The notes under the pieces are model-generated. The model worked only from the letters and a program-made list of their open reading frames with translations. It searched no databases and had not been told where the DNA came from. Positions 1 through 64,000 of a stretch of 64,000 nucleotides of DNA are shown here, piece after piece. The position numbers were made by a program, and so were the translations under genes. Each line of letters opens with the position of its first letter. The stretch's first letter is position 1. This stretch comes from Lachnospiraceae bacterium (GTDB lineage: Bacteria; Bacillota; Clostridia; Lachnospirales; Lachnospiraceae). The stretch is taken from NCBI GenBank assembly GCA_017525525.1, contig JAFXSQ010000075.1, forward strand, positions 27,684-91,683, written 5' to 3'.

Positions 1-279
1 CTCCTCCGGAGGACTCTTCTTTCTGCCCTTAAGCCTGATAAAGCCCAACACCCGTATGTCCTTGTCCAACGCCTTGCTCTCCTGGTCGAAGCTTATCCGC
101 ACAGTAACTATCAGGTATCTTATCTTCGCAAAGACCTTAGCCTTGCCCTTGTACTTAACATCAGCCCGGTAGTGAATCGGCGCAAGAAGTATAAGCAGGA
201 GCAATGCTATGACAAGCCCGAGTATGATAAGAATTGCAAAGAGCAATATCTTAAGTATTGTCAACAGTACATGAAGCAT
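1..279 (-). CDS. DUF2953-type membrane protein, partial
   Basis: Only the first 93 residues are in the window; the reading frame is still open at position 1. A GAGAGG ribosome site lies about 11 nt before the ATG at 279. Residues 5-33 form one long hydrophobic, leucine-rich segment, followed by APIHYRADVKY and a basic, beta-like stretch (KVFAKIRYLIVTVRIS). This arrangement, one N-terminal anchor followed by an R-Y-x-V strand, matches my memory of the DUF2953 family (Bacillus YtfI-like), which often sits beside sporulation genes. The start overlaps the end of the upstream gene by 29 nt, so the two are probably translated together. No catalytic function is known for the family. The family call rests on N-terminal pattern only. 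Confidence 0.6.
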   Translation of the reverse strand, partial: MLHVLLTILKILLFAILIILGLVIALLLLILLAPIHYRADVKYKGKAKVFAKIRYLIVTVRISFDQESKALDKDIRVLGFIRLKGRKKSPPEE

Positions 280-592
280 ATTTAAAATATCCTCTCACAT
301 CAAGCTGCTCGCCCGTATTGTCATACACATCCTGAATTATTGCCTCCACAAGCTCCTCCGCCTGTTCCTTGTCCGGCGCAAGCCCTACGATATATGGCTC
401 GGAAGTAAGAGACGAAAAAAGCGGTTCAAGCAGCTTGTTATACTCATATATCTCCAGGATGCCGGACGATCCCAAGGGTATCGTTACCACAAAGAGCTTC
501 TTAATCTCCTTGCCCTTCTCTATATCCCCGACAATCCTGGCGAGTTTCTTTTCCTTTATGCCGTATGTGTAATAATCGTCACAGAGTATCAT
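251..592 (-). CDS. Hypothetical protein, 113 aa
   Basis: A short soluble protein with no signal peptide or membrane segment. It starts MILCDDYYTYGIKEKK and has alternating strands and helices, with a hydrophobic strand KKLFVVTIPLG near residues 32-42 and an acidic helix DKEQAEELVEAIIQD near residues 74-88. I do not recognise the family. It lies directly upstream of, and overlaps by 29 nt, the DUF2953-like membrane gene, which suggests a two-gene operon and a linked role. Its own upstream spacer contains two inverted copies of the dispersed hairpin repeat. No catalytic motif is visible, so no function is proposed. Confidence 0.6.
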   Translation of the reverse strand: MILCDDYYTYGIKEKKLARIVGDIEKGKEIKKLFVVTIPLGSSGILEIYEYNKLLEPLFSSLTSEPYIVGLAPDKEQAEELVEAIIQDVYDNTGEQLDVRGYFKYASCTVDNT

Positions 593-637
593 GTTTTATC
601 CTTTTAAAGAATCTTTCTCATTTAAGTCTCTTCACTA

Positions 638-666
638 AAGATTCTTCACTTCGTTCAGAATGACAC
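638..666 (-). repeat. GA-hairpin repeat, copy 1
   Basis: Read on the minus strand, the arms ATTCT and AGAAT pair around GA/GA, then AC pairs with GT over a GAA loop. It sits in the spacer between the 113-residue and 496-residue genes and faces copy 2. Confidence 0.7.
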
Positions 667-683
667 AATGGTTTAAATATTTT

Positions 684-712
684 TGTCATCCTGAGCAACG
701 CGAAGGATCTTT
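684..712 (+). repeat. GA-hairpin repeat, copy 2
   Basis: Arms ATCCT and AGGAT pair around GA/GA with an inner GC/GC pair and an AAC loop. The end of the repeat touches the stop codon of the 496-residue gene. It is inverted relative to copy 1, 17 nt away. Confidence 0.7.
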
Positions 713-2202
713 TATTCCGGGTAGTCTTCCAAATCCGCATCTATGATCTTATCTATCAGCAGCCTTGTCGCATGAAGCTCCGCGGCATCATTCACACTGT
801 CAAGCACATAGCTCACGTAATTCCTTATCTCATCCACAGAATTAAAGAACACCGGTATTGCGCTTATTCCTGCGGCCATAACCGCGCGCTTTACCTGCTT
901 TTTCATACCTGAAAGATGCGCTGTCACAAGCTCTGTCAGCTCCTTCTTAACAGCCTCAACATCCTCTGCCGCGGCAAGCTGTGCTTCATCACCCTCAGGC
1001 TTCTTTTCTTCATCCAGGCTTGCAAAATAACTTGTAGACATCAATCTGTAATAGGTGTCGGTCAGCTTAAAGCTTTCCGTAAGCCCCGCTTCCTTTAGCG
1101 TGTCCTCATACTGCTCCGCAAGTGACTCGCCTGCGGAAAGAAGCGCTGTGGTTTCCTCGGCGAGCTCCTCGGGTACTCCCTCAAGCTTGTAGAAGCCGTC
1201 CTCGACATCTATGGTTTTGTTCATCACGTCATGTATTATATCAACCGCTTCGCTGTAACCCCTTACCTTCAACGCCTGCTCCTTCACATCGGTTGATATA
1301 AGCATAACATAGGCTGAATTGATAAGCTGGGTTAAAAGGATATAATCGGAGCTTTCCTCGTCCATATCCGCCACGACCTCATCAAGCTTTGCCTGAAGGT
1401 CTTTGAAGGTTGCTCCGTCTATCGTGGCATAATCAGCCTCTTTGAAATCATTGAGCAAGCTCTTTAATGCCTCGTGGCCTTCCTCAAAGCCTTCCGGCTT
1501 GCTGATAAGGGTTAGTCCCTTGAACATCTCCGCAAAGCTTTCAAGTGCTGTCTTATCTGCTCCTTTATATAAGTCTAACGCATTAGACAGGATGTCGCAA
1601 AATCTCTGTTTTGTCATGCGCACCGGAAGCTGAGCAAGGATGTTCTTCATCCTGTCCATGATCATGGGCTGATCCTTGTCCTTGAAGATGAAGTTGACTA
1701 TGCGCTCGCAAAGCTCCTCCCTGTCAACCTCGGCAGCGCCGCCTAAAGCAGCAAACTCAACCCTGTTTAATACATATTCATACACATCGAAATGCTCCAC
1801 ATAGGAGGTTAAAACCGCTATCCTCTTTTCTGCCATGGAGCGAAGTCCCCTGATAAGAGCCATATCAGCATCGCTTATCTGCTCGCCATCCATAACCTTT
1901 CCCACAAGCTTCTCAAGGTCGGCAACAGCTTTCTTAAGCTCTGCGGTGTAGTCTGCTCCGTCCTCCTCACGCTCTATGAGATTTAAGCTCATGGTGTAAT
2001 AATTCATTGCGAAGTCAACAGCGGCGTACGCCATGTACGACGCCCTGGCGTAATCTATATATTCCTTTAAGGACTCTGCCGAGCCCTCTTCTTTTTTTAT
2101 GTTGTTAATGTACTTTTTTGCTTTCACTGTTATGTTATCCCATTCTTTTATTGTTTCGTGTCCATACTGTACGCCCGAAGAATCTTTTTTAAGATCCTTC
2201 AC
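712..2202 (-). CDS. Large helical acidic protein of unknown function
   Basis: About 496 residues, almost wholly alpha-helical by composition (long runs such as ADLEKLVGKVMDGEQ), acidic, without a signal peptide, membrane segment or recognisable catalytic motif. I do not recognise the family. The start is uncertain. The GTG at 2202 lies inside a copy of the dispersed hairpin repeat, and the first 15 or so codons merely translate repeat sequence. A later GTG at 2127 (VKAKKYINN), with GGGA about 10 nt upstream, would remove it. The frame is continuous back to the stop of the rhomboid-like gene at 2224, so the two genes are almost certainly co-transcribed. A role together with that membrane protein is an inference from position only. 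Confidence 0.65.
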   Translation of the reverse strand: MKDLKKDSSGVQYGHETIKEWDNITVKAKKYINNIKKEEGSAESLKEYIDYARASYMAYAAVDFAMNYYTMSLNLIEREEDGADYTAELKKAVADLEKLVGKVMDGEQISDADMALIRGLRSMAEKRIAVLTSYVEHFDVYEYVLNRVEFAALGGAAEVDREELCERIVNFIFKDKDQPMIMDRMKNILAQLPVRMTKQRFCDILSNALDLYKGADKTALESFAEMFKGLTLISKPEGFEEGHEALKSLLNDFKEADYATIDGATFKDLQAKLDEVVADMDEESSDYILLTQLINSAYVMLISTDVKEQALKVRGYSEAVDIIHDVMNKTIDVEDGFYKLEGVPEELAEETTALLSAGESLAEQYEDTLKEAGLTESFKLTDTYYRLMSTSYFASLDEEKKPEGDEAQLAAAEDVEAVKKELTELVTAHLSGMKKQVKRAVMAAGISAIPVFFNSVDEIRNYVSYVLDSVNDAAELHATRLLIDKIIDADLEDYPE

Positions 2203-2219
2203 TTCGTTCAGGATGACAC
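2191..2219 (-). repeat. GA-hairpin repeat, copy 3
   Basis: Arms ATCCT and AGGAT around GA/GA, inner AC/GT pair, GAA loop. It fills the 21-nt gap between the rhomboid-like gene and the 496-residue gene and is read through in frame by the latter. A lone right arm of the same family (GCCCGAAGAATCTT) lies beside it at 2173-2187. Confidence 0.7.
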
Positions 2220-2223
2220 TTAG

Positions 2224-3168
2224 TTACATTTTATTATCCGTTAATTTAACATGCGTATGAGTATAAAGGTGCTCGGAGCAGTACTCGTAATTGCCGTCGC
2301 ACTTCGAGCAGAACCTGAACTCCATCATGGGGTCGTCCTTCTCTGTCTTGCCGCATATTGCGCACTTGTGTCTTGTTACGCTTCCCGGGAAGTCGATTAT
2401 CTTGCCCTTCTCGGCATCGTGCTCCCGCTTCTTTCGTTCCATAGTGCGTTTTGCGGTGTAGGCCTTTCGTTGGAGCATAACCTTGGCATGTCCCGGAGTG
2501 TAATGCTTCATGAGGATCGTATACACAAGCCATACCACAACGACGCATATTATATTCACCCTGTTGCAAAGGGCGTTGTACTTGAAGAATAAATATCCGA
2601 GCCAGATAAGGTCTGCGTAAGCTAGATACTTGGCCCTGATCGGTATCACGAACATAAAGAGCATAAAGCTCTCGGAGTATATGAGCGCAAAGCCGAGGAA
2701 TATGGCGTCAAGTATATAGACTGTCGGCCCAAATTCCGGCACGTAATACATCGCCTCCTGAATCCACGCCTTGTCAATTCCCATACTGCCGCCGGTCGCC
2801 TGCAGGTAGAATATAAGCCCTGTGATCACGTTGCCAAGCATTAACACAATCAACATGGAAAAGACATATATATTATACATAAATGTACCGATGGACATCT
2901 CAATCGAACGTCCGAGCATAACATATACGAAAAGCATTACCAGAGTAAAATAATTGAATGAGCCCGGCATGGTAAATATCCATGTAAATACCCTCCACAC
3001 CTGTCCGCTTCCGAAAACCTTAAACGGGTCGAATACCAGCATTTCGTACACATCCGGTACAAGCCAGAATAAGATGTAGCTCAACGAGAAAACAATGACT
3101 GTAATCAGCGGGAGATTTTTGACTGATTTGCTTCCCCACTTCTCCTCTAATTTGTATAAGAATTTCAT
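2224..3168 (-). CDS. Rhomboid-like membrane protein with C-terminal zinc ribbon
   Basis: 314 residues with about six hydrophobic segments between residues 18 and 215 and a basic linker. A cysteine-rich tail at residues 265-303 (CAICGKTEKD, then CSKC, then YCSEHLYTHTH) should bind zinc. The segment GQVWRVFTWIFT after the first loop resembles the rhomboid/derlin signature GQxWRxxTxxF. However, I see no GxSG serine motif and no matching catalytic histidine, so it is probably an inactive, derlin-like member rather than a protease. It has its own promoter at 3211-3239. The 496-residue helical gene follows 21 nt after its stop, making a likely two-gene operon. A membrane scaffold or client-handling role is possible but unproven. 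Confidence 0.6.
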   Translation of the reverse strand: MKFLYKLEEKWGSKSVKNLPLITVIVFSLSYILFWLVPDVYEMLVFDPFKVFGSGQVWRVFTWIFTMPGSFNYFTLVMLFVYVMLGRSIEMSIGTFMYNIYVFSMLIVLMLGNVITGLIFYLQATGGSMGIDKAWIQEAMYYVPEFGPTVYILDAIFLGFALIYSESFMLFMFVIPIRAKYLAYADLIWLGYLFFKYNALCNRVNIICVVVVWLVYTILMKHYTPGHAKVMLQRKAYTAKRTMERKKREHDAEKGKIIDFPGSVTRHKCAICGKTEKDDPMMEFRFCSKCDGNYEYCSEHLYTHTHVKLTDNKM

Positions 3169-3210
3169 GATACCAATACCTCTTCCTATTTCTTTACATA
3201 ATCGTTTGTT

Positions 3211-3239
3211 ATTATACCCGAAAACCGAAAAAAAAACAA
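3211..3239 (-). promoter_or_regulatory. Promoter for the rhomboid-like gene
   Basis: On the minus strand, -35 TTGTTT (3239-3234), a 17-nt spacer and a perfect -10 TATAAT (3216-3211). The start codon at 3168 follows about 40 nt downstream. Confidence 0.6.
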
Positions 3240-3299
3240 TAAAAAAAGCACCTCAGCTTATTCCCTTGCTTATTTCTATCTAAAAACAGGTACAAAAAT

Positions 3300-3321
3300 G
3301 GCGGAGCATTGCTACTCCGCC
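3300..3321 (-). terminator. Probable terminator after the GNAT-like gene
   Basis: A 7-bp GC stem, GGCGGAG/CTCCGCC with an 8-nt loop, followed on the minus strand by ATTTTTG. It is about 200 nt past the GNAT-like stop. The rest of the 3240-3516 spacer shows only a doubtful 31-codon frame. Confidence 0.55.
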
Positions 3322-3516
3322 GGTACTTGAAATAAACACGTCACAAGTGTCTGCTATCTTTGGGAATTCTGCAATAAATACATTCTCTTCAAAAAGCAAG
3401 AAGGGCAGTTATAAATTATCCTTATGTTTTTCTGAAAACTCATTTACCAACTTATTAATAATATCCCTATCGTTAGTTTGAATACGCTCACAAAGCAGCT
3501 TCATATAATAAACAAG

Positions 3517-4359
3517 TTACTCTTTTCTCTCTCCATACAGAACCGTATCTCCCTTAACCCCCGGGAACAGCTTGTCCGACAGGGCTTTTACAGCCGGGTT
3601 ATGCCTCCTTATAAGTACCGATGTCTCCGGGCTGAACTCTTCGGCAGCGCTCCTTATGGCATAACGGAGCATATTCAGAAGATCCATCTTTGAATTCGGT
3701 CCGCTTGCGAACAGGAATACCGGAGCCAGTATCCCCGAAGGATACCGGTGTACAAGAAGAAAGCCGGTTATCTCCCCGTCTGTCCTCACGGCGCAGGATA
3801 CATCCATGTCATACCACCCCATAGGCATGACTGCGAGATCCTCTACCAGTCCCTTCCTTCCCTTGTACAGACAGGTGATAATCCCTTGTCTGTACTGCTT
3901 GACGGTCAGGTCGAACAACCCGACTATGTATGACGGTGGCTTCTTCCTGGCTATACTCAGCCCGGCAAGCTCACCTACCGTAGTGTATATATCCCTGCTC
4001 TCCCTCTTCTTGGTTTTAAAGCTCTGCGCGGTCAATGCTTCGGCCACGACCTCGTCCGGGTTTTCCAGCTCAAAGAAGCTCTTCTTGACATTCTCGAATT
4101 CCGCATCCTCCTTGAACGCCTCAAAAAGCTCATCGCTTTCGGCTCCTTGTTCAAGCGAAAGCCACACCAGCTCTGCCAAGGTATCATCATCGTCATTTGA
4201 ATTCTTATACTCCCAGATCAGGCTTCCAAGAATATCTTCCGAGTCATCAATAATGCCCATTCCGCGGTAATACTTTCTGCCTATACTCTCTGCGACATCC
4301 TCATCTATGTAATCCACAAACTCGTCAAGGTTTTCTTCATTTATTTCCACTATTTCCAT
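3517..4359 (-). CDS. GNAT-like acyltransferase of unknown substrate
   Basis: 280 residues, soluble. The first 60 residues (NLDEFVDYIDEDVAES, then GRKYYRGMGIID and GSLIWEYKN) and residues 125-270 each look like half of a two-part GNAT fold, with a beta-strand pattern such as MGWYDMDVSCAVRTDGEITGFLLVHR. I recall proteins of this form from Lachnospiraceae annotated only as hypothetical or GNAT-like. I cannot point to a clear acetyl-CoA pyrophosphate loop (R/Q-x-x-G-x-G/A), so activity is uncertain. AGAGGAG lies 9 nt before the ATG. It is the intact gene just downstream of a decayed reading frame. Confidence 0.5.
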   Translation of the reverse strand: MEIVEINEENLDEFVDYIDEDVAESIGRKYYRGMGIIDDSEDILGSLIWEYKNSNDDDDTLAELVWLSLEQGAESDELFEAFKEDAEFENVKKSFFELENPDEVVAEALTAQSFKTKKRESRDIYTTVGELAGLSIARKKPPSYIVGLFDLTVKQYRQGIITCLYKGRKGLVEDLAVMPMGWYDMDVSCAVRTDGEITGFLLVHRYPSGILAPVFLFASGPNSKMDLLNMLRYAIRSAAEEFSPETSVLIRRHNPAVKALSDKLFPGVKGDTVLYGERKE

Positions 4360-4388
4360 ACGTTTTCTCCTCTAAATGTCTACGATCG

Positions 4389-4667
4389 TCAGTTGTTTCT
4401 GCCGTTACTGTACCACTTCTCCTCTATGCGTCTCAGGAACTCCGCCGATGTTTCTCCCTTTGCTCTGTAATCGGTCTCAGTTTCAAGCTCAAGCTTCTTG
4501 CCTTGATGCTCTTTGCCGTATTCCGAAGCTCCTTCCTCCAAAGCCTCACCGATCACGCCGAGCAGCTCGTCGCTGCCTTTCTCGGCATATATCTCACAAA
4601 TCTCAAGTTTTTTCGGCTTTATCCCGAAGAATCTTATTTCTTTCCATGTTTCTTCTAATATCGCAAT
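4389..4667 (-). pseudogene. Remnant of a protein-coding gene (C-terminal end)
   Basis: A minus-strand frame of 92 codons with strongly protein-like composition (KPKKLEICEIYAEKGSDELL at its N-terminal part, ending AEFLRRIEEKWYSNGRNN). It has no ATG, GTG or TTG in its first half, and a TGA stands in frame at 4670-4668. The only nearby ATG (4647) is in another frame and stops after 15 codons. I read it as the surviving 3' end of a gene whose 5' part was lost or frameshifted. It ends 29 nt before the start of the GNAT-like gene, so it was probably its operon partner. Family not recognised. Confidence 0.5.
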
Positions 4668-4736
4668 TCAAAATTATACATTACTTCAGCAAAAACAACA
4701 AGCATAATGAAATAAATATGACGGGTAAACGGCCTA

Positions 4737-4765
4737 TTGCATTATAATAAAGTATAGAGTATAAT
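4737..4765 (+). promoter_or_regulatory. Promoter for the acyl-CoA dehydratase activase gene
   Basis: -35 TTGCAT (4737-4742), a 17-nt spacer and -10 TATAAT (4760-4765). AGGAG at 4791-4795 is 10 nt before the ATG at 4806. Confidence 0.65.
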
Positions 4766-4805
4766 ATTTCAGCTTAAACGAACGAAAAGAAGGAGCTTTT
4801 ATTTC

Positions 4806-7800
4806 ATGAACAGATTAGGTATAGACATCGGTTCCACGACCGTCAAGGTCGCGGTGCTAAACGATAAGGACAACATCGTTTTCTCGGAATACAAGAGGCA
4901 TTTCGCCAATATCAAGGAGACCCTAAAGGGCATTCTGTCTAACGCGATAGACACGCTCGGGGATGTGGAGATTACTCCCGCCATCACGGGCTCGGGCGGA
5001 CTTGCCCTCGCCAAGGTTATCGGAGTTCCCTTCGAGCAGGAGGTTGTGTGCGTATCCGACTCCTTAAAGTCCTACGCTCCCCAGACGGATGTAGCCATAG
5101 AGCTCGGCGGTGAGGACGCTAAGATCATCTACTTCTCAAATGTCATAGAGCAGCGCATGAACTCTGTCTGCGCGGGCGGTACAGGTTCCTTCATAGACCA
5201 GATGGCAGCCCTTCTTCAAACGGACGCCATGGGCTTAAATGAGTACGCGAAGAGCTACGATACCATCTACCCCATCGCGGCTCGCTGCGGCGTGTTCGCA
5301 AAGACCGATATCCAGCCCCTTATCAACGAGGGTGCAACAAAACCTAATCTTTCTGCAAGTATATTCCAGGCGGTAGTCAACCAGACCATAAGCGGTCTTG
5401 CATGCGGTAAGCCCATCAGAGGCCATGTCGCCTTCCTCGGCGGTCCGCTCCACTTCCTTGACCAGCTCAAGGCAAGCTTCGTGAGAACACTTTCCTTAGA
5501 CGACGACCACATAATAGCTCCTTCACACTCACACCTCTTTGCGGCAGTCGGTGCTGCCATGAACTCCAAAGAGGATGTACATATGAGCTTAAGCGGACTT
5601 GACGCTCTGCTCACCCCCGAGCTTTCCGTAGCTCAGGAGGTTGACAGATTAGAGCCCCTGTTCAAGGACGAGGACGCTTACAAGGATTTCAGAAGAAGCC
5701 AGGCAAGCTACAAGGTCACACGACGCGACCTTGCCACCTATTGCGGAAAGTGCTTCCTCGGCATAGATGCCGGTTCAACCACCACAAAGGTTGCTCTTGT
5801 CGGTGAGGACGGCTCACTTTTATATGACTTTTACTCAAGCAACAACGGAAGCCCGTTAAAGACTACCCTTCGCGCCATGAAGGAGATACACGAGAAGCTT
5901 CCGAAGGATGCTGTTATCGCTTCGGGCTGCTCCACCGGCTACGGTGAAGCCCTTATAAAATCAGCTCTTAACCTTGACTACGGCGAGGTCGAGACCATCG
6001 CCCACTACACTGCCGCTGCTTTCTTCGAGCCCGACGTGGACTGTATCTTGGATATCGGCGGACAGGATATGAAGTGCATCAAGATTAAGAAGGGGGCCGT
6101 CGACAATGTGCTCCTGAACGAGGCATGCTCCTCGGGCTGCGGTTCATTTATCGAGACATTTGCCAAGTCACTTAACTACGAGATAAAGGACTTTGCCAAG
6201 ATTGCTCTTTTCGCAAAGAGCCCCATCGACCTCGGTTCAAGATGTACCGTGTTCATGAATTCAAAGGTTAAGCAGGCCCAGAAGGAGGGCGCGGATGTGT
6301 CCGACATCTCCGCAGGTCTTGCTTACTCAGTTATTAAAAATGCGTTGATTAAGGTTATAAAGCTCACCGATCCCAAGCAGCTCGGCAAGAAGATCGTGGT
6401 ACAGGGCGGCACATTTTATAACGATGCCGTGCTCCGCGCCTTCGAGCTTGTGAGCGGAAGAAAGCCCATCAGGCCGGATATTGCAGGTATCATGGGAGCC
6501 TTCGGTTCGGCGCTCATCGCGCGTGACAACTACACCGAGGGCTACACCTCGACCATGCTCTCGGCCAAGGAGATGGACGAGCTTACCTACGAAACCACCA
6601 TGGCACGCTGCAAGGGCTGCACCAACAGCTGCCTGCTTACCATCAACCGCTTCCCGGGCGGCAGACGCTTTATCTCGGGCAACCGCTGCGAGCGCGGTCT
6701 CGGCTTAAAGAAGAACAAGGACAACATCCCGAACTTATTCGAGGAGAAGCTTCGTCTTCTCTTTGACTACGAACCGCTTGAATTAAAGGACGCAAAGCGC
6801 GGTGAGATCGGCGTGCCGAGAGTTCTCAACATGTACGAGAACTACCCGTTCTGGCATACCTTCTTAACCAAACTCGGCTACCGCGTGGTGCTCTCGCCCA
6901 TGTCCACAAGGGACATCTACCAGCTCGGCATAGAGTCCATCCCGAGCGACACCGAGTGCTATCCGGCGAAGATCAGCCACGGCCATGTAATGTGGCTTAT
7001 AAAGCAGGGTATAAAGACCATCTTCTACCCCTGCATCCCCTACGAGAGGAACGAGACTCCGGACGCAAACAATCACTATAACTGTCCGATAGTTACTTCG
7101 TATGCAGAAAATATAAAGAACAACATGGAGGAGATCACGGAGAACGATATAGATTATATCCGTCCCTTCCTTGCCTTAGATAACAAGGAGGCCTTAAAGG
7201 AGAGGCTTCTCCGCGAGTTTAAGCACCATACCGAGATTACGGAAGAAGAGATTTCCGTGGCTGTTGAAGCGGCATTTGCAGAGGCAGACAGAGTGCGCGC
7301 TCTTATCGAAAAGCGCGGTGAGGAGGTTATTCAGTACTGCAAGGATAATGACAGACTCGGAATAGTCTTAGCCGGTCGTCCCTACCATCTCGATCCCGAG
7401 ATTAACCACGGACTTCCGGAGCTTATTAACTCCTTCGGAATAGCCGTGCTTACCGAGGACAGCGTGTCTCACCTTGCGGAGGTTGAGCGACCGCTCATCG
7501 TGTCCGACCAGTGGATGTACCACTCAAGGCTTTACAGGGCGGCTAACTACGTGAAGTCCAGTCCTTACCTTGAGCTTATACAGCTCAACTCCTTCGGCTG
7601 CGGTCTTGATGCCGTTACCACCGACTGCGTGAGCGACATACTTACTAATTCAGGAAAGATATATACAGTACTTAAGATAGACGAGGTAAGCAACCTCGGC
7701 GCCGCAAGGATAAGAATACGTTCTCTTATCAGCGCAGTGAACATAAGAAAGAAGCATGATGTGAAGCCGACACCGGTGCCGAGTAGCATAAAGCGCGTGG

Positions 7801-9023
7801 AGTTCACAGAGGCCATGCGCGACTATACTCTGCTTGCGCCGCAGATGTCACCGATTCATTTTTCTATCTTGGGCGCAGCATTTAAGCACCTGAACCTAAA
7901 TATAGAGATGCTTCCCGATATAGACAGGATAGCCGCAGATACCGGCGTCAAGTACGTAAATAACGACGCCTGCTACCCCTCGATGATTGTCGTAGGCCAG
8001 ATGATGCATGCCATACAGTCAGGCAAGTACGATGTGAACAAGCTGGCGCTGATCATGACGCAGACCGGAGGCGGCTGCCGCGCAACCAACTATGTAGGTT
8101 TCATAAGAAGAGCCTTGGAGAAGGCAGGCTACCCGCAGATACCGGTTATCGCTCTCTCCGTCCAGGGCTTTGAGGCAAACTCAGGCTTCAAAGTTAACTT
8201 AAAGACCATCAAGTGCGCTATGCAGGCAATCGCTTTGGGAGACCTCTTTATGCGCGTGGTTTACAGGACAAGACCTTACGAGAGGGTTCCGGGTTCGGTT
8301 AATAAGATGCACAAGAAATGGGAGCACGCCGCAATCCGCTGCATGGAGGCTGGCGGCCGAGGCTTCACCCACCTGGTAAATCAGATAGTTAAGGACTTCG
8401 ACACTATCCCGATCTATGAGGATATGGTTAAGCCCAAGGTCGGTATAGTAGGAGAGATCTTAGTTAAGTTCCTTCCCTCCGCCAACAATCATATCGTAGA
8501 CCTTCTCGAGTCAGAAGGCGCCGAAGCGGTTATGCCCGACCTTTTGGACTTCTTCATGTACAGCTTCTACAACAATATATATAAAACAGAATTCTTGGGA
8601 AGACCTAAGAAGAATGCAAGAAATTCTAATATAGGAATCGAAGCTCTTGAGCTTGTGAGAAGGCCGGTGACAAAGGCGTTAAAGAAGTCAAAGCGCTTCA
8701 CTCCTTCGGTGCATATAAAGCACATTGCGGAGTATGCAAAGCCCATCGTATCGCTCGGCAACCAGACCGGCGAGGGCTGGTTCTTAACCGGCGAGATGGT
8801 TGAGCTTATCCTAAGCGGCACGAGCAACATAGTGTGCGCGCAGCCCTTCGCCTGCCTGCCGAACCACATAGTCGGCAAGGGAGTTATAAAGGCGTTAAGA
8901 CAGGCTTATCCCGACGCGAACATAGTTCCGATTGATTACGACCCGAGTGCATCGGAGGTTAATCAGGTGAACAGGATAAAGCTCATGCTCGCGACGGCAA
9001 GAAAAAACATTGGGTTAAAATAA
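4806..9023 (+). CDS. Large fused 2-hydroxyacyl-CoA dehydratase activase-like protein
   Basis: 1405 residues, the usual size for this fused family. Two ASKHA ATPase domains of the BadF/BadG/BcrA/HgdC type stand in tandem: phosphate-1 loops [13 protein letters not shown] (residues 5-17) and [13 protein letters not shown] (about 318-330). Cysteine signatures are [12 protein letters not shown] (about 120) and [11 protein letters not shown] (about 439), as used by the archetypal activase to hold a 4Fe-4S cluster at the dimer interface. Around residue 602 a CKGCTNSC motif begins the C-terminal half, which resembles the dehydratase-subunit-like COG3580/3581 region. Known relatives use ATP to pump one electron into a dehydratase. 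The substrate of this long form is not established. It is monocistronic, with its own promoter, facing a convergent gene. Confidence 0.85.
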
Positions 9024-9026
9024 ATT

Positions 9027-9226
9027 ACGCAGAGAAGGCACATATACTAAAAGTACGCAGGACGCTCGCGCTTAGCTGAGACCTTAGTGAACGAAGTGAG
9101 CTTAGTTCGAAGCTACACAGAGTACTATTTCACGGCGTAGCGGTTCTAAGCGGTCAAAAGACGCCCGCAAAGAACCGACGCCGCTCTATAGCCTGCTTAA
9201 CTTTTGTATATATGCCTTCTCTGCTG
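9027..9226. repeat. 200-bp inverted-repeat element (MITE-like or structured RNA)
   Basis: The ends (about 9027-9062 and 9191-9226) are near-complementary over roughly 36 nt; both carry GCAGAGAAGGCA or its complement TGCCTTCTCTGC. A second nested stem, CGGCGTAGCGGTTCT (9133-9147) against AGAACCGACGCCG (9171-9183), lies inside. There is no coding frame worth the name. It occupies the whole space between two convergent genes. There is no T-run typical of a simple terminator. A miniature inverted-repeat transposable element or a long folded RNA fits best. Confidence 0.5.
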
Positions 9227-9243
9227 TTTACAGTTATTCTTTA

Positions 9244-12200
9244 TTAATTACTCTTTCTTTCGAAAGTGTTCTTTGTATTCGTGAGCGGTTTGTCGCCCGT
9301 CTTGGAGAGGAGCTTTATCTGCACGCCCTCGAGACGGTAGCCGTAGCCTGCGGTTCCGGAGCTCTCTCCGTTCTTTGCCCAGCCGAGCCATCCGAAGCGC
9401 TGAGCGTATACTCTGTAGTATACGTCGTAGGAGCTTGCAATCGAGCCGGTAAGCTTAAGCTGGAAGGCTTCCAGTCTTCTATCCTTCATGCCGTTGGCTG
9501 CGCCGTCCTTGGCCCATGAAGTCCAGCCCTGCTTCTGTACGTAGGTTCTGTAGGATACTCCTCCCACGGGCTGACCCAGCTTTATCTTGATAAGCTCTAA
9601 TCTTAAGGCCTTACCCTTGGTACCGGCATAACCGCCGTTCTTTACATCCGAGAGCTGTCCCTCCTTCTGAACATAGGCGCTGTAGACTATGTCGGGGCGG
9701 TATATCCTGAAGGTTGTCTTTGTAGTGCCGGTGTAGTTGCCCTTACCTGTGATGGTTATCGTCGCCGTACCGACTGCCTTACATCCGCTGTAGGTAACGG
9801 AATAGTCCGTGCCCTTGACAAGCGTCTTTGTCTTATCGGTAACAACCGGCGCAGGCTTGATAATCTTACCCGTATAAAGCCTGTCCGCAACCTTGGCTAC
9901 CGTAGCTTCGGCTATGCTCTTCGGCGTTATCGTAAAGCTTCCCGTAAGAGTCCCCGAATAATTGCCCTTGCCGCTTACCGTAACCGTTGCGGTTCCGACA
10001 TTGGTATTATCACTGTAGCTTACGGAATAGTCCGTGTTCTCGGTAAGTGTCTTACCTTTTACCTTTACGGTAACCGCCGGCTTAAGCGGCGAGCCTGTGT
10101 ATGTCCGGCTTGCGTCTACTGTCAGCTCACCCTCCTCTATCGACTTGCCTGTTATGTTGAAATAAATAGTTTTCGAACCTGTATAATTACCCTTGCCCTC
10201 AATAAGTATCTGCGCGGTGCCGACCTTGGTATTATTGGAATATGTGAGCACATAGTCCTCATCCATTGTGAGCACGGTATTACCGTTCTTGATAACCACC
10301 TCCGGCATGCATACGCTGCCGGTATATGCCATATCAGCCGGCTTTGATATGCTCATATTCGATATCTGCGCCGGAACTATCTTGAAGGATGCTTTAGCAG
10401 TGCCCTTATAATTGCCCTGACCTGTTATGACAAGCTCTGCGGTTCCCACATTTACATTCTTAGCTCCGGTAACCGTGTAATCCTTGTCCTTTGAGAGCAT
10501 TGTCGAACCGTCCCTTACGGTAACCACAGGGATAATTGCGCTGCCTGTATATGTAGCATCCGCTATCTGACTTAAATTTACGCCGCTGATTGACTTAGGT
10601 GTGATAGTAAATTCCTTGTCCACGCTTGAAGCATAATCCCCCTTACCGGTAACCGTTACCTTCGCGGTTCCCGCATCGGTATTCGAAGAGTAAGACAAGG
10701 TATAGTCCGTACCCTTAACAAGCAGCTTATCCCCGTCGGTAACCCTTACCTCCGGCTTGAGCTGCGCCCCCGTATACTCCATATCCTCAGGCGTGGAAAC
10801 CATAGCGCTTTCAAGCTCCTTTGCATTTATCGCAAAGCTTGTACTCTTCGTTCCCTTATAATTTCCTTTGCCTGTCACCTTTACATAAGCAGTACCCTTG
10901 TGCACATTATCGGTTATGCTTAAGGTATAATCGGTATCCTCTTTGAGCGTCCTGTCTCCATCCTTAACAACCACAGCCGGAACTATCTCACTTCCCGTAA
11001 ATGTACTGTCAGCTATCTTCTCTATCGTAGCGCTGTAGATATCCTTCTCTTTTATGTTGAAGGAGGCTGTTGCTGTTGCTGTATAGTTGCCCTTTCCCGT
11101 TAATGTTACCTCTGCCTCACCCACATTAATATTGTTTGAATAAGCAACGGTAAAGTCAGTGTCCGCCACAAGAGCGGTTGTTCCGTTCTTAACCGTAACA
11201 GCCGGAGTAATCGCGCTTCCCGTATAGGACTGATCGCTTATGCTCGATACACTCAGCTCACTCAAAGGCTTTGCCTCTATGGTAAATGTGGCCGTCTTGG
11301 TTCCGGTATATACTCCTTTGCCCGTGATAGTTACCGTTGCCGTTCCCTTGTTAATATTGTCCGCATAGGCAACAGAGTAATCCGTGCCCTTGGCTAAGGT
11401 CTTTGTTCCGTCCATAACAACCACATTCGGAGTAAGCGCGCTTCCCGTATAAGTAATCGGAGCGATGTCCGTTACGGTTGCTTTCGAGATATCACTCTTG
11501 ACGGTAACGGAAATAGTCTTAACCTGAGAATCATAAATCGCCTGAACAGTAGTTACTCCCGGAGCAACCGCAGTTATCTTTCCGTTACTGTCTATGGTAG
11601 CTACATCCGGATCCGAGCTCGACCAGCTTACGCTGCCGTAAGGAATAAGCGAAAGCTTACTCTCCTTCCATCCATCCTTTGATATAAGCCTTACTTCTGC
11701 ATTCTGTGTTTCACCCGGGGCCATCTCCTCTTCTCCGACTATTTCAAACCCGGTAATATAGCTTTTTTCCACCTCAAGCTTCTGTATAACACTAGAATCC
11801 TTTTCAAACTCGGTTTCTTTAAGATTACTTCCATGGCCATACTGGTCAACCACGATATAGTATCCGACACCGTCTGCCTTAAAGCTGGCAAGTCCTACAT
11901 AGGTATTGTTCGGATTGATCATGCTTGTATAATGACCGGTTTCTCCTCCTGTCTTATTGACATAATCGGACTTCTCACTGTACCACTGCTCTATTCCGGC
12001 AAGCGCTCCGCTGTAATTCCATGCTATATTCTCAGCATAACCTCTCACTCCGTCGTGAGTTATCCATATATCCTTGCCGGTTGCCCTGGCGTGCTGAATT
12101 CCGACGAACACAGTATCTACCGCCCTGAGCCTGGCTATATACTCGAGGTCGTAAGACCATTTCATCGGAACATAGGTACCGCTTATTATTCCATCGTCTA

Positions 12201-12426
12201 TAGCCTCCTGCCGTATCTCGTTGATTCTTTTGAGTATGGCTGACTTCTGCACATACTCAAACACTCCGGGAACGCCCACTATCACGTTCCCCGATGTAGC
12301 GGTCGTAACGTCCGCTTCATAAACCGTCGCCGCCTTTAAGCTGCCGCATGGAATAGCAAAAGCCATCACCAACGCCAGCGCAATCGCAGCAACCCTTCTT
12401 GTTACTCCCTTTCCAAATCCTTTCAT
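9244..12426 (-). CDS. Secreted CAP-domain protein with Ig-like repeats and ChW repeats
   Basis: 1060 residues. A signal peptide (residues 1-33: basic start, hydrophobic core ALALVMAFAIP, cut near SLKAA) directs export. Residues about 60-200 form a CAP/SCP domain (MKWSYDLEYIARLRA, then HARATGKDIW, then GYAENIAW). Residues about 225-318 form a bacterial Ig-like (Big_2) domain. Then come eight copies of a roughly 73-residue repeat with the core YTGSxxxPxVxVxxG and GTAxVTxxGKGNYxGT. The last 155 residues hold three ChW repeats (QKQGWTSWAKDG, RFGWLGWAKNG), thought to bind the cell surface in Clostridia. It is likely a surface-attached protein of unknown ligand. It lies 48 nt after a diguanylate cyclase gene, so c-di-GMP-linked surface behaviour is a reasonable guess. 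Confidence 0.85.
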   Translation of the reverse strand: MKGFGKGVTRRVAAIALALVMAFAIPCGSLKAATVYEADVTTATSGNVIVGVPGVFEYVQKSAILKRINEIRQEAIDDGIISGTYVPMKWSYDLEYIARLRAVDTVFVGIQHARATGKDIWITHDGVRGYAENIAWNYSGALAGIEQWYSEKSDYVNKTGGETGHYTSMINPNNTYVGLASFKADGVGYYIVVDQYGHGSNLKETEFEKDSSVIQKLEVEKSYITGFEIVGEEEMAPGETQNAEVRLISKDGWKESKLSLIPYGSVSWSSSDPDVATIDSNGKITAVAPGVTTVQAIYDSQVKTISVTVKSDISKATVTDIAPITYTGSALTPNVVVMDGTKTLAKGTDYSVAYADNINKGTATVTITGKGVYTGTKTATFTIEAKPLSELSVSSISDQSYTGSAITPAVTVKNGTTALVADTDFTVAYSNNINVGEAEVTLTGKGNYTATATASFNIKEKDIYSATIEKIADSTFTGSEIVPAVVVKDGDRTLKEDTDYTLSITDNVHKGTAYVKVTGKGNYKGTKSTSFAINAKELESAMVSTPEDMEYTGAQLKPEVRVTDGDKLLVKGTDYTLSYSSNTDAGTAKVTVTGKGDYASSVDKEFTITPKSISGVNLSQIADATYTGSAIIPVVTVRDGSTMLSKDKDYTVTGAKNVNVGTAELVITGQGNYKGTAKASFKIVPAQISNMSISKPADMAYTGSVCMPEVVIKNGNTVLTMDEDYVLTYSNNTKVGTAQILIEGKGNYTGSKTIYFNITGKSIEEGELTVDASRTYTGSPLKPAVTVKVKGKTLTENTDYSVSYSDNTNVGTATVTVSGKGNYSGTLTGSFTITPKSIAEATVAKVADRLYTGKIIKPAPVVTDKTKTLVKGTDYSVTYSGCKAVGTATITITGKGNYTGTTKTTFRIYRPDIVYSAYVQKEGQLSDVKNGGYAGTKGKALRLELIKIKLGQPVGGVSYRTYVQKQGWTSWAKDGAANGMKDRRLEAFQLKLTGSIASSYDVYYRVYAQRFGWLGWAKNGESSGTAGYGYRLEGVQIKLLSKTGDKPLTNTKNTFERKSN

Positions 12427-12450
12427 CCTACCTTTTTGTTTACCTCCTTA

Positions 12451-12482
12451 AAAAGTGTTTATTTTGAAAAGTGTTTATTTTG
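12451..12482. repeat. Perfect 16-bp tandem duplication over a stop codon
   Basis: AAAAGTGTTTATTTTG occurs twice back to back at 12451-12466 and 12467-12482. The right copy contains the stop codon of the diguanylate cyclase gene. It looks like a recent slippage or duplication event in the 48-nt spacer. Confidence 0.8.
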
Positions 12483-13602
12483 AATATTCCACTATCCGGT
12501 TTCTGCCGGTATTTTTCGCTTCATAAAGTGCCTTATCGGCATTCTCGAAGAACTCGCCCGCTGTCTGTCCGGGTTCGTAAGCTGCCACGCCCGCACTGAA
12601 GGTTATCCTTCCCTTTATACCCTCAAAGCTGTAACTTCCAAATTCCTCGTGCATCCCTCTCATAACGCTCATGGCGTCTTCCTTTTCCATGCCGTAAAAT
12701 ATGACCGCGAACTCCTCTCCTCCGTAGCGCGCTACTGTCACATTGTCCGAGGAATTCTTGTTCAGAAGCTCTCCGAGCTTTACAAGCACCTTGTTGCCCG
12801 CCTCGTGGCCGTAGGTATCATTTACCTCCTTAAAGTAATCAATGTCTATTATGGACATGTAGAGCTTTCCGTCCTCGCCCGTCTTGGCTATGTCCTCCTC
12901 AAGCATTTTGAACATGCCGGTATGGTTGAGCACTCCGGTCAGACCGTCAACAAGCATCTCCTCTTTAAGCTTCATATTGGCCTCGTACTGCTTGTGAATC
13001 AGCTGCTCCTTCTTCGCCTCATACAGAACGATGTTTCTCACTATAAGATAGCATATCGGCAAGCACACAAAGCCGAGAACCATGTTATAGATCATGCTGG
13101 ACGGATCATCCCTGTACGGCGTAAGATAAATCATCAGCATGTCAATCCAGTAAATCGGCATCAGCAACCAGAATATGATCTTCGATACCCTGATATCGCC
13201 ATAGATTATGGATATGAACAAAGGCACGATAAGCGCAAGATAAAGCGTGCAGAACACATAATGCGCGACTATCAGATTAGACACAACAGCCGTCAGCATC
13301 AAAAGCGGTATCAGCGCTTTTACCGTAGCGTTTATCTTTTTATTCTTGAAGAGGTAACATCCTATCAGATAAAAACCGATATTGATAAGCGTCGGCCTAA
13401 CGATGTATCTTGGGATATACTGCGGTATCGGCACGCTTATCTCCCCCGAAGCATCGAGCATGAACATGAACACTATCTCGATTGCAAGTGTACAGATGAT
13501 GATGTAAAGAATAACTCTTATAATACCCGTCTGCCAGTTTTTGATTATCTCATAATACCTTTTATTATGTTTGATTTCATTTTCCGACTTAATCTTTCCC
13601 AT
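12475..13602 (-). CDS. Membrane-bound diguanylate cyclase (GGDEF)
   Basis: 375 residues. The N-terminal half has about six membrane helices (residues 25-190, e.g. IRVILYIIICTLAIEIVFMF), a short coiled linker, and a GGDEF domain from about residue 215. The active-site loop is GGEEF at 294-298 (ARYGGEEFAVIF), a form found in active enzymes that make c-di-GMP from two GTP. The preceding DGLTGVLNHTGMF and IDIDYFKEVNDTYGH motifs for metal and guanine binding are intact. The RxxD inhibitory site expected five residues before GGEEF is missing (NVTVARY instead), so product inhibition is probably absent. It is upstream of, and probably co-transcribed with, the secreted CAP/ChW protein gene. Confidence 0.85.
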   Translation of the reverse strand: MGKIKSENEIKHNKRYYEIIKNWQTGIIRVILYIIICTLAIEIVFMFMLDASGEISVPIPQYIPRYIVRPTLINIGFYLIGCYLFKNKKINATVKALIPLLMLTAVVSNLIVAHYVFCTLYLALIVPLFISIIYGDIRVSKIIFWLLMPIYWIDMLMIYLTPYRDDPSSMIYNMVLGFVCLPICYLIVRNIVLYEAKKEQLIHKQYEANMKLKEEMLVDGLTGVLNHTGMFKMLEEDIAKTGEDGKLYMSIIDIDYFKEVNDTYGHEAGNKVLVKLGELLNKNSSDNVTVARYGGEEFAVIFYGMEKEDAMSVMRGMHEEFGSYSFEGIKGRITFSAGVAAYEPGQTAGEFFENADKALYEAKNTGRNRIVEYSK

Positions 13603-13628
13603 AAATGCCTCTCACCTAAGATCCTTCT

Positions 13629-13673
13629 GCGCTAAGCAGCCCTTCTTTAGTTAGCAGCTCTATCTGCTTAGCG
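13629..13673 (-). terminator. Stem-loop at the end of the 115-residue gene
   Basis: A 10-bp stem, CGCTAAGCAG/CTGCTTAGCG, with a 24-nt loop. It overlaps the last codons and stop of the gene ending at 13660. No T-run follows, so it may be an RNA-stabilising or attenuating hairpin rather than a full terminator. Confidence 0.4.
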
Positions 13674-14007
13674 TACGGAAGCTTTCGACATCGGCAACGG
13701 TATTTTTAACTGCCACCATCTCGTCGCTGTCGCCGAAGGTTTTTTCCTTGTTCACCAGAAGGTGCGCTAAATTCCTTCCGCTTCGGGTCCTGAGCTGAAT
13801 TGTCTGTTTCTTTGTCAGCTGAAGCTCAGCGGTAGAAGGGAGTGACAACAGACTCTCTATCTGCTGTTGCTCCTTTTCGGTCTTCTCTAAATCAAAGAAA
13901 TCCCTTTCCTCACCATTTTTTGTTTTATCAACCTTAGTTGCGGTACGAACAGATTGCTTTAAAAGCTCTTCTGCTTTTTCTTTTATCATTTCCATATTAT
14001 TATCCAT
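13660..14007 (-). CDS. Hypothetical protein, 115 aa
   Basis: A small soluble, charged protein beginning MDNNMEMIKEKAEELLKQSV. I chose the ATG at 14007 because AGGAGGG lies 7 nt before it. The longer frame upstream only translates the dispersed hairpin repeat (14027-14057). The middle is helical and rich in K, E and Q; the C-terminal part contains TIQLRTRSGRNLAHLLVN. No family is recognised and no membrane or catalytic motif is seen. It precedes the diguanylate cyclase gene in the same direction and could share its transcript. Confidence 0.5.
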   Translation of the reverse strand: MDNNMEMIKEKAEELLKQSVRTATKVDKTKNGEERDFFDLEKTEKEQQQIESLLSLPSTAELQLTKKQTIQLRTRSGRNLAHLLVNKEKTFGDSDEMVAVKNTVADVESFRTLSR

Positions 14008-14026
14008 AATCAACCCTCCTACATAT

Positions 14027-14057
14027 AAGATCCTTCGCTTCGCATAAGACATGACAC
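14027..14057 (-). repeat. Dispersed repeat, variant copy 4
   Basis: AAGATCCTTCGCTTCGCATAAGACATGACAC-type sequence in the 5' spacer of the 115-residue gene. It shares the AGGATCTT arm with the GA-hairpin family but has a different left arm (TGTCATGTCTTA), the same as copy 7. Confidence 0.55.
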
Positions 14058-14082
14058 ACACCGCTTCTTCCCTTGTCATCCC

Positions 14083-14119
14083 GTGTCATTCTGAGGACCG
14101 CCGGCCCGAAGAATCTTTT
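14083..14119 (+). repeat. GA-hairpin repeat, copy 5
   Basis: Left arm GTGTCATTCTGAGG and right arm CCCGAAGAATCTT pair around GA/GA with a longer GC-rich loop. It lies between divergent genes. Confidence 0.65.
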
Positions 14120-14213
14120 TCATACCCTACTTTACACTACAATAATAATCTATATATAACGACACATTTTTTACAGATAAATCGATTTATGATTATACCA
14201 TTTTATCTTTTTC

Positions 14214-14242
14214 TTGACAAGAAAACCGACAGAGTATATCAT
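14214..14242 (+). promoter_or_regulatory. Promoter for comM-dprA
   Basis: Perfect -35 TTGACA (14214-14219), a 17-nt spacer and -10 TATCAT (14237-14242). AAGGAG follows 7 nt before the ATG at 14281. Confidence 0.65.
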
Positions 14243-14280
14243 CATTTTCGGATCCATGCTCCCCATACAAAGGAGCGTAT

Positions 14281-15816
14281 ATGTACAGTAAAGTTTTAAG
14301 CAGCGCCGTGACCGGAGTGTCAGGCGCAAAGGTATGTGTGGAGGCAGATATTCACGAAGGTCTGCCCACATTTTCTATGGTCGGATATCTTTCATCCTCG
14401 GTTCGCGAGGCAGGCGAGCGCGTAAGGACTGCGCTCAAAAACTCCGGCTATCTTCTCCCCGCAAAGCGAATAACCGTCAATCTGTCACCTGCCGACTTAA
14501 GGAAGGACGGCTCTTCTTTTGATTTGCCCATTGCCACGGCTATCCTCCTTGCCTTGGGCATAACTCCCACCCGGGATATAAGCAACACCCTTTTCTTAGG
14601 CGAGCTTTCCCTAAACGGAGACGTAAAGCCCGTAACAGGCGTCCTGCCCATGGTGCATCACGCCAAGCAATGCGGTGTAACCTCCTGTATTATTCCCAAG
14701 GAAAACGTAGAGGAGGCCGCGCTTATCGACGGAGTAGATGTGTTCGGGGTAAGTACCGTTACCGAGCTTGTGGGCTTTCTTGACGGAAGCAAAGAGATAA
14801 CTCCCGTGTCGAATCTCTTCGATGAAAGCTATCTCAAAGAACCGGAAAGCGCTGTGGACTTTGCGGATGTCAAGGGACAGGCGATATTAAAGCGCGGCAT
14901 GGAGATAGCTGCAGCCGGCTTTCACAATGTGCTTATGACCGGATCGGCAGGTGCGGGAAAGTCCATGATAGCCAAATGCCTTCCAACCATCATGCCCAAG
15001 CTTTCAACAGAGGAAAGCATAGAGGTAACAAAGATATACAGCATATCCGGCCTTCTTCCCGACAAGGGCAAGCTAATCACAAGCCGTCCTTTTCGTTCTC
15101 CGCATCACACTGTCTCAAACAGGGCATTAACGGGAGGCGGAAGCACACCCCGCCCCGGCGAAGTGAGTCTTGCCCACAACGGAGTGCTCTTCTTAGACGA
15201 GCTGCCGGAGTTTGCAAAAAGCGTGCTCGAAGTATTACGACAGCCCATGGAGGACCGTCAGATAACCATATCAAGAGTGAATGCCACCTATTCCTTCCCC
15301 GCGGATTTCATGCTTGTCGCTGCCATGAACCCCTGCCCCTGCGGCTTCTATCCCGACATGAAGCGATGCCGCTGTACTCCCGATATGGTACAGCGCTATC
15401 AGGGCAAGATAAGCGGTCCTCTTACCGACAGGATAGACATAACCATGGAGGTAAAGCCCCTTACAAGCGCAGAGCTTTTCGGAAGCGGCACTGGCGAGTG
15501 CTCGGCAGACATCCGCGCGCGAGTTGAAAAAGCCCGTGAAATTCAAAAAGCTCGATATAAGGACGAGTCAATTCATTTTAATTCACAGCTTGAGGGCAAG
15601 TTAGTCAGGAAATATATACACCTTGATAACAACTGTGACGCCATGATTAAGAATGCCTTCGAGACCATGGAGCTTTCTGCCCGCGGAACCTACAGAGTGT
15701 TAAAGCTCGCAAGGACCATCGCAGACCTTGAAGGCTGCGATGACATAAGTGAAGAACACCTCAAAGAAGCTCTTTTCTTCAGAATGAAAGGAGGCTTTGC
15801 GCATGAACAGGCATGA
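14281..15816 (+). CDS. comM: ComM/YifB family AAA+ ATPase (Mg-chelatase-like)
   Basis: 511 residues, normal length. The N-terminal Lon-like fold starts MYSKVLSSAVTGVSGAKV. A Walker A motif (TGSAGAGKSMIAKCLP) is near residue 225, Walker B (GVLFLDELPEF) near 305, a sensor region follows, and the cysteine-rich NPCPCGFYPD motif is near 350; all are typical of YifB/ComM. In naturally transformable bacteria ComM is a hexameric helicase that promotes branch migration of incoming single-stranded DNA into the chromosome. It overlaps dprA, another DNA-uptake gene, by 14 nt, which supports this role. The pair has its own promoter. Confidence 0.9.
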   Translation: MYSKVLSSAVTGVSGAKVCVEADIHEGLPTFSMVGYLSSSVREAGERVRTALKNSGYLLPAKRITVNLSPADLRKDGSSFDLPIATAILLALGITPTRDISNTLFLGELSLNGDVKPVTGVLPMVHHAKQCGVTSCIIPKENVEEAALIDGVDVFGVSTVTELVGFLDGSKEITPVSNLFDESYLKEPESAVDFADVKGQAILKRGMEIAAAGFHNVLMTGSAGAGKSMIAKCLPTIMPKLSTEESIEVTKIYSISGLLPDKGKLITSRPFRSPHHTVSNRALTGGGSTPRPGEVSLAHNGVLFLDELPEFAKSVLEVLRQPMEDRQITISRVNATYSFPADFMLVAAMNPCPCGFYPDMKRCRCTPDMVQRYQGKISGPLTDRIDITMEVKPLTSAELFGSGTGECSADIRARVEKAREIQKARYKDESIHFNSQLEGKLVRKYIHLDNNCDAMIKNAFETMELSARGTYRVLKLARTIADLEGCDDISEEHLKEALFFRMKGGFAHEQA

Positions 15817-16948
15817 GACAGACCTTATGAAATACTGGTTCTCCCTGATACAGGAGCCCTCCTATCAAAGAAAACAGCTACTTGTCCTGCTTGCAGGCAG
15901 TATTGAGGCCCTATACCACATGGACGAAACCGACTTGAGAAAGATTTTTGCTGACAGGATAAGCGACTATGTCATAGATGACATGATAAAGTCCCGCGAT
16001 AAGACACTTCTTGAAGAAAAAGTCGGAAAGCTTAAGGAAGCAGGCATACGCATGCTCTATCCCGAGCTTCCCGAATATCCGGACAAGCTGAAGGCAATCC
16101 CCGATCCGCCTTTTGTTCTCTTTACCAGAGGAAACGAAGACTTGTCTAAACTAACAGACAATATGTCTATCGCGATAGTCGGAGCAAGGAAAACCGACGC
16201 CTACGGAAGTGAGATGTCGTACTTCTTTGCCAGGGAGCTCAGCTTCGAGGGAATAACCGTAATCAGCGGACTTGCCGCAGGGGTTGACGGAAGGGCCCAT
16301 GCAGGCTGTATTGAAGCCGGAGGAAAAACCATAGCTGTCCTTGGCTGCGGAGTAGATATTCCGTATCCGAGAAGCAACACCTCTCTTTATTTTGATATCA
16401 TTGACAAAGGACTTATAATCTCCGAATTTCCACCCGGCACCGCTCCCCTTGCATGGCGTTTTCCGGTAAGAAACCGCATAATAAGCGGTCTCTCCGACGG
16501 CATCCTGGTTGTGGAGGCGCGCGCAAAATCAGGTTCTCTGATTACCGCGGATGCCGGACTCGAACAGGGCAAGACCATATTTGCGCTTCCGGGAAGAGCT
16601 TATGATGTTAACGCCGCGGGAACAAACAACCTTATAAAGCAGGGCGCCATATGTGTGACCGAACCTGCCGACATAATCCGCGAGCTTAAAAATGACATAA
16701 CCTATGAACCAACAGCTGCCAAAAGCATCAAAGAGAACGCGATCTCAACTCTGTCCGATGACGAGATAAAGCTCTTCAAGCTGCTTAATTTAGATCCCGT
16801 CTACATAGACGATCTCATAGCGCGCTCCGGCTTCGACATCACCAAGACCATCAGCGCCCTGTACACTCTCGAGAAAAAAGGGCTTATACACCAGGTGCGT
16901 CAGGGCTGGTACATAACAGGAGATTTTACTCAAGGAGTATTGTATTAA
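15803..16948 (+). CDS. dprA: DNA processing protein DprA/Smf
   Basis: 381 residues from the ATG at 15803. AAAGGAGG at 15787-15794 sets this start, 14 nt inside the end of comM; a TTG two codons earlier is less likely. The Rossmann-like DprA core contains IVGARKTDAYG (about 125), VISGLAAGVDGRAHAG (about 153) and the signature KSGSLITADAGLEQGK, with PGRAYDVNAAGTNNLI following. The last 65 residues form a winged-helix-like domain (YIDDLIARSGFDITKT). DprA binds incoming single-stranded DNA and loads RecA. A strong terminator follows directly. Confidence 0.93.
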   Translation: MNRHETDLMKYWFSLIQEPSYQRKQLLVLLAGSIEALYHMDETDLRKIFADRISDYVIDDMIKSRDKTLLEEKVGKLKEAGIRMLYPELPEYPDKLKAIPDPPFVLFTRGNEDLSKLTDNMSIAIVGARKTDAYGSEMSYFFARELSFEGITVISGLAAGVDGRAHAGCIEAGGKTIAVLGCGVDIPYPRSNTSLYFDIIDKGLIISEFPPGTAPLAWRFPVRNRIISGLSDGILVVEARAKSGSLITADAGLEQGKTIFALPGRAYDVNAAGTNNLIKQGAICVTEPADIIRELKNDITYEPTAAKSIKENAISTLSDDEIKLFKLLNLDPVYIDDLIARSGFDITKTISALYTLEKKGLIHQVRQGWYITGDFTQGVLY

Positions 16949-16950
16949 TC

Positions 16951-16979
16951 AAAAAAGGGAGACACAGTCTCCCTTTTTT
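16951..16979. terminator. Bidirectional Rho-independent terminator
   Basis: A 12-bp stem, AAAAAAGGGAGA/TCTCCCTTTTTT, with a 5-nt loop between the convergent dprA and glyQS genes. The A-tract and T-tract serve both strands. Confidence 0.9.
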
Positions 16980-16982
16980 GCC

Positions 16983-17032
16983 GCGCCACACGCAGGTCAC
17001 GAAGTGACAAACTTCCTTATGCGTGTGTGCGC
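16983..17032 (+). repeat. Nested GAA-triloop hairpin, copy R1
   Basis: Outer helix CACACGCA/TGCGTGTG encloses an inner hairpin GTCAC-GAA-GTGAC and an unpaired 11-nt strand. It has the same architecture as four other copies in the window. It sits at the 3' end of glyQS, reading antisense to it. Confidence 0.6.
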
Positions 17033-17033
17033 A

Positions 17034-18425
17034 TCAGTAGTATAACTTCTTCTCGAAGTACTCCTTTAAGTCCTCAATCTTAACTCTCTCCTGCTCCATG
17101 GTGTCACGGTCTCTTACCGTAACCGCTCCGTCTGTCTCGGAGTCAAAGTCATAGGTTACGCAGAACGGAGTTCCGATCTCATCCTGACGGCGATAACGCT
17201 TACCGATGTTTCCTCTGTCATCGTACTCGCAATACCAGTACTTTGAGAGGTCGTTGAATACCTTCTCTGCGCCCTCAGCAAGCTTCTTTGAAAGCGGAAG
17301 CACTCCTATCTTAACAGGAGCAAGCGCCGGATGGAACCTAAGCACGGTTCTCATGTCACCGCCCTCGAGCTCCTCCTCATCATAAGCCTCGCAGAGGAAG
17401 GCAAGGACAACTCTGTCAGCTCCGAGTGAAGGCTCGATAACATACGGTATATACTTCTCCTTAGTTTCATCATCAAAGTACTCCATGGACTCGCCCGAAG
17501 TATTCTGATGCTGAGTAAGGTCATAATTGGTTCTGTCAGCGATACCCCAGAGCTCGCCCCAGTCAGTGAACGGAAAAGCGTACTCTATATCGGTTGTCGC
17601 GTTGCTGTAGAAGGAAAGCTCTTCCTTGTCATGGTCACGAAGTCTTAAGTTCTCCTTCTTTATACCGAGATCAAGAAGCCACTGATAGCAGAAGTTTCTC
17701 CAATACTCAAACCACTCAAGGTCGGTTCCCGGCTTACAGAAGAACTCAAGCTCCATCTGCTCGAACTCTCTGGTTCTGAAGGTAAAGTTGCCCGGTGTAA
17801 TCTCGTTTCTGAAGGACTTACCTACCTGGCCTATGCCGAAGGGAACCTTCTTTCTTGAGGTTCTCTGAACATTCTTGAAGTTAACGAATATACCCTGTGC
17901 CGTCTCAGGTCTCAAGTACACTGTGTTCTTTGCATCCTCGGTTACACCCTGGAAGGTCTTGAACATAAGATTGAACTGTCTGATGTCGGTAAAATTATGC
18001 TTACCACAGGTGGGACATGGGACGTTCTCATCATCTATGAACTTCTTCATGTCCTCGTTTGACCATCCGTCAACCGAAGACTTAAGCTCTATGCCCTTCT
18101 CCGCAGCGTAGTTTTCTATGATATTATCGGCTCTGAAACGCTCATGGCACTCACGGCAGTCCATAAGAGGATCCGAGAAGCTTCCCAAGTGGCCCGAAGC
18201 AATCCAGGTCTGGGGATTCATAAGGATTGCGCAGTCAACGCCCACATTATACGGATTCTCCTGTATGAATTTTTTCCACCATGCGCGCTTAACGTTGTTC
18301 TTGAACTCCACGCCGAGATTACCGTAATCCCAGGTGTTTGCAAGGCCTCCGTATATTTCGGAGCCCGGATAGATAAATCCTCTCGCCTTGGCCAAAGCCT
18401 CAATTTTGTCCATTGTCTTTTCCAT
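17034..18425 (-). CDS. glyQS: Glycyl-tRNA synthetase, alpha2-type
   Basis: 463 residues from the ATG at 18425, which has AAAGGA 9 nt upstream; earlier in-frame starts lack a proper site. The N-terminal class II core begins [21 protein letters not shown]. Motif 2 ([27 protein letters not shown]) and motif 3 ([14 protein letters not shown]) are visible, with an anticodon-binding domain in the last 110 residues ([13 protein letters not shown]). CxxC pairs CREC and CPTCG are present in the insertion. It charges tRNA-Gly in the cytoplasm. It follows recO, the common Clostridia order. The 100-nt spacer is too short for a T-box and instead holds a dispersed hairpin repeat, so it is probably expressed from the era-recO transcript. 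Confidence 0.95.
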
Positions 18426-18471
18426 AATTGACATTCCTTTCTTATTAGATGTCACCTTAAGCAATAACTAA

Positions 18472-18501
18472 AAGTTCCTTCGCTATCGCTCAGGATGACA
18501 G
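18472..18501 (-). repeat. GA-hairpin repeat, copy 6
   Basis: Arms ATCCT and AGGAA around GA/GA, inner GC/GC, GATA loop. It lies in the recO-glyQS spacer. One outer base pair is broken. Confidence 0.65.
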
Positions 18502-18525
18502 AGTTTTTACAAAACTTAGTGTAGT

Positions 18526-19269
18526 CTACACTATCCCGTTTAAAATTTCAAGTGATTTGAACTCCCTATCAACATATCTTTTCACAAAGCCCGCTGCCAG
18601 CCGCCCAAATTCCTCAAGGGCATCACTCTTTAAGGAAAATGAAAAGAGCTCCGTCAAAGGGCTCTGCGCGATATATTTCAATGTATATGCGACGGTCGGC
18701 GATATCCTTACCGCATCCTTCGCAAGCCTTCCGCAGGCTTCACAGAGCACTCCTCCTCGGCTTACCGAGAAGAAGGCTTGGCCCTCCCTGTCCGCGCAGG
18801 ACACACAACCGAAAACATTCGGTCCCTCGCCGGCAAGCATCATGGTCTTTAGCTCAAATACCCTTCTTACCAGTTCTACATCAACCTCGCCCTTTTCAAC
18901 CGCCTTTACGGCTACGAAAAGCAGATTGAGAAAATCCTTTGAATACTCGCCCTCATGTGTGTAGTAGGACATAAACTCACACAGATAGGATGCGTAGCAG
19001 AACTTCTCGATATCCTTCTCAAACCCCGAAAACCACTCCGATATATCTGCCGAAAAAAGAGTATAGGAGTCCCTTCCTCTTCTGACCGTGAAACTGCCCG
19101 TGGCAAATATCCTGCATACAGCTACCAGCGGATTGTTCGGCTTTCTCGCATTATTCGCAAACATGGTAACCTTTCCGCATTCCTTGGTTAAAACCACCAG
19201 CCTTTTGCCGTATTCACCCTGGTCCGCGGCATAAAGCACCATACCGGAAAGGACTTCGTCTTCTCTCAT
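18526..19269 (-). CDS. recO: DNA repair protein RecO
   Basis: 247 residues, normal length. The N-terminal OB-fold begins LSGMVLYAADQGEYGKRLVV. The helical C-terminal part carries a four-cysteine zinc motif (CVSCADREG, then CEACGR) near residues 150-175. RecO anneals strands and, with RecR, loads RecA on SSB-coated DNA in the RecF pathway. It starts 14 nt after era. The order era-recO-glyQS is conserved in many Clostridia. Confidence 0.92.
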   Translation of the reverse strand: MREDEVLSGMVLYAADQGEYGKRLVVLTKECGKVTMFANNARKPNNPLVAVCRIFATGSFTVRRGRDSYTLFSADISEWFSGFEKDIEKFCYASYLCEFMSYYTHEGEYSKDFLNLLFVAVKAVEKGEVDVELVRRVFELKTMMLAGEGPNVFGCVSCADREGQAFFSVSRGGVLCEACGRLAKDAVRISPTVAYTLKYIAQSPLTELFSFSLKSDALEEFGRLAAGFVKRYVDREFKSLEILNGIV

Positions 19270-19283
19270 CTTATCATCCCAAA

Positions 19284-20246
19284 CTATTCATCATCTCTGT
19301 AGCCGAAGTTCTTCAGGCTTACATCACTGTCGCGCCAATCCTTCTTGACCTTGACCCAGAGCTTTAGGTTTACCTTCGTCTCAAGCATATTCTCTACGCT
19401 TACTCTCGCGGCGCTGCCTATCTTCTTTAGGCTCTGACCCTGCTTGCCGATGATGATGCCCTTGTGGCTGTCACGCTCGCATATAATGGTCGCATCTATG
19501 TCATACATGCTCCCATCCTCGCGAAGCTTCATCCTGTCAATCATCACGGCTATCCCGTGAGGCACCTCAGCATCAAGCTGTCTTAAGGCCTGCTCCCTTA
19601 TCATCTCGGCCACTATCTGTCTCTCGGGCTGGTCCGTGACCGTATCCTCATCGTAAAAACGGTGTCCGTAGGGCATGTAGCTCTTTATGACCTTGATAAG
19701 CTCATCCGTGTTTCTGCTCTTTAAAGCGGATACCGGAACTATCTCGTCAAATTCGTAGAGCGCCTTGTAGTAGTCGATAGCCTCAAATACAGCCTTTTCC
19801 TCAACCGTATCGGTCTTGTTTATGACTAAGATAACAGGCGTGTTTACCTTCGCAAACATCTCCATTATCTGTCTTTCTCCCGCGCCCGAATAGGTTACGG
19901 GCTCGACTATAAAAAGTATCACGTCACAGTCGGACAGAGTTCCCGTCGCGGTTTTGAGCATATACTCGCCAAGCTTATTCTTCGCCCTGTTTATGCCCGG
20001 CGTGTCAAGGAATACTATCTGCGCCTCCTTGTCGGTATAAACCGTCTTTATCCTGTTTCTTGTGGTCTGCGCCTTCTTGCTGGTTATGGCTATTTTTTGT
20101 CCTATAAGATGGTTCATCAGCGTGGACTTGCCCACATTCGGCCTGCCTATAATAGCCGCAAAGCCCGCCTTATAATCAGCCGGCTCTGCGCTCTCGCTTA
20201 CGCTGCCGCCAAGCGCCTCCGCCATCATTTTTTCCAAGTCATTCAT
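19284..20246 (-). CDS. era: GTPase Era
   Basis: 320 residues. A short N-terminal extension of about 25 residues (MNDLEKMMAEALGGSVSES) precedes the G domain: G1 GRPNVGKSTL (about 34), G3 FLDTPGI, G4 NKTD. The C-terminal KH domain contains the RNA-binding loop GKQGQSLKKIGSAAR. Era binds 16S rRNA and assists 30S maturation. CGGAGA is 9 nt before the ATG. The extra N-terminal segment is somewhat longer than in E. coli Era and may be dispensable. It heads an era-recO-glyQS run. Confidence 0.93.
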   Translation of the reverse strand: MNDLEKMMAEALGGSVSESAEPADYKAGFAAIIGRPNVGKSTLMNHLIGQKIAITSKKAQTTRNRIKTVYTDKEAQIVFLDTPGINRAKNKLGEYMLKTATGTLSDCDVILFIVEPVTYSGAGERQIMEMFAKVNTPVILVINKTDTVEEKAVFEAIDYYKALYEFDEIVPVSALKSRNTDELIKVIKSYMPYGHRFYDEDTVTDQPERQIVAEMIREQALRQLDAEVPHGIAVMIDRMKLREDGSMYDIDATIICERDSHKGIIIGKQGQSLKKIGSAARVSVENMLETKVNLKLWVKVKKDWRDSDVSLKNFGYRDDE

Positions 20247-20298
20247 TATATAATCTCCGATATGCTCTTAAAACCGCCTTATGCATAAGGCCGTAATA

Positions 20299-23214
20299 TC
20301 ACTTTATCTCCGCTATATTCTTAAAGCTTCCTTTAGCTTCCTCAATCTTCTTCTCATCGCCTATGGCGCAGATTATGCCGCTTGCGGTAACTGCCTCCAC
20401 ATAAGGAGCAAGCTCTCTTATCGAAGATGCCTTACATGCAAGAATCTCGTCCCTTTCTCTCTGCAAATCCTCCTCGGTAACCCCCGTCACATAGCAGGCA
20501 TAGGAGAAGGTTCCCTCTGCAGATGGAGTAAGCGGCGTATCAAGCTTGGCTATGGCTCCGATTATATACTTGGTCATATCTCGCTCGTCACAGTCAAACC
20601 CCTTCACATAATCAAGGGCCTTGCCATATATCTCATAAGTGGACATAAGGTTCGGATCGCGATATGAGGTAAAGTAGGAATTGCCGGTTCTTCCATACCC
20701 GCACATGGCGCCGTAAGCGCCGCCCTTTACGCGCACATTGATCCACAGATAGTCATACGAGAATATAATGCTCAGCACATTAAGCGCGCCGTTATACTTT
20801 AATCCCTTATCACGGTAGTTGCCCGCGGTGGCAACATACTGTACCTGGCTTGCGGTCTTAAAGCCCTCGTTTTTCACCTCCGGCTCGGCAGGCTCCTCTA
20901 TATCAAAATCAAGCCTTGTGGAAAGCCTGTTTGAAAGCTTTGTTACAGAGTCTTTAAGCATCTTAACAGGATCCTTGTCGGAGGTGTAGCTTATCGTAAG
21001 GCTGTTTCTTGAAAGGACCTTCGAGAGCACAGTCTTAAGCCTCTCACAGAGCTCATCAGCTCTCTCCTCAAAGTGATCGTCAAGCTCAGACAGGAATTTA
21101 TAATAATCTATTCCGTCAAGAGCCTCCTTTGCGCGCCCGCTCTTTGTCACATACGAAACGGCCCTTGCAGCCGACGTCTGATGTCCCGCGGACACAAGGT
21201 CATTCTTCATATTGGTCCTTGTCTCGCTTACTATCTCCTTAAGTCTCTTCTTATCATCTATATGCGACGAGAACAAAAGCTCGGACATAATATCCATGCC
21301 CTTGTCTAAGTTCTCATCGAGAAGCTTTACGCTTACCATGAACTGCGGTTCGTAGCTGTTATCGGCGCTTACACGTTCGGACACAATTGTCGCAAAGCCT
21401 ATTCCTCCCGTGTAAAGGTTTATCTCCGAAGCAATCTCGCCGTAGGTATGCTCATCCGTATCCACATATTTGAACACATCGGTCAGAAGGGAAATGTACG
21501 GATAATCTTCTATAGATATATCTCTTATACTGAAATTCAGGCTTATATAGCTTATCCCGTTGGTGAAGACGTCATGGCTTACAATCTTTACCTGCTCTAT
21601 CAATGACTCATGGTTGTTCAGCTCTCTTGCCTTTTTGCCTATATCGTCTATGGAAAGAAGCGGTATGGTAAGCAGCTCCTCCGGGGTTGAGGGCTCGGAC
21701 TGATAAGCCTTGAGATGCTCCATGTTCGCCCTTATCGCCTCTATCTCCTCAGCGGAAAGGCTCGCCTTGTATGTCGCAAGCTTCTCCTTTCTCTCTGCAT
21801 CCTTCTTTGCGTTAAGTCCCCTCTCGGGAATGAGAACCACCTTCGACTTGTGATTATTCTTTAATATACCCGTGTCAATAAGATTCTCGTAATAACCTGT
21901 ATCTATAAGGCTTTTAAGCTCCGCAAAAACAGGGTTAAGTTCAAGCGCGACAAATGCCTTCGCATCATCGTAAAGCCAGGTATTCATGGTATCAAGACCG
22001 TACATAAGGCCCTTGGGGAAGCGCCCGAAATTCGCTTCCTTGTGCTTGAATTCAAGCAGGTTAAGGGCTGCCTTTATAGCCTTTTTGTCTATTCCGTTAG
22101 ACACCTGCTTTTGAAGCTCCTCCTCGACTATGCGAACAAACTCGGCTTCATCCGAAAGATTGGCGTTCTGCGCAACTATCGAAAAGAGTGGCTGCCTTAT
22201 TCCGTCATCGAAGGACGAGTACACATCCTTGCCTATTCCCGCATCGATAAGCGCCTTCTTCAAGGGCGCCCCCGGCATATCCACAAGCACCTGCCCGAGA
22301 ATATTGAAGGCGGTAGTCTGCTTTAGGTCATCCACATCCCCGACTATCACATTGTAGGAAAGAAATGTATTGTCCTCCTCCTCATCATTTTCGGCGATGG
22401 AATAACACTCCTCCACCCTTACCGGCTCCTTAAAGGGCTGTGTCTTATTTATCTCAGAATCAACTTCAAGATAATCATACTCGCTTAAGTATTCTTCATC
22501 GATAAAGTTAAGCTCCTTCTCAAAGTCTACAGCTCCGTACAGATAGATGTAGCTGTTCGAAGGATGATAATACTTCTTATGAAAGTCTATAAATTCCTGC
22601 TGCGTAAGCTCCGGTATATGCTCCGGATCACCGCCCGAATCAACTCCGTAGGGGGCCTCGGGGAGAAGTGAGGTCTGTATCAGTCTGAACAGCTGCTGGT
22701 CCGGAGACGAATATGCGCCTCTCATCTCGTTATAAACTACACCGTTGTATATGAGTTCGTCTTTCTCATCAAGCTCATAATGCCAACCCTCCTGCTGCAT
22801 TATCTCATCCTTTATATAGATGTTCGGATGAAAAACCGCATCAAGATACACATCCATCAGGTTATGAAGATCCTTTGCGTTCATGGAAGCAACCGGATAA
22901 ACCGTTTTATCCGGATATGTCATTGCGTTAAGAAACGTGTTCAGCGAACCCTTGGCAAGCTCCACGAAGGGATCCTTCGCAGGGAACTTCTTTGAACCGC
23001 ATAATACTGAGTGCTCCGTGATGTGCGGTATACCCTTGTCATTCTCGGGCGGTGTTCTGAAAGCTATGTGAAAGACCTTGTTCTCATCATCGTTTTCAAC
23101 CGCAAGCACCCTCGCTCCTGTTTTCTTATGCTTTAAGAGATAGCCTGTACCGTTCAGTTCCTCAAGTCTTTTTTCTTCAATTAATTCATAACCCGGTAAT
23201 CTGCTTAATTCCAC
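20299..23214 (-). CDS. M16C-family zinc metallopeptidase (presequence-protease type)
   Basis: 971 residues, the full double-length form with two pitrilysin halves. The inverted zinc motif HITEH is at residues 64-68 and the third ligand is Glu163 in NEMRGAYSS. A coiled hinge region around 450-500 links the halves. The late motif RVKGGAYGAMCGYG near 830 is the arginine/tyrosine substrate-binding region of the family. Relatives degrade short unfolded peptides inside a closed chamber (mitochondrial PreP/Cym1, bacterial homologues). There is no signal peptide, so it is cytoplasmic. It is separated from yhaN by a long composite hairpin repeat and from era by 52 nt. Confidence 0.9.
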   Translation of the reverse strand: MELSRLPGYELIEEKRLEELNGTGYLLKHKKTGARVLAVENDDENKVFHIAFRTPPENDKGIPHITEHSVLCGSKKFPAKDPFVELAKGSLNTFLNAMTYPDKTVYPVASMNAKDLHNLMDVYLDAVFHPNIYIKDEIMQQEGWHYELDEKDELIYNGVVYNEMRGAYSSPDQQLFRLIQTSLLPEAPYGVDSGGDPEHIPELTQQEFIDFHKKYYHPSNSYIYLYGAVDFEKELNFIDEEYLSEYDYLEVDSEINKTQPFKEPVRVEECYSIAENDEEEDNTFLSYNVIVGDVDDLKQTTAFNILGQVLVDMPGAPLKKALIDAGIGKDVYSSFDDGIRQPLFSIVAQNANLSDEAEFVRIVEEELQKQVSNGIDKKAIKAALNLLEFKHKEANFGRFPKGLMYGLDTMNTWLYDDAKAFVALELNPVFAELKSLIDTGYYENLIDTGILKNNHKSKVVLIPERGLNAKKDAERKEKLATYKASLSAEEIEAIRANMEHLKAYQSEPSTPEELLTIPLLSIDDIGKKARELNNHESLIEQVKIVSHDVFTNGISYISLNFSIRDISIEDYPYISLLTDVFKYVDTDEHTYGEIASEINLYTGGIGFATIVSERVSADNSYEPQFMVSVKLLDENLDKGMDIMSELLFSSHIDDKKRLKEIVSETRTNMKNDLVSAGHQTSAARAVSYVTKSGRAKEALDGIDYYKFLSELDDHFEERADELCERLKTVLSKVLSRNSLTISYTSDKDPVKMLKDSVTKLSNRLSTRLDFDIEEPAEPEVKNEGFKTASQVQYVATAGNYRDKGLKYNGALNVLSIIFSYDYLWINVRVKGGAYGAMCGYGRTGNSYFTSYRDPNLMSTYEIYGKALDYVKGFDCDERDMTKYIIGAIAKLDTPLTPSAEGTFSYACYVTGVTEEDLQRERDEILACKASSIRELAPYVEAVTASGIICAIGDEKKIEEAKGSFKNIAEIK

Positions 23215-23231
23215 TTTTTAACCTCCGATTT

Positions 23232-23261
23232 AAGATCCTCCGCTTCGCGTAAGACATGACA
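23232..23261 (-). repeat. Dispersed repeat, variant copy 7
   Basis: Same variant as copy 4 (AGGATCTT arm with TGTCATGTCTTA). It lies directly before the long composite repeat in the spacer upstream of the M16C gene. Confidence 0.55.
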
Positions 23262-23263
23262 GT

Positions 23264-23381
23264 TGTCATTTTGAGAGGAGAAACGCAAATGACGAAGTCA
23301 TTTTTACAATGCGTTTCGACGACATGACACGATTATGAATTAATCGTGTCAATACTATTGCTTTGCCCGAAGAATCTTTTT
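23264..23381 (+). repeat. 118-nt composite hairpin repeat (copy 8, contains R3)
   Basis: The outer arms TGTCATTTTGAG and GCCCGAAGAATCTT belong to the GA-hairpin family. Inside are nested hairpin R3 (23280-23317: GAAACGCA/TGCGTTTC around AATGAC-GAA-GTCATT) and a second stem at 23326-23350 (GACACGATTA/TAATCGTGTC). It is closely similar to 35209-35326, with compensating base changes in the stems. Confidence 0.75.
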
Positions 23382-23395
23382 TACAATAATTCTAA

Positions 23396-25849
23396 CTACT
23401 TTCTGCTGTTGCTGCAGGTAAAGTAAATCACCTGATATTCCTCAGCTATATCATCCAGGAAGCCTACAGCCTTTCTTGCCTTCCTGTCATCAAAGCCTAT
23501 AAAAGGATCGTCAAATACCACAAACGGCTTTTCATCCTTATACATGGCATCCACCAAAGACATGCGCATGCATATTCCCGCCAAATCACGCTGTCCCTTC
23601 GATAAGTACTTTAAGTCCCTGGGCATGCCGGCCTTTCTTACCCTTACGTCCATGGCCGCATCTATCTCATAATCATCCCTGCCCTTTTCAGCAATCATGT
23701 CGAAGTACTTTTTGAAGCCCTCCGTCACAGGCTCCATGTATTTAGACGTGAAGCTTACCTTCGCCCTGTTAAGGAAATCCCTCGTCTTGACAAGGACCTC
23801 ATGCCGGTGCTTTAATCTGTCAAGCTCTGCCTGCTCCTCCTCGATCATAAGTGCTCCCTGGTCAAGCTTCTCCTTTTCCTCGTACATCTGGGATAGTCTG
23901 TCGTTGATATCCCTTATGCCCTTGTATACCTCGTTGAGCTTATCATTTATCTGTGTAAGCTCTTCCGAAAGCTCCTCAACCGACCTGTTTCTGTCTGTCT
24001 CACCTATGCTCTTCGCCGGTTTTAAGGCCGCTATGTCATTATCCTTCTCGAACTCTCTCCGTTTTGCCGATGCCGCCTCATACTCACTCTTTGCATTGGC
24101 AAGCATGAGAAGCCTGTCCTTGATCGAAAGAAGCTGTTCCGGAACATCCGCTGCAAAATCTATGTTCAGGCCCTCTGTAATGCTCCTGATCTCGGTCTCG
24201 GCTTCAAAAAGCATATTATTTGTCTCGAGCCTGCGCTTTCTTAATTCATTAAGGCTCTTTAACCTGTTCTCAAGCGCTATCAGCGCGCTTAAGAAAAACT
24301 CATCCTCGCCATCTATCTTGAGAAGCTCTGCGTACTTTTCCTCTGTCTCCTTGGCGGCTTCAATGCGCCTGCTGTCCTCCTCAAGGGATTTCTTCATGTC
24401 TTCGAGCTCTGCCTTGTATGCTTCTATCGACACGGCCTCCGACTTCTCAGTTTCTGTCTGCCCGTTGTCAACCGGCACATCCTCCACATACTTTCTTGGA
24501 ATGCTGACACCTGCCGCGAAAAATGCCACGCCAAAGAGCAAAATGAAAACCGCTCCGGCAATAATTCCGGCCAGCAGGGCTTCGCTTGCAGGCTTTACCG
24601 CTATAAGCGTTCCCACAACCAAAAGACATATAAGTATCAGGCATATACCCGTAAGCTTAAATCTCATTCCTCTGCGGTTAAGCTTCTGCTGCCTTTCATA
24701 GCTCTCATTCTCGAACCTTTTGATACGGTCCGCTCTCTCATTTTCAAGCTTCTTAAGAGCCGACTCCTTCTCGCTTATAAGCTTCTCGGTTGCCGCTACG
24801 GCCGACTGCTTTGCCGGAAGAGTCCTGGCTAAGGCAAGCATCTCATTCTCATCCTCGATAAGCTTTTTGAGCTCGTTCTCGGATATTTCGTAATCGGAAT
24901 CCTGCGCAGGAATATCCATATCCGATGCAAGTGAGGCTTTGAGCTCGTTCATTCTATATGCTATCTTTGTGGCCCTGTCTATATCCGAGACCTCAATCAC
25001 CCTTCCTTTGAAGAAGGCTTCACACTCACCGTATGCCCGGTTTCTCTCATCAAATTCCCTGCACAGCTCTTCGTACTGCTGTATCTTATTCTGCTTGTCC
25101 TTCTCGGCGGAGATTATGGCAAGCCTTTCCTTTATCGCATAAAGCTCCTTCTCAAGCTTATCCGCTTCCTTTGTTTTGTCGCTTCTTAACCTCTTTAATT
25201 CCTCTATGCTGTTGTCGACACCGCTGTTCCTGCGCTGCTCCTCTCGGATTCCCGCAAGCTCCTCTTTAAGCTTTTTGACCCGTCCGGTGCTTCTGTCCGG
25301 GGAGAGCTGATTGATAAGGTCGCCTAACCTCTTGTCCACCTTCTCGAAGGACTCGATATCTCCCGTATTCAACGCAAGCTGTCCGAGCTTTGCGCTTATG
25401 CTTCCGGTATTTCCGGTATCGCAGCCGTTCTCGGTTATCACAACGGTTCTTAAGAATGAATCGCTGTCTATCGAAAAAAGCTCCTCTCCGAGCTTATCAC
25501 TGTAATCGTTAACCGGCATTCCGGTCTTTGCATTTCTTAAAAGAAACTCATCCTCCTTAGGTTTGCTTCCGAATATCCTTGTGACTATGTAAGTCTTGTC
25601 GTCCACGGAGAATGTAAGCTCGCCGCCGTACACGCCGCCCTGCCAGGGCCTGAAGCGATTCCTCTCTTTGTCGAAATCATTCTTCTTGGATTCGTTCATG
25701 AAGCCGTAGAACATAACCCTTATGAACGCCACCAAGGTAGACTTTCCGAAACCGTTCTCCTCGCAGATTACATTGAGCCCGTCCGTAAAATCGAAGCTCC
25801 TTTTAGAGAAACAGCCGAAATTCTCTATACTGCAATTTAGTATCTTCAT
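23396..25849 (-). CDS. yhaN: YhaN-like SMC/Rad50-type ATPase
   Basis: 817 residues. The start is the ATG at 25849, which overlaps the yhaO stop as ATGA; the longer frame upstream has no ribosome site. Walker A ENGFGKSTL is at residues 31-39; the ABC signature region (LSKGQRDLAGICMRMSL) and Walker B (FVVFDDPFIGFDD) are in the last 120 residues. Long coiled-coil arms lie between. Two hydrophobic segments in the middle (LTGICLILICLLVVG, then a second) suggest membrane contact, as recalled for Bacillus YhaN. With the YhaO nuclease it should form a Rad50/Mre11- or SbcC/SbcD-like DNA end-processing pair. Confidence 0.85.
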   Translation of the reverse strand: MKILNCSIENFGCFSKRSFDFTDGLNVICEENGFGKSTLVAFIRVMFYGFMNESKKNDFDKERNRFRPWQGGVYGGELTFSVDDKTYIVTRIFGSKPKEDEFLLRNAKTGMPVNDYSDKLGEELFSIDSDSFLRTVVITENGCDTGNTGSISAKLGQLALNTGDIESFEKVDKRLGDLINQLSPDRSTGRVKKLKEELAGIREEQRRNSGVDNSIEELKRLRSDKTKEADKLEKELYAIKERLAIISAEKDKQNKIQQYEELCREFDERNRAYGECEAFFKGRVIEVSDIDRATKIAYRMNELKASLASDMDIPAQDSDYEISENELKKLIEDENEMLALARTLPAKQSAVAATEKLISEKESALKKLENERADRIKRFENESYERQQKLNRRGMRFKLTGICLILICLLVVGTLIAVKPASEALLAGIIAGAVFILLFGVAFFAAGVSIPRKYVEDVPVDNGQTETEKSEAVSIEAYKAELEDMKKSLEEDSRRIEAAKETEEKYAELLKIDGEDEFFLSALIALENRLKSLNELRKRRLETNNMLFEAETEIRSITEGLNIDFAADVPEQLLSIKDRLLMLANAKSEYEAASAKRREFEKDNDIAALKPAKSIGETDRNRSVEELSEELTQINDKLNEVYKGIRDINDRLSQMYEEKEKLDQGALMIEEEQAELDRLKHRHEVLVKTRDFLNRAKVSFTSKYMEPVTEGFKKYFDMIAEKGRDDYEIDAAMDVRVRKAGMPRDLKYLSKGQRDLAGICMRMSLVDAMYKDEKPFVVFDDPFIGFDDRKARKAVGFLDDIAEEYQVIYFTCSNSRK

Positions 25850-26952
25850 ACAAGCTGCTCCTCTCCCGACAAAGCTCTTATGCCGCATCTGATTATCTCG
25901 CTCTTCATGTCCTCATCAAGAGAATCGTCATCATAGATCAGCCTTACGAACTCACCCTTAAGCGAGCTCTCAAGCTTATACTCATCATAATCCACGAAGG
26001 TCTTGGTCTTATCCTCGGTAGTCACATAGAAGTATTTATCCGAAAACCTTTCGGTTATCATCGACGTAGAAAGCTCTACCGATACATCCACATTGCCTAT
26101 AAGCACAAGCTTGATCAAGCTTGTCGGTGCTATACCCATACCATCAAGCATGTCCGATATCATGTCCGCGGCCTTCATCGTACCGTCAGCACCGCTCACA
26201 TCCATCACCAGCTCGTATATCTTCCTTTTCGCAAATGGTATGAATACCGGCTCTATCTTCTTGGTGGCCTCGTCTATTTCAAGCAGTACAAAGCCGTGGT
26301 CTCCGCACTCGTCAAAGCCTCTGCCCTCTATGCATCCGCAATAGCAGTACATTCCTCTCTTGTCAAGTGACCTTAATCTGTAGCTGTGGATATGCCCGAG
26401 GGCAAGATAATCTATACACTTGCCTGTCAATCTGCTTATATCTATATTCTCGGCAGTATTCCTCTTCCTCGAGGTATAGCCGACCTCCTGTCCGTGGAGG
26501 GTAACTATATTGAGTTTGTCCACATCCAAAAGAAGATTGTCATAAAGGGTTATGGAGTTTGACGCCTCAAGCTCCGCTCCCGTTATCACAACCCCGTCTC
26601 TAAGCTCATAACTCTTCCACTCCGTAGTGAAAAGATGCAGGTTCGCCGGCAGCTCTTCCAGCGCCGAAAGAAAACTCTCCACATCATGATTTCCCTTTAA
26701 GTAGAAGAATTCTATGTCCGGGTTATTCACTATGGAATCCCTGACCATATCCCTGACCGTGACAGATACATTTGCCGTGTCGAAGAGATCCCCTGCAATG
26801 ATGATAGCCTCTATTCCATACTCCTTTGCATAGTCTATCATCCTTGTAAATGAGCCGTTAAGCTCAGCCTTCCTTAAGGCCCTCTTTTCACCCTCAAGAT
26901 TTGCATTCAGTTTTGAATCAAGGTGCAGATCCGCACAATGAATTATTCTCAT
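25846..26952 (-). CDS. yhaO: YhaO-like DNA-repair metallophosphoesterase
   Basis: 368 residues of the SbcD/Mre11 type. Metal-binding motifs run in order: CADLHLDS (Asp8, His10), AGDLFD (about 53-58), KGNHDVE (about 85), TLHGQEVG (about 140) and LALGHIHSY (about 175). The C-terminal third is a capping/partner-binding region. It should be a manganese-dependent nuclease acting with the downstream YhaN-type ATPase; the two overlap by 4 nt. It also overlaps the upstream HAMP-like gene by ATGA, so translation is coupled across all three. Confidence 0.87.
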   Translation of the reverse strand: MRIIHCADLHLDSKLNANLEGEKRALRKAELNGSFTRMIDYAKEYGIEAIIIAGDLFDTANVSVTVRDMVRDSIVNNPDIEFFYLKGNHDVESFLSALEELPANLHLFTTEWKSYELRDGVVITGAELEASNSITLYDNLLLDVDKLNIVTLHGQEVGYTSRKRNTAENIDISRLTGKCIDYLALGHIHSYRLRSLDKRGMYCYCGCIEGRGFDECGDHGFVLLEIDEATKKIEPVFIPFAKRKIYELVMDVSGADGTMKAADMISDMLDGMGIAPTSLIKLVLIGNVDVSVELSTSMITERFSDKYFYVTTEDKTKTFVDYDEYKLESSLKGEFVRLIYDDDSLDEDMKSEIIRCGIRALSGEEQLV

Positions 26953-27629
26953 GCCCTATCTCCGCTTTCCGTTTTTGTTTCTTTTGCCCTGTAGTCGTTC
27001 TTTTTTTCCTTCTCTATCCTGAACCTTCCCAGTCTCTCCATGTGCTTTTCACCGATCTCGCCCTGCTGTGCGGAAGCGGTTCTCATCTGCTCCATGTAGG
27101 TAACTGCCGCATTGATCTCGTTGTACAGTTCCTTTATCTGTTCCTTATTCATAGTCTCGGCCGAATCAAGTCTGTCTACAACATTAGTCAGTCTGCCCAC
27201 GGCAAGATCGGCTGCTTCGTGAAGCTCACCGCTTATTGAATTAACTGTTCCCGCTTCACCGGTAAGCTTTTCTACCGCATCCCTTATCATGACCTGTGTA
27301 TCATTTAAGAGAACAAGCATCTCACCGAATTCATTGTCGGTGTTGTCAACTATATCCTCAGAGAAATCATACTCGGATATGCGCCTTGAGAATTTACGGA
27401 ACTTATCTATCTGACCTTCAAAGTAAGTCGAGACGACGCTTGAAACAATGCCCGAGAGCACAAAGCATATCACGCCGGCAAGCATCGAAAGCTTCAATAT
27501 CTCATGTGAATCATCACCGAGCTTTATCTTTGCCAAAACCGCAAGGAAGGTTATACCCACCGCAGTAACCAGAATGTGGCTTATCATAAGCCTTTTCCTT
27601 ATGGATAATGTCTTTCTTTTTCTCTCCAT
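26949..27629 (-). CDS. Two-TM protein with HAMP-like and coiled-coil region
   Basis: 226 residues. Two membrane helices (about 15-32 and 44-66: MLAGVICFVLSGIVSSVVST) are followed by a HAMP-like linker (FRKFSRRISEYDFSEDI) and a helical, coiled-coil-like stretch to about residue 195 (DLAVGRLTNVVDRLDSAETM). It looks like a chemoreceptor or sensor kinase that lacks both the periplasmic sensing domain and the signalling tip. It sits between the GGDEF/EAL gene (12 nt upstream) and yhaO (4-nt overlap). A membrane adaptor for one of these is possible; I do not recognise a named family. Confidence 0.6.
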   Translation of the reverse strand: MERKRKTLSIRKRLMISHILVTAVGITFLAVLAKIKLGDDSHEILKLSMLAGVICFVLSGIVSSVVSTYFEGQIDKFRKFSRRISEYDFSEDIVDNTDNEFGEMLVLLNDTQVMIRDAVEKLTGEAGTVNSISGELHEAADLAVGRLTNVVDRLDSAETMNKEQIKELYNEINAAVTYMEQMRTASAQQGEIGEKHMERLGRFRIEKEKKNDYRAKETKTESGDRA

Positions 27630-27641
27630 ACCTTCCCTCCA

Positions 27642-29585
27642 TTAATCTTTCAGCACTTTATCCAGGTAACCCGGCTCAAGGCAAAGCAGTAGTTTCTCCT
27701 TCGGAACCGGTTTTGAGAACATATAACCCTGAAGGTAATCCGCTCCCATGCTCACCACCATGTCCATCATTTTCTTGTTTTCTATACCCTCTGTCACGAT
27801 CTTTAAGTTTATGTCCTTGAACATCGCAAGGGTATTCGCAAGTATCCTTCTCGTCGACGACTTCTTCATGGCCGTCCACACTATATGCTTGTCTATCTTT
27901 ACGATCTCAAAGGGCAGATCCACAAGATAGTTTACATTCGAGTAACCTGAGCCGTAATCATCAAGTGAAAATGTAACGCCCATAAGTGCAATTCTTGCCA
28001 TATTCTGTATGAGCTTCTTCTCGGAGTAAGCTGCCGCCGTCTCCGTTATCTCCAGATTGATCACGCGCGGATTTAAGTCATACTTTTTAAGTATCTTCTC
28101 CACGTCGTCATGTATGGAATCCTGCATGGTCTGAACCACCGAAAGGTTAACCTCCACAAAATCTATGCCCTTCTCCTTAAGCCTGCTGGTCTTAAAGAAC
28201 CTGCAGACCTCCTCCAATACGAGAAGTCCTATCTTCACTATGGTTCCGTCCTGTTCGGCGATGAGCACGAATTCCTCCGGAGACACGTAGCCGTAACCCG
28301 GTACATTTAATCTGGCTAAGGCCTCCATAGAGTGGAACCTTCCGGATTGCACATCATATATGGGCTGGTAATGCACCTCAAAGGAGCCGGCATCTATCTG
28401 GTGCTGTATCGCCTGCTCTATGGCCGAGCGTCTGGTCATGTCCTTTGTAGAGGACTCGTCTACCTCGAAGAACTCTCCGTTACCGGCCTGTTTTGCCTTG
28501 TTTACACCGAAGCTTAAGGCCTTCATAACAGTATCTATGTCAGCTCCCGGGTAATTGATGGTGTGTACCAGACCCACACAGGCGCCAAGCTCCACATACT
28601 CAGTGCCGGAGGCAGTGCTAATCTTCCACCTCTTCCTCATGATTCTGTCGATTCTGTCCTTCTCACGCACGCTCTCTGTCTTTTCCTCTAAGCTTATGCA
28701 GAACTGGCCTCCCTCTATACGGAACACATTTCTGTCTCCGAATTCTTCGATAAAGGCCTGTCCGAGCTGACGAAGCACATCATTTCCCTTCTCTATACCG
28801 TACATGTCATTGACAATCTTGAAGTTATCAAGCGCGATTGCAAATATCTGAAGCGGTATCCCCGCCAGACTGTTCTCCGAAATCTTCTTGGCAAATGCAG
28901 TCCTGTTCAGTACGCCCGTTATCTGGTCATCATAGACCATCATATTCTCGCCTGTCATGATTATAACGAAAACGGCCATAACAAGCCCTACCCCGGCAAG
29001 CATGACATTGGGAATAAAGAACATAATCAACGTCGGCATAAAGCACACGCCAACGATTGTGATTGAAGTATGTCTTTGATACTTGGTAAGCTCCGACCAC
29101 GAGGTAATGATGAAATAGCTGAATTCACCCAGATAAACAGCAGCATTCAGATACAGGTAAGAATGCATCGGTCCGTTGGTATATACCAGCTGTCCATCAA
29201 AATAATAGATGATACCGGTCCACAGATTGGCCACAAGCAGCACCACTCCGATAAGCGCTGGAATAAGCATTATCAGAACCTCCCGCAGACCGAGTTCCAT
29301 CCTTTGAATCAATACACTTATGTAAAAAACCACAATAAAGGGTACAAAAAGCTGAACTACGAGGAATGCCGTATTGATAAAATAATTCCCCCATAACGGA
29401 AGCTTATCAATGTAGGCAATCGCGTAGCAGCTTAAGATGTCGAGAGTTATGCTCAATGCAGTTATCCCGACCAAAACATTGAAAAGAGTCGAGCGGTAGC
29501 CGGCTCCCCCGTGCCCCGACGAAAAAAGCGTAAAGAGCGCAAGGAAAACCAGCGAACACATCTCAAAGTAGATATTAAACTGCAT
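27642..29585 (-). CDS. Membrane GGDEF-EAL protein, likely c-di-GMP phosphodiesterase
   Basis: 647 residues. About eight membrane helices fill residues 5-220. The GGDEF domain (DDQITGVLNRTAF onward) is degenerate: the active loop reads EGGQF in place of GGDEF, so cyclase activity is unlikely. The EAL domain looks intact: HYQPIYDV, MEALARL, the NLEITET metal-binding segment, LDDYGSGYSNV, IVKIDKHIV, VTEGIE and LQGYMFSKP are all present. It should hydrolyse c-di-GMP to pGpG at the membrane, with the dead GGDEF domain possibly sensing GTP. It lies 20 nt after typA in a long operon with yhaO and yhaN. Confidence 0.85.
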   Translation of the reverse strand: MQFNIYFEMCSLVFLALFTLFSSGHGGAGYRSTLFNVLVGITALSITLDILSCYAIAYIDKLPLWGNYFINTAFLVVQLFVPFIVVFYISVLIQRMELGLREVLIMLIPALIGVVLLVANLWTGIIYYFDGQLVYTNGPMHSYLYLNAAVYLGEFSYFIITSWSELTKYQRHTSITIVGVCFMPTLIMFFIPNVMLAGVGLVMAVFVIIMTGENMMVYDDQITGVLNRTAFAKKISENSLAGIPLQIFAIALDNFKIVNDMYGIEKGNDVLRQLGQAFIEEFGDRNVFRIEGGQFCISLEEKTESVREKDRIDRIMRKRWKISTASGTEYVELGACVGLVHTINYPGADIDTVMKALSFGVNKAKQAGNGEFFEVDESSTKDMTRRSAIEQAIQHQIDAGSFEVHYQPIYDVQSGRFHSMEALARLNVPGYGYVSPEEFVLIAEQDGTIVKIGLLVLEEVCRFFKTSRLKEKGIDFVEVNLSVVQTMQDSIHDDVEKILKKYDLNPRVINLEITETAAAYSEKKLIQNMARIALMGVTFSLDDYGSGYSNVNYLVDLPFEIVKIDKHIVWTAMKKSSTRRILANTLAMFKDINLKIVTEGIENKKMMDMVVSMGADYLQGYMFSKPVPKEKLLLCLEPGYLDKVLKD

Positions 29586-29605
29586 ATAGCTTCACATATC
29601 CTTAC

Positions 29606-32991
<3,386 letters not shown>

Positions 32992-33072
32992 TTAAAAAAA
33001 CATATAAAATTCATGCTGAATTTTTAATTTTCCGGATACATTTTATCGAGCAGGGTAACCTGCTCGCTGCGC

Positions 33073-33113
33073 CGTGCGCGTGCCACGAAGTGGCTGTTTT
33101 CATTACGCGCACG
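33073..33113 (+). repeat. Nested GAA-triloop hairpin, copy R2
   Basis: Outer helix CGTGCGCGT/ACGCGCACG, inner hairpin GCCAC-GAA-GTGGC, and a 10-nt unpaired strand. A separate small hairpin, GAGCAGG/CCTGCTC, lies just before it at 33048-33065. It is in the spacer between the cheX-like gene and guaB. Confidence 0.6.
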
Positions 33114-33124
33114 TGTGCAATTAT

Positions 33125-33170
33125 AAAGAAAATGCTGTATCCGTTTTTTAACAGATACAACATTTTCTTT
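33125..33170 (-). terminator. Terminator after the cheX-like gene
   Basis: A long AT-rich stem, AAAGAAAATG(T/C)TGTATC against GATACAGCATTTTCTTT, directly downstream of the stop at 33178. It ends in a T-rich run on the minus strand. Confidence 0.65.
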
Positions 33171-33177
33171 GAATATC

Positions 33178-33657
33178 TTATTTGTCCTGATATACGCAGA
33201 TGTACAAGTTGATGTAATTCTTTCCTTCAAAGCTCAACGGCACCTTGAGGCCGTCTACATCGGACTTGAGCTGAAGCTTCTCGCCGTGCACCGCAAGAGG
33301 CGGTGTGATATCAATCAATACTCCCAAGGTTGAAAATATGGTCGCGGTATTACCCATGATCATATTCGAAAGCTCATTCAATGCCGAACAGGCCATGTCG
33401 TCAAGCTCCTCAACCGGCATGCCGAACATCATCCTCGACGCTATCTCCTTGGCATACGGTTCGACCATCGAGATGATAACCTGTCCCTTCATCTCTCCGA
33501 CCACGCCGACCTGTATCGTGTACGACTTGTCATGTATATAAAAGTCTGTCTTCTCCGGTTTTCCGACCGTGAGCTTCATCTGTGTTACACTCTCAACAAT
33601 CGTTATACTCGACTGCAGAAACGGGTTTATATATTTTACATCCATCGCAGGAATCAT
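33178..33657 (-). CDS. CheX-like chemotaxis phosphatase domain protein
   Basis: 159 residues from the ATG at 33657, which has GGAGA 7 nt upstream. A promoter inside the longer frame (33692-33720) confirms this start. The fold begins MDVKYINPFLQSS, followed by beta-strands and the signature ALNELSNMIMGNTAT near residue 115, which carries the paired Glu and Asn used by CheC/CheX/FliY phosphatases. CheX removes phosphate from CheY-P in bacteria such as Thermotoga and Borrelia. No other chemotaxis or flagellar gene is in this window, so it is a stand-alone gene and could act on a different response regulator. Confidence 0.75.
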   Translation of the reverse strand: MIPAMDVKYINPFLQSSITIVESVTQMKLTVGKPEKTDFYIHDKSYTIQVGVVGEMKGQVIISMVEPYAKEIASRMMFGMPVEELDDMACSALNELSNMIMGNTATIFSTLGVLIDITPPLAVHGEKLQLKSDVDGLKVPLSFEGKNYINLYICVYQDK

Positions 33658-33691
33658 AAGTTGTCTCCAATCGTCTGAAAAAGATATGGCT

Positions 33692-33720
33692 ATTGTAACA
33701 CAAAACAAGTTGTTATTCAA
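33692..33720 (-). promoter_or_regulatory. Promoter for the cheX-like gene
   Basis: On the minus strand, -35 TTGAAT (33720-33715), a 17-nt spacer and -10 TACAAT (33697-33692). The predicted transcript begins about 28 nt before the start codon. Confidence 0.65.
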
Positions 33721-33747
33721 ACCCTAATTCACATTTTTTTAATGTTT

Positions 33748-34830
33748 TTATACTCTCTCTGCGATAAGGGTTCCCATCTCATCCGTTCCCACAAGCTTGC
33801 CGCCCTCAGACATGATATCTCCGGTTCTGTAGCCCTCCTCGAGCACCTTCTTTACGGCATTCTCTATGGCGTCTCCCTCGGCATCAAGGTCGAAGGTAAA
33901 CTTAAGCATCATGGCTGCCGAAAGAATCGTAGCTATGGGGTTTGCCTTATTCTGTCCGGCGATATCCGGCGCAGAGCCACCGCTCGGCTCATAGAGACCG
34001 AACTTTGTTTCGTTAAGGGACGCGGATGAAAGCATGCCTATGGAGCCTGTAATCATGGAAGCCTCATCCGAAAGGATATCTCCGAACATGTTCTCGGTAA
34101 GGACCACATCAAACTGCGCCGGATCCTTAACAAGCTGCATAGCACAGTTGTCCACAAGCATATGCTCATAGCTTACCTCGGGATAATCCTTTGCAACCTC
34201 CTCAACAATCTTTCTCCATAGGCGTGAAGAGTCAAGAACATTGGCCTTATCCACGCTTGTAACCTTCTTCCTTCTCTTCATGGCTATGTCAAATGCCTTT
34301 ATTGCAATACGTCTGATCTCCTTATCCGTATATGTAAGAGTGTCTATTGCGGTAGTCACTCCGTCTGCCTCGGTAGTCGAACGCTTGCCGAAGTAGAGAC
34401 CACCCGTAAGCTCTCTCATGATAAGCATGTCAAAGCCTCTTGCAGCTATCTCTTCCTTGAGCGGACAGGCCTTATAAAGCTGCTCGTAAAGAAGCGCAGG
34501 TCTTAAGTTAGCAAAAAGGCCAAGCTCCTTCCTGATCTTTAAGAGCCCCGCCTCGGGACGCTTCTCCGGCGGAAGCTTATACCACGGAGAGGTTGAGGTG
34601 TTGCCGCCTATAGAGCCCATGAGAACCGCATCTGCCGCCTTAGCCTTGGCTACGGTCTCGTCCGTAAGAGGCTCGCCGCAAGCGTCTATGGAGCATCCTC
34701 CCATAAGAAGCTGCTCATAATTAAATGTATGGCCGTACTTTGCTCCGACCGCATCAAGTACCTTCATTGCCTCGGTTACAACCTCCGGACCGATACCGTC
34801 TCCCTTGATTACTGCTATGTTACAATTCAT
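33748..34830 (-). CDS. leuB: 3-isopropylmalate dehydrogenase
   Basis: 360 residues. It begins [21 protein letters not shown], with AVLMGSIGG at about residue 70, the substrate-binding [10 protein letters not shown] near 140, the metal-binding asparagine/aspartate segment [20 protein letters not shown] near 235, and the NAD-specific motif [14 protein letters not shown] near 275. It oxidises and decarboxylates 3-isopropylmalate in leucine synthesis. GGAGGAC is 8 nt before the ATG. No leuA, leuC or leuD is adjacent, so it stands apart from the other leucine genes. The upstream spacer is filled by a 300-bp inverted-repeat element; I considered a T-box there and did not find one. Confidence 0.95.
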
Positions 34831-34887
34831 GATTTATGTCCTCCTTGATTTAGTTTTATAGTAACTTTTTTATAGTTACGCTTTTTC

Positions 34888-35185
34888 GAGTGGTGATACT
34901 TGATATTCCAAATCACACTACGATTTTCTAAATCAGCGCGTTCGGGTATTCGTTTCGTTGCACGAAATCGCACAACCGTTACGCTTCGCTTCACTTATGC
35001 GATTTCTGAGCACTCAACTTCATACCACTTGGAGCAGTTCTTGCAGAGTATTTTTTACTCTGCTTAGAACTGCCCATCTGCAGGTGTCCGCCGAGGTTTT
35101 TCACGAGGCGGGTAACACCGAGCCAGCACTGCTGATTTGACGAAAATCTCCGCGAAAAGATTTGGAATATCAGTACACCACACCT
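34888..35185. repeat. 298-bp inverted-repeat element with internal hairpins
   Basis: The ends (34888-34936 and 35132-35185) pair imperfectly over about 45 nt; the cores are TGATATTCCAAATC and GATTTGGAATATCA. Inside are three hairpins: GAAATCGCA/TGCGATTTC (34964-35006), GCAGTTCT-TGCAGAGTA/TACTCTGC-AGAACTGC (35034-35073) and GGTGT-CCGCC/GGCGG-ACACC (35084-35118). There is no credible coding frame. It fills most of the 498-nt leuB upstream region. It could be a MITE-like element or a structured RNA. Confidence 0.55.
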
Positions 35186-35208
35186 CAAAGCTGTTTATTG
35201 AAATCCCA

Positions 35209-35326
35209 TGTCATTCTGAGGGCGAGGAGGAACGCTAAATGACGCAGTCATTTCTTGTATGCGTTCCGACGACAGGACACGACGAAGAATGAGTCGTGTC
35301 AATACCAATCTGCCCGAAGAATCTTT
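35209..35326 (+). repeat. 118-nt composite hairpin repeat (copy 9, contains R4)
   Basis: Same plan as 23264-23381: arms TGTCATTCTGAGGG and GCCCGAAGAATCTT, nested hairpin R4 (35229-35267: GGAACGC/GCGTTCC around AAATGAC-GCA-GTCATTT) and a second stem at 35276-35300 (GACACGAC/GTCGTGTC). Differences from the other copy keep the pairing. Confidence 0.75.
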
Positions 35327-35328
35327 CA

Positions 35329-36864
35329 TTACGCATTAAAGTTCAGGTCGAACCACACGATAAAGGTGTACACCGTCCACAGCTTACGCCACAAATCGGA
35401 GTTACCTCCGATGTATTCGTCATAGATGGATTTTAATTCATCCATGTTGAAGAACTTTGCAGCTGTTTCGCCAAAGAGCTTCTCACGGACGGGAGTGTTG
35501 TAGTTTTCGTCTGCCATCCATATACGGATTGGAACGATGAATCCGAGCTTCTTCCTGAAGGCAATCTCCTCCGGGAGAACCTTGGCTGCAGCGGTTCTGA
35601 AGGCAACCTTGTTCTGCTCTTCGTTTACCTTGTACTTTGAAGGCATGCGGCGCGCGATGTCGAAGATGCGCCTGTCTGTAAGAGGCATTCTGATCTCAAG
35701 TCCGCAGCATGAGCTCATCTTATCCACATTGAGATAGATGTCTCCCTCAAGCCATATCTCTATGTCGATGTCCGACATCTTCGACAGGGGATCGAGGCCC
35801 TCGAGGCGCTCGTAAGTATCCTTGACAAGGTCAATCGGAAGAACCGAAGGATCATATTCCTTCAAGAGCTTCTCCTTGTCCTCCTCCTTCATGATGTTCG
35901 TATTGCCTACATAGAAGGTCTTCAGGTTATCGCCGTAACGCTCGGCGTTCCTGTACATATTGTAGCCGCCGAAGAACTCGTCGGAGCCTTCGCCCGAGTA
36001 GCAAAGCTTCGTACCCTTCGCCGTATCCTTACATGCGATTGAAAATGCGATAGCCGATGCATCGGCAAGCGGCTGCTCCATATTTTCCATTACATAAGGA
36101 ACCGCATCAAAGAACTGCTCCGGCTGAATAAGGCAGCGAACATTTTTTCTGCCAAGCAGATCGGCCGTCTTCTTCGCAAGTCCCGACTCGTCAAAGCGCT
36201 CATCGTCATAACCGCATGAGCCCGTGGTCATAGCGTCCGACATAGCAAGGACATACGAGGAATCTACGCCTCCCGACAGGAAAGACCATGCCGTCTCGTC
36301 CTCATCCTTTACCTCGGGCATAATGCTCTTTAAGGTCTCATGTATCTCTTCCGCCCAATCCTCAAGGCTCTTGCTCTCATCCGGCACAAACTCCGGAGTA
36401 AAGTATCTCGTTATATTCACTTCACCGTTCTTGAAGGTCATGTATCTTCCCGGAAGAAGCTTCTTAACGCCCTTATAGAAAGTCTCCTCACCGGCCACAT
36501 AGGTAAGACTTAAGTAAAGCTGTAACATGGGCTCATTGAGCTCCTTCTTAAAGCCCGGATCGGATGCAAAATCCCTGATGTATGTGCCGTAAAGAAGTCT
36601 GTTGTCTTCAGTCACATAATAATAAAAAGGCTTGGTTCCGAAGTGATCCCTCGCGCAGTAAAGCTCATCCTTCTCCGTGTCATAAACAGCGAATGCAAAC
36701 ATTCCGTAGAGCTTATCCGGAAGCTCGTACCCCCACTTCTCAAAGCCCTTGATTATAATCTGCTTTTCACGCTCCTCACGGCTCAGCTTCAAGTCCAGGC
36801 CGAGCTCACTGAGCAAAGCCCTGTAGTTCCTGATGTGTCCCCTGTAGGTCTTTAATTCTACCAT
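35329..36864 (-). CDS. Asparagine synthase-like protein lacking the Cys nucleophile
   Basis: 511 residues. The C-terminal synthetase domain is intact: PP-loop SFLSGGVDSSYVLAM (about 190-204) and GEGSDEFFGGYNMYR (about 300). The N-terminal glutamine amidotransferase domain is short. Normal AsnB starts Met-Cys-Gly with Cys2 as nucleophile and reaches the NGEIYNY motif after about 75 residues. Here the protein begins at that point (YRGHIRNYRALLSEL), so Cys2 and the first 70 residues are absent. GGAGG 8 nt before the ATG supports this as the true start. It may use free ammonia or make a different amide or beta-lactam-like bond. The upstream spacer (36865-37043) holds protein-like sequence in shifted frames, possibly a decayed partner. 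Confidence 0.7.
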   Translation of the reverse strand: MVELKTYRGHIRNYRALLSELGLDLKLSREEREKQIIIKGFEKWGYELPDKLYGMFAFAVYDTEKDELYCARDHFGTKPFYYYVTEDNRLLYGTYIRDFASDPGFKKELNEPMLQLYLSLTYVAGEETFYKGVKKLLPGRYMTFKNGEVNITRYFTPEFVPDESKSLEDWAEEIHETLKSIMPEVKDEDETAWSFLSGGVDSSYVLAMSDAMTTGSCGYDDERFDESGLAKKTADLLGRKNVRCLIQPEQFFDAVPYVMENMEQPLADASAIAFSIACKDTAKGTKLCYSGEGSDEFFGGYNMYRNAERYGDNLKTFYVGNTNIMKEEDKEKLLKEYDPSVLPIDLVKDTYERLEGLDPLSKMSDIDIEIWLEGDIYLNVDKMSSCCGLEIRMPLTDRRIFDIARRMPSKYKVNEEQNKVAFRTAAAKVLPEEIAFRKKLGFIVPIRIWMADENYNTPVREKLFGETAAKFFNMDELKSIYDEYIGGNSDLWRKLWTVYTFIVWFDLNFNA

Positions 36865-37043
36865 CTTATATCCTCCAAGTTCATTATTTGCGGGACGCTG
36901 TCATCCTTGACAAATCCGTTCTTTTTTTTTCGTTTCCACCTTCGTCTGCATGACCGCATTCTTTGCCATGTTGCCGGCAGTTCCGTATAAAGCCTGCCTG
37001 TCACAAGCTCGGTAAGGTCACACGGTGTACAGGAAAGTACAAA

Positions 37044-39677
37044 TTATTCACTTTCCTTATTCTTTTCTTTATTCTTCTTCCTTATGAGATCGTAATATGG
37101 CTTTAACTTATATGGATCATTCTTATCTATGAGATTGCCTTCAAAATCAACATTGATCGGAGTTACGCCCCTTTTCTTAAGGCTTTCTTCATAAGCTTTA
37201 AGTTCTTTCTCCGTATAATCCTGTAAGTAGCCATGCTTAAATGCTCTCTCGAACGCATCAATGGGCTGGATACTATTCAGGTCAAAATTTTTTGAGGCAG
37301 GGACCCTGTTGAGCATCACCTCTGACATTACCTCGGGATGGTAATACATATATACCGATACCTTTAATCCAGCCTCTTTTCCTTCGCCATGTGAAGACTC
37401 TTCTTTAAGATGGTTATCCTCGCTCATAAGCTTTACAACAGTCTCATTCTTATGCTCCTCATAGCACCTGTCTATTTTCTCAGCCGTTATCCCCATCTTG
37501 CCCACATGTTCTTTCACGTCCTCATACGCTTCCTCTGAGGCGTTATAACCGGCAAAACCACTTGGCTGAAAGATCGGATTCTTACCCTTGGATTTCATGT
37601 ACAGACAGATAAGGTACTCGCGTGCATAACCAAAGAATGTCAGCTTAAGATTCAGACTTCCGTAAAGATCCGCACAGTCAATAAACTTCTGGCTGTCAAC
37701 CTTATACTTATTTCTCTTTGAATGATTCTTATTATAGTCATCAATAAATTTCTTAACTACATCCCTGTTTGGGGCAGTCAGGATATTGGTCACTGTCGTT
37801 GCAGTATTTACGAGATTTACCATCTCATCCGGATACTTTATCGCAAAATCTGCCGGTGAGAGGATAAAGGCCTTTGCTCCAATCGACTGCTCTATCTGCT
37901 CAAAGAGCGCAAAATGCTTATACAAGCTTCTCATAGCGGCATCTGCATATGAATCTTCATAATATTCAAATTCATCTTTGCCGATTGGCTCAAGCTTTTC
38001 TTCCTCCTCGGTAAGCTTTTCACCTTTCTCCCTTTTCATATCAGCTTCGTGACGATAGAAGAAATCTTTGTTTTTTATAATAAGCTCTCTTTCGACCAGC
38101 TCGATTATCTCACTATCGGACAAGTCGTCAGAAAGCTCCCTGATTATTTTCTCAACCATACGAGACATCATATCTGATACTTCCATTTTAGCAAGTTCAG
38201 GATACTTTTTGGAATCGAAAACAAGCCTGCCTATCATGTGTCCATCATACATCTTTGCGTTAAGCCTTTTTATACGCGCCAGTATGTCCGGGCGCCTTTT
38301 TTCTTCTTCCTTTGCTGCAAGCGTCGTCTGTGACATAAGGAAGCTGGCAGAAGCTCCGCCGTAGACCGCAACATATGAATTAGCATGCTTAACCTTTTTC
38401 TTCTTATACTTCTTTTCCTTATCGTCGTAGACTTCAACAGTCCTGCTGATGTCCGTAAGCTTGCCCAGGCAGTCTCTGGTCTTGTAATTGGCAATATTGT
38501 CACCCTGTATCCTGAGCCTTTCAAGCTCGTCTCTTATCTGGTCTTCCCTGTACAGTAATGCGTCCTGGTCGGACAAGTTCTTTTCTGTCTTTATGTGCCG
38601 GATGACATCTTCGTTGATCATGAACGCCTTGTCGGTTGCTTCAAAAGCATCCTTTGAGAGCTTGCTCTCGCCTTCGTAAAGCCCGTTTGGCTCTATCTCG
38701 TTTTGACCGAGTATCCTGTTTAAGTTGGCAGCGATGTGGTAAGAGGCGCGGAGCATCTCTTTCAAGTGCCTTGTTCCCTTTGTATCTGTCTCCTTTATCT
38801 CCTGCTCGATATTTCCGCCCCTTGCGATGTACTCCGAATCCTTCATGATCATAGTCCTGATGCGGTAGTAGTCGGACATGGCGCACAGGGTGTTCATCTG
38901 TTTTGTGAGCTTGTCGTAATAGCTGTCATCCTCGTTTTCATTCTTTGTCTTTTTTAAGTGCTCGACATAGTGCGGATTGTCTTCGAGCATCTCCCTGTAT
39001 GCTGAAACCATGCTGTTCATGCTCTCAAACCGTGAAGCTTTCTGAGCGATTGCCTTATCCGAGGTAAAATCAAAGTCAGATGGATCGATACCCATGATCT
39101 TGTCTGTAAGCTTGTCTAAGACCTCGAATCTATCCGGGGTTCCTTCCTTCTTACCATATTTTACCACCATTTCGTCAAACTGCTCCCTGGACATTTCTGC
39201 CACCATGGCAGGGTAAAACTGTGAGAGCTGGACAAATGCCTGGTAGCCTGCGCGTGACTTTACCTTGATATCCGTAGACATACGGTAGTCTGCCTTTATG
39301 TCCTTTTCAGCAAACGCTCCGCTTCTTAAAAGTTCGGCATTTGCTTCCCTTTCTTCAGCGAGCTTTTCGCTTGAACCGTAGTAGTGTATATTCTCGGTAA
39401 CTGTCTCGTCCGCCTTTAAGAAACGCTTCTTTGTGACTCTTGTCACACTCTTTACAACACTTTCCCTGTTTATCTTCTTTATATTAAGCTTTCTTTCCTT
39501 TGCCTGCTTGAAGCTTTTGGCGAGACGGGTTTTTGTCATGTTCTGCTCATGAGCCACCTCTTCCGGAATCTGCGGAGCGTAAAGTTTCTTCTGTTCCGCA
39601 TTCACATTGATGTTTTCGTCAAGCTTTACATCTTTATTGACCTTCAGTTCCTGCTTCTTTACTAATTCTTCATCCAT
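37044..39677 (-). CDS. Large soluble protein of unknown function, 877 aa
   Basis: The start is the ATG at 39677 (MDEELVKKQELKVNKD), with GGGAGG 8 nt upstream. The longer frame begins in a dispersed repeat and reads VTLSKAKSL, a translation of that repeat. The protein is hydrophilic and lysine/glutamate-rich, helical throughout, without a signal peptide or membrane helices. Conserved-looking islands are SRAGYQAFVQLSQFYPAMVA (about 145), NSYVAVYGGASASFLMSQTT (about 450), GAKAFILSPADFAIKYPDEM (about 620) and GYAREYLICLYMKSKGKNP (about 720). I recognise no domain, ATP-binding site or nuclease motif. It is flanked by repeats and has no obvious operon partner. Size and isolation suggest a structural or effector-like role, but none can be assigned. 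Confidence 0.7.
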   Translation of the reverse strand: MDEELVKKQELKVNKDVKLDENINVNAEQKKLYAPQIPEEVAHEQNMTKTRLAKSFKQAKERKLNIKKINRESVVKSVTRVTKKRFLKADETVTENIHYYGSSEKLAEEREANAELLRSGAFAEKDIKADYRMSTDIKVKSRAGYQAFVQLSQFYPAMVAEMSREQFDEMVVKYGKKEGTPDRFEVLDKLTDKIMGIDPSDFDFTSDKAIAQKASRFESMNSMVSAYREMLEDNPHYVEHLKKTKNENEDDSYYDKLTKQMNTLCAMSDYYRIRTMIMKDSEYIARGGNIEQEIKETDTKGTRHLKEMLRASYHIAANLNRILGQNEIEPNGLYEGESKLSKDAFEATDKAFMINEDVIRHIKTEKNLSDQDALLYREDQIRDELERLRIQGDNIANYKTRDCLGKLTDISRTVEVYDDKEKKYKKKKVKHANSYVAVYGGASASFLMSQTTLAAKEEEKRRPDILARIKRLNAKMYDGHMIGRLVFDSKKYPELAKMEVSDMMSRMVEKIIRELSDDLSDSEIIELVERELIIKNKDFFYRHEADMKREKGEKLTEEEEKLEPIGKDEFEYYEDSYADAAMRSLYKHFALFEQIEQSIGAKAFILSPADFAIKYPDEMVNLVNTATTVTNILTAPNRDVVKKFIDDYNKNHSKRNKYKVDSQKFIDCADLYGSLNLKLTFFGYAREYLICLYMKSKGKNPIFQPSGFAGYNASEEAYEDVKEHVGKMGITAEKIDRCYEEHKNETVVKLMSEDNHLKEESSHGEGKEAGLKVSVYMYYHPEVMSEVMLNRVPASKNFDLNSIQPIDAFERAFKHGYLQDYTEKELKAYEESLKKRGVTPINVDFEGNLIDKNDPYKLKPYYDLIRKKNKEKNKESE

Positions 39678-39692
39678 TGTCTGTCCTCCCTT

Positions 39693-39721
39693 AAGACTCT
39701 TCGCTTTGCTCAGAGTGACAC
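39693..39721 (-). repeat. GA-hairpin repeat, copy 10
   Basis: Arms ACTCT and AGAGT around GA/GA, inner GC/GC, AAA loop. Both sides of the outer helix differ from other copies but still pair. It lies just upstream of the 877-residue gene. Confidence 0.7.
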
Positions 39722-39741
39722 CTCGTGTCATTCTATGAACC

Positions 39742-39776
39742 GTGTCATTCTGAGGGCTTTAGCCCGAAGAATCTTA
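39742..39776 (+). repeat. GA-hairpin repeat, copy 11
   Basis: Arms ATTCT and AGAAT around GA/GA with a GGGCT/AGCCC inner stem. An isolated left arm (GTGTCATTCTATGAACC) precedes it at 39725-39741. It lies at the 3' end of aroE-aroK. Confidence 0.75.
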
Positions 39777-39798
39777 TTCATAAACTACTTTACATAAG

Positions 39799-41235
39799 CT
39801 ACTTTAAACTACCTGCCCTCATATCTTCCATGTCTGCGGCGATTAATTCCGCTATGTCCCTCGGCAGAGATTTCGCCACATTAAGAGTCTCGTCGCTTGC
39901 CGCCTCATATCTTGGATGTCTCTCCAGGAGAAGCTCGCACAGCTTCCTGTACGGATCGTCGCAATTAAGCAGCGGCCTTTTTTCATCCTCCTTTATCCTG
40001 TCGTAGAGAGTCTCAGGAGTTGCCGAAAGGTAGTACACCTTGCCAAGCTTCTTTAAGAGCTCGGTATTCTCCTCCCTCACGGGAAGCCCGCCTCCGGTCG
40101 AGATAACCGCATGCCTTAAGGTACCTGCCAGTTCTCTGATAAGAGCTGTTTCGATATATCTGAAGTATGGTTCACCCTTCTGCTCAAATATCTCGCCTAT
40201 GCTCATACCCTCGCGCTCCTCGATACAGTCATCCGTATCCACGAAGATATACCCATGCCTTAAGCTGAGTTCTTTTCCGACAGTAGTCTTGCCACAGCCC
40301 ATACAGCCAATCAAGACTATGTTGTCCGGGCCATATACCGCATCGGAAAGCTTATTGTAGATAAGCTCGGCGAGATCACCCTCAATCTTCTTCCCATTCC
40401 AGAGCTGATTAGAAAGCAGTCCCTGATATAGCAGCATCTTAAGTCCGTTCATGCACGGAATGCCAAGCTCCTTAAGCCTCTTTATAAACGGCGTGTTCGC
40501 CGGATTGTAAATCATGTCCACGCCGTACTCGGCTTTCTTGAAGAAGGCCTCGTTATCATCCACAGGCAGACCGTCCTCCTCATGAAGTCCGAGCGAGGTA
40601 CACTGGAACAAGGCGTAGGAATCCTCGGTTATCAACTCAAGATCATCCGAGCCTAAGCCTATCGCCCTCTCATCCACGGAATCGAATATGGTATTCATAT
40701 CCGCCGCAAGATTGATTGCCTTTTCCGCTGTTCTGTTAAGGATGTAAAGTCTGCTCGCGCCGTATTTCATAGCCATATATGCGGCCGCCCTTGCAGCGCC
40801 TCCCGCGCCGAGCACAACCACCGTCTTGCCTTCAACGGCAAAGCCCTGTGAGAGCACCGCCGCGTATAGTCCGGGCATATCGGTGTTATAACCCTTATAT
40901 CCGCCCTCTGCTCTGACAAGTGTGTTTACCGCTCCGATTGCCTTGGCATCCGGGTCTATGTCGGCCACGCTCTTCATAACCTCCTGCTTGAATGGTACGG
41001 TTATGTTAAGCCCGACTATCCCCTCGTCATAAGCAGCCTTTACACTCGAGCCGAGTTCATCCGTTCCTACCAGGAACGGAACATACCTCTCATTGTACTT
41101 TAACTCATCGCTTATCGTATCGTGCATAATCGGCGAAAGCGTATGCTTTATGGGGTTACCGAATATCCCCAGCATCTTCTCCGCTTTTACATCTTTGTAT
41201 TCTTCCGTTACTTTATCAAATATACTCATAGGCAT
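39799..41235 (-). CDS. Bifunctional shikimate dehydrogenase / shikimate kinase
   Basis: 478 residues joining two enzymes of the shikimate pathway. Residues 1-300 are an AroE-type dehydrogenase: GNPIKHTLSPIMHD (shikimate binding), NITVPFKQEV with the catalytic lysine, and the NADP loop VVLGAGGAARAAAYM. Residues about 305-478 are an AroK-type kinase: P-loop GCMGCGKTTVGKEL, the acidic DTDD motif, RYIETALIREL and STGGGLPVREE. The protein would reduce 3-dehydroshikimate and then phosphorylate the shikimate formed. The first Met (41235) has GAGG 5 nt before it; a second Met two codons on is also possible. Upstream is the rpsO terminator, so it needs its own promoter, which I did not locate. Confidence 0.9.
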   Translation of the reverse strand: MPMSIFDKVTEEYKDVKAEKMLGIFGNPIKHTLSPIMHDTISDELKYNERYVPFLVGTDELGSSVKAAYDEGIVGLNITVPFKQEVMKSVADIDPDAKAIGAVNTLVRAEGGYKGYNTDMPGLYAAVLSQGFAVEGKTVVVLGAGGAARAAAYMAMKYGASRLYILNRTAEKAINLAADMNTIFDSVDERAIGLGSDDLELITEDSYALFQCTSLGLHEEDGLPVDDNEAFFKKAEYGVDMIYNPANTPFIKRLKELGIPCMNGLKMLLYQGLLSNQLWNGKKIEGDLAELIYNKLSDAVYGPDNIVLIGCMGCGKTTVGKELSLRHGYIFVDTDDCIEEREGMSIGEIFEQKGEPYFRYIETALIRELAGTLRHAVISTGGGLPVREENTELLKKLGKVYYLSATPETLYDRIKEDEKRPLLNCDDPYRKLCELLLERHPRYEAASDETLNVAKSLPRDIAELIAADMEDMRAGSLK

Positions 41236-41342
41236 TTATCCCTCGTTCTTTTTTTCAAATCACAAGTATTTATTATAGCTTTTTTTCCTTTTCTTCGCAA
41301 TGATAATGTAAAAAAAGAGGTTACAGATAATATGATAAAACA

Positions 41343-41375
41343 AAGGACCGCACCTGAAGAACAAGTGCGGTCCTT
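41343..41375 (-). terminator. Terminator after rpsO
   Basis: A stem, AAGGACCGCACTTG/CAGGTGCGGTCCTT, followed on the minus strand by TTGTTTT, 14 nt past the rpsO stop. Confidence 0.85.
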
Positions 41376-41388
41376 AATGTACCTGTTA

Positions 41389-41655
41389 TTACTTTCTTAA
41401 ACCAAGAGACTCGATAAGCTTTCTGTAACGCTCAATATCCTTACTCTTTAAGTAAGCAAGAAGATTTCTTCTCTGACCTACCATCTTAAGAAGTCCTCTT
41501 CTTGAGTGGTGATCCTTCGGATGAGCCTTGAAGTGCTCGTTAAGGTCATTGATTCTTGCTGTAAGAAGCGCTACCTGAACCTCCGGTGAACCTGTGTCGC
41601 CGTTTGATCTGCCGTACTTCTCGATAATCTCCTTCTTTGCCTCTGCTGTAATCAT
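41389..41655 (-). CDS. rpsO: 30S ribosomal protein S15
   Basis: 88 residues, exactly the usual length, from the ATG at 41655 with GGAGGAAAAGAC before it; the longer frame covers its leader. It begins [20 protein letters not shown], then [19 protein letters not shown] and [20 protein letters not shown], the rRNA-contact signature. S15 binds the central domain of 16S rRNA early in assembly. It is a single-gene unit with a promoter at 41752-41780 and a terminator at 41343-41375. The 90-nt leader contains a GGTTG/CAACC hairpin that could be an S15 autoregulatory target, as known in other bacteria; this is inference. Confidence 0.97.
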
Positions 41656-41751
41656 GTCTTTTCCTCCTATGATTTCTTTATAGAATTTTCCTTTCACTCG
41701 AGTAGTGGTTGGAGTATCCGTCAACCCTGTGAAAGCTTGTTAACGGGTGGT

Positions 41752-41780
41752 ATGATACCATATCACTTCCGGTTTGTAAA
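41752..41780 (-). promoter_or_regulatory. Promoter for rpsO
   Basis: On the minus strand, -35 TTTACA (41780-41775), a 17-nt spacer and -10 TATCAT (41757-41752), about 90 nt before the start codon. Confidence 0.65.
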
Positions 41781-41784
41781 GCAT

Positions 41785-42801
41785 TTATTCATTATATCCG
41801 TTCGGGTTCATACTCTGCCACTTCCAGGAATCGGCGCACATGTCCTCTATGCCGTACTTCGCTTCCCATCCAAGCTCCGCTTTCGCAAGGCTTGCATCCG
41901 CATAGCAGGTAGCTATGTCGCCCGGGCGGCGCGGCTTTATCTGATACGGCACCTCATGTCCGCAGGCCTTGGAGAATGCCTTTATCACGTCAAGCACGCT
42001 GTAGCCGTTTCCGGTTCCGAGGTTATACACCTTCACCCCCGGGTTCTCCTTTATCTTGTCTATGGCCTTCACATGTCCGACTGCAAGGTCGACAACATGT
42101 ATGTAGTCGCGCACTCCGGTTCCGTCCGGCGTGTCATAATCGTTGCCGAACACGCCCACGCACTCAAGCTTTCCGATTGCCACCTGCGCCACATACGGAA
42201 GCAGGTTGTTCGGTATGCCCTTCGGGTCCTCTCCTATCTTCCCGCTCTTATGTGCGCCTATCGGGTTGAAATACCTGAGCAGGATCACATTCCATTCCTC
42301 ATCTGCGGTGTGAAGGTCCGTCAGTATCTGCTCAAGCATGCTCTTGGTCCAGCCGTAAGGATTGGTCGGCGTTCCCTTCGGGCATTCCTCCGTGATCGGG
42401 ACAAATGCGGGATCGCCGTACACCGTCGCAGACGACGAGAATATGATATTCTTGCAGCCATGCTTTCTCATGGCCTCAACCAGCGTCAGGGTTCCCTGTA
42501 TATTGTTCTTGTAATACTCAAGCGGCTTCGCAACCGACTCACCCACAGCCTTAAGCCCCGCAAAATGTATCACGCAGTCAATCTTCTCTGCAGAAAAGAG
42601 TCTCTCCATGGCATCCGCATCGAGCATATCATCCTCGTAAAATGTCACGCTCTTGCCCGTGATCTCCTGTATACGGTCGACAGCCTTCCTGCTTGAATTG
42701 TACAGGTTGTCAAGAATTACAACCTCATAACCCGCGTCAAGAAGCTCAACACAGGTATGGCTTCCTATGTATCCTGCACCTCCGGTAACTAAAATCCTCA
42801 T
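41785..42801 (-). CDS. galE: UDP-glucose 4-epimerase
   Basis: 338 residues from the ATG at 42801, set by AGGAGGG 8 nt upstream; a TTG two codons earlier is unlikely. It begins MRILVTGGAGYIGSHTCVEL, the NAD-binding Rossmann loop. SSSATVYGDP carries the catalytic serine and YGWTKSMLEQ the Tyr-x-x-x-Lys pair near residue 150. NPIGAHKSGKIGEDP follows. It interconverts UDP-glucose and UDP-galactose for cell-wall or exopolysaccharide precursors and galactose use. No other Leloir gene is adjacent; rfbD and a spermidine-synthase-like gene lie upstream on the same strand. Confidence 0.95.
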   Translation of the reverse strand: MRILVTGGAGYIGSHTCVELLDAGYEVVILDNLYNSSRKAVDRIQEITGKSVTFYEDDMLDADAMERLFSAEKIDCVIHFAGLKAVGESVAKPLEYYKNNIQGTLTLVEAMRKHGCKNIIFSSSATVYGDPAFVPITEECPKGTPTNPYGWTKSMLEQILTDLHTADEEWNVILLRYFNPIGAHKSGKIGEDPKGIPNNLLPYVAQVAIGKLECVGVFGNDYDTPDGTGVRDYIHVVDLAVGHVKAIDKIKENPGVKVYNLGTGNGYSVLDVIKAFSKACGHEVPYQIKPRRPGDIATCYADASLAKAELGWEAKYGIEDMCADSWKWQSMNPNGYNE

Positions 42802-42830
42802 ACGCAAACCCTCCTCGTATAATATGTAAT

Positions 42831-42904
42831 GGCACGATTGCTAAAGCAATCCTGCCCAGTCTAATGTCATAAGGAATCCACCGCTTCGCGGTACCCCTTA
42901 TGAC
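42831..42904 (-). repeat. Nested GAA-triloop hairpin, copy R5, plus second stem
   Basis: On the minus strand, outer helix GTCATAAGG/CCTTATGAC (42904-42866) encloses ACCGC-GAA-GCGGT. A second stem, GGCA-GATTGCT/AGCAATC-TGCC, follows at 42856-42831, as in the 118-nt composites. The stop codon of the upstream gene lies inside the first helix. The GA-hairpin arms are absent. Confidence 0.6.
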
Positions 42905-44580
42905 GAAAGCAGCTCCCAAATCCCTTTAAAGCCCTTCTCATCATATATCCTTTTGTAGTAATCAACCTCTTCGCGGATCAGCTCATCTATCACCTGCATC
43001 GACAGAAGCTCAACCGGTGCACGGTCGTCGGTCATCACATGCTTACCCGGTGCATATGCAATCAGATTATCCCACACATGCTCCATCATGGCTTTTAGGT
43101 CTTCATCCGTGCATGAGGCTACATTTTCAAGAAATGTATCGCAGCTTTCCCGGCTATCGAAAGCGAAAAGCTCCCTGTTCGTACCTCCGCTTACATCTAC
43201 CGTATATATGCAGTTGAAAACTTCTGCTATGGTATCGGCGAGATACTCGTTTATATTCCCCTCCTTGGTCCCGCGCATGTTCATATTCACCACCATCACC
43301 CCGCCCGGCTTAAGATGGTCGTGCACCAGGGTAAAGAACTCTTTGGAGGCCATTTGAAAAGGAATTGTGATATCCTGGTAAGCGTCTACCATGATCACAT
43401 CATAGCGCCCGTTGCTTCCGTAACCCGCTATCTCCTTATCACTCATGGACGAAAGCGCCTCAAGGTAAGCCCTTCCGTCGTAGGTTGTAACCCTTATATC
43501 CTCCGGAAGCTCGAAATACTCATGAGCAAGCTTCGTGATTTTGTCATCAATCTCCACTCCCTCTATGTTCACATCCCCGAAATATCTTCTGCACTGCGTC
43601 GCATAGGTTCCGGTGCCCATGCCGAGTATCAGTACATCAAGCTTGCTGTCCTTAGTCATCACGCCCGCCATAAAAGGCGCCGCCATCGCGTAATCATAAT
43701 ACATGCCGGTAAGCTCTATCTCGCGGTCGTACACGGACTGTACTCCGAAGAGAACATTTGTCGAGAGATATACCCTGCTGCCCTGCTCATATACCTGAAG
43801 GTAGTTGTATATCGACTCATCCTCCACAGTTAAATCATGCTGCCAGAAGGCAAAGCTTGTGTCATGCCCGAATATGCAGCACAGGAGAAAGATTCCCCCG
43901 GCTATCGCAGTCTTCACCGGCCTTATCTTCGCGCTCACGAAGTAGATCACCGCAAGCAGAAGCAATATGCCCGCAAAGATAAGAAATGTAACGGAGGTTC
44001 CCACCGCAGGTATGCTTATAAAGGTCGGGACAAAGGTTCCGATTATGCTTCCTATGGTATTGAATGCATTCAGGTTGCCTACCACTCTTCCGCTGTCCGA
44101 AAGAGAGTCCACCGTGTACTTTACAAGTGACGGAGTGACAGTTCCAAGCAAAAAGAGCGGAAACACGAATATAACCATGCATGCCGCAAATGCAGCGACA
44201 ACAAGAAAGTTCGTGCTTATTGTAAACACGAGCAGGCCGGCAATCCCTATAATCAGGAACTTCCCCACTACCGGGATGAGCGCTATCCAGAGCGCCGCCA
44301 CGGTTATCCTCCCGTACAGTCTGTCCGGGTTTGGATTTTTGTCCGCCGAGCGCCCGCCGTAGATATTGCCCAAGGCCATGGCTATCATGATGGTTCCGAT
44401 TATTATGGTCCACACTATCTGTGAGGACGAAAAGTACGGAGCCAGAAGCCTGCTTGCGCCGAGCTCCACCGCCATGACACTCATGCCGGCGAAAAACTCC
44501 GTCATATAGAGGTAAAGCTTATTCTTTAGTATAGGAGGCAGGGAAATCGCTTCTCCTGCCTCCGTATCTCTTTTGTTCAT
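42898..44580 (-). CDS. Membrane-fused spermidine synthase-like protein
   Basis: 560 residues. The first 240 form about seven or eight membrane helices (FFAGMSVMAVELGASRLLAP onward, with a YGGRSADKNPNP loop), a form often annotated as a fused MFS/spermidine synthase. Residues about 300-500 are a spermidine-synthase-like methyltransferase-fold domain: VLILGMGTGTYATQ (nucleotide loop), IEGVEIDDKITKLA and YDVIMVDAYQDITIPF. Aspartates that bind the polyamine amino groups are only partly kept, so the substrate is uncertain. It should act at the inner face of the membrane. It lies between galE and rfbD on the same strand; no speD or speA is present to support a polyamine pathway here. Confidence 0.75.
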   Translation of the reverse strand: MNKRDTEAGEAISLPPILKNKLYLYMTEFFAGMSVMAVELGASRLLAPYFSSSQIVWTIIIGTIMIAMALGNIYGGRSADKNPNPDRLYGRITVAALWIALIPVVGKFLIIGIAGLLVFTISTNFLVVAAFAACMVIFVFPLFLLGTVTPSLVKYTVDSLSDSGRVVGNLNAFNTIGSIIGTFVPTFISIPAVGTSVTFLIFAGILLLLAVIYFVSAKIRPVKTAIAGGIFLLCCIFGHDTSFAFWQHDLTVEDESIYNYLQVYEQGSRVYLSTNVLFGVQSVYDREIELTGMYYDYAMAAPFMAGVMTKDSKLDVLILGMGTGTYATQCRRYFGDVNIEGVEIDDKITKLAHEYFELPEDIRVTTYDGRAYLEALSSMSDKEIAGYGSNGRYDVIMVDAYQDITIPFQMASKEFFTLVHDHLKPGGVMVVNMNMRGTKEGNINEYLADTIAEVFNCIYTVDVSGGTNRELFAFDSRESCDTFLENVASCTDEDLKAMMEHVWDNLIAYAPGKHVMTDDRAPVELLSMQVIDELIREEVDYYKRIYDEKGFKGIWELLSS

Positions 44581-44657
44581 ATTATTCTCCGATTAAATTT
44601 CCGTGTCATTCTGAGAGCGCAAGCCTTCATTTCATATCAGTCACACTGCACGCTTTT

Positions 44658-44691
44658 GTGTCATTCTGAGGGCTTCAGCCCGAAGAATCTT
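44658..44691 (+). repeat. GA-hairpin repeat, copy 12
   Basis: ATTCT/AGAAT around GA/GA with inner stem GGGC/GCCC and a TTCA loop. It ends 2 nt from the rfbD stop. A lone left arm (GTGTCATTCTGAGAGCGC) is at 44603-44620. Confidence 0.75.
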
Positions 44692-44692
44692 A

Positions 44693-45634
44693 TTAACTCA
44701 ACAATTCATCAAGATATCTCTTTACCGCATCCTTCCAGTCGGGAAGCGGCGTAAACCCATTCTCTCTAAGCTTGCTCTTATCGAGTCTGGAATTGAAGGG
44801 TCTCTTGGCCTTCGAAAGCCCGTACTCCTCAGTGGTAACCGGTGTAACCGTAAGGTGCTTGTCATCGTAGGCCTCATAGCCTCTCTCAGCCATCTGACGG
44901 AATATCTCGACCGCAAAGTCATACCAGCTGATGTAACCGCCCTCGTTTGTCGCATGATAATAACCGTATTTATCGGTCACTATCATATCGCACAGAAGCT
45001 TCGCTAAGTCAAGCGTGTAAGTCGGCGTGCCTATCTGATTGTTTACTACCTTAAGCGCATCATGGTTCTCCCCAACCTTGACCATGGTCTTGATAAAGTT
45101 GTTGCCGTTCTTGCCGAACACCCACGCAATCCTGACTATAAAGAAGTTCGGCAGATTCTCCGCAACAGCCTTCTCGCCCTCGTACTTTGTCTGACCGTAC
45201 ACATTCAGAGGCGCATAAGCCTTGCAGTCGGGCTGCCAGGGTTCCTCCCCCTGACCGTCAAACACGTAATCGGTAGAGATGTACATCATCTTTGCGCCAA
45301 TCGCAGCGCAGGCCTTGGCTATATTTTCGCTGCCGGCGGCATTGATAAGCCTTACCTTGTCCTGCTTGTCCTCATCCTCGGCCAGGTCGACCGCTGTCCA
45401 CGCCGCGCAATGTATAACAGCATCCGGCCTTACGGAATTAAGCACGCTGTCAACCTCAGCTTTATCTGTTATATCCATCTTCACATAGGGCATGGTCGTA
45501 ACCGCGGTCCCGTCATCCAGTCCGCTGTAGGCTTCGGCGATATCGCTTCCTACGCCCTCTATGCCCCTTAAATTAAGCTCATTCATCACATCGTGACCGA
45601 GCTGTCCGGCCACACCTGTAACAAGTATCTTCAT
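44693..45634 (-). CDS. rfbD: dTDP-4-dehydrorhamnose reductase
   Basis: 313 residues of the extended SDR type. It has MKILVTGVAGQLGHDVMNEL (NADP loop), VIHCAAWTAVDLAEDE (about 75), MYISTDYVFDGQGEEPW with the catalytic Ser/Thr, and YGQTKYEGEKAV with the Tyr-x-x-x-Lys pair near residue 150. It performs the last step of dTDP-L-rhamnose synthesis, which supplies cell-wall polysaccharide. The other rml genes (A, B, C) are not in this window. It is flanked on both sides by dispersed hairpin repeats, so it is probably its own transcription unit. Confidence 0.93.
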   Translation of the reverse strand: MKILVTGVAGQLGHDVMNELNLRGIEGVGSDIAEAYSGLDDGTAVTTMPYVKMDITDKAEVDSVLNSVRPDAVIHCAAWTAVDLAEDEDKQDKVRLINAAGSENIAKACAAIGAKMMYISTDYVFDGQGEEPWQPDCKAYAPLNVYGQTKYEGEKAVAENLPNFFIVRIAWVFGKNGNNFIKTMVKVGENHDALKVVNNQIGTPTYTLDLAKLLCDMIVTDKYGYYHATNEGGYISWYDFAVEIFRQMAERGYEAYDDKHLTVTPVTTEEYGLSKAKRPFNSRLDKSKLRENGFTPLPDWKDAVKRYLDELLS

Positions 45635-45723
45635 ACTCTTCTCCTAAACTAAAACATTTACAATGTAACCCCCGCCTTCACACCGCGTAAGCTATGACAT
45701 CTCGGCACATGCCTTCAATCTTC

Positions 45724-45754
45724 GTGTCATCCTGAGCGTCAGCGAAGGATCTTT
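45724..45754 (+). repeat. GA-hairpin repeat, copy 13
   Basis: ATCCT/AGGAT around GA/GA, inner GC/GC, GTCA loop. It lies immediately after the glnN stop, between glnN and rfbD. Confidence 0.75.
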
Positions 45755-45756
45755 AT

Positions 45757-47853
45757 CTACACCGAAAACAGCAGCTCCTCATAAGACGGATACGGAAGCA
45801 TGTTCTGCGGCAGGAAATCCTCCGCGAAGTCGCATATCTTCCTTAACTCCGCCATATCCCCGAGTATCGTATCATGGTAATACTCAGCTGCCTTCTGCAT
45901 ATCCTTCATCTCCTCGGCAGTCTTCGTGTCCTCCTTAAGCTTGCCGAGCTTCCTGTAGATATCATTGTAAGCATCAGTGATTATCTTCAGCTCCTCAAGC
46001 TCGGACTCGCAGGCAAAGTTTCCTACTGCCTTTCTTCTCTGTATGGACTCCGAAAGCTTGTCCGCATAAGTCATCAAAGCAGGCAGGAACTGATGCTTAA
46101 CCATGCTCTGCATGGTCCTGTCCTCAATGCGGACCGTCTTGCAGTACTTCTCGAGCTGTATCTCGTAACGCGCTTTCAGCTCTGACTCCGTGAGCACGCC
46201 GTACTTCACGAACATGTCTATGTTCTTCTTGCTTATGATGTATGGAAGCGCATCAGGCGTTGAAGGAAGGTTGAGAAGTCCTCTTTCCTCAGCTTCCTTA
46301 ACCCACTCATCCGTATAACCGTCGCCGTCGAAAAGTATCCTCTTGTGATCCTTTATGGTTCTCTTCAGAAGCTCCTTAACAGCAACCTCCATATCCTCCG
46401 GTTCAACTCCCTCGAGCTGCTCGTTGAACTCCGACAGCGCCTGTGCAACTGCCGTGTTGAGCATGATGTTGGGGTCTGCAACCGAGTGCGCCGAGCCGAG
46501 CGATCTGAACTCGAATTTATTTCCGGTAAATGCAAAGGGTGACGTTCTGTTCCTGTCCGTCGTATCCCTTGAAATATGCGTGAGCACCGCAGCTCCGGTC
46601 TCCATCCTGACCTTCTCCTGCTGTGCAAAATATGTTCCGTTCTCTATGGAATCAAGTATAGCCGTAAGCTCATCACCGAGGAAGATGGAGATGATAGCCG
46701 GAGGCGCCTCATTTCCGCCTAATCTGTGATCGTTGCCTGCGCTAGCGACAGAAACCCTGAGTATATCCGCATGATCGTCGACAGCCTTTATTACAGCTAC
46801 GAGGAAGATTAAAAATTGCAGGTTCTCGGCAGGCGTCTTGCCCGGGTCAAGAAGGTTCACGCCCGTGTCCGTGGACATGGCCCAGTTATTGTGCTTGCCC
46901 GAACCGTTTATCCCCTCGAAGGGCTTCTCGTGAAGCAGGCACACAAGCCCGTGCTTTTCTGCAACCCTCTTCATGATATCCATGGTAAGCTGGTTGTGGT
47001 CAACAGCCACATTTGTCGTATCGTAAACCGGAGCCAGCTCATGCTGCGCCGGCGCAACCTCGTTATGCTTTGTCTTTGCCGGAATTCCGAGCTTCCAGAG
47101 CTCTTCGTCCAGGTCGTTCATATAGGCTGAAACCCTGGTTTTAAGTGATCCGAAGTAATGGTCCTCCATCTCCTGCCCCTTTGGAGGCATGGCCCCGAGA
47201 AGCGTCCTTCCCGTGAAGATAAGATCCTTTCTCTGCTCGTAAAGCTTCCTGTCCACAAGGAAGTACTCCTGCTCCGCGCCGACGGTCGTGAGTACATTTT
47301 TCACATCGGTCTTGCCGAGCTTGTGAAGTATCTTTACTGCCTCCTTGGCAAGGATGTCCATGGAGCGAAGAAGCGGGGTCTTCTTATCCAGCGACTCGCC
47401 GCCGTAGGAGCAGAAAGCCGTCGGTATATAAAGTGTCTTGTCCTTGATAAATGCCGGCGATGAGGGGTCCCATGCGGTGTAGCCTCTGGCCTCAAAGGTA
47501 GCCCTCAACCCTCCCGACGGGAAGCTTGAAGCATCCGGCTCGCCCTTTCTCAATTCCTTACCGGAGAAGTCCATGATTACCTGTCCGTCGCCAACCGGGG
47601 TAAGGAAGCTATCGTGCTTTTCCGCCGTGTAACCCGTCATGGGCTGGAACCAGTGGGTATAGTGAGTCGCGCCGTTTTCAACCGCCCACTCCTTCATGGC
47701 AACCGCCACGGAATTAGCCACATCAAGCTCAAGATGTGTGTTGTTCTCTATTGTCTTCTTTAACGCCTTGTAGATATCCTTCGGAAGCTTCTCGCGCATG
47801 ATCTTGTTATTGAAAACAAGGCTTCCGTACATCTCGGGTACACTGCCGGACAT
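45757..47853 (-). CDS. glnN: Glutamine synthetase type III
   Basis: 698 residues, the length of GSIII. I chose the ATG at 47853 because AAGGAG lies 8 nt before it; the ATG two codons earlier touches the site. The N-terminal GSIII-specific region includes HYTHWFQPMTGYTAEKHDSF. Catalytic elements VGAEQEYFLVD (about 210), HNEVAPAQHELAPVYDTTNVA (about 270) and the ATP/glutamate region NGSGKHNNWAMSTDTG (about 328) are present. It makes glutamine from glutamate, ammonia and ATP as large homododecamers. It has its own promoter (47918-47946). No GlnR or NtrC-type site was identified. Confidence 0.96.
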   Translation of the reverse strand: MSGSVPEMYGSLVFNNKIMREKLPKDIYKALKKTIENNTHLELDVANSVAVAMKEWAVENGATHYTHWFQPMTGYTAEKHDSFLTPVGDGQVIMDFSGKELRKGEPDASSFPSGGLRATFEARGYTAWDPSSPAFIKDKTLYIPTAFCSYGGESLDKKTPLLRSMDILAKEAVKILHKLGKTDVKNVLTTVGAEQEYFLVDRKLYEQRKDLIFTGRTLLGAMPPKGQEMEDHYFGSLKTRVSAYMNDLDEELWKLGIPAKTKHNEVAPAQHELAPVYDTTNVAVDHNQLTMDIMKRVAEKHGLVCLLHEKPFEGINGSGKHNNWAMSTDTGVNLLDPGKTPAENLQFLIFLVAVIKAVDDHADILRVSVASAGNDHRLGGNEAPPAIISIFLGDELTAILDSIENGTYFAQQEKVRMETGAAVLTHISRDTTDRNRTSPFAFTGNKFEFRSLGSAHSVADPNIMLNTAVAQALSEFNEQLEGVEPEDMEVAVKELLKRTIKDHKRILFDGDGYTDEWVKEAEERGLLNLPSTPDALPYIISKKNIDMFVKYGVLTESELKARYEIQLEKYCKTVRIEDRTMQSMVKHQFLPALMTYADKLSESIQRRKAVGNFACESELEELKIITDAYNDIYRKLGKLKEDTKTAEEMKDMQKAAEYYHDTILGDMAELRKICDFAEDFLPQNMLPYPSYEELLFSV

Positions 47854-47917
47854 AATCATTCTCCTTTTTTTATCAAGTCTTTTTATTGCAAATATTTAAG
47901 CCACACAATACCGTGTC

Positions 47918-47946
47918 ATCATACCATATTTCTGTATGATTGTCAC
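47918..47946 (-). promoter_or_regulatory. Promoter for glnN
   Basis: On the minus strand, -35 GTGACA (47946-47941), a 17-nt spacer and -10 TATGAT (47923-47918). The -35 begins at the last base of metA. Confidence 0.55.
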
Positions 47947-48866
47947 TACTCAGCCGCCTCTTCAAGTATGTACGGCGTAGCCTGGTATACATAGTAGTTA
48001 AGCCAGTTCGCATAAAGCGTGTTCGCATGACAGCGCCACGACTTTATGGGCTTTTGCTCCGGATCGTCGCCCGGATAATAATTGACGGGGATGTTCGGGT
48101 TTAAGTCCCTTTTGATATCCCTGTGGTACTCGGAGTCAAGCGTCATGGTGTCGTACTCCGGGTGCCCCGTCACAAATATCCTCTTTCCCTTATCGCCTAT
48201 GATAAGACAGGAGCCCGTCTCCTCGGAGTAAGCAACAACCTTCAGCCTTCTGTTCTTAGCTATCGCTTCCTCGTCACATCCGGTATTTCTCGAGATGGGA
48301 ATCAGAAATGTATCGTCAAAGCCCCTTACCAGCTCCGTCTTCTTATGCACCGTCGTCTGCGGGTAGATGCCCGAAAGCTTCTGCGGAAGGACTATCTTCT
48401 TTATCCCGTAGTGATAATAAAGCCCCGCCTGGGCTCCCCAGCAGATGTGGAAGGTCGAGGTAACATTTTCCTTGGACCACTTCATGATTGCTGTAAGCTC
48501 CTTCCAGTACTCCACCTCCTCGAATTCCATGAACTCGACCGGCGCGCCCGTGATTATCAGTCCATCCCACTTACGCTTCTTCACCTGCTGAAAGCTCGTG
48601 TAGAACCTCTCAAGGTGTGTCTTCGAGGTGTGCTTTGACTCGTAGGACATGGTTCTTATGAAATGGATATTGACCTGCAGAGGAGTGTTAGACAGGCTTC
48701 TGAGTAACTGAAGCTCCGTGTCCTCCTTTAAAGGCATAAGGTTCAGGATTAGGATCTCAAGCGGTCTTATGTCCTGACTCATGGCCCTGTTCTCGTCCAT
48801 TACGAATATGTTTTCTTTTTCAAGCGTCTTCTTAACCGGAAGATCGTTGTCTATCCTGATAGGCAT
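47946..48866 (-). CDS. metA: Homoserine O-acetyltransferase, MetA family
   Basis: 306 residues of the MetA glutamine-amidotransferase-like fold. It begins MPIRIDNDLPVKKTLEKENI. The nucleophile is Cys142 in FHICWGAQAG, with His and Glu of the triad in VTGHPEYD near residue 235. The residue that decides the acyl donor is Glu111 (GAPVEFMEF). In characterised relatives Glu at this place gives acetyl-CoA specificity and Gly gives succinyl-CoA, so the product should be O-acetylhomoserine despite the common annotation as succinyltransferase. It commits homoserine to methionine synthesis. It has its own strong promoter; the leader is only about 35 nt, so no SAM riboswitch fits. Confidence 0.95.
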   Translation of the reverse strand: MPIRIDNDLPVKKTLEKENIFVMDENRAMSQDIRPLEILILNLMPLKEDTELQLLRSLSNTPLQVNIHFIRTMSYESKHTSKTHLERFYTSFQQVKKRKWDGLIITGAPVEFMEFEEVEYWKELTAIMKWSKENVTSTFHICWGAQAGLYYHYGIKKIVLPQKLSGIYPQTTVHKKTELVRGFDDTFLIPISRNTGCDEEAIAKNRRLKVVAYSEETGSCLIIGDKGKRIFVTGHPEYDTMTLDSEYHRDIKRDLNPNIPVNYYPGDDPEQKPIKSWRCHANTLYANWLNYYVYQATPYILEEAAE

Positions 48867-48904
48867 GTCATCTACCTCTTTTCATGTTTTGCATTAACTT
48901 ATAA

Positions 48905-48933
48905 ATGATACCTCTTTAACGATAATATGTCAA
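48905..48933 (-). promoter_or_regulatory. Promoter for metA
   Basis: On the minus strand, perfect -35 TTGACA (48933-48928), a 17-nt spacer and -10 TATCAT (48910-48905). Confidence 0.7.
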
Positions 48934-48935
48934 AT

Positions 48936-48967
48936 AAGACAGTGGACATTTTTAATCTCACTGTCTT
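48936..48967 (-). terminator. Terminator after the NUDIX gene
   Basis: A 9-bp stem, AAGACAGTG/CACTGTCTT, with a 14-nt loop, followed by ATTTG, just past the stop at 48979. The metA promoter begins directly after it. Confidence 0.65.
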
Positions 48968-48978
48968 ATCTGCGCGCC

Positions 48979-49464
48979 TTATTCAAACCTGCATAAGAGC
49001 ATGGCGCCGTCGCGATAGACCTCCATCAGGTCATCGCCCTTATACACGAGCTTTAACTGTATGTCATCCTCGCCTTCAAGGAGCGGCTTCAAGAAATATT
49101 TATCTCCCTCCCAGGCCGGAAGGTCAAGCACCTTGTCCTCCTCTATCCAGTAGAGCCTGCCCTCATCGCAATCGTTTCGAAGCTCGCCCTCAAGCTGCTC
49201 CGCGGAGTAGAGGAACATAATCTCATCCTCCCATACATCCGAGAGAAATGTAACGATGCCCCTCAGTTTAAGGTCAAGGACCTCATAGCCCGTTTCTTCC
49301 TTTATCTCCCTCTTCGCGCACTCATCGGGGCTCTCCCCCGGTTCAAGCTTTCCGCCCACACCAAGATACTTCCCCGCCGACTGTCCGCCGTCATCATTCT
49401 TTTTTATCATCAGATAATTCCCGTTCTGCTTTAAGTAGCAGAGGGTCGTGAGTTTCATGTTCAT
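48979..49464 (-). CDS. NUDIX hydrolase (MutT/8-oxo-dGTPase-like)
   Basis: 161 residues. The NUDIX box is complete: GKLEPGESPDECAKREIKEE followed by TGY, residues about 38-60, giving the Mg-binding glutamates. It begins MNMKLTTLCYLKQNGNYLMI, as in the 8-oxo-dGTP diphosphatase group of Firmicutes. It hydrolyses a nucleoside diphosphate linked to some other group, plausibly oxidised dGTP, keeping it out of DNA. GAGGAA is 8 nt before the ATG. A terminator follows and a degenerate dispersed repeat lies upstream, so it is a single-gene unit. Confidence 0.88.
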   Translation of the reverse strand: MNMKLTTLCYLKQNGNYLMIKKNDDGGQSAGKYLGVGGKLEPGESPDECAKREIKEETGYEVLDLKLRGIVTFLSDVWEDEIMFLYSAEQLEGELRNDCDEGRLYWIEEDKVLDLPAWEGDKYFLKPLLEGEDDIQLKLVYKGDDLMEVYRDGAMLLCRFE

Positions 49465-49479
49465 AGTATATTCCTCATT

Positions 49480-49507
49480 AAGACTCTTCGCTTCCTGCTC
49501 AGTGTAA
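49480..49507 (-). repeat. GA-hairpin repeat, copy 14 (degenerate)
   Basis: Arms ACACT and AGAGT around GA/GA with GC/GC and an AGGAA loop; one outer pair is lost. It lies upstream of the NUDIX gene. Confidence 0.5.
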
Positions 49508-49539
49508 CGCCTTGTGTTTTTACATTACCTTCTTTATCA

Positions 49540-50220
49540 TTACACCTTCATAGTAAACCTGCACGCAGGATACCCGGCGCAGCCCCAGAATTCCCCGAAC
49601 TTGCCGTTCCTTAATTTCATCTCTTTACCGCATTTACTGCAAATCGGAGTTGATTTTGCTCCTTCTTCAAAGAGCTCACTTTCCCTTCTTAAGAGCTCGT
49701 AGACCTGCTGCGTCATCCGGCAGTCATTCAAGGCCCTGTGTGCTCCCTCGGTGGATATCCCGAAGTGCTCTGCAAGATCCGTCAGCCTGTGATGCGCCAT
49801 CTCCGGCATGCAGTTCCTTGCTATGACGAGCGTATCTATCAGATCATTTTCCGGAATCTGCCCGAAGTGCGCTTCACAATCCCTGTAGATAAACTTCATA
49901 TCGAAGGTTATAATATTGTGTCCAACAAGCGGCATGTCCCCTATGAACTCAACAAAGCCCGGAAGCACCTCTTCTATACACGGCTCATCCTCAACCATAT
50001 GGTCATATATCCCGTTCACCGCACTCGCCCACGAGGAAATGTGACACTGCGGATTGACCAGCGAGCTGAACTCCTCCACAGCCTCACGCGCCTTAACCTT
50101 TATCGCGGATATCTCCACTATCTTATCCGACGCATCCGACATCCCCGTAGTCTCCAAGTCAAAGACCACATAGTCGTCTACGAATGTATTAAGTTTTGTA
50201 CCTTTAGTTTGTCCAAGCAT
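49540..50220 (-). CDS. DnaQ-like 3'-5' exonuclease with topoisomerase-type zinc finger
   Basis: 226 residues. The DEDDh exonuclease core shows YVVFDLETTG (about 18-27), GHNIITFDMKF (about 100) and HRALNDCR (about 160), so all four acidic residues and the histidine are present. The last 33 residues are a C4 zinc finger of the topoisomerase I type (CSKCGKEMKLRNG, then WGCAGYPAC). It resembles the PolC/DnaQ epsilon-like exonucleases of Clostridia and could proofread or trim single-stranded DNA ends. It is the last housekeeping-type gene before the restriction island. Confidence 0.87.
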   Translation of the reverse strand: MLGQTKGTKLNTFVDDYVVFDLETTGMSDASDKIVEISAIKVKAREAVEEFSSLVNPQCHISSWASAVNGIYDHMVEDEPCIEEVLPGFVEFIGDMPLVGHNIITFDMKFIYRDCEAHFGQIPENDLIDTLVIARNCMPEMAHHRLTDLAEHFGISTEGAHRALNDCRMTQQVYELLRRESELFEEGAKSTPICSKCGKEMKLRNGKFGEFWGCAGYPACRFTMKV

Positions 50221-50262
50221 TGTTATTCCTTTTCATTGTTTTAGGATTCCCTTATAGCACCT

Positions 50263-50298
50263 TTGACAATTTCGGGCTCATGAGTCCGAAATTGTCAA
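50263..50298. repeat. 36-nt near-perfect palindrome
   Basis: TTGACAATTTCGG and its complement CCGAAATTGTCAA flank a CTCATGAG centre; the only mismatch is one G/T pair position. TTGACA occurs at both ends, one on each strand. It lies 43 nt upstream of the DnaQ-like gene, at the edge of the 694-nt gene-poor stretch 50221-50914. It could be an operator or a terminator-like stem. Confidence 0.6.
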
Positions 50299-50376
50299 TG
50301 AAATCCCAATCGTATTATCAAGCAGTTAGACACGTTATCGGAATAATGTATAAATTTAGCCGTTTGTCAATGATTT

Positions 50377-50445
50377 TCGGCATTTTGGCCAGCTTTTTTT
50401 CGGCGTTTTGGCCGACTATTTTCTGGCGTTTTGGCCGTTTTTTAG
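50377..50445 (+). repeat. Three tandem 23-bp repeats
   Basis: The core GGC(A/G)TTTTGGCC recurs at 50379, 50402 and 50425, exactly 23 nt apart, with T-rich, partly conserved spacers. It lies in the gene-poor stretch between the DnaQ-like gene and the Mrr fragment. Three units are too few and too close for a CRISPR; they could be protein-binding iterons or slippage products. Confidence 0.6.
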
Positions 50446-50515
50446 CACCGCCTCGTAGCATCTTCAAATCTACGAAAAACCGGTGTAGTTATTCTCCGGT
50501 CTTCCATATAAAATC

Positions 50516-50629
50516 TCATGCACATTCTTTTATCAAATATTCCCTAAGTTCTTTGGGTGTGTGTAATTGTCCATCAGAAAGAAATTTAAGAACAGGCGTA
50601 AAGTATTCGTAATATTTCGGTAAATTCAT
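50516..50629 (-). pseudogene. N-terminal fragment of an Mrr-type restriction protein
   Basis: 37 codons from an ATG with GGGGAG 9 nt upstream: MNLPKYYEYFTPVLKFLSDG, then HTPKELREYLIKECA and a stop. This matches the winged-helix Mrr_N domain, whose usual form is P-x-Y-x-x-x-x-x-P-x-L-x-x-L-x-D-G. The catalytic Mrr/PD-(D/E)xK domain that should follow is absent; the next 200 nt hold the tandem repeats and no frame. I read it as the stump of a lost type IV restriction gene. It could alternatively be a short DNA-binding regulator. It lies 290 nt past hsdR in the same direction. Confidence 0.6.
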
Positions 50630-50810
50630 TATTGAGCTCCCCCCTTCACAGATGCTTTTTGCTGAAACATTATCACGTATCATATATTCAAAAAATCGTT
50701 TCAATTTTACCACACAATCAAATCAGTGTCACTCTAAACAAAAGACTATTCAGCTCCGATTCCATAAACAAGAGTATTTGATGAGATCATTATACTATTC
50801 TTTGGGAACA

Positions 50811-50846
50811 GAAAAAAGCGGCCAATACATCTGACCGCTTTTTTCC
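50811..50846. terminator. Bidirectional terminator after hsdR
   Basis: AAAAAAGCGG/CCGCTTTTTT, a 10-bp stem with a 13-nt loop, 69 nt beyond the hsdR stop. Confidence 0.85.
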
Positions 50847-50914
50847 ACTTTGCAATACAATCCATGATAGTTTATTCTTAAGCATATACTTCTTTAGAAA
50901 CTTTAGCTCAATCC

Positions 50915-53875
50915 TCACAGCAACGGTTTTATTTCTTCCATTAGTTTTTCCTTGAAATCATGAACAAGCGCGGTTCTGAATTTGAACTTCGCCACCGGTT
51001 CGGGCGTATTCTCTTTATACGCTGAATAGTCGGCCTTCTCCTTGAAGTTGTTCTCGTTTGCCATCTCGTCGTTTCTGAAATGCATTACCTCATACATCAC
51101 GTCTTCGACATCAACAAACCATCTGGAAGCATATTCCTCTGCCGCTTTCTTAATCGCATCCTCACGCATTCTATGGATAAGAACCGACATATCCTGTCCC
51201 GCATACTTATACCTGTCTTTTTCAATATCATCCACAACCGCACCCAGAAGATCACCAAGTCGTTTATTATCCTTACTGAAGTCTGCAATCATACTCCTTA
51301 CAGCAGCCATTTGTTTGCTAAATTCCTCTTCATAATCTTCTTTTTGCTCGTCTTCCTCTGTAGGAATAAGGTTAGTCAATCCCTGAATAAGCCCTATAAT
51401 ATACTCATAATCTACAGTAAACTTCTCTATGGCAACAAGATCATAATCCTCAACTAAAGGATTGTCATCCTCAGAGGTTTCTTCAGTCTTTTCCTCCTTT
51501 ATCTCCTCAACGGCATTCCTATACCTTGCAGCATAATCATCGTATTCCTCCTGCGAGAAGTTATATTCAGCAAGCATATCAGGTGTGTACTCAGAGAATG
51601 CCTTAAGATGCGAAAAGCTCTTGTCTAAGTCTCTGAATAATTCAACAAATGTTTTCTTTTGTTTCAGCGATAGCCCTGCCGCGTCTTCCGAAGTAGGCAC
51701 TAATGCCTTAAGCGTCTTAAGCGCTATTCTGAATTCCTCGAGTATAGACGTCCATTCTTCTGCAAGAGGTTGTCCGTCTCCTCCGAGGGAGTATAACTTT
51801 AGCGCATTATCTATCTCTTCCTTAAACTCCTTTGGCGACTGAAATGTTACTATCTGTCCAAATCGCTTCATCTTATCAAACAATCGGTTAGTTCTCGAAA
51901 ATGTCTGAATAATATCCTGAGGCTTCATAGGTTGTCTGTCTATGAATACCGTCGATATCGGCGGAGCATCAAATCCTGTGAGCAATCTGTCAACTACTAT
52001 CACAAGATCAAGTTGCTCTTCTCGCTTTTTGTACTTATCCTCTTTTCTTGCAAGTCTTTTATTCAGATTACTGTTATACGCCTGTATTCTCTCCACAGTA
52101 AACTTGGTATCAAACATATCATTGTATTCAATCAACGATTGTTTCATCTTATCCTGATTAACCTGTGATGACTCTTCATTCTCAGAAACAGAGTATGTTA
52201 TAGCAAATTTAGGAAAGTCCGGAAGCGCTTTCTTTACTTCATCCGATATTTTTAGCTTATCTTCGCCCTTCTTAATCTTATCCAACAGTTCATAATAAGC
52301 CTGAGCTATCTTTATGGAGCTGACAGTAAGAATTGCTTCATATGTTTCGCCCCTGCCTTTTTTCATTCCGAACTTCTCATAGCATTTATTTAAGATTACA
52401 TTAAGGACTTCCCTTCTGTGCTCCTCCGTTTTATACACATCAAGATCCACATTTTCCTTTGTTCCGAGATTCTCTACCATAAAACCAAGCACCGCTTCAT
52501 CATGTATAGCTTCCTTAATTGTGTAGCTATGAAGGCACCTGCCGTAAAGCTGTTCCGTAGTCTGCGGAAGATCGCCCCTCGCCTCATACCCATTTTCCTC
52601 AAATATAGGCGTTCCGGTAAAACCATACCAAAGTGAGCTTCTGAAAAATGATTCTATAAGTCTTTTTGTCTCCGGAGAAACAGCACGATGACATTCGTCC
52701 ACCACAAAAGCAAGCCTCTTTGACTTAATAGTCTCATACTTAGGCGAGTCCTCCTTAAGACGTTTTGTAATCATTATTTGAAGCTTCTGGCGAGTAGTAA
52801 CTATCATCTGACGATTCTTATCAGCAAGCTTGTTCATTAACGCTGTCACATCATCTGTGTTATCTACATCTATGGTATCGTTGTCAGCATAAGATTGGAA
52901 AGCCATTGTTGTCTGGGTATCCAAATCCTTTCTGTCTATAAGAAAGACCGTTTTATCTATAGACGGTATATCCATAAGAAGGTTGCGAGTCGCCTTGTAA
53001 GAAGTCATGGTCTTTCCTGAACCGGTAGTATGCCAGATGAATCCGGACTCTCCGCTTCTCGAGGCCTTACGCATGGCATCAATGGCATGTATTTGATAAG
53101 GGCGCAGTATAAGCAGTTTCTTTGCGTCCTTGTCAAGCACCGTATATCTCGTGACCATCTCATGCGCTTCAGGTATCTTCAATACTGATTTTGCAAAATC
53201 CAGGTAGTTACCGACCGGTTTGTTCTCATGATCTATCCATCCCGTTATAAACTTCTTATTAAGCTCGGTATCTCTTGCCGATGCAAAATACCTGGTATCA
53301 ACTTCATTGCTCACAACAAACATCTGAACATTCGAGAAGATACCTCGAAACTTTCCCTCTGCTATATACTTTTTAATCTGATAAAACCCATCCATATACG
53401 AGTGATCTTTATTCTTCAACTCGATGTGAATTAACGGTATGCCATTTATAAGAAGCGTAACATCAAAGCGTCTGTTTCTTCCCTGTTCATCATCTTCTTC
53501 CTTAAATGCGTTGTATTGATTTATAACCTCATATACACTCGAGCCACCGGCTATATGTTCATTATTCATCACCATAAGGTGCAATGTCTCATTTCCGCGC
53601 TGAACATGTACTAAAACCTTACCGTTTTCTCCGGCCAGCCACTTACCCGCATCGTAAAATGTTGTATGTGAGAGATCATTTTTAATCTTCGCAAACTCTG
53701 TATCACTTAACGGGATATCATTAAGAACAGCCTTGTTATTCTGCTCTAATATATACTTAAAGTTTGCCCATAACTCATCCTCACATCTAATATCCGGCCT
53801 GTAAGTCCATTGCGAGTCTCCGGAAGTCAGTTGTTCTATAAGTCTATGTTCAATTATCGCTTCTAACTCTGCCAT
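50915..53875 (-). CDS. hsdR: Type I restriction enzyme R subunit
   Basis: 986 residues, typical. The N-terminal nuclease domain has the PD-(D/E)xK pattern RFDVTLLINGIPLIHIELKN (about 135-155). The SF2 translocase motor follows with HTTGSGKTMTS (Walker A), VDECHRAVSPE (DEAH-like), FTGTPIF (motif III) and LTGFDAPPISTV (motif V). The C-terminal helical part binds the methylase core. With HsdM and HsdS it cuts DNA far from unmethylated sites after ATP-driven translocation. It starts 17 nt after hsdS. No frameshift is seen, so it should be functional. Confidence 0.95.
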   Translation of the reverse strand: MAELEAIIEHRLIEQLTSGDSQWTYRPDIRCEDELWANFKYILEQNNKAVLNDIPLSDTEFAKIKNDLSHTTFYDAGKWLAGENGKVLVHVQRGNETLHLMVMNNEHIAGGSSVYEVINQYNAFKEEDDEQGRNRRFDVTLLINGIPLIHIELKNKDHSYMDGFYQIKKYIAEGKFRGIFSNVQMFVVSNEVDTRYFASARDTELNKKFITGWIDHENKPVGNYLDFAKSVLKIPEAHEMVTRYTVLDKDAKKLLILRPYQIHAIDAMRKASRSGESGFIWHTTGSGKTMTSYKATRNLLMDIPSIDKTVFLIDRKDLDTQTTMAFQSYADNDTIDVDNTDDVTALMNKLADKNRQMIVTTRQKLQIMITKRLKEDSPKYETIKSKRLAFVVDECHRAVSPETKRLIESFFRSSLWYGFTGTPIFEENGYEARGDLPQTTEQLYGRCLHSYTIKEAIHDEAVLGFMVENLGTKENVDLDVYKTEEHRREVLNVILNKCYEKFGMKKGRGETYEAILTVSSIKIAQAYYELLDKIKKGEDKLKISDEVKKALPDFPKFAITYSVSENEESSQVNQDKMKQSLIEYNDMFDTKFTVERIQAYNSNLNKRLARKEDKYKKREEQLDLVIVVDRLLTGFDAPPISTVFIDRQPMKPQDIIQTFSRTNRLFDKMKRFGQIVTFQSPKEFKEEIDNALKLYSLGGDGQPLAEEWTSILEEFRIALKTLKALVPTSEDAAGLSLKQKKTFVELFRDLDKSFSHLKAFSEYTPDMLAEYNFSQEEYDDYAARYRNAVEEIKEEKTEETSEDDNPLVEDYDLVAIEKFTVDYEYIIGLIQGLTNLIPTEEDEQKEDYEEEFSKQMAAVRSMIADFSKDNKRLGDLLGAVVDDIEKDRYKYAGQDMSVLIHRMREDAIKKAAEEYASRWFVDVEDVMYEVMHFRNDEMANENNFKEKADYSAYKENTPEPVAKFKFRTALVHDFKEKLMEEIKPLL

Positions 53876-53892
53876 AGATTATCCTTTCTCCG

Positions 53893-55053
53893 CTACGGAA
53901 ACATATTTTGAAGCATATATTTTTTTACTGCTTTAAGTTCATCACACTTACGCTGATGAAGGGTGATAAGGTTGTCGAGATTCAAGAAAAAATCCCCAAT
54001 TTGCACTTGCTCAGTAATATCTCTTGGCATTATCAATTCGAGATTTTTCAGTTCACTTGCCTTTACTAGAGGCTGTCCTGTGCCAAATGAAAGTTTCTTT
54101 ATATCGAACTGAGTGAGCAAATGATAAAGAAATTCTATATTCTGCGAAGTCTGTATAAATACCGTATTATCGCTGATTTTCACCTTTCCTGCATGACGAT
54201 AGAGACTACCTGCATTTGCGCCAACACGAGCTGTAAGTATAAAATCCCCCTCATAATCATACTCATGATCATATCCAATTACAGAGGTAGAACCTAATAT
54301 TGGATACTCTCCAGAAGATCCTTCTTTATCAAATTTGCTCTTGCCTGTATCTACAGAATCAACAACTTCTGACAACTTACGCTGTTCCCAAGCATCAGTA
54401 AATCCCAGGAAACGAATCTCCGGAATCTGCTCACCGTTTTTCGGAAACATTTTTTGGAGCATGTATTTTTTCATTTTTTTTGTCTCATCACACTTACGCT
54501 GATGAAGGGTAATAAGATTTTCAAGACTTTCAAAAAACTCACCAATCTTTCGCTGTTCATCTTTTGATTTTGGAATCATAAACTCAAATCCATCTATCTC
54601 TTTTGATGATACATTGGGTTGTGCTCCTGCAACGAGAACGGCAGATAATTGGTCTGCAAATAACTGTGATTTCATAAGCGTTCGTATAAATCCATAGTCA
54701 CAATTATCTGTAGGCATAAAACAACCTACTCGCTGATTTTGATAGTATTTATGCCCTTTTTCAGCATGTAGTACAGAAACCTTTCCCGTTGTTGCTCCAG
54801 ACATAGCAAGTACAGCAGCTCCATCGTAAAGAGCATAAGCCTCATCATCGTCTTGTTCATCATAGTATGCAAAATCAGCGCCTACTGAACCATCTGATAA
54901 TATGTTTGAAATTCGAACAATGGGAACTCCTTCGGCACAATATTCATTGCTCTTAAAAGCAAATCCTCCTCGAAGTGGAGCTATTTCACCAGACTTACGC
55001 TGTTCCCAAGCATCATCAAATCCTGCAAATCTAATTTTTGGTGTAAATCCCAT
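53893..55053 (-). CDS. hsdS: Type I restriction enzyme specificity subunit
   Basis: 386 residues with two target recognition domains (about 15-165 and 210-360), each ended by a conserved helix. Two internal duplications are clear: DAWEQRK at the head of both halves, and NLITLHQRKCDE plus KKYMLQ-x-MFP at the tail of both. HsdS reads two half-sites of a bipartite sequence and sets where HsdM methylates. It begins 3 nt after hsdM. The near-identical DNA at these duplications could recombine and swap recognition domains; no second hsdS or invertase is in the window. Confidence 0.92.
   Translation of the reverse strand: MGFTPKIRFAGFDDAWEQRKSGEIAPLRGGFAFKSNEYCAEGVPIVRISNILSDGSVGADFAYYDEQDDDEAYALYDGAAVLAMSGATTGKVSVLHAEKGHKYYQNQRVGCFMPTDNCDYGFIRTLMKSQLFADQLSAVLVAGAQPNVSSKEIDGFEFMIPKSKDEQRKIGEFFESLENLITLHQRKCDETKKMKKYMLQKMFPKNGEQIPEIRFLGFTDAWEQRKLSEVVDSVDTGKSKFDKEGSSGEYPILGSTSVIGYDHEYDYEGDFILTARVGANAGSLYRHAGKVKISDNTVFIQTSQNIEFLYHLLTQFDIKKLSFGTGQPLVKASELKNLELIMPRDITEQVQIGDFFLNLDNLITLHQRKCDELKAVKKYMLQNMFP
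53940..53970 (-). repeat. Direct repeat inside hsdS, 3' unit of helix repeat
   Basis: About 31 nt matching 54486-54516 with one difference (CATCACACTTACGCTGATGA and onward). It encodes the LITLHQRKCDE helix. Confidence 0.8.
54375..54397 (-). repeat. Direct repeat inside hsdS, DAWEQRK unit (central)
   Basis: 23 nt identical to 54993-55015. It encodes DAWEQRK at the start of the second recognition domain. Confidence 0.8.
54486..54516 (-). repeat. Direct repeat inside hsdS, central unit of helix repeat
   Basis: Partner of 53940-53970. It encodes the helix that closes the first recognition domain. Confidence 0.8.
54993..55015 (-). repeat. Direct repeat inside hsdS, DAWEQRK unit (5' end)
   Basis: Partner of 54375-54397, at the N-terminal start of hsdS. 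Confidence 0.8.
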
Positions 55054-55056
55054 AGT

Positions 55057-56652
55057 CTACACCTCCCCAAACTGATTTAGTAAGCTGTTCATCAAGTCCC
55101 TTGTCTCGTCATCTTGAAAAGTCAACTCACTCATCATGACAGCAAGTCCTTTATTTACCTTCGCAATCTCTGCATCTGTATTACTCATCTGTGCAACAAG
55201 CTCACTTAAATCAATCTCCTCCTCTTCCTCTGATGAATCTACATACCGAGGTATATTCAGATTGAAATCATTTTTTTCTATGTCCTCATACGATGCAAGA
55301 TATGCCAATTTATCTACACTTTCTCTATTCTTATATAGTTCAAGAACTCTGTCTATGTGCTCATCACGCATCACATTCTGTTTCTTATCTTTCTCATAGA
55401 GGCTCGAAGCATCAATGAACAAAACATCTCTGCCCTCTCTCTGCTTCTTTAACACAACTATACATGTAGGAATCGAAGTATTATAAAACATATTTGCCGG
55501 AAGACCGATAACCGCATATATCGAACCGTTCCTAAGCAGAACCTCTCTTATATTCCCCTCTCCCGCGCCTCTAAAAAGAACGCCGTGCGGCAATACAATC
55601 GCCATTGTTCCGGCAGGCTTCAAATGATAAAAACCGTGAAGTAAGAACGCATAATCTGCTTTTGACTTCGGAGGAAGCTTGTCTCCGTAATCCATAAAGC
55701 GCTCGTCCATTTTAAAGCCCTCTGCCGCAGACCACTTTGCCGAATAAGGCGGATTCATAGTAACCACGTCAAATTCAGTCTCTTCACCGGTTGGCCAGTC
55801 TGCATCTAATGTATCTGCATTTCTTAAAACCTGATTTTCCGGGTTGATGCCGTGAAGAAACATATTCATTCTTGCAAGATTATATGTTGATGGCATCAGT
55901 TCCTGCCCGAAGAACTTTATATAATCAGGCTGTTCACTGTATTTACGACAGCTTAACAAGAGCGATCCCGAACCGCAACATGGATCATATGCAAGAAGTC
56001 CTTTCTTGCTTTCATGCCCGAGCATTGCTATACGACATAGAATCTGCGCCGGTCCATGAGGCGTATAGAACTCGCCTGCTTTCTTTCCCGTCTCAGACGC
56101 AAACTGTCCTATAAGATACTCATATGCATTTCCGAGCACATCACCCTCTGCATGTATAAGATCAGCATCCTCTAATACCGACAGTACCTCTGCAATAGTT
56201 GAACTCTGCTTCTGATCTCCGGTTCCGAGTCTGTTGGAATAAAGATCCACATCCGCAAAAAGATCGTTAAACAACTTATCAGACTCCTCTATCCTGTTAA
56301 ATGCCGCCTGAAGCTTCTCCCGATGAAAAGAGTTAGCTTTCACATCACGGAGAATACTCACATAAGTCATATCCGGATCTATAGTGTAATGCAGAGTATT
56401 CTTCATCTCCTCAAGAAGATCCTTGGCATCATCGCTTGCGAACACTTCCTCGTAAAGCTGCTGCGCCTCGTTCAAATCATCTGTACTCTCATCATTTATC
56501 AAATCATAAACCTTGGATAAGTATGAATCCGAAAGATACTTGAAAAATATCAATCCTAACAAGTAAGTCTTATACTCATTAGCATCCATCTTCCCCCTTA
56601 ACACATCCGCGCCACTCCATAATACTGCAAGTAGGTCTTTTCCATCTGCCAT
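55057..56652 (-). CDS. hsdM: Type I restriction-modification methyltransferase subunit
   Basis: 531 residues from the ATG at 56652 (MADGKDLLAVLWSGADVLRG), set by AAGGAG 7 nt upstream. The N-terminal HsdM helical domain is followed by the SAM-binding motif YDPCCGSGSLLLS (about 220) and the adenine N6-methylase motif MNPPYSAKWSA (about 290). FYTPHGPAQILCRIA precedes the SAM motif, as usual. It methylates adenine in both half-sites to protect host DNA. It lies 30 nt after an ATP-grasp gene and 3 nt before hsdS, so all four genes read as one operon. Confidence 0.96.
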   Translation of the reverse strand: MADGKDLLAVLWSGADVLRGKMDANEYKTYLLGLIFFKYLSDSYLSKVYDLINDESTDDLNEAQQLYEEVFASDDAKDLLEEMKNTLHYTIDPDMTYVSILRDVKANSFHREKLQAAFNRIEESDKLFNDLFADVDLYSNRLGTGDQKQSSTIAEVLSVLEDADLIHAEGDVLGNAYEYLIGQFASETGKKAGEFYTPHGPAQILCRIAMLGHESKKGLLAYDPCCGSGSLLLSCRKYSEQPDYIKFFGQELMPSTYNLARMNMFLHGINPENQVLRNADTLDADWPTGEETEFDVVTMNPPYSAKWSAAEGFKMDERFMDYGDKLPPKSKADYAFLLHGFYHLKPAGTMAIVLPHGVLFRGAGEGNIREVLLRNGSIYAVIGLPANMFYNTSIPTCIVVLKKQREGRDVLFIDASSLYEKDKKQNVMRDEHIDRVLELYKNRESVDKLAYLASYEDIEKNDFNLNIPRYVDSSEEEEEIDLSELVAQMSNTDAEIAKVNKGLAVMMSELTFQDDETRDLMNSLLNQFGEV

Positions 56653-56682
56653 CGTCGGTCTCCTTTCCAAAAATATATGTTT

Positions 56683-57456
56683 CTATTCTACCACATATTT
56701 CATAACACTTGAATTATTCTTCTCTCCTTCGAAATCAAGTTCATCCTCTGTTTCGGTAAGCTCCGCCCATCTTGCAGCCAGAAGCTTTGCATAATCTATG
56801 AAAAGCAATCCATATGAACCAATTGAGAAACCATCATTTACCTCTATAAGTACAGTCTTGCCCTCAGCAGTAAGACCAAAATCCATTGCAAACCCAGCCG
56901 GTTGTTCTTTATAGTCCTTAAGCGCATTGTCAATAACAGTCGAATCGTAATGCAACCTCCAATCCCCTTTATACTGCCTCACATCAAGTATCCTTCCATA
57001 TCTGACAAAGGCTCTCCACTCAGCCTCAATATCAAGAACATCGCTACATATTACGTCATAGTTTTCGTAACAACTCCCACATCCAATCAAGTCCTTTGTG
57101 GTTGAAATCACTCTGCCGGTAAATCTTTTGTCAATATATGGTTTAACAAACACTGGCCACATCTCAGGGTGGGAGTTAACCGTATTTATCTTGGATGTCC
57201 ATATATTTCTACCAAGATATGCTTTTAATTCTTCAGGATAATCAAGTTCCGGATACTCGCAACCAAGCATTTCCAAGCGCCATTTTGTCGGTCCCAATCC
57301 ACCCACAACCACATCTTCCTTTTCTGACACTAACAACTCATCCCGCTTATTGAAGAATACGGTTTCAATGCCTAACTGTTCAAATCCGTAATATGCATTA
57401 AATACTGTCTCATTAAACGGAAAACCTGCTGCATTTGTTTGAATGTACGCTTTCAT
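56683..57456 (-). CDS. ATP-grasp protein of the R2K clade, first gene of the restriction operon
   Basis: 257 residues from the ATG at 57456, with GAGAGGTGAT upstream; the GTG four codons earlier overlaps that site. The core has PVFVKPYIDKRFTGR (about 102-116, ATP lysine), AEWRAFVRYGRILDVRQYKG (about 147-166) and LIEVNDGFSIGSYGL (about 208-222, metal-binding Glu/Asn). This is the pattern of the R2K ATP-grasp clade as I recall it, a group seen in phage, conflict and peptide-modifying contexts. Such enzymes ligate a carboxylate to an amine using ATP; the substrate is unknown. It is only 30 nt upstream of hsdM and should share its transcript, an unusual partnership. Confidence 0.75.
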   Translation of the reverse strand: MKAYIQTNAAGFPFNETVFNAYYGFEQLGIETVFFNKRDELLVSEKEDVVVGGLGPTKWRLEMLGCEYPELDYPEELKAYLGRNIWTSKINTVNSHPEMWPVFVKPYIDKRFTGRVISTTKDLIGCGSCYENYDVICSDVLDIEAEWRAFVRYGRILDVRQYKGDWRLHYDSTVIDNALKDYKEQPAGFAMDFGLTAEGKTVLIEVNDGFSIGSYGLLFIDYAKLLAARWAELTETEDELDFEGEKNNSSVMKYVVE

Positions 57457-57525
57457 TCTAAATATCACCTCTCTTCCTCTTACTTAATTCGCCACAATCT
57501 CTGGCTCTCCAACGTGAAAATACAA

Positions 57526-57553
57526 TGTATAAAATATCACTACAATCACGCAA
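57526..57553 (-). promoter_or_regulatory. Possible promoter of the ATP-grasp/hsd operon
   Basis: On the minus strand, -35 TTGCGT (57553-57548), a 16-nt spacer and -10 TATACA (57531-57526), about 70 nt before the ATP-grasp ATG. It is the best match in the 425-nt spacer 57469-57893, which otherwise holds a doubtful 30-codon protein-like fragment and a terminator. Confidence 0.35.
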
Positions 57554-57751
57554 TTAACCTGAACATAGAATATTTTTTTCATACAATTCAGGATTACAAT
57601 TCCTTTTTTGTATAAATTCACCTACCCTCTGAATTCAAACTACTCTCAAACTCTTATCTTCGTCAGCAGGGTTCTTGTCTGGATCCATTAACCGGTTCTC
57701 GCCATCACTGTTGCAAAGAAAAACCAATTTCGGGTATCACTCCTCCAAATA

Positions 57752-57860
57752 TAATAAAACGCCTGCAACCCCGTGAATGCTCCGCATCGCCTACGCGTAA
57801 GAAAAAAGAGTCACGTAAGTTATCCGGCTAAGCCGGACTCATACTGAACAGGCGTTTATT
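57752..57860 (-). terminator. Complex terminator after the EF-hand gene
   Basis: On the minus strand a stem GAGTC/GACTC (57840-57808), containing TCCGGCT/AGCCGGA, is followed by TTTTTT. An outer stem, AATAAA(A)CGCCTG against CAGGCGTTTATT (57752-57764 and 57849-57860), encloses it. Confidence 0.6.
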
Positions 57861-57893
57861 ACCTCGTTTAATACCACACACATACATCAAGAT

Positions 57894-58079
57894 TCAATCA
57901 TCATCTTCTTCGTCATCTTCTTCGTCATCGTCTTCGTCCTCTCCGTTCATTTCGCGGTCAAAGCGTTCATCGTCGTAGTAATCATAATAATCATCACGCA
58001 AAAACTCCTCCGAAGCATCTAACTTCCCATCGCCATCCCTATCAAAACGCCAGTCGTCATCATCATCGAATAATCCCAT
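57894..58079 (-). CDS. Small acidic protein with one EF-hand loop
   Basis: 61 residues, more than half Asp or Glu. Residues 13-24 (DRDGDGKLDASE) form a canonical 12-residue EF-hand loop, with Asp at 1, 3, 5, Gly at 6, a hydrophobic residue at 8 and Glu at 12. This predicts calcium binding. The C-terminal 20 residues are almost pure Asp/Glu. AAGGAGG is 9 nt before the ATG. Short EF-hand peptides starting MGLFD occur in Lachnospiraceae and other Clostridia; their role is not known. No signal peptide is present, so it is cytoplasmic. Confidence 0.7.
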   Translation of the reverse strand: MGLFDDDDDWRFDRDGDGKLDASEEFLRDDYYDYYDDERFDREMNGEDEDDDEEDDEEDDD

Positions 58080-58127
58080 ATTATATACCTCCTTCTTTCA
58101 ATTTGGTCTGCCAACATATTTGATGTA

Positions 58128-58517
58128 CTACAAATTCATCTCCGCAACCTTCTCCATGTAAGCTTTCTTCCTGCTCTCCGGCAGTATGGAAAACTGATAA
58201 TAAAACAGCTTTATAAGTATCTCGTCCGCTGAGTTCTTCCCTAAGTTCCTGTATCGCTGCAGTTGTTTCCTGCTTGTCGCATCAGGCTTAGCGTAACACT
58301 CTTCCACCAGCTCACCTACGGTGTGAATTCCCGCCCTTCTCAGACTGTTATTCGACCGAACAGAAAACTCCAGCGCATCTATGCTCTGTGCCATATGCTC
58401 CGGCTTAAGCATCATCTGAAACCGGAACATCTTCTTGTTTCTCACCAGTATCTCCTCAATAGTCGTCCCTTCAAGATACTGATTCAGTTTTAACTTTTGA
58501 TTCTCCTTCTTTGCCAT
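58128..58517 (-). CDS. Stand-alone RNA polymerase alpha-CTD-like protein
   Basis: 129 residues from the ATG at 58517, with AGGGGGAAA before it. Residues about 50-110 resemble the alpha-subunit C-terminal domain: ALEFSVRSNNSLRRAGIHTV, then GELVEE and YRNLGKNSADEILIKL, the two helix-hairpin-helix motifs that bind UP elements and activators. The assembly (N-terminal) domain is absent, and the first 45 residues are a basic, unrelated segment. It might compete with or modify the alpha-CTD at promoters, or bind DNA alone. It is the next gene upstream of the EF-hand peptide, with a 48-nt gap. Confidence 0.7.
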   Translation of the reverse strand: MAKKENQKLKLNQYLEGTTIEEILVRNKKMFRFQMMLKPEHMAQSIDALEFSVRSNNSLRRAGIHTVGELVEECYAKPDATSRKQLQRYRNLGKNSADEILIKLFYYQFSILPESRKKAYMEKVAEMNL

Positions 58518-58611
58518 ATGATTTCCCCCTGAAAAACACATGACTGTATTATACCCCAAATCGATTCATTTGTATATCCAGCAAAATGTATCTGTACAAT
58601 TTATTACCCTC

Positions 58612-58645
58612 GAAAAAACAGCATCCATACAGATGCTGTTTTCTC
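58612..58645. terminator. Terminator after the orphan antitoxin gene
   Basis: AAACAGCATC/GATGCTGTTT, a stem with a 6-nt loop followed on the minus strand by TTTTTCG; the plus strand also has a T-run. Confidence 0.8.
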
Positions 58646-58710
58646 ATTATTTCCTTATCCGCATATCAGTACCCGGATCTTATTCATCGCCACAGAAATC
58701 ATCATTCTCA

Positions 58711-58956
58711 TCATAGACCAAGCCTCTTTTCCGCATCATCAAGAGAAATCCAACCCTCTCTACGCGCCGAAGCTTCTCCCTTTTCTAACTCTGAAAAAAG
58801 AGATTTTAAAGCTTTCAATTCATCAAGCTCTTTCATATCAACAATAGCATAATCTCCTCTGCCATTTTTCGTCAGATACACCGGATTACCATATGATACC
58901 TTTCCAAGCACAGTTCTATAATCTCTTAAATCAGACACCGGCAAAATATTTGGCAT
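58711..58956 (-). CDS. Phd/YefM-type antitoxin, apparently without toxin
   Basis: 81 residues from the ATG at 58956 (MPNILPVSDLRDYRTVLGKV), with GGAGGTGAAA upstream. The N-terminal DNA-binding fold of the Phd/YefM family is clear, with TKNGRGDYAIVDMKELDELK at about 30-49, and a short C-terminal toxin-binding tail. In intact systems a RelE/Doc-type toxin gene overlaps the antitoxin stop. Here the sequence after the stop contains only an 18-codon frame beginning at the overlapping ATGATG, then a terminator. It is either an orphan regulator or what remains of a broken toxin-antitoxin pair. Confidence 0.75.
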   Translation of the reverse strand: MPNILPVSDLRDYRTVLGKVSYGNPVYLTKNGRGDYAIVDMKELDELKALKSLFSELEKGEASARREGWISLDDAEKRLGL

Positions 58957-59135
58957 ATTTTCACCTCCAAACCACATAAAATCTACTATTGTCTTACACT
59001 CTTGTTTAATCGATTAATACGATGTATATTGCGCATTCGTATCTTTCTTGGAAATGAAGACATATTACACATTATTTGTCATCATATTTTACGAATAATT
59101 TATCTTGTTTTGTTATCAAATATGTGTAATGTGTA

Positions 59136-60371
59136 TCAATCAAAATCCAGCATGCCGTTACCTAAGCCCTTCCAGTTGACACTAACAAGGGTGCTCTCAT
59201 CGATGTACATATGCAGCCAGTTCTGATACTCCTCCTCGTCAAAGATGTTCTCAAGAGAATAGTCCCAGTCCTCCGGGCCTGTTACGCCGTTTATGTAATA
59301 GAGAAGCTGGTCGCCGTCTTTGTCAAGGTCGGTCGGGAAGGGGTTGCCGTCCCAATCCTGATCAAATATGCTTCCGTCCCAGGCATCCACATAGAACACC
59401 GCCTCGTAGCAGTCCTCATCCGCCACGTATCTGTACATGGTAAAAGGCCAGAAGCGTCCCGCAAGGCCCTGATTATGAGATACGTCGATAGTTGCAAAGC
59501 CATCGAAATATCTATCGTTCGGGAAGAAATGCCCCTCAAGATACACTCCTCTGTTATCGTCATAGCCGAATACATAGACAGCGCACTCTGCCATGCTGGC
59601 ATTGGTCAGGCGCGCCAAAAGCTCGCGCTTTCCGTCATAATCCACATCACAGCATGCATACTCATCAAACATGTGATAACCGTCCGGACCCTGAACGGTT
59701 CCGCTGTCTACCGCTGAAATAGTGTAATAATCGTTCTTATACGGCACCTGGAGAACACCGTCAGTCTTGCTCCTTATCAGCAGCGTCTCGTAGGCAATAA
59801 GCATCTCCTCTTCATCGGCGCCTGCCTTTTCGGTGGTCTTCTCAGTTGTCTTTTCCGTGGTTTTCTCTGTCGTCTTCTCGGTGGTCTTTTCAGTAGTTTT
59901 CTCTGTCGTTTTTTCTGTGGTCTTCTCTGTAGCTTCCGTAGTCTGCTCGGTCGACTTTTCTTCCGTCTTGTCCACGGTTGTGCCTTCAGTCGAAACCGAC
60001 GCTGCAGCTGTGGTTGTTTCGGCGTTCTTATTCTTTCCGCCTGCAACCATAACTATAATCACAACAGCAAGCGCCACTACCACTACTGAAAGAGATATAA
60101 TTATAGCTATCAGTCCTGTTTTATTCGGGCCGCCACCCTGTCCGTCTGCGCCTCCCTGCATTCCGTAATACTGTCCCTGCTGCATGTTATTCCCCTGTTG
60201 AGGATACCCCTGCTGCATATTATTCATTTGCTGAGGATACCCCTGCTGCCCGTAGTTCATCGACTGTTGAGTGTATCCCTGCTGCACATTATTCATTTGC
60301 TGTGTGTATCCCTGCTGCCCGGCGTTCGCCGGCTGCTGCGGATATCCCTGTCCGTTATTATTCTGATCCAT
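59136..60371 (-). CDS. Single-pass membrane protein with Q-rich head and TTEK repeats
   Basis: 411 residues. The cytoplasmic head (1-80) is built from GYPQQ/GYTQQ and MNN units and is rich in Gln, Gly, Asn and Tyr. One membrane helix follows (about 87-112: LIAIIISLSVVVVALAVVII). Next comes a Thr/Glu/Lys linker with eight TTEK units in a row (about 150-182), then a folded outer domain of about 220 residues with acidic, tryptophan-rich loops (VDAWDGSIFDQDWDGNPFPT). The linker looks like a wall-spanning stalk. The outer domain has DxDxDG-like patches (DVDYDGK, DLDKDGD) that might bind calcium. Family not recognised; proteins of this plan are common in Lachnospiraceae. Confidence 0.65.
   Translation of the reverse strand: MDQNNNGQGYPQQPANAGQQGYTQQMNNVQQGYTQQSMNYGQQGYPQQMNNMQQGYPQQGNNMQQGQYYGMQGGADGQGGGPNKTGLIAIIISLSVVVVALAVVIIVMVAGGKNKNAETTTAAASVSTEGTTVDKTEEKSTEQTTEATEKTTEKTTEKTTEKTTEKTTEKTTEKTTEKTTEKAGADEEEMLIAYETLLIRSKTDGVLQVPYKNDYYTISAVDSGTVQGPDGYHMFDEYACCDVDYDGKRELLARLTNASMAECAVYVFGYDDNRGVYLEGHFFPNDRYFDGFATIDVSHNQGLAGRFWPFTMYRYVADEDCYEAVFYVDAWDGSIFDQDWDGNPFPTDLDKDGDQLLYYINGVTGPEDWDYSLENIFDEEEYQNWLHMYIDESTLVSVNWKGLGNGMLDFD
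59829..59936 (-). repeat. 12-bp tandem repeats coding TTEK
   Basis: Eight TTEK-coding 12-mers plus one ATEK unit. Codons vary among units (ACC/ACA/ACG, GAG/GAA), so the array is old and held by the protein sequence rather than freshly duplicated. Confidence 0.85.
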
Positions 60372-60387
60372 ACTTTACCTCCATTTT

Positions 60388-60458
60388 AAGACTCTTCGCT
60401 ACCTGTTGCTTCGCAAGCCCTCGCATTTCGTCATAAGGGGTACCGCTAAGAGTGACAC
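60388..60458 (-). repeat. GA-hairpin repeat, copy 15, with insertion
   Basis: Outer arms ACTCT and AGAGT are separated by about 45 nt that include TCATAAGGGGTACCGC, matching the strand of hairpin R5. It looks like a partial composite element between ligA and the TTEK protein gene. Confidence 0.55.
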
Positions 60459-60468
60459 GTGTTTATAA

Positions 60469-62412
60469 TTACATTGCCAGGAATTCCTCCTCCGATATAA
60501 TCGGTATCCCCAGGCTCTGCGCTTTCTTGTTCTTTGACGACGTGGACATGGTATCATTGTTGATAAGATAGCTTGTCTTCGCAGATACACTTCCTGCAAC
60601 CTTTCCTCCTCGCTTTTCGATAAGGTCTTTAAGCTCATCACGGTTGGAGAAGTTGTTTAACGTGCCTGTTATGACAAATGTCTTGCCTGCCAGATCCTGC
60701 TCTAAATTGTTCTCCTCCTTGACAAGCTCTACCTCCTTCAGCAGCTCCCTCAGCACATATATGTTGTGCTCATCCGCAAAGTAGGCAACTATCCCGTCCG
60801 CTATAACCTCGCCTATCTTCTCTATCTCCGCCAGGCTCTGCGCATCCGCTTTGATAAGCGCCTCGACATCATAGTTATAATACTTGCATATCAGCTTCGC
60901 GTTCGAGCTTCCGACATTCAGGATACCTAGACCGTAAATGAGTCTGTCTAACGTAGTAGACCTTGACTTATTTACCGAGCTTATGATGTTCTCATAAGAC
61001 TTCTCCCCGAAGCCGTCCATAACCACGATTTCATCCTTATACTGCTCTAAGCGGTACAGATCGTAGAGCTCCTTTAAGAAGCCTTTTTCGATAAACTTAT
61101 CCAAAGTCATCTCGGAGAGTCCCTCTATGTTCATGGCATTCCTTGACACGAAATGAGCAAAGAGCTTTGTGGACTTGACAGGGCAATCAGGATTCGGACA
61201 ACAGAGCGTCTCAACTCCGTTCTCGTTATTTATCCGCGTGGGACCGCCGCAGGCCGGACAGGTATCCGGTATGTCAAGCCTTCCGCTCGCAGTTATATTC
61301 TCACTTATCTGAGGAATGATCATGTTGGCCTTGTAAACCTTGATAGTATCTCCTATTCCTAGCTTTAATTCCTTCACGATGCTCACGTTGTGCACACTGG
61401 CGCGGCTGACAGATGTCCCCTCAAGCTCAACGGGGTCGAATATGGCAACAGGATTTATAAGTCCCGTTCTCGATGGGCTCCACTCGATCTCTCTTAATAC
61501 CGTCTCCGCTTCCTCATCGGCCCATTTGAAAGCTATCGAATCTCTCGGGAACTTCGCCGTTCTACCCAAGGACCTTCCGTAAGCCACATCATTGTAGCTT
61601 AGAACAAGTCCGTCAGACGGGAAATCATTTGTAACAATCTTTTCAGAAAACCACTTAACCGTATCCGCTATATTCTCGGCCGTAACAGGCTTGAATTCTA
61701 CCACATCAAAGCCGAGCGATTTCAAGAAGGCAAATCTTGTCTCAACCGTTGCATCTACTGCCTCATCGCCTGAATCGAGCATGCTAAATGCAAAGAAGTT
61801 TACATTTCTCTCCGCGGTTATTTTACTGTTGAGTTGTCTTACGGATCCCGAGCACAGGTTCCTCGGATTCTTATACTTTGCCTCCGCATCCGGAATGGAG
61901 GCGTTTATTCTCTCAAAATCGGAGTAGGTTATAACCGCCTCTCCCCTTACCACAAGTGTTCCGCTAAAAGGAATCCTTCCGGGAATATTCGCAAATACCT
62001 TCGCGTTAGGGGTTATTACCTCTCCTATCTCACCGTTTCCTCTGGTCACGGCCTTCACAAGCTCTCCTCCCTCGTAGGTTAAGACTACGGTCAGGCCGTC
62101 AAGCTTCCACGAGAGCACGCCCTCCTTATCGGAAAGCCAGCTCCTTAATGCCTCTACCTCCTTTGTCTTGTCCAGCGACAACATCGGGGACGGGTGCTTC
62201 TCCTTGGGAAGCTCCGACAGTACCTCATAACCTACTTTCATAGTAGGACTGCCGCTTAAGACTATGCCTGTTTCCTTCTCAAGCTCAACCAGCTCATCAT
62301 ACAGTGCGTCATACTCCTTGTTGGACATAATCTCCGTGTCTTGCTGGTAGTATGCCTTTGACGCCTCGTTCAATATGCGATTTAATTCTTTTATTCTGTC
62401 TAATGTATTCAA
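60469..62412 (-). CDS. ligA: NAD-dependent DNA ligase, divergent
   Basis: About 647 residues from a TTG at 62412 (NTLDRIKELNRILNEAS), which has AAAGG about 9 nt upstream and begins 7 nt after rluF. The adenylation lysine is Lys103 in SWKLDGLTVVL. A four-cysteine zinc finger (CPACGG, then CCPNPDCPVK), HhH repeats and a C-terminal BRCT domain (LAGKTFVITGTLNNFS) complete the normal order. It is somewhat shorter than E. coli LigA. The usual TRGDG-x-x-GEDVT-x-N segment reads TRGNGEIGEVITPN, replacing two acidic positions, so it may be a second, specialised ligase. It seals nicks using NAD+. Confidence 0.88.
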   Translation of the reverse strand: MNTLDRIKELNRILNEASKAYYQQDTEIMSNKEYDALYDELVELEKETGIVLSGSPTMKVGYEVLSELPKEKHPSPMLSLDKTKEVEALRSWLSDKEGVLSWKLDGLTVVLTYEGGELVKAVTRGNGEIGEVITPNAKVFANIPGRIPFSGTLVVRGEAVITYSDFERINASIPDAEAKYKNPRNLCSGSVRQLNSKITAERNVNFFAFSMLDSGDEAVDATVETRFAFLKSLGFDVVEFKPVTAENIADTVKWFSEKIVTNDFPSDGLVLSYNDVAYGRSLGRTAKFPRDSIAFKWADEEAETVLREIEWSPSRTGLINPVAIFDPVELEGTSVSRASVHNVSIVKELKLGIGDTIKVYKANMIIPQISENITASGRLDIPDTCPACGGPTRINNENGVETLCCPNPDCPVKSTKLFAHFVSRNAMNIEGLSEMTLDKFIEKGFLKELYDLYRLEQYKDEIVVMDGFGEKSYENIISSVNKSRSTTLDRLIYGLGILNVGSSNAKLICKYYNYDVEALIKADAQSLAEIEKIGEVIADGIVAYFADEHNIYVLRELLKEVELVKEENNLEQDLAGKTFVITGTLNNFSNRDELKDLIEKRGGKVAGSVSAKTSYLINNDTMSTSSKNKKAQSLGIPIISEEEFLAM

Positions 62413-62419
62413 CTTATTA

Positions 62420-63133
62420 CTACCCTTTCCTTCCAAGCGCTAACCTTCTTAACTCTGCCTCTTCGTCCTTGTCAAGCCTGCGGTATTCTCCCGGACGCAG
62501 GCTGCCAAGTTTAATATTCATTACCCGTACTCTCTTTAAGTTAACCACGCGATAATCAAGCGCGTCGCACATTCTTCTTATCTGACGGTTAAGCCCCTGA
62601 GTGAGAACTATAGAGAAGCTTCTCTCTCCTGTCTTCTTTACCCTGCAGCGCTTGGTTACCGTGTCAAGTATGGGCACACCCTCGCTCATCATCTTTATGA
62701 AATCCTCGGTAACAGGCTTATTTACCCTGACCATGTATTCCTTCTCATGATTGTTTCTCGACTTCTGAACCGTGTTGGCCAGATCACCGTCATTTGTTAA
62801 AAGCAGCAGACCGCTTGAATCCTTATCAAGCCGTCCGACGTATATAACCCTCTCGGGAAACTCCACATGCTTAAACAGGCTGTCGTCATCCGCCTCCGCT
62901 GAGGTGCATACCCAGCCTATGGGCTTATTCATGGCATAGATTACAAGCTTGTCCTTTATCTCTACGGCCTTGCCCTTATAGCACACGCGGCTGTCCTCGT
63001 AAACCTTCGTCCCAAGCCCCGCAACCGTTCCGTCCACAGTCACAAGTCCGGCCTCTATGTCACGGTCCGCCTGCCTTCTCGAGCACACTCCCGCCTCACT
63101 TAAGAATTTGTTTAATCTGATTCCTTCGTCCAT
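62420..63133 (-). CDS. rluF: 23S rRNA pseudouridine synthase, RluF-like
   Basis: 237 residues from the ATG at 63133 (MDEGIRLNKFLSEAGVCSRR), with AGAGGA 6 nt upstream. An N-terminal S4 RNA-binding domain (residues 5-60) precedes the catalytic domain with GRLDKDSSGLLLLTNDG, carrying the catalytic Asp, and GLNRQIRRMCDALDYRVVNL, the motif form typical of RluF/RluB. It isomerises a uridine in helix 74/75-type regions of 23S rRNA. It lies upstream of ligA with a 7-nt gap, so the two are co-expressed. Confidence 0.9.
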   Translation of the reverse strand: MDEGIRLNKFLSEAGVCSRRQADRDIEAGLVTVDGTVAGLGTKVYEDSRVCYKGKAVEIKDKLVIYAMNKPIGWVCTSAEADDDSLFKHVEFPERVIYVGRLDKDSSGLLLLTNDGDLANTVQKSRNNHEKEYMVRVNKPVTEDFIKMMSEGVPILDTVTKRCRVKKTGERSFSIVLTQGLNRQIRRMCDALDYRVVNLKRVRVMNIKLGSLRPGEYRRLDKDEEAELRRLALGRKG

Positions 63134-63154
63134 TATTATTCCTCTATACGACAA

Positions 63155-63179
63155 GAGCCCCGCGAAGGTCGCGAAGCTC
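63155..63179 (-). terminator. GC-rich hairpin between the membrane gene and rluF
   Basis: GAGC-CGCG/CGCG-GCTC stem with an AAGGT-type loop. It has no T-run on the minus strand, so it is probably an attenuator or stabilising stem; the plus-strand side has CCTTTTT. Confidence 0.4.
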
Positions 63180-63195
63180 CTGTTCCTTTTTCGTA

Positions 63196-63852
63196 CTAAT
63201 CCTGCTTTATAGTATTATAAAACTCTGCAAATGATTCATCATTCTTAAGACAGTCATTGATATTCTCCGTAACCGCCTTGTAGAGCGCCTGAATATCACT
63301 GTTCTCATCCTGCTTTTGAAGATAAGCCGAAAGCTCCGCGGAAGGCTCGCTGTTATCAATCTTGTAAGAGCCGTCTGCCTGCTTTACGATGTACATCCTG
63401 CTTATGTTGAGAGGTGTGCTTGTCACTCCCTCTATAGTCAGGTTGCAGGTCACATAAGTAACCGTGCTATTTTCATCCATACCCGGAAGCGTGTAGCAGC
63501 TTACATTCCTGTAGTTCGTAATCTTAGCTGCCGTCCTCTCATAGGAGGTCATGTCATCGAACTTGCTCTCATCAGTCACCATGCTCTTAAGCTTCTTCTG
63601 GTCACAAAGCGCAAGAGCGGTATAATACTCGATAACAAGAGAGTTAATCTCTAAGTTATCGTTCATCTTGTAGGAGATTTCCTCCGAGGCCTCTGTCGTG
63701 ACCGACTTGTTATCCGCGCTGTCCTCAGAACCGGGCAGCTTTAATTTGTCAAAGAAGTAAAAGTAAAACAGTAATGCAAGCAATATGAACACGAGCCACA
63801 CGAACAAAAGCAGCAATGCGGCGACGCCTTTATCTTTTTTCCCTTTAGCCAA
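63196..63852 (-). CDS. Single-pass membrane protein of unknown function
   Basis: 218 residues. GGGAGG is best spaced for the TTG at 63852 (AKGKKDKGVAALLLLF) rather than the TTG at 63858. A basic N-terminus and one strong membrane helix (about 8-34: LLLLFVWLVFILLALLFYFYFF) anchor an outer domain of about 180 residues. That domain, with LVIEYYTALALCDQKKLKSM and later beta-strands, resembles an NTF2-like/lipoprotein fold seen in many Lachnospiraceae. No catalytic motif. The remaining 63859-64000 shows no convincing gene. Confidence 0.6.
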   Translation of the reverse strand: MAKGKKDKGVAALLLLFVWLVFILLALLFYFYFFDKLKLPGSEDSADNKSVTTEASEEISYKMNDNLEINSLVIEYYTALALCDQKKLKSMVTDESKFDDMTSYERTAAKITNYRNVSCYTLPGMDENSTVTYVTCNLTIEGVTSTPLNISRMYIVKQADGSYKIDNSEPSAELSAYLQKQDENSDIQALYKAVTENINDCLKNDESFAEFYNTIKQD

Positions 63853-64000
63853 ATCCAATGCCTCCCTATAATGTCAAGTGGTTTTTCCTTAAAAATACAA
63901 GGAATTTTTACTATATCTACCTCTGATAGATGAGCCATAGTAATGGACATCTCTGTGTATCTGGTACAGGAATAGAGGTTTCAGGGTATAAGAAGTAGAA

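Follow-up and report, generated by a model that had tools for sequence, protein, structure and literature searches.

The window analyzed here, a stretch of 64,000 nucleotides from a Lachnospiraceae bacterium, contains a short repeat that lies on either strand in the spacers between genes. Each unit is composed of a (G)TGTC tag, a 5-bp stem, a GA…GA step and a CT(T) tail. Interior length ranges from 7 to about 145 nt, and after the five pairs and GA/GA there are mostly two or more further pairs. An earlier note on this DNA had counted about 15 copies; we found the repeat at all ten of the positions it listed, with starts displaced by 0-1 nt, and arrived at 17 entries, among them imperfect copies, two composites and five remnants or variants (Table 1). 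GA is borne by the minus strand at 638, 2191, 18472, 39693 and 49480. The copy at 39693 sits within the 5' end of a predicted ORF (37044-39731).

Table 1. Copies, composites and remnants of the repeat in the window.
Feature	Coordinates	Strand	Description
Simple copy	638..665	-	TGTC-ATTCT-GA-ACGAAGT-GA-AGAAT-CTT; tag-inside dimer with copy at 684
Simple copy	684..711	+	ATCCT/AGGAT stem; partner of copy at 638
Half copy	2173..2186	+	3' half only (GCCCGAAGAATCTT); adjoins copy at 2191
Simple copy	2191..2218	-	ATCCT/AGGAT stem
Variant copy	14027..14056	-	TGTCATGTCTTAYGC...GAAGGATCTT subfamily; 5' arm unpaired
Copy	14084..14117	+	13-nt interior (GGACCGCCGGCCC)
Copy	18472..18500	-	Outermost pair broken (ATCCT/AGGAA)
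Degenerate copy	23232..23261	-	TGTCATGTCTTA subfamily; adjoins composite at 23264
Composite	23264..23378	+	Repeat ends around GA-cis RNA (RF02987 at 23273-23360)
Composite	35209..35325	+	Repeat ends and GGGC/GCCC inner stem around GA-cis (35222-35310)
Simple copy	39693..39720	-	ACTCT/AGAGT stem; tag-inside dimer with copy at 39743
Copy	39743..39775	+	GGGCTTTAGCCC interior
Half copy	44604..44631	+	5' half only (TGTCATTCTGAGAGCGCAAGCC...)
Copy	44659..44691	+	GGGCTTCAGCCC interior
Simple copy	45725..45753	+	GCGTCAGC interior
Degenerate copy	49480..49509	-	
Remnant	60403..60457	-	Another composite type (TGTCACTCTTAGCGG... beside GCGAGGGCTTGCGAAGCAACAG end)

We scanned the window with the observed stem types and perfect arms, requiring neither tag nor tail. 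Eight copies were recovered, compared with none in the reversed window, and all eight carried TGTC 5' and CT 3' of the hairpin. The same hairpin-only approach gave 113 copies in the organism's own genome (G000), most of them from DNA that had been fetched with the full pattern, a selection from which the window DNA is free. TGTC preceded 107 of the 113 and CGTC one, while CT followed 108; in another set of own-genome copies, CTT was present in 115/120. In loci of named genomes the tail was CT in 134/155 copies and CC in 12/155. The scans that yielded most copies required both tag and GA, and their output is therefore biased to intact copies. Positions that they did not require were also conserved: among 111 simple copies, G preceded TGTC in 86% and TT followed ATC in 98-99%, the corresponding figures for 22 composites being 91% and 95%; beyond TT, conservation dropped to 50-68%. 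The fold alone (5 bp, GA/GA, 2 bp) is not rare, with 35 matches in the window versus 17 in the reversed window, so the significance of the family rests on its sequence, its tag and its genome-wide number.

That number is large. The full pattern gave 132 matches in the own genome, a few of them overlapping, and a backward control pattern gave none, confirming that the family is dispersed. Nine of 120 copies fell inside predicted ORFs, whereas the predicted coding share of the window is about 91%; the repeat is thus not found equally in coding sequence, and its assignment to spacers holds. The three stem types first noticed in the window recur genome-wide, with ATTCT/AGAAT in 70, ATCCT/AGGAT in 36 and ACTCT/AGAGT in 4 of 120 distinct copies, the others being a mixed ATCCT/AGAAT type (4) and six single types. 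Covariation was gauged by re-dealing the 3' arms among 117 own-genome copies. Stems were fully paired in 100 of these, as against 70.6±2.6 after re-dealing, which agrees with the covarying outer helix proposed earlier. Since the outer-stem variation is mostly that of a few subfamilies, this excess reflects few independent compensatory events. Pair 1 was A-T in 108/117 copies and pair 2 was T-A in 105/117. When copies were anchored on the tag and outer stem only, GA/GA was retained in 106/108 own-genome copies and in 133/136 copies from 80 loci of named genomes. The statement that it never changes is therefore nearly right but admits a few exceptions.

A stem of this kind could belong to an RNA element transcribed from a 3' UTR or an intergenic region, for example an mRNA stabilizer, a processing site or a protein-bound hairpin, whose RNA fold is under selection. 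The earlier note leaned towards such an RNA motif. Proteins are known to bind RNA at tandem GA steps, and the covarying stem, the near-invariant GA/GA and the placement in spacers are all consistent with this explanation, as is a mild sense bias relative to transcription (61:38 in the own genome). However, both orientations are common. In folding-energy comparisons, only the form with a GGGC/GCCC inner stem beat shuffled sequences (RNA z -2.94, DNA z -2.55), with its complement nearly as good, but the shortest form was of ordinary stability by standard energies (RNA z -0.14, DNA z 0.27), and for the double-GA form the drawn fold was not reproduced in the DNA model. Folding energies thus did not discriminate between strands or molecules and were set aside as a test. 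Wobble intermediates were likewise discarded as an RNA-versus-DNA test, as the counts were too small to use: four C·A and no G·T pairs in 113 own-genome copies, none in 32 copies from G012 and G018, and three C·A and four G·T in 148 copies from named loci. Many REPs are plausibly transcribed, according to the passages of Di Nocera et al. 2013 (PMC3733652) drawn on here, and this would accommodate an RNA function. However, units carry cargo and their occupancy changes, and 16 of 20 same-genus genomes have no copy while two have three and one, unlike what a genus-essential regulator would show. The mildness of the orientation bias, the strand on which T-runs occur and the difference in occupancy between related species all weakened the leaning towards RNA, and we regard an RNA element as improbable.

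The T-runs bear on a second explanation, a family of bidirectional intrinsic transcription terminators. CTTTTT follows the hairpin in some copies, and in spacer 16953-17036 a terminator-like hairpin with a T-run was seen by eye in G000 where the related species G012 has repeats. But TTTT occurred within 8 nt 3' of 5/54 sense copies versus 18/38 antisense copies, the reverse of expectation, and the stem is short and broken by GA/GA. We rejected the terminator explanation on these T-run counts and consider it very unlikely.

Some units enclose much more than a hairpin loop. DNA fetched from the own genome contained 22 composites, whose outer flanks differ; their interiors were GA-cis-like in 19 cases and another 134-nt unit in the remaining three. 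GA-cis (Rfam RF02987) is a family that we take to be a candidate cis-regulatory RNA. Its covariance model, applied to the window at gathering scores, matched the interiors of the two composites and none of the simple copies. Of 40 GA-cis regions fetched from the own genome, 16 lay within the frame of this repeat, and in a separate core scan 13 of 23 GA-cis-like cores were nested on the same strand as the repeat and none on the opposite strand. GA-cis also stands alone, and in the composites it is cargo, not the repeat itself.

The distribution of the repeat is wide and patchy. Among 20 same-genus genomes, G000 and G012 had 132 and 118 matches, G018 and G210 had three and one, and the other 16 had none; within a family-level sample the pattern was present in 8 of 250 genomes. 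A 27-mer pattern was found in about 15 phylum-level groups, mostly in metagenome-assembled genomes, in line with the broad spread suggested earlier. G000 and G012 differ in which spacers are occupied. The G012 spacer matching the copy at 45725 holds no intact copy, and the one matching the copy at 44659 holds a copy on the opposite strand; the spacers compared were too diverged for an exact empty site to be demonstrable. Plasmids and phages were rejected as carriers: searching 72,556 plasmid and 50,697 phage records with a single 91-nt dimer query (E up to 1) gave 10 and 1 matching records, respectively, and a viral contig collection yielded 99 stretches with the 27-nt pattern.

A classical MITE with target duplication was not supported: in 89 units no setting of a search for target-site duplications (direct repeats of 3-9 nt) exceeded shuffled flanks. 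Short palindromes might also arise and spread passively, without an enzyme of their own, through gene conversion, recombination or slippage during replication. Contig C11 of the own genome, where four copies are spaced 77 bp apart, fits such a process, as does the failure to find a cognate gene in the own genome or at the RAYT loci described below. Passive spread would not be expected to give defined ends with unrelated flanks, a near-identical 27-mer in about 15 phylum-level groups, or the conservation of tag and tail beyond the palindrome, and we hold it to be very unlikely.

Taken as a whole, the repeat looks more like mobile DNA than regulatory RNA in its behavior. We favor the view that it is probably a non-autonomous REP-like mobile element that forms a hairpin in single-stranded DNA and is moved by a protein acting in trans on such hairpins. 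This view rests on the unit's anatomy, pairing, near-invariant GA step and defined ends without target duplication, together with cargo-bearing composites at many places and patchy copy number. The working form would be a single-stranded DNA hairpin with (G)TGTC, a five-pair stem, tandem GA/GA, a variable interior and CT(T). A protein that acts in trans and cleaves DNA, probably one directed at single-stranded hairpins (HUH or similar), would recognize the tag, the mismatch step and the stem, and would cut near CT; it would move or copy the unit singly, in inverted dimers or together with loop cargo. We infer the single-stranded substrate, the cut position and the present or past existence of the mobilizer. 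Of the earlier claim of a protein- or RNA-bound motif, the protein-bound part remains likeliest, with the binding placed on single-stranded DNA, and the RNA part has lost ground. Against mobility we counted the mostly tag-inside dimers of the own genome, the lack of an enzyme in our searches, the small number of independent compensatory changes, the divergence of the G000 and G012 spacers, the bias of the scans to intact copies and the ordinary stability of the shortest form. Gene conversion and recombination are other routes by which a short repeat could spread.

The closest described kind is that of the CGTC/TGTC-tagged REPs (PMC3733652), by description and not by consensus letters. As described in the passages drawn on, those REPs share with the present repeat an unpaired tag at one end (CGTC, frequently TGTC), a stem that opens with complementary A-T residues and a short tail. 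They too are mostly intergenic, form dimers and occur in several phyla, and no transposase is reported beside them. However, CGTC REP families have continuous stems of 8-9 bp and loops of 4-5 nt, whereas here a GA/GA step follows five pairs and the interiors are far more variable; the tail there is mostly CCA, and the dimers are mainly tag-outside (HH). Dimers in the own genome were mostly tag-inside (18, versus 3 tag-outside), while those in the 80 named loci were mostly tag-outside (25 versus 10), 11 of these 25 having spacers of 25-33 nt. The survey, by the account in those passages, excluded any palindrome with two or more mismatches other than dimer partners, a filter that would remove many TGTC-GA copies, and the family was therefore probably missed. 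Its authors group dRS3 of Neisseria and RPE-6/RPE-4 of Rickettsia with the CGTC REPs, and by that description, not by sequence, these share the same tagged-palindrome plan. REPINs (Bertels and Rainey 2011, PMC3116915), in the aspects considered here, likewise comprise inverted pairs with a spacer, whereas own-genome copies are mostly single or in tag-inside pairs and no RAYT was found. The literature searched, which included few subscription papers and no figures, held no description of a repeat that combines TGTC with a tandem GA step.

GTAG REPs and their RAYT transposases (REPtrons, PMC8266576) also resemble the repeat. In the portions of that work cited here, TnpA_REP acts on one strand of single-stranded REPs, requires stem mismatches in E. 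coli and cuts at an adjacent CT; a tag, a mismatched hairpin (of the E. coli type) and an adjacent CT, features which these transposases are reported to use, are all present in our repeat, and we count the one-strand action as a further likeness. The tag differs, being TGTC and not GTAG. The repeat might be a REP mobilized by a RAYT that was since lost from, or goes unrecognized in, its own genome. Inverted dimers would also suit such an origin, as would the presence of NF047646 matches in host genomes: of the 50 searched, 37 had one at E up to 0.001 and 24 had one above the curated cut-off. However, the other 13 host genomes had no RAYT match, including one with 238 copies, and searches of the own genome with PF01797 and NF047646 gave none. 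We examined 30 RAYT loci (about 100 kb), one each from 30 of the 37 matching genomes, and in none did this repeat serve as the flanking REP. Instead, another sequence recurred on both sides of the RAYT in 25 of the 26 sufficiently long loci, a count made without a chance control. Many of these recurring sequences looked palindromic by eye. One strict copy lay approximately 0.9 kb from the RAYT in locus L338, half motifs occurred in L311, L317, L329 and L334, and the RAYT of L314 had a CGTC-tagged relative nearby. No copy was present in the 1.7-3.3 kb of DNA surrounding two RAYT-like ORFs of G245 or two partial Y1_Tnp matches of G082, a genome with 158 copies. With these results, and with no transposase reported beside CGTC REPs in the passages drawn on (PMC3733652), family and neighborhood searches alike gave the RAYT-cognate explanation no support. 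None of the RAYT genes examined could be linked to the repeat, and a RAYT origin appears doubtful, at about the level of the RNA element. Across these 30 loci, where the RAYT class was considered, no transposase gene was flanked by the repeat. In the 80 named loci, one Y1-type motif expression matched no ORF, and the top groups of an all-against-all ORF comparison looked common by eye.

A stronger form of the mobile-element proposal, which we put forward tentatively and consider possible though not probable, is that a single REP-like element, near letter-identical across about 15 phylum-level groups, is moved by a widespread non-RAYT enzyme that acts on single-stranded DNA hairpins and reads the tandem GA, and that its ends can carry other sequences as loop cargo, among them an element catalogued as an RNA family. 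If mobility is the correct reading, a repeat of many bacterial genomes would constitute one mobile-unit family with defined ends, and the identity of the mover of CGTC/TGTC REPs, reported without a transposase, would become a testable question. It would also suggest that GA-cis, one Rfam candidate RNA, owes part of its spread to being carried by a mobile unit, with consequences for the reading of candidate RNAs from comparative scans. At the G012 counterpart of the composite at 35209, the repeat has a loop of AAC only and the other stem type.

The repeat consists of a (G)TGTC tag, a five-bp outer stem, a GA...GA step, a variable interior and a CT(T) tail, and it was present at every window position named in the earlier note, with start offsets of 0-1 nt. 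Scanning the window for the observed stem types with perfect arms, tag and tail left free, recovered eight hairpins, all with TGTC on the 5' side and CT on the 3' side, and the same scan of the reversed window recovered none. The bare structural descriptor matched 35 times versus 17 in the reversed window; alone, without tag or sequence, it is not rare. The proposal that the repeat forms a dispersed family was borne out in its own genome (G000; 3.19 Mb in 75 contigs, window included), where TGTCATYCTGAG-N2..25-CGAAGRATCT matched 132 times (78 forward and 54 reverse, a few mutually overlapping) versus 0 matches for the backward control.

Anatomy was read from 120 distinct copies, overlaps included, in ~370 kb of G000 DNA, with the [TC]GTC tag and GA/GA demanded (see table for stems). 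The tail was CTT in 115 copies, and the commonest interiors were GCGAAGC (31) and GCGTAGC (8). Longer interiors carry extended stems, such as GGGCTTTAGCCC, or a second GA step (GGAGCGAAGCGAC). The oligonucleotide d(GCGAAGC) is an exceptionally stable DNA mini-hairpin, which is not counted here as evidence. By standard energies the GGGC/GCCC form folds well on either strand, and no special fold is supported for the short form. Predicted ORFs held 9 of the 120 copies; an equal presence of copies in coding regions had been named beforehand as speaking against the motif. A subfamily, TGTCATGWCTTAYGC...GAAGRATCTT (seven members in fetched G000 DNA, including loci L408, L415 and L423), keeps the tag, 3' half and tail with an unpaired 5' arm, and at L183, L202 and L233 short tandem arrays of half-repeats (e.g. 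CTCAGAATGACACCGGAGGGAT units) adjoin full copies.

Features of the repeat, of its spacers and of neighbouring elements (window coordinates unless a contig is named)
Feature	Position	Observation
Outer stem ATTCT/AGAAT		70 of 120 G000 copies
Outer stem ATCCT/AGGAT		36 of 120
Outer stem ACTCT/AGAGT		4 of 120
Mixed outer stem ATCCT/AGAAT		4 of 120
Other outer stems		six, one copy each, of 120
Tandem run	G000:C11:72494-72751	four repeat copies, spacing exactly 77 bp
Unpaired-arm subfamily	14027-14056; 23232-23261	members in window
RF02987 matches	23273-23360; 35222-35310	each enclosed in a composite
Spacer	35209	same-orientation copy in G000 and G012
Spacer	44659	G000 and G012 copies on opposite strands
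Spacers	603-734; 2156-2245; 18472; 45724	copies in G000, no intact copy in G012
Spacer	16953-17036	intact copy in G012 only
Spacer	47879-47945	G012 has tagged hairpin without GA/GA
Spacer	48866-48978	no repeat copy in G000 or G012
Separate dispersed repeat	34909-35199	adjoins composite 35209; 80-91% identical at C49, C28, C12 and several G012 contigs; part missing from G012 counterpart
Probable mobile-element end	42810-42909	100 nt identical at three other G000 places (C55, C54, C12), all at or near contig ends
Inverted match	42884-42908; 60403-60457	25 nt in common
Tandem 12-nt units	59814-59990	inside predicted ORF 59136-60371

The outer helix had been said to covary around a GA/GA that never changes. 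Copies were anchored on TGTC, GA, GA and CT alone and their 3' arms re-dealt 500 times. All five outer pairs formed in 100 of 117 G000 copies versus a re-dealt mean of 70.6 (sd 2.6, max 78), and in 133 of 142 copies from 80 loci of named genomes versus 85.8 (sd 3.2, max 95), intact copies being favoured in DNA fetched with the full pattern; covariation is supported. Reversed sequences gave 8 (G000) and 5 (named loci) anchored matches, none paired. Since G000 stem variation falls mostly into two or three subfamilies, independent compensatory events are fewer than copies. At the third pair T-A, C-G and G-C each occur among the named-genome loci, and one direct paired change was observed, the window copy at 35209 having ATTCT/AGAAT and the same-spacer copy in the same-genus genome G012 ATCCT/AGGAT. 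With anchoring on tag and outer stem alone, GA/GA was retained in 106 of 108 G000 copies and 133 of 136 named-locus copies, so that the step is near-invariant, but with exceptions.

The genome scan for TGTCATYCTGAGCGNAGCGAAGRATCT returned at least 116 stretches in at least 80 loci, those listed representing at least about 15 phylum-level groups as counted from record titles: Bacteroidota, Bacillota, Chloroflexota, Acidobacteriota, Nitrospirota, Nitrospinota, Planctomycetota, Fibrobacterota, Pseudomonadota, Desulfobacterota with other deltaproteobacteria, Gemmatimonadota, Verrucomicrobiota, Chlorobi/Ignavibacteria, Poribacteria and Patescibacteria. The listed loci come nearly throughout from metagenome-assembled genomes (four isolate-like titles, all Bacteroidota). 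Contamination may affect single bins, but all 50 host genomes checked, from 50 of the 80 loci, had 3-308 matches each (control 0). Weaker matches occurred in 10 of 72,556 plasmid records (Planktothrix, Calothrix, Gloeothece, Phocaeicola).

In G000 spacers between same-direction genes, 61 copies lie sense and 38 antisense (63 and 39 with a slightly different gene set), the former a median of 24 nt upstream of the next predicted start and the latter a median of 16.5 nt downstream of the preceding stop. The G before TGTC is present in 87% of sense and 84% of antisense copies, and the CTT tail is kept in both orientations. A terminator role was rejected, as TTTT within 8 nt after the stem is commoner behind antisense (18/38) than sense (5/54) copies. 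In the dimer terms of PMC3733652 (HH, tags outside; TT, tags inside), G000 pairs less than 250 nt apart comprise 18 TT and 3 HH, besides seven plus-plus and two minus-minus same-strand pairs that include overlapping calls and a tandem array. The 80 named loci hold 25 tag-outside pairs (spacer 25-33 nt in 11), 10 tag-inside and 5 same-direction.

The repeat agrees with the CGTC/TGTC REPs in tag, stem start, location and absence of a flanking RAYT (TnpA_REP, the transposase of GTAG REPs). It departs from them in two described features, lacking both the uninterrupted stem of 8-9 bp and the tail of the CCA type. It is a variant within the CGTC/TGTC REP plan, differing in stem and tail. The survey of PMC3733652 dropped palindromes with more than one mismatch, dimer partners excepted, a filter that would hide many copies. 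According to PMC8266576, E. coli TnpA_REP acts on one strand of single-stranded REP, cuts at CT 5' or 3' of the hairpin, requires the tag and loses activity when the stem mismatches are repaired. The GA-repeat likewise has a tag, a mismatch step (here near-invariant) and CT directly after the stem. Because these resemble TnpA_REP substrate features, we propose that it works as REPs do, as the substrate of a putative ssDNA-hairpin enzyme.

Searches at E up to 0.001 gave no PF01797 match in G000 and no NF047646 match in G000, G012, G018 (also same-genus) or G082; the PF01797 search itself works, since 143 of 250 family genomes match. NF047646 was found in 37 of 50 host genomes (24 above cut-off) and gave no match in 13, one of them with 238 repeat copies. 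The GA-repeat was the flanking REP in none of 30 RAYT loci (~100 kb examined), in agreement with the statement of PMC3733652 that CGTC repeats have no transposase association. At L338 one strict copy lies ~0.9 kb from the RAYT; L311, L317, L329 and L334 contain half motifs, and L314 has a CGTC-tagged relative close to its RAYT. In 25 of 26 loci of testable length the RAYT has a different recurring sequence on either side (no chance baseline), and many of these sequences are palindromic by eye.

Among 20 same-genus genomes, matches numbered 132 in G000, 118 in G012, 3 in G018, 1 in G210 and 0 in the other 16. The pattern was present in 8 of 250 family genomes sampled (G082, 158; G000, 132; G245, 13; five with 1-3). 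Aligned G000 and G012 DNA is ~75-90% identical, too diverged for exact insertion points; individual spacers are compared in the table.

Ends were read at positions that the scans did not demand, in 111 simple copies and 22 composites of G000, the latter being repeat ends that enclose longer cargo. G precedes TGTC in 86% and 91%, respectively, and ATC is followed by TT in 98-99% and 95%, beyond which conservation drops to 50-68%; in 129 named-locus copies the G is unconserved and T follows ATC in 94%. Composites span 109-165 nt up to ATC, with differing outer flanks. The interior is GA-cis-like (RF02987) in 19 of the 22, two of which enclose the window's Rfam matches, and another 134-nt unit in three. 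In the G012 counterpart of the 35209 copy, the loop holds AAC alone. No target duplication was found in 89 units. The inverted match at 60403-60457 adjoins an end that recurs at L018, L029 and L036, where this end closes a 134-nt cargo unit.

GA-cis RNA is itself a dispersed repeat family, with 96 matches in G000, 16 in G012 and 10 in another genome, G006. Of 40 G000 regions picked down the E-value list, some incomplete or with more than one GA-cis, 16 were nested in the repeat frame. When 23 sequences were scanned separately for the core, 13 proved nested on the same strand and 0 on the opposite strand. Some GA-cis matches stand in tandem ~92 nt apart, and several lie at contig ends. Near-identical stand-alone copies of one type (L407, L408, L411, L414, L420 and L423) end, by eye, just upstream of a likely same-direction start codon, as if they supplied a leader or ribosome-binding region.
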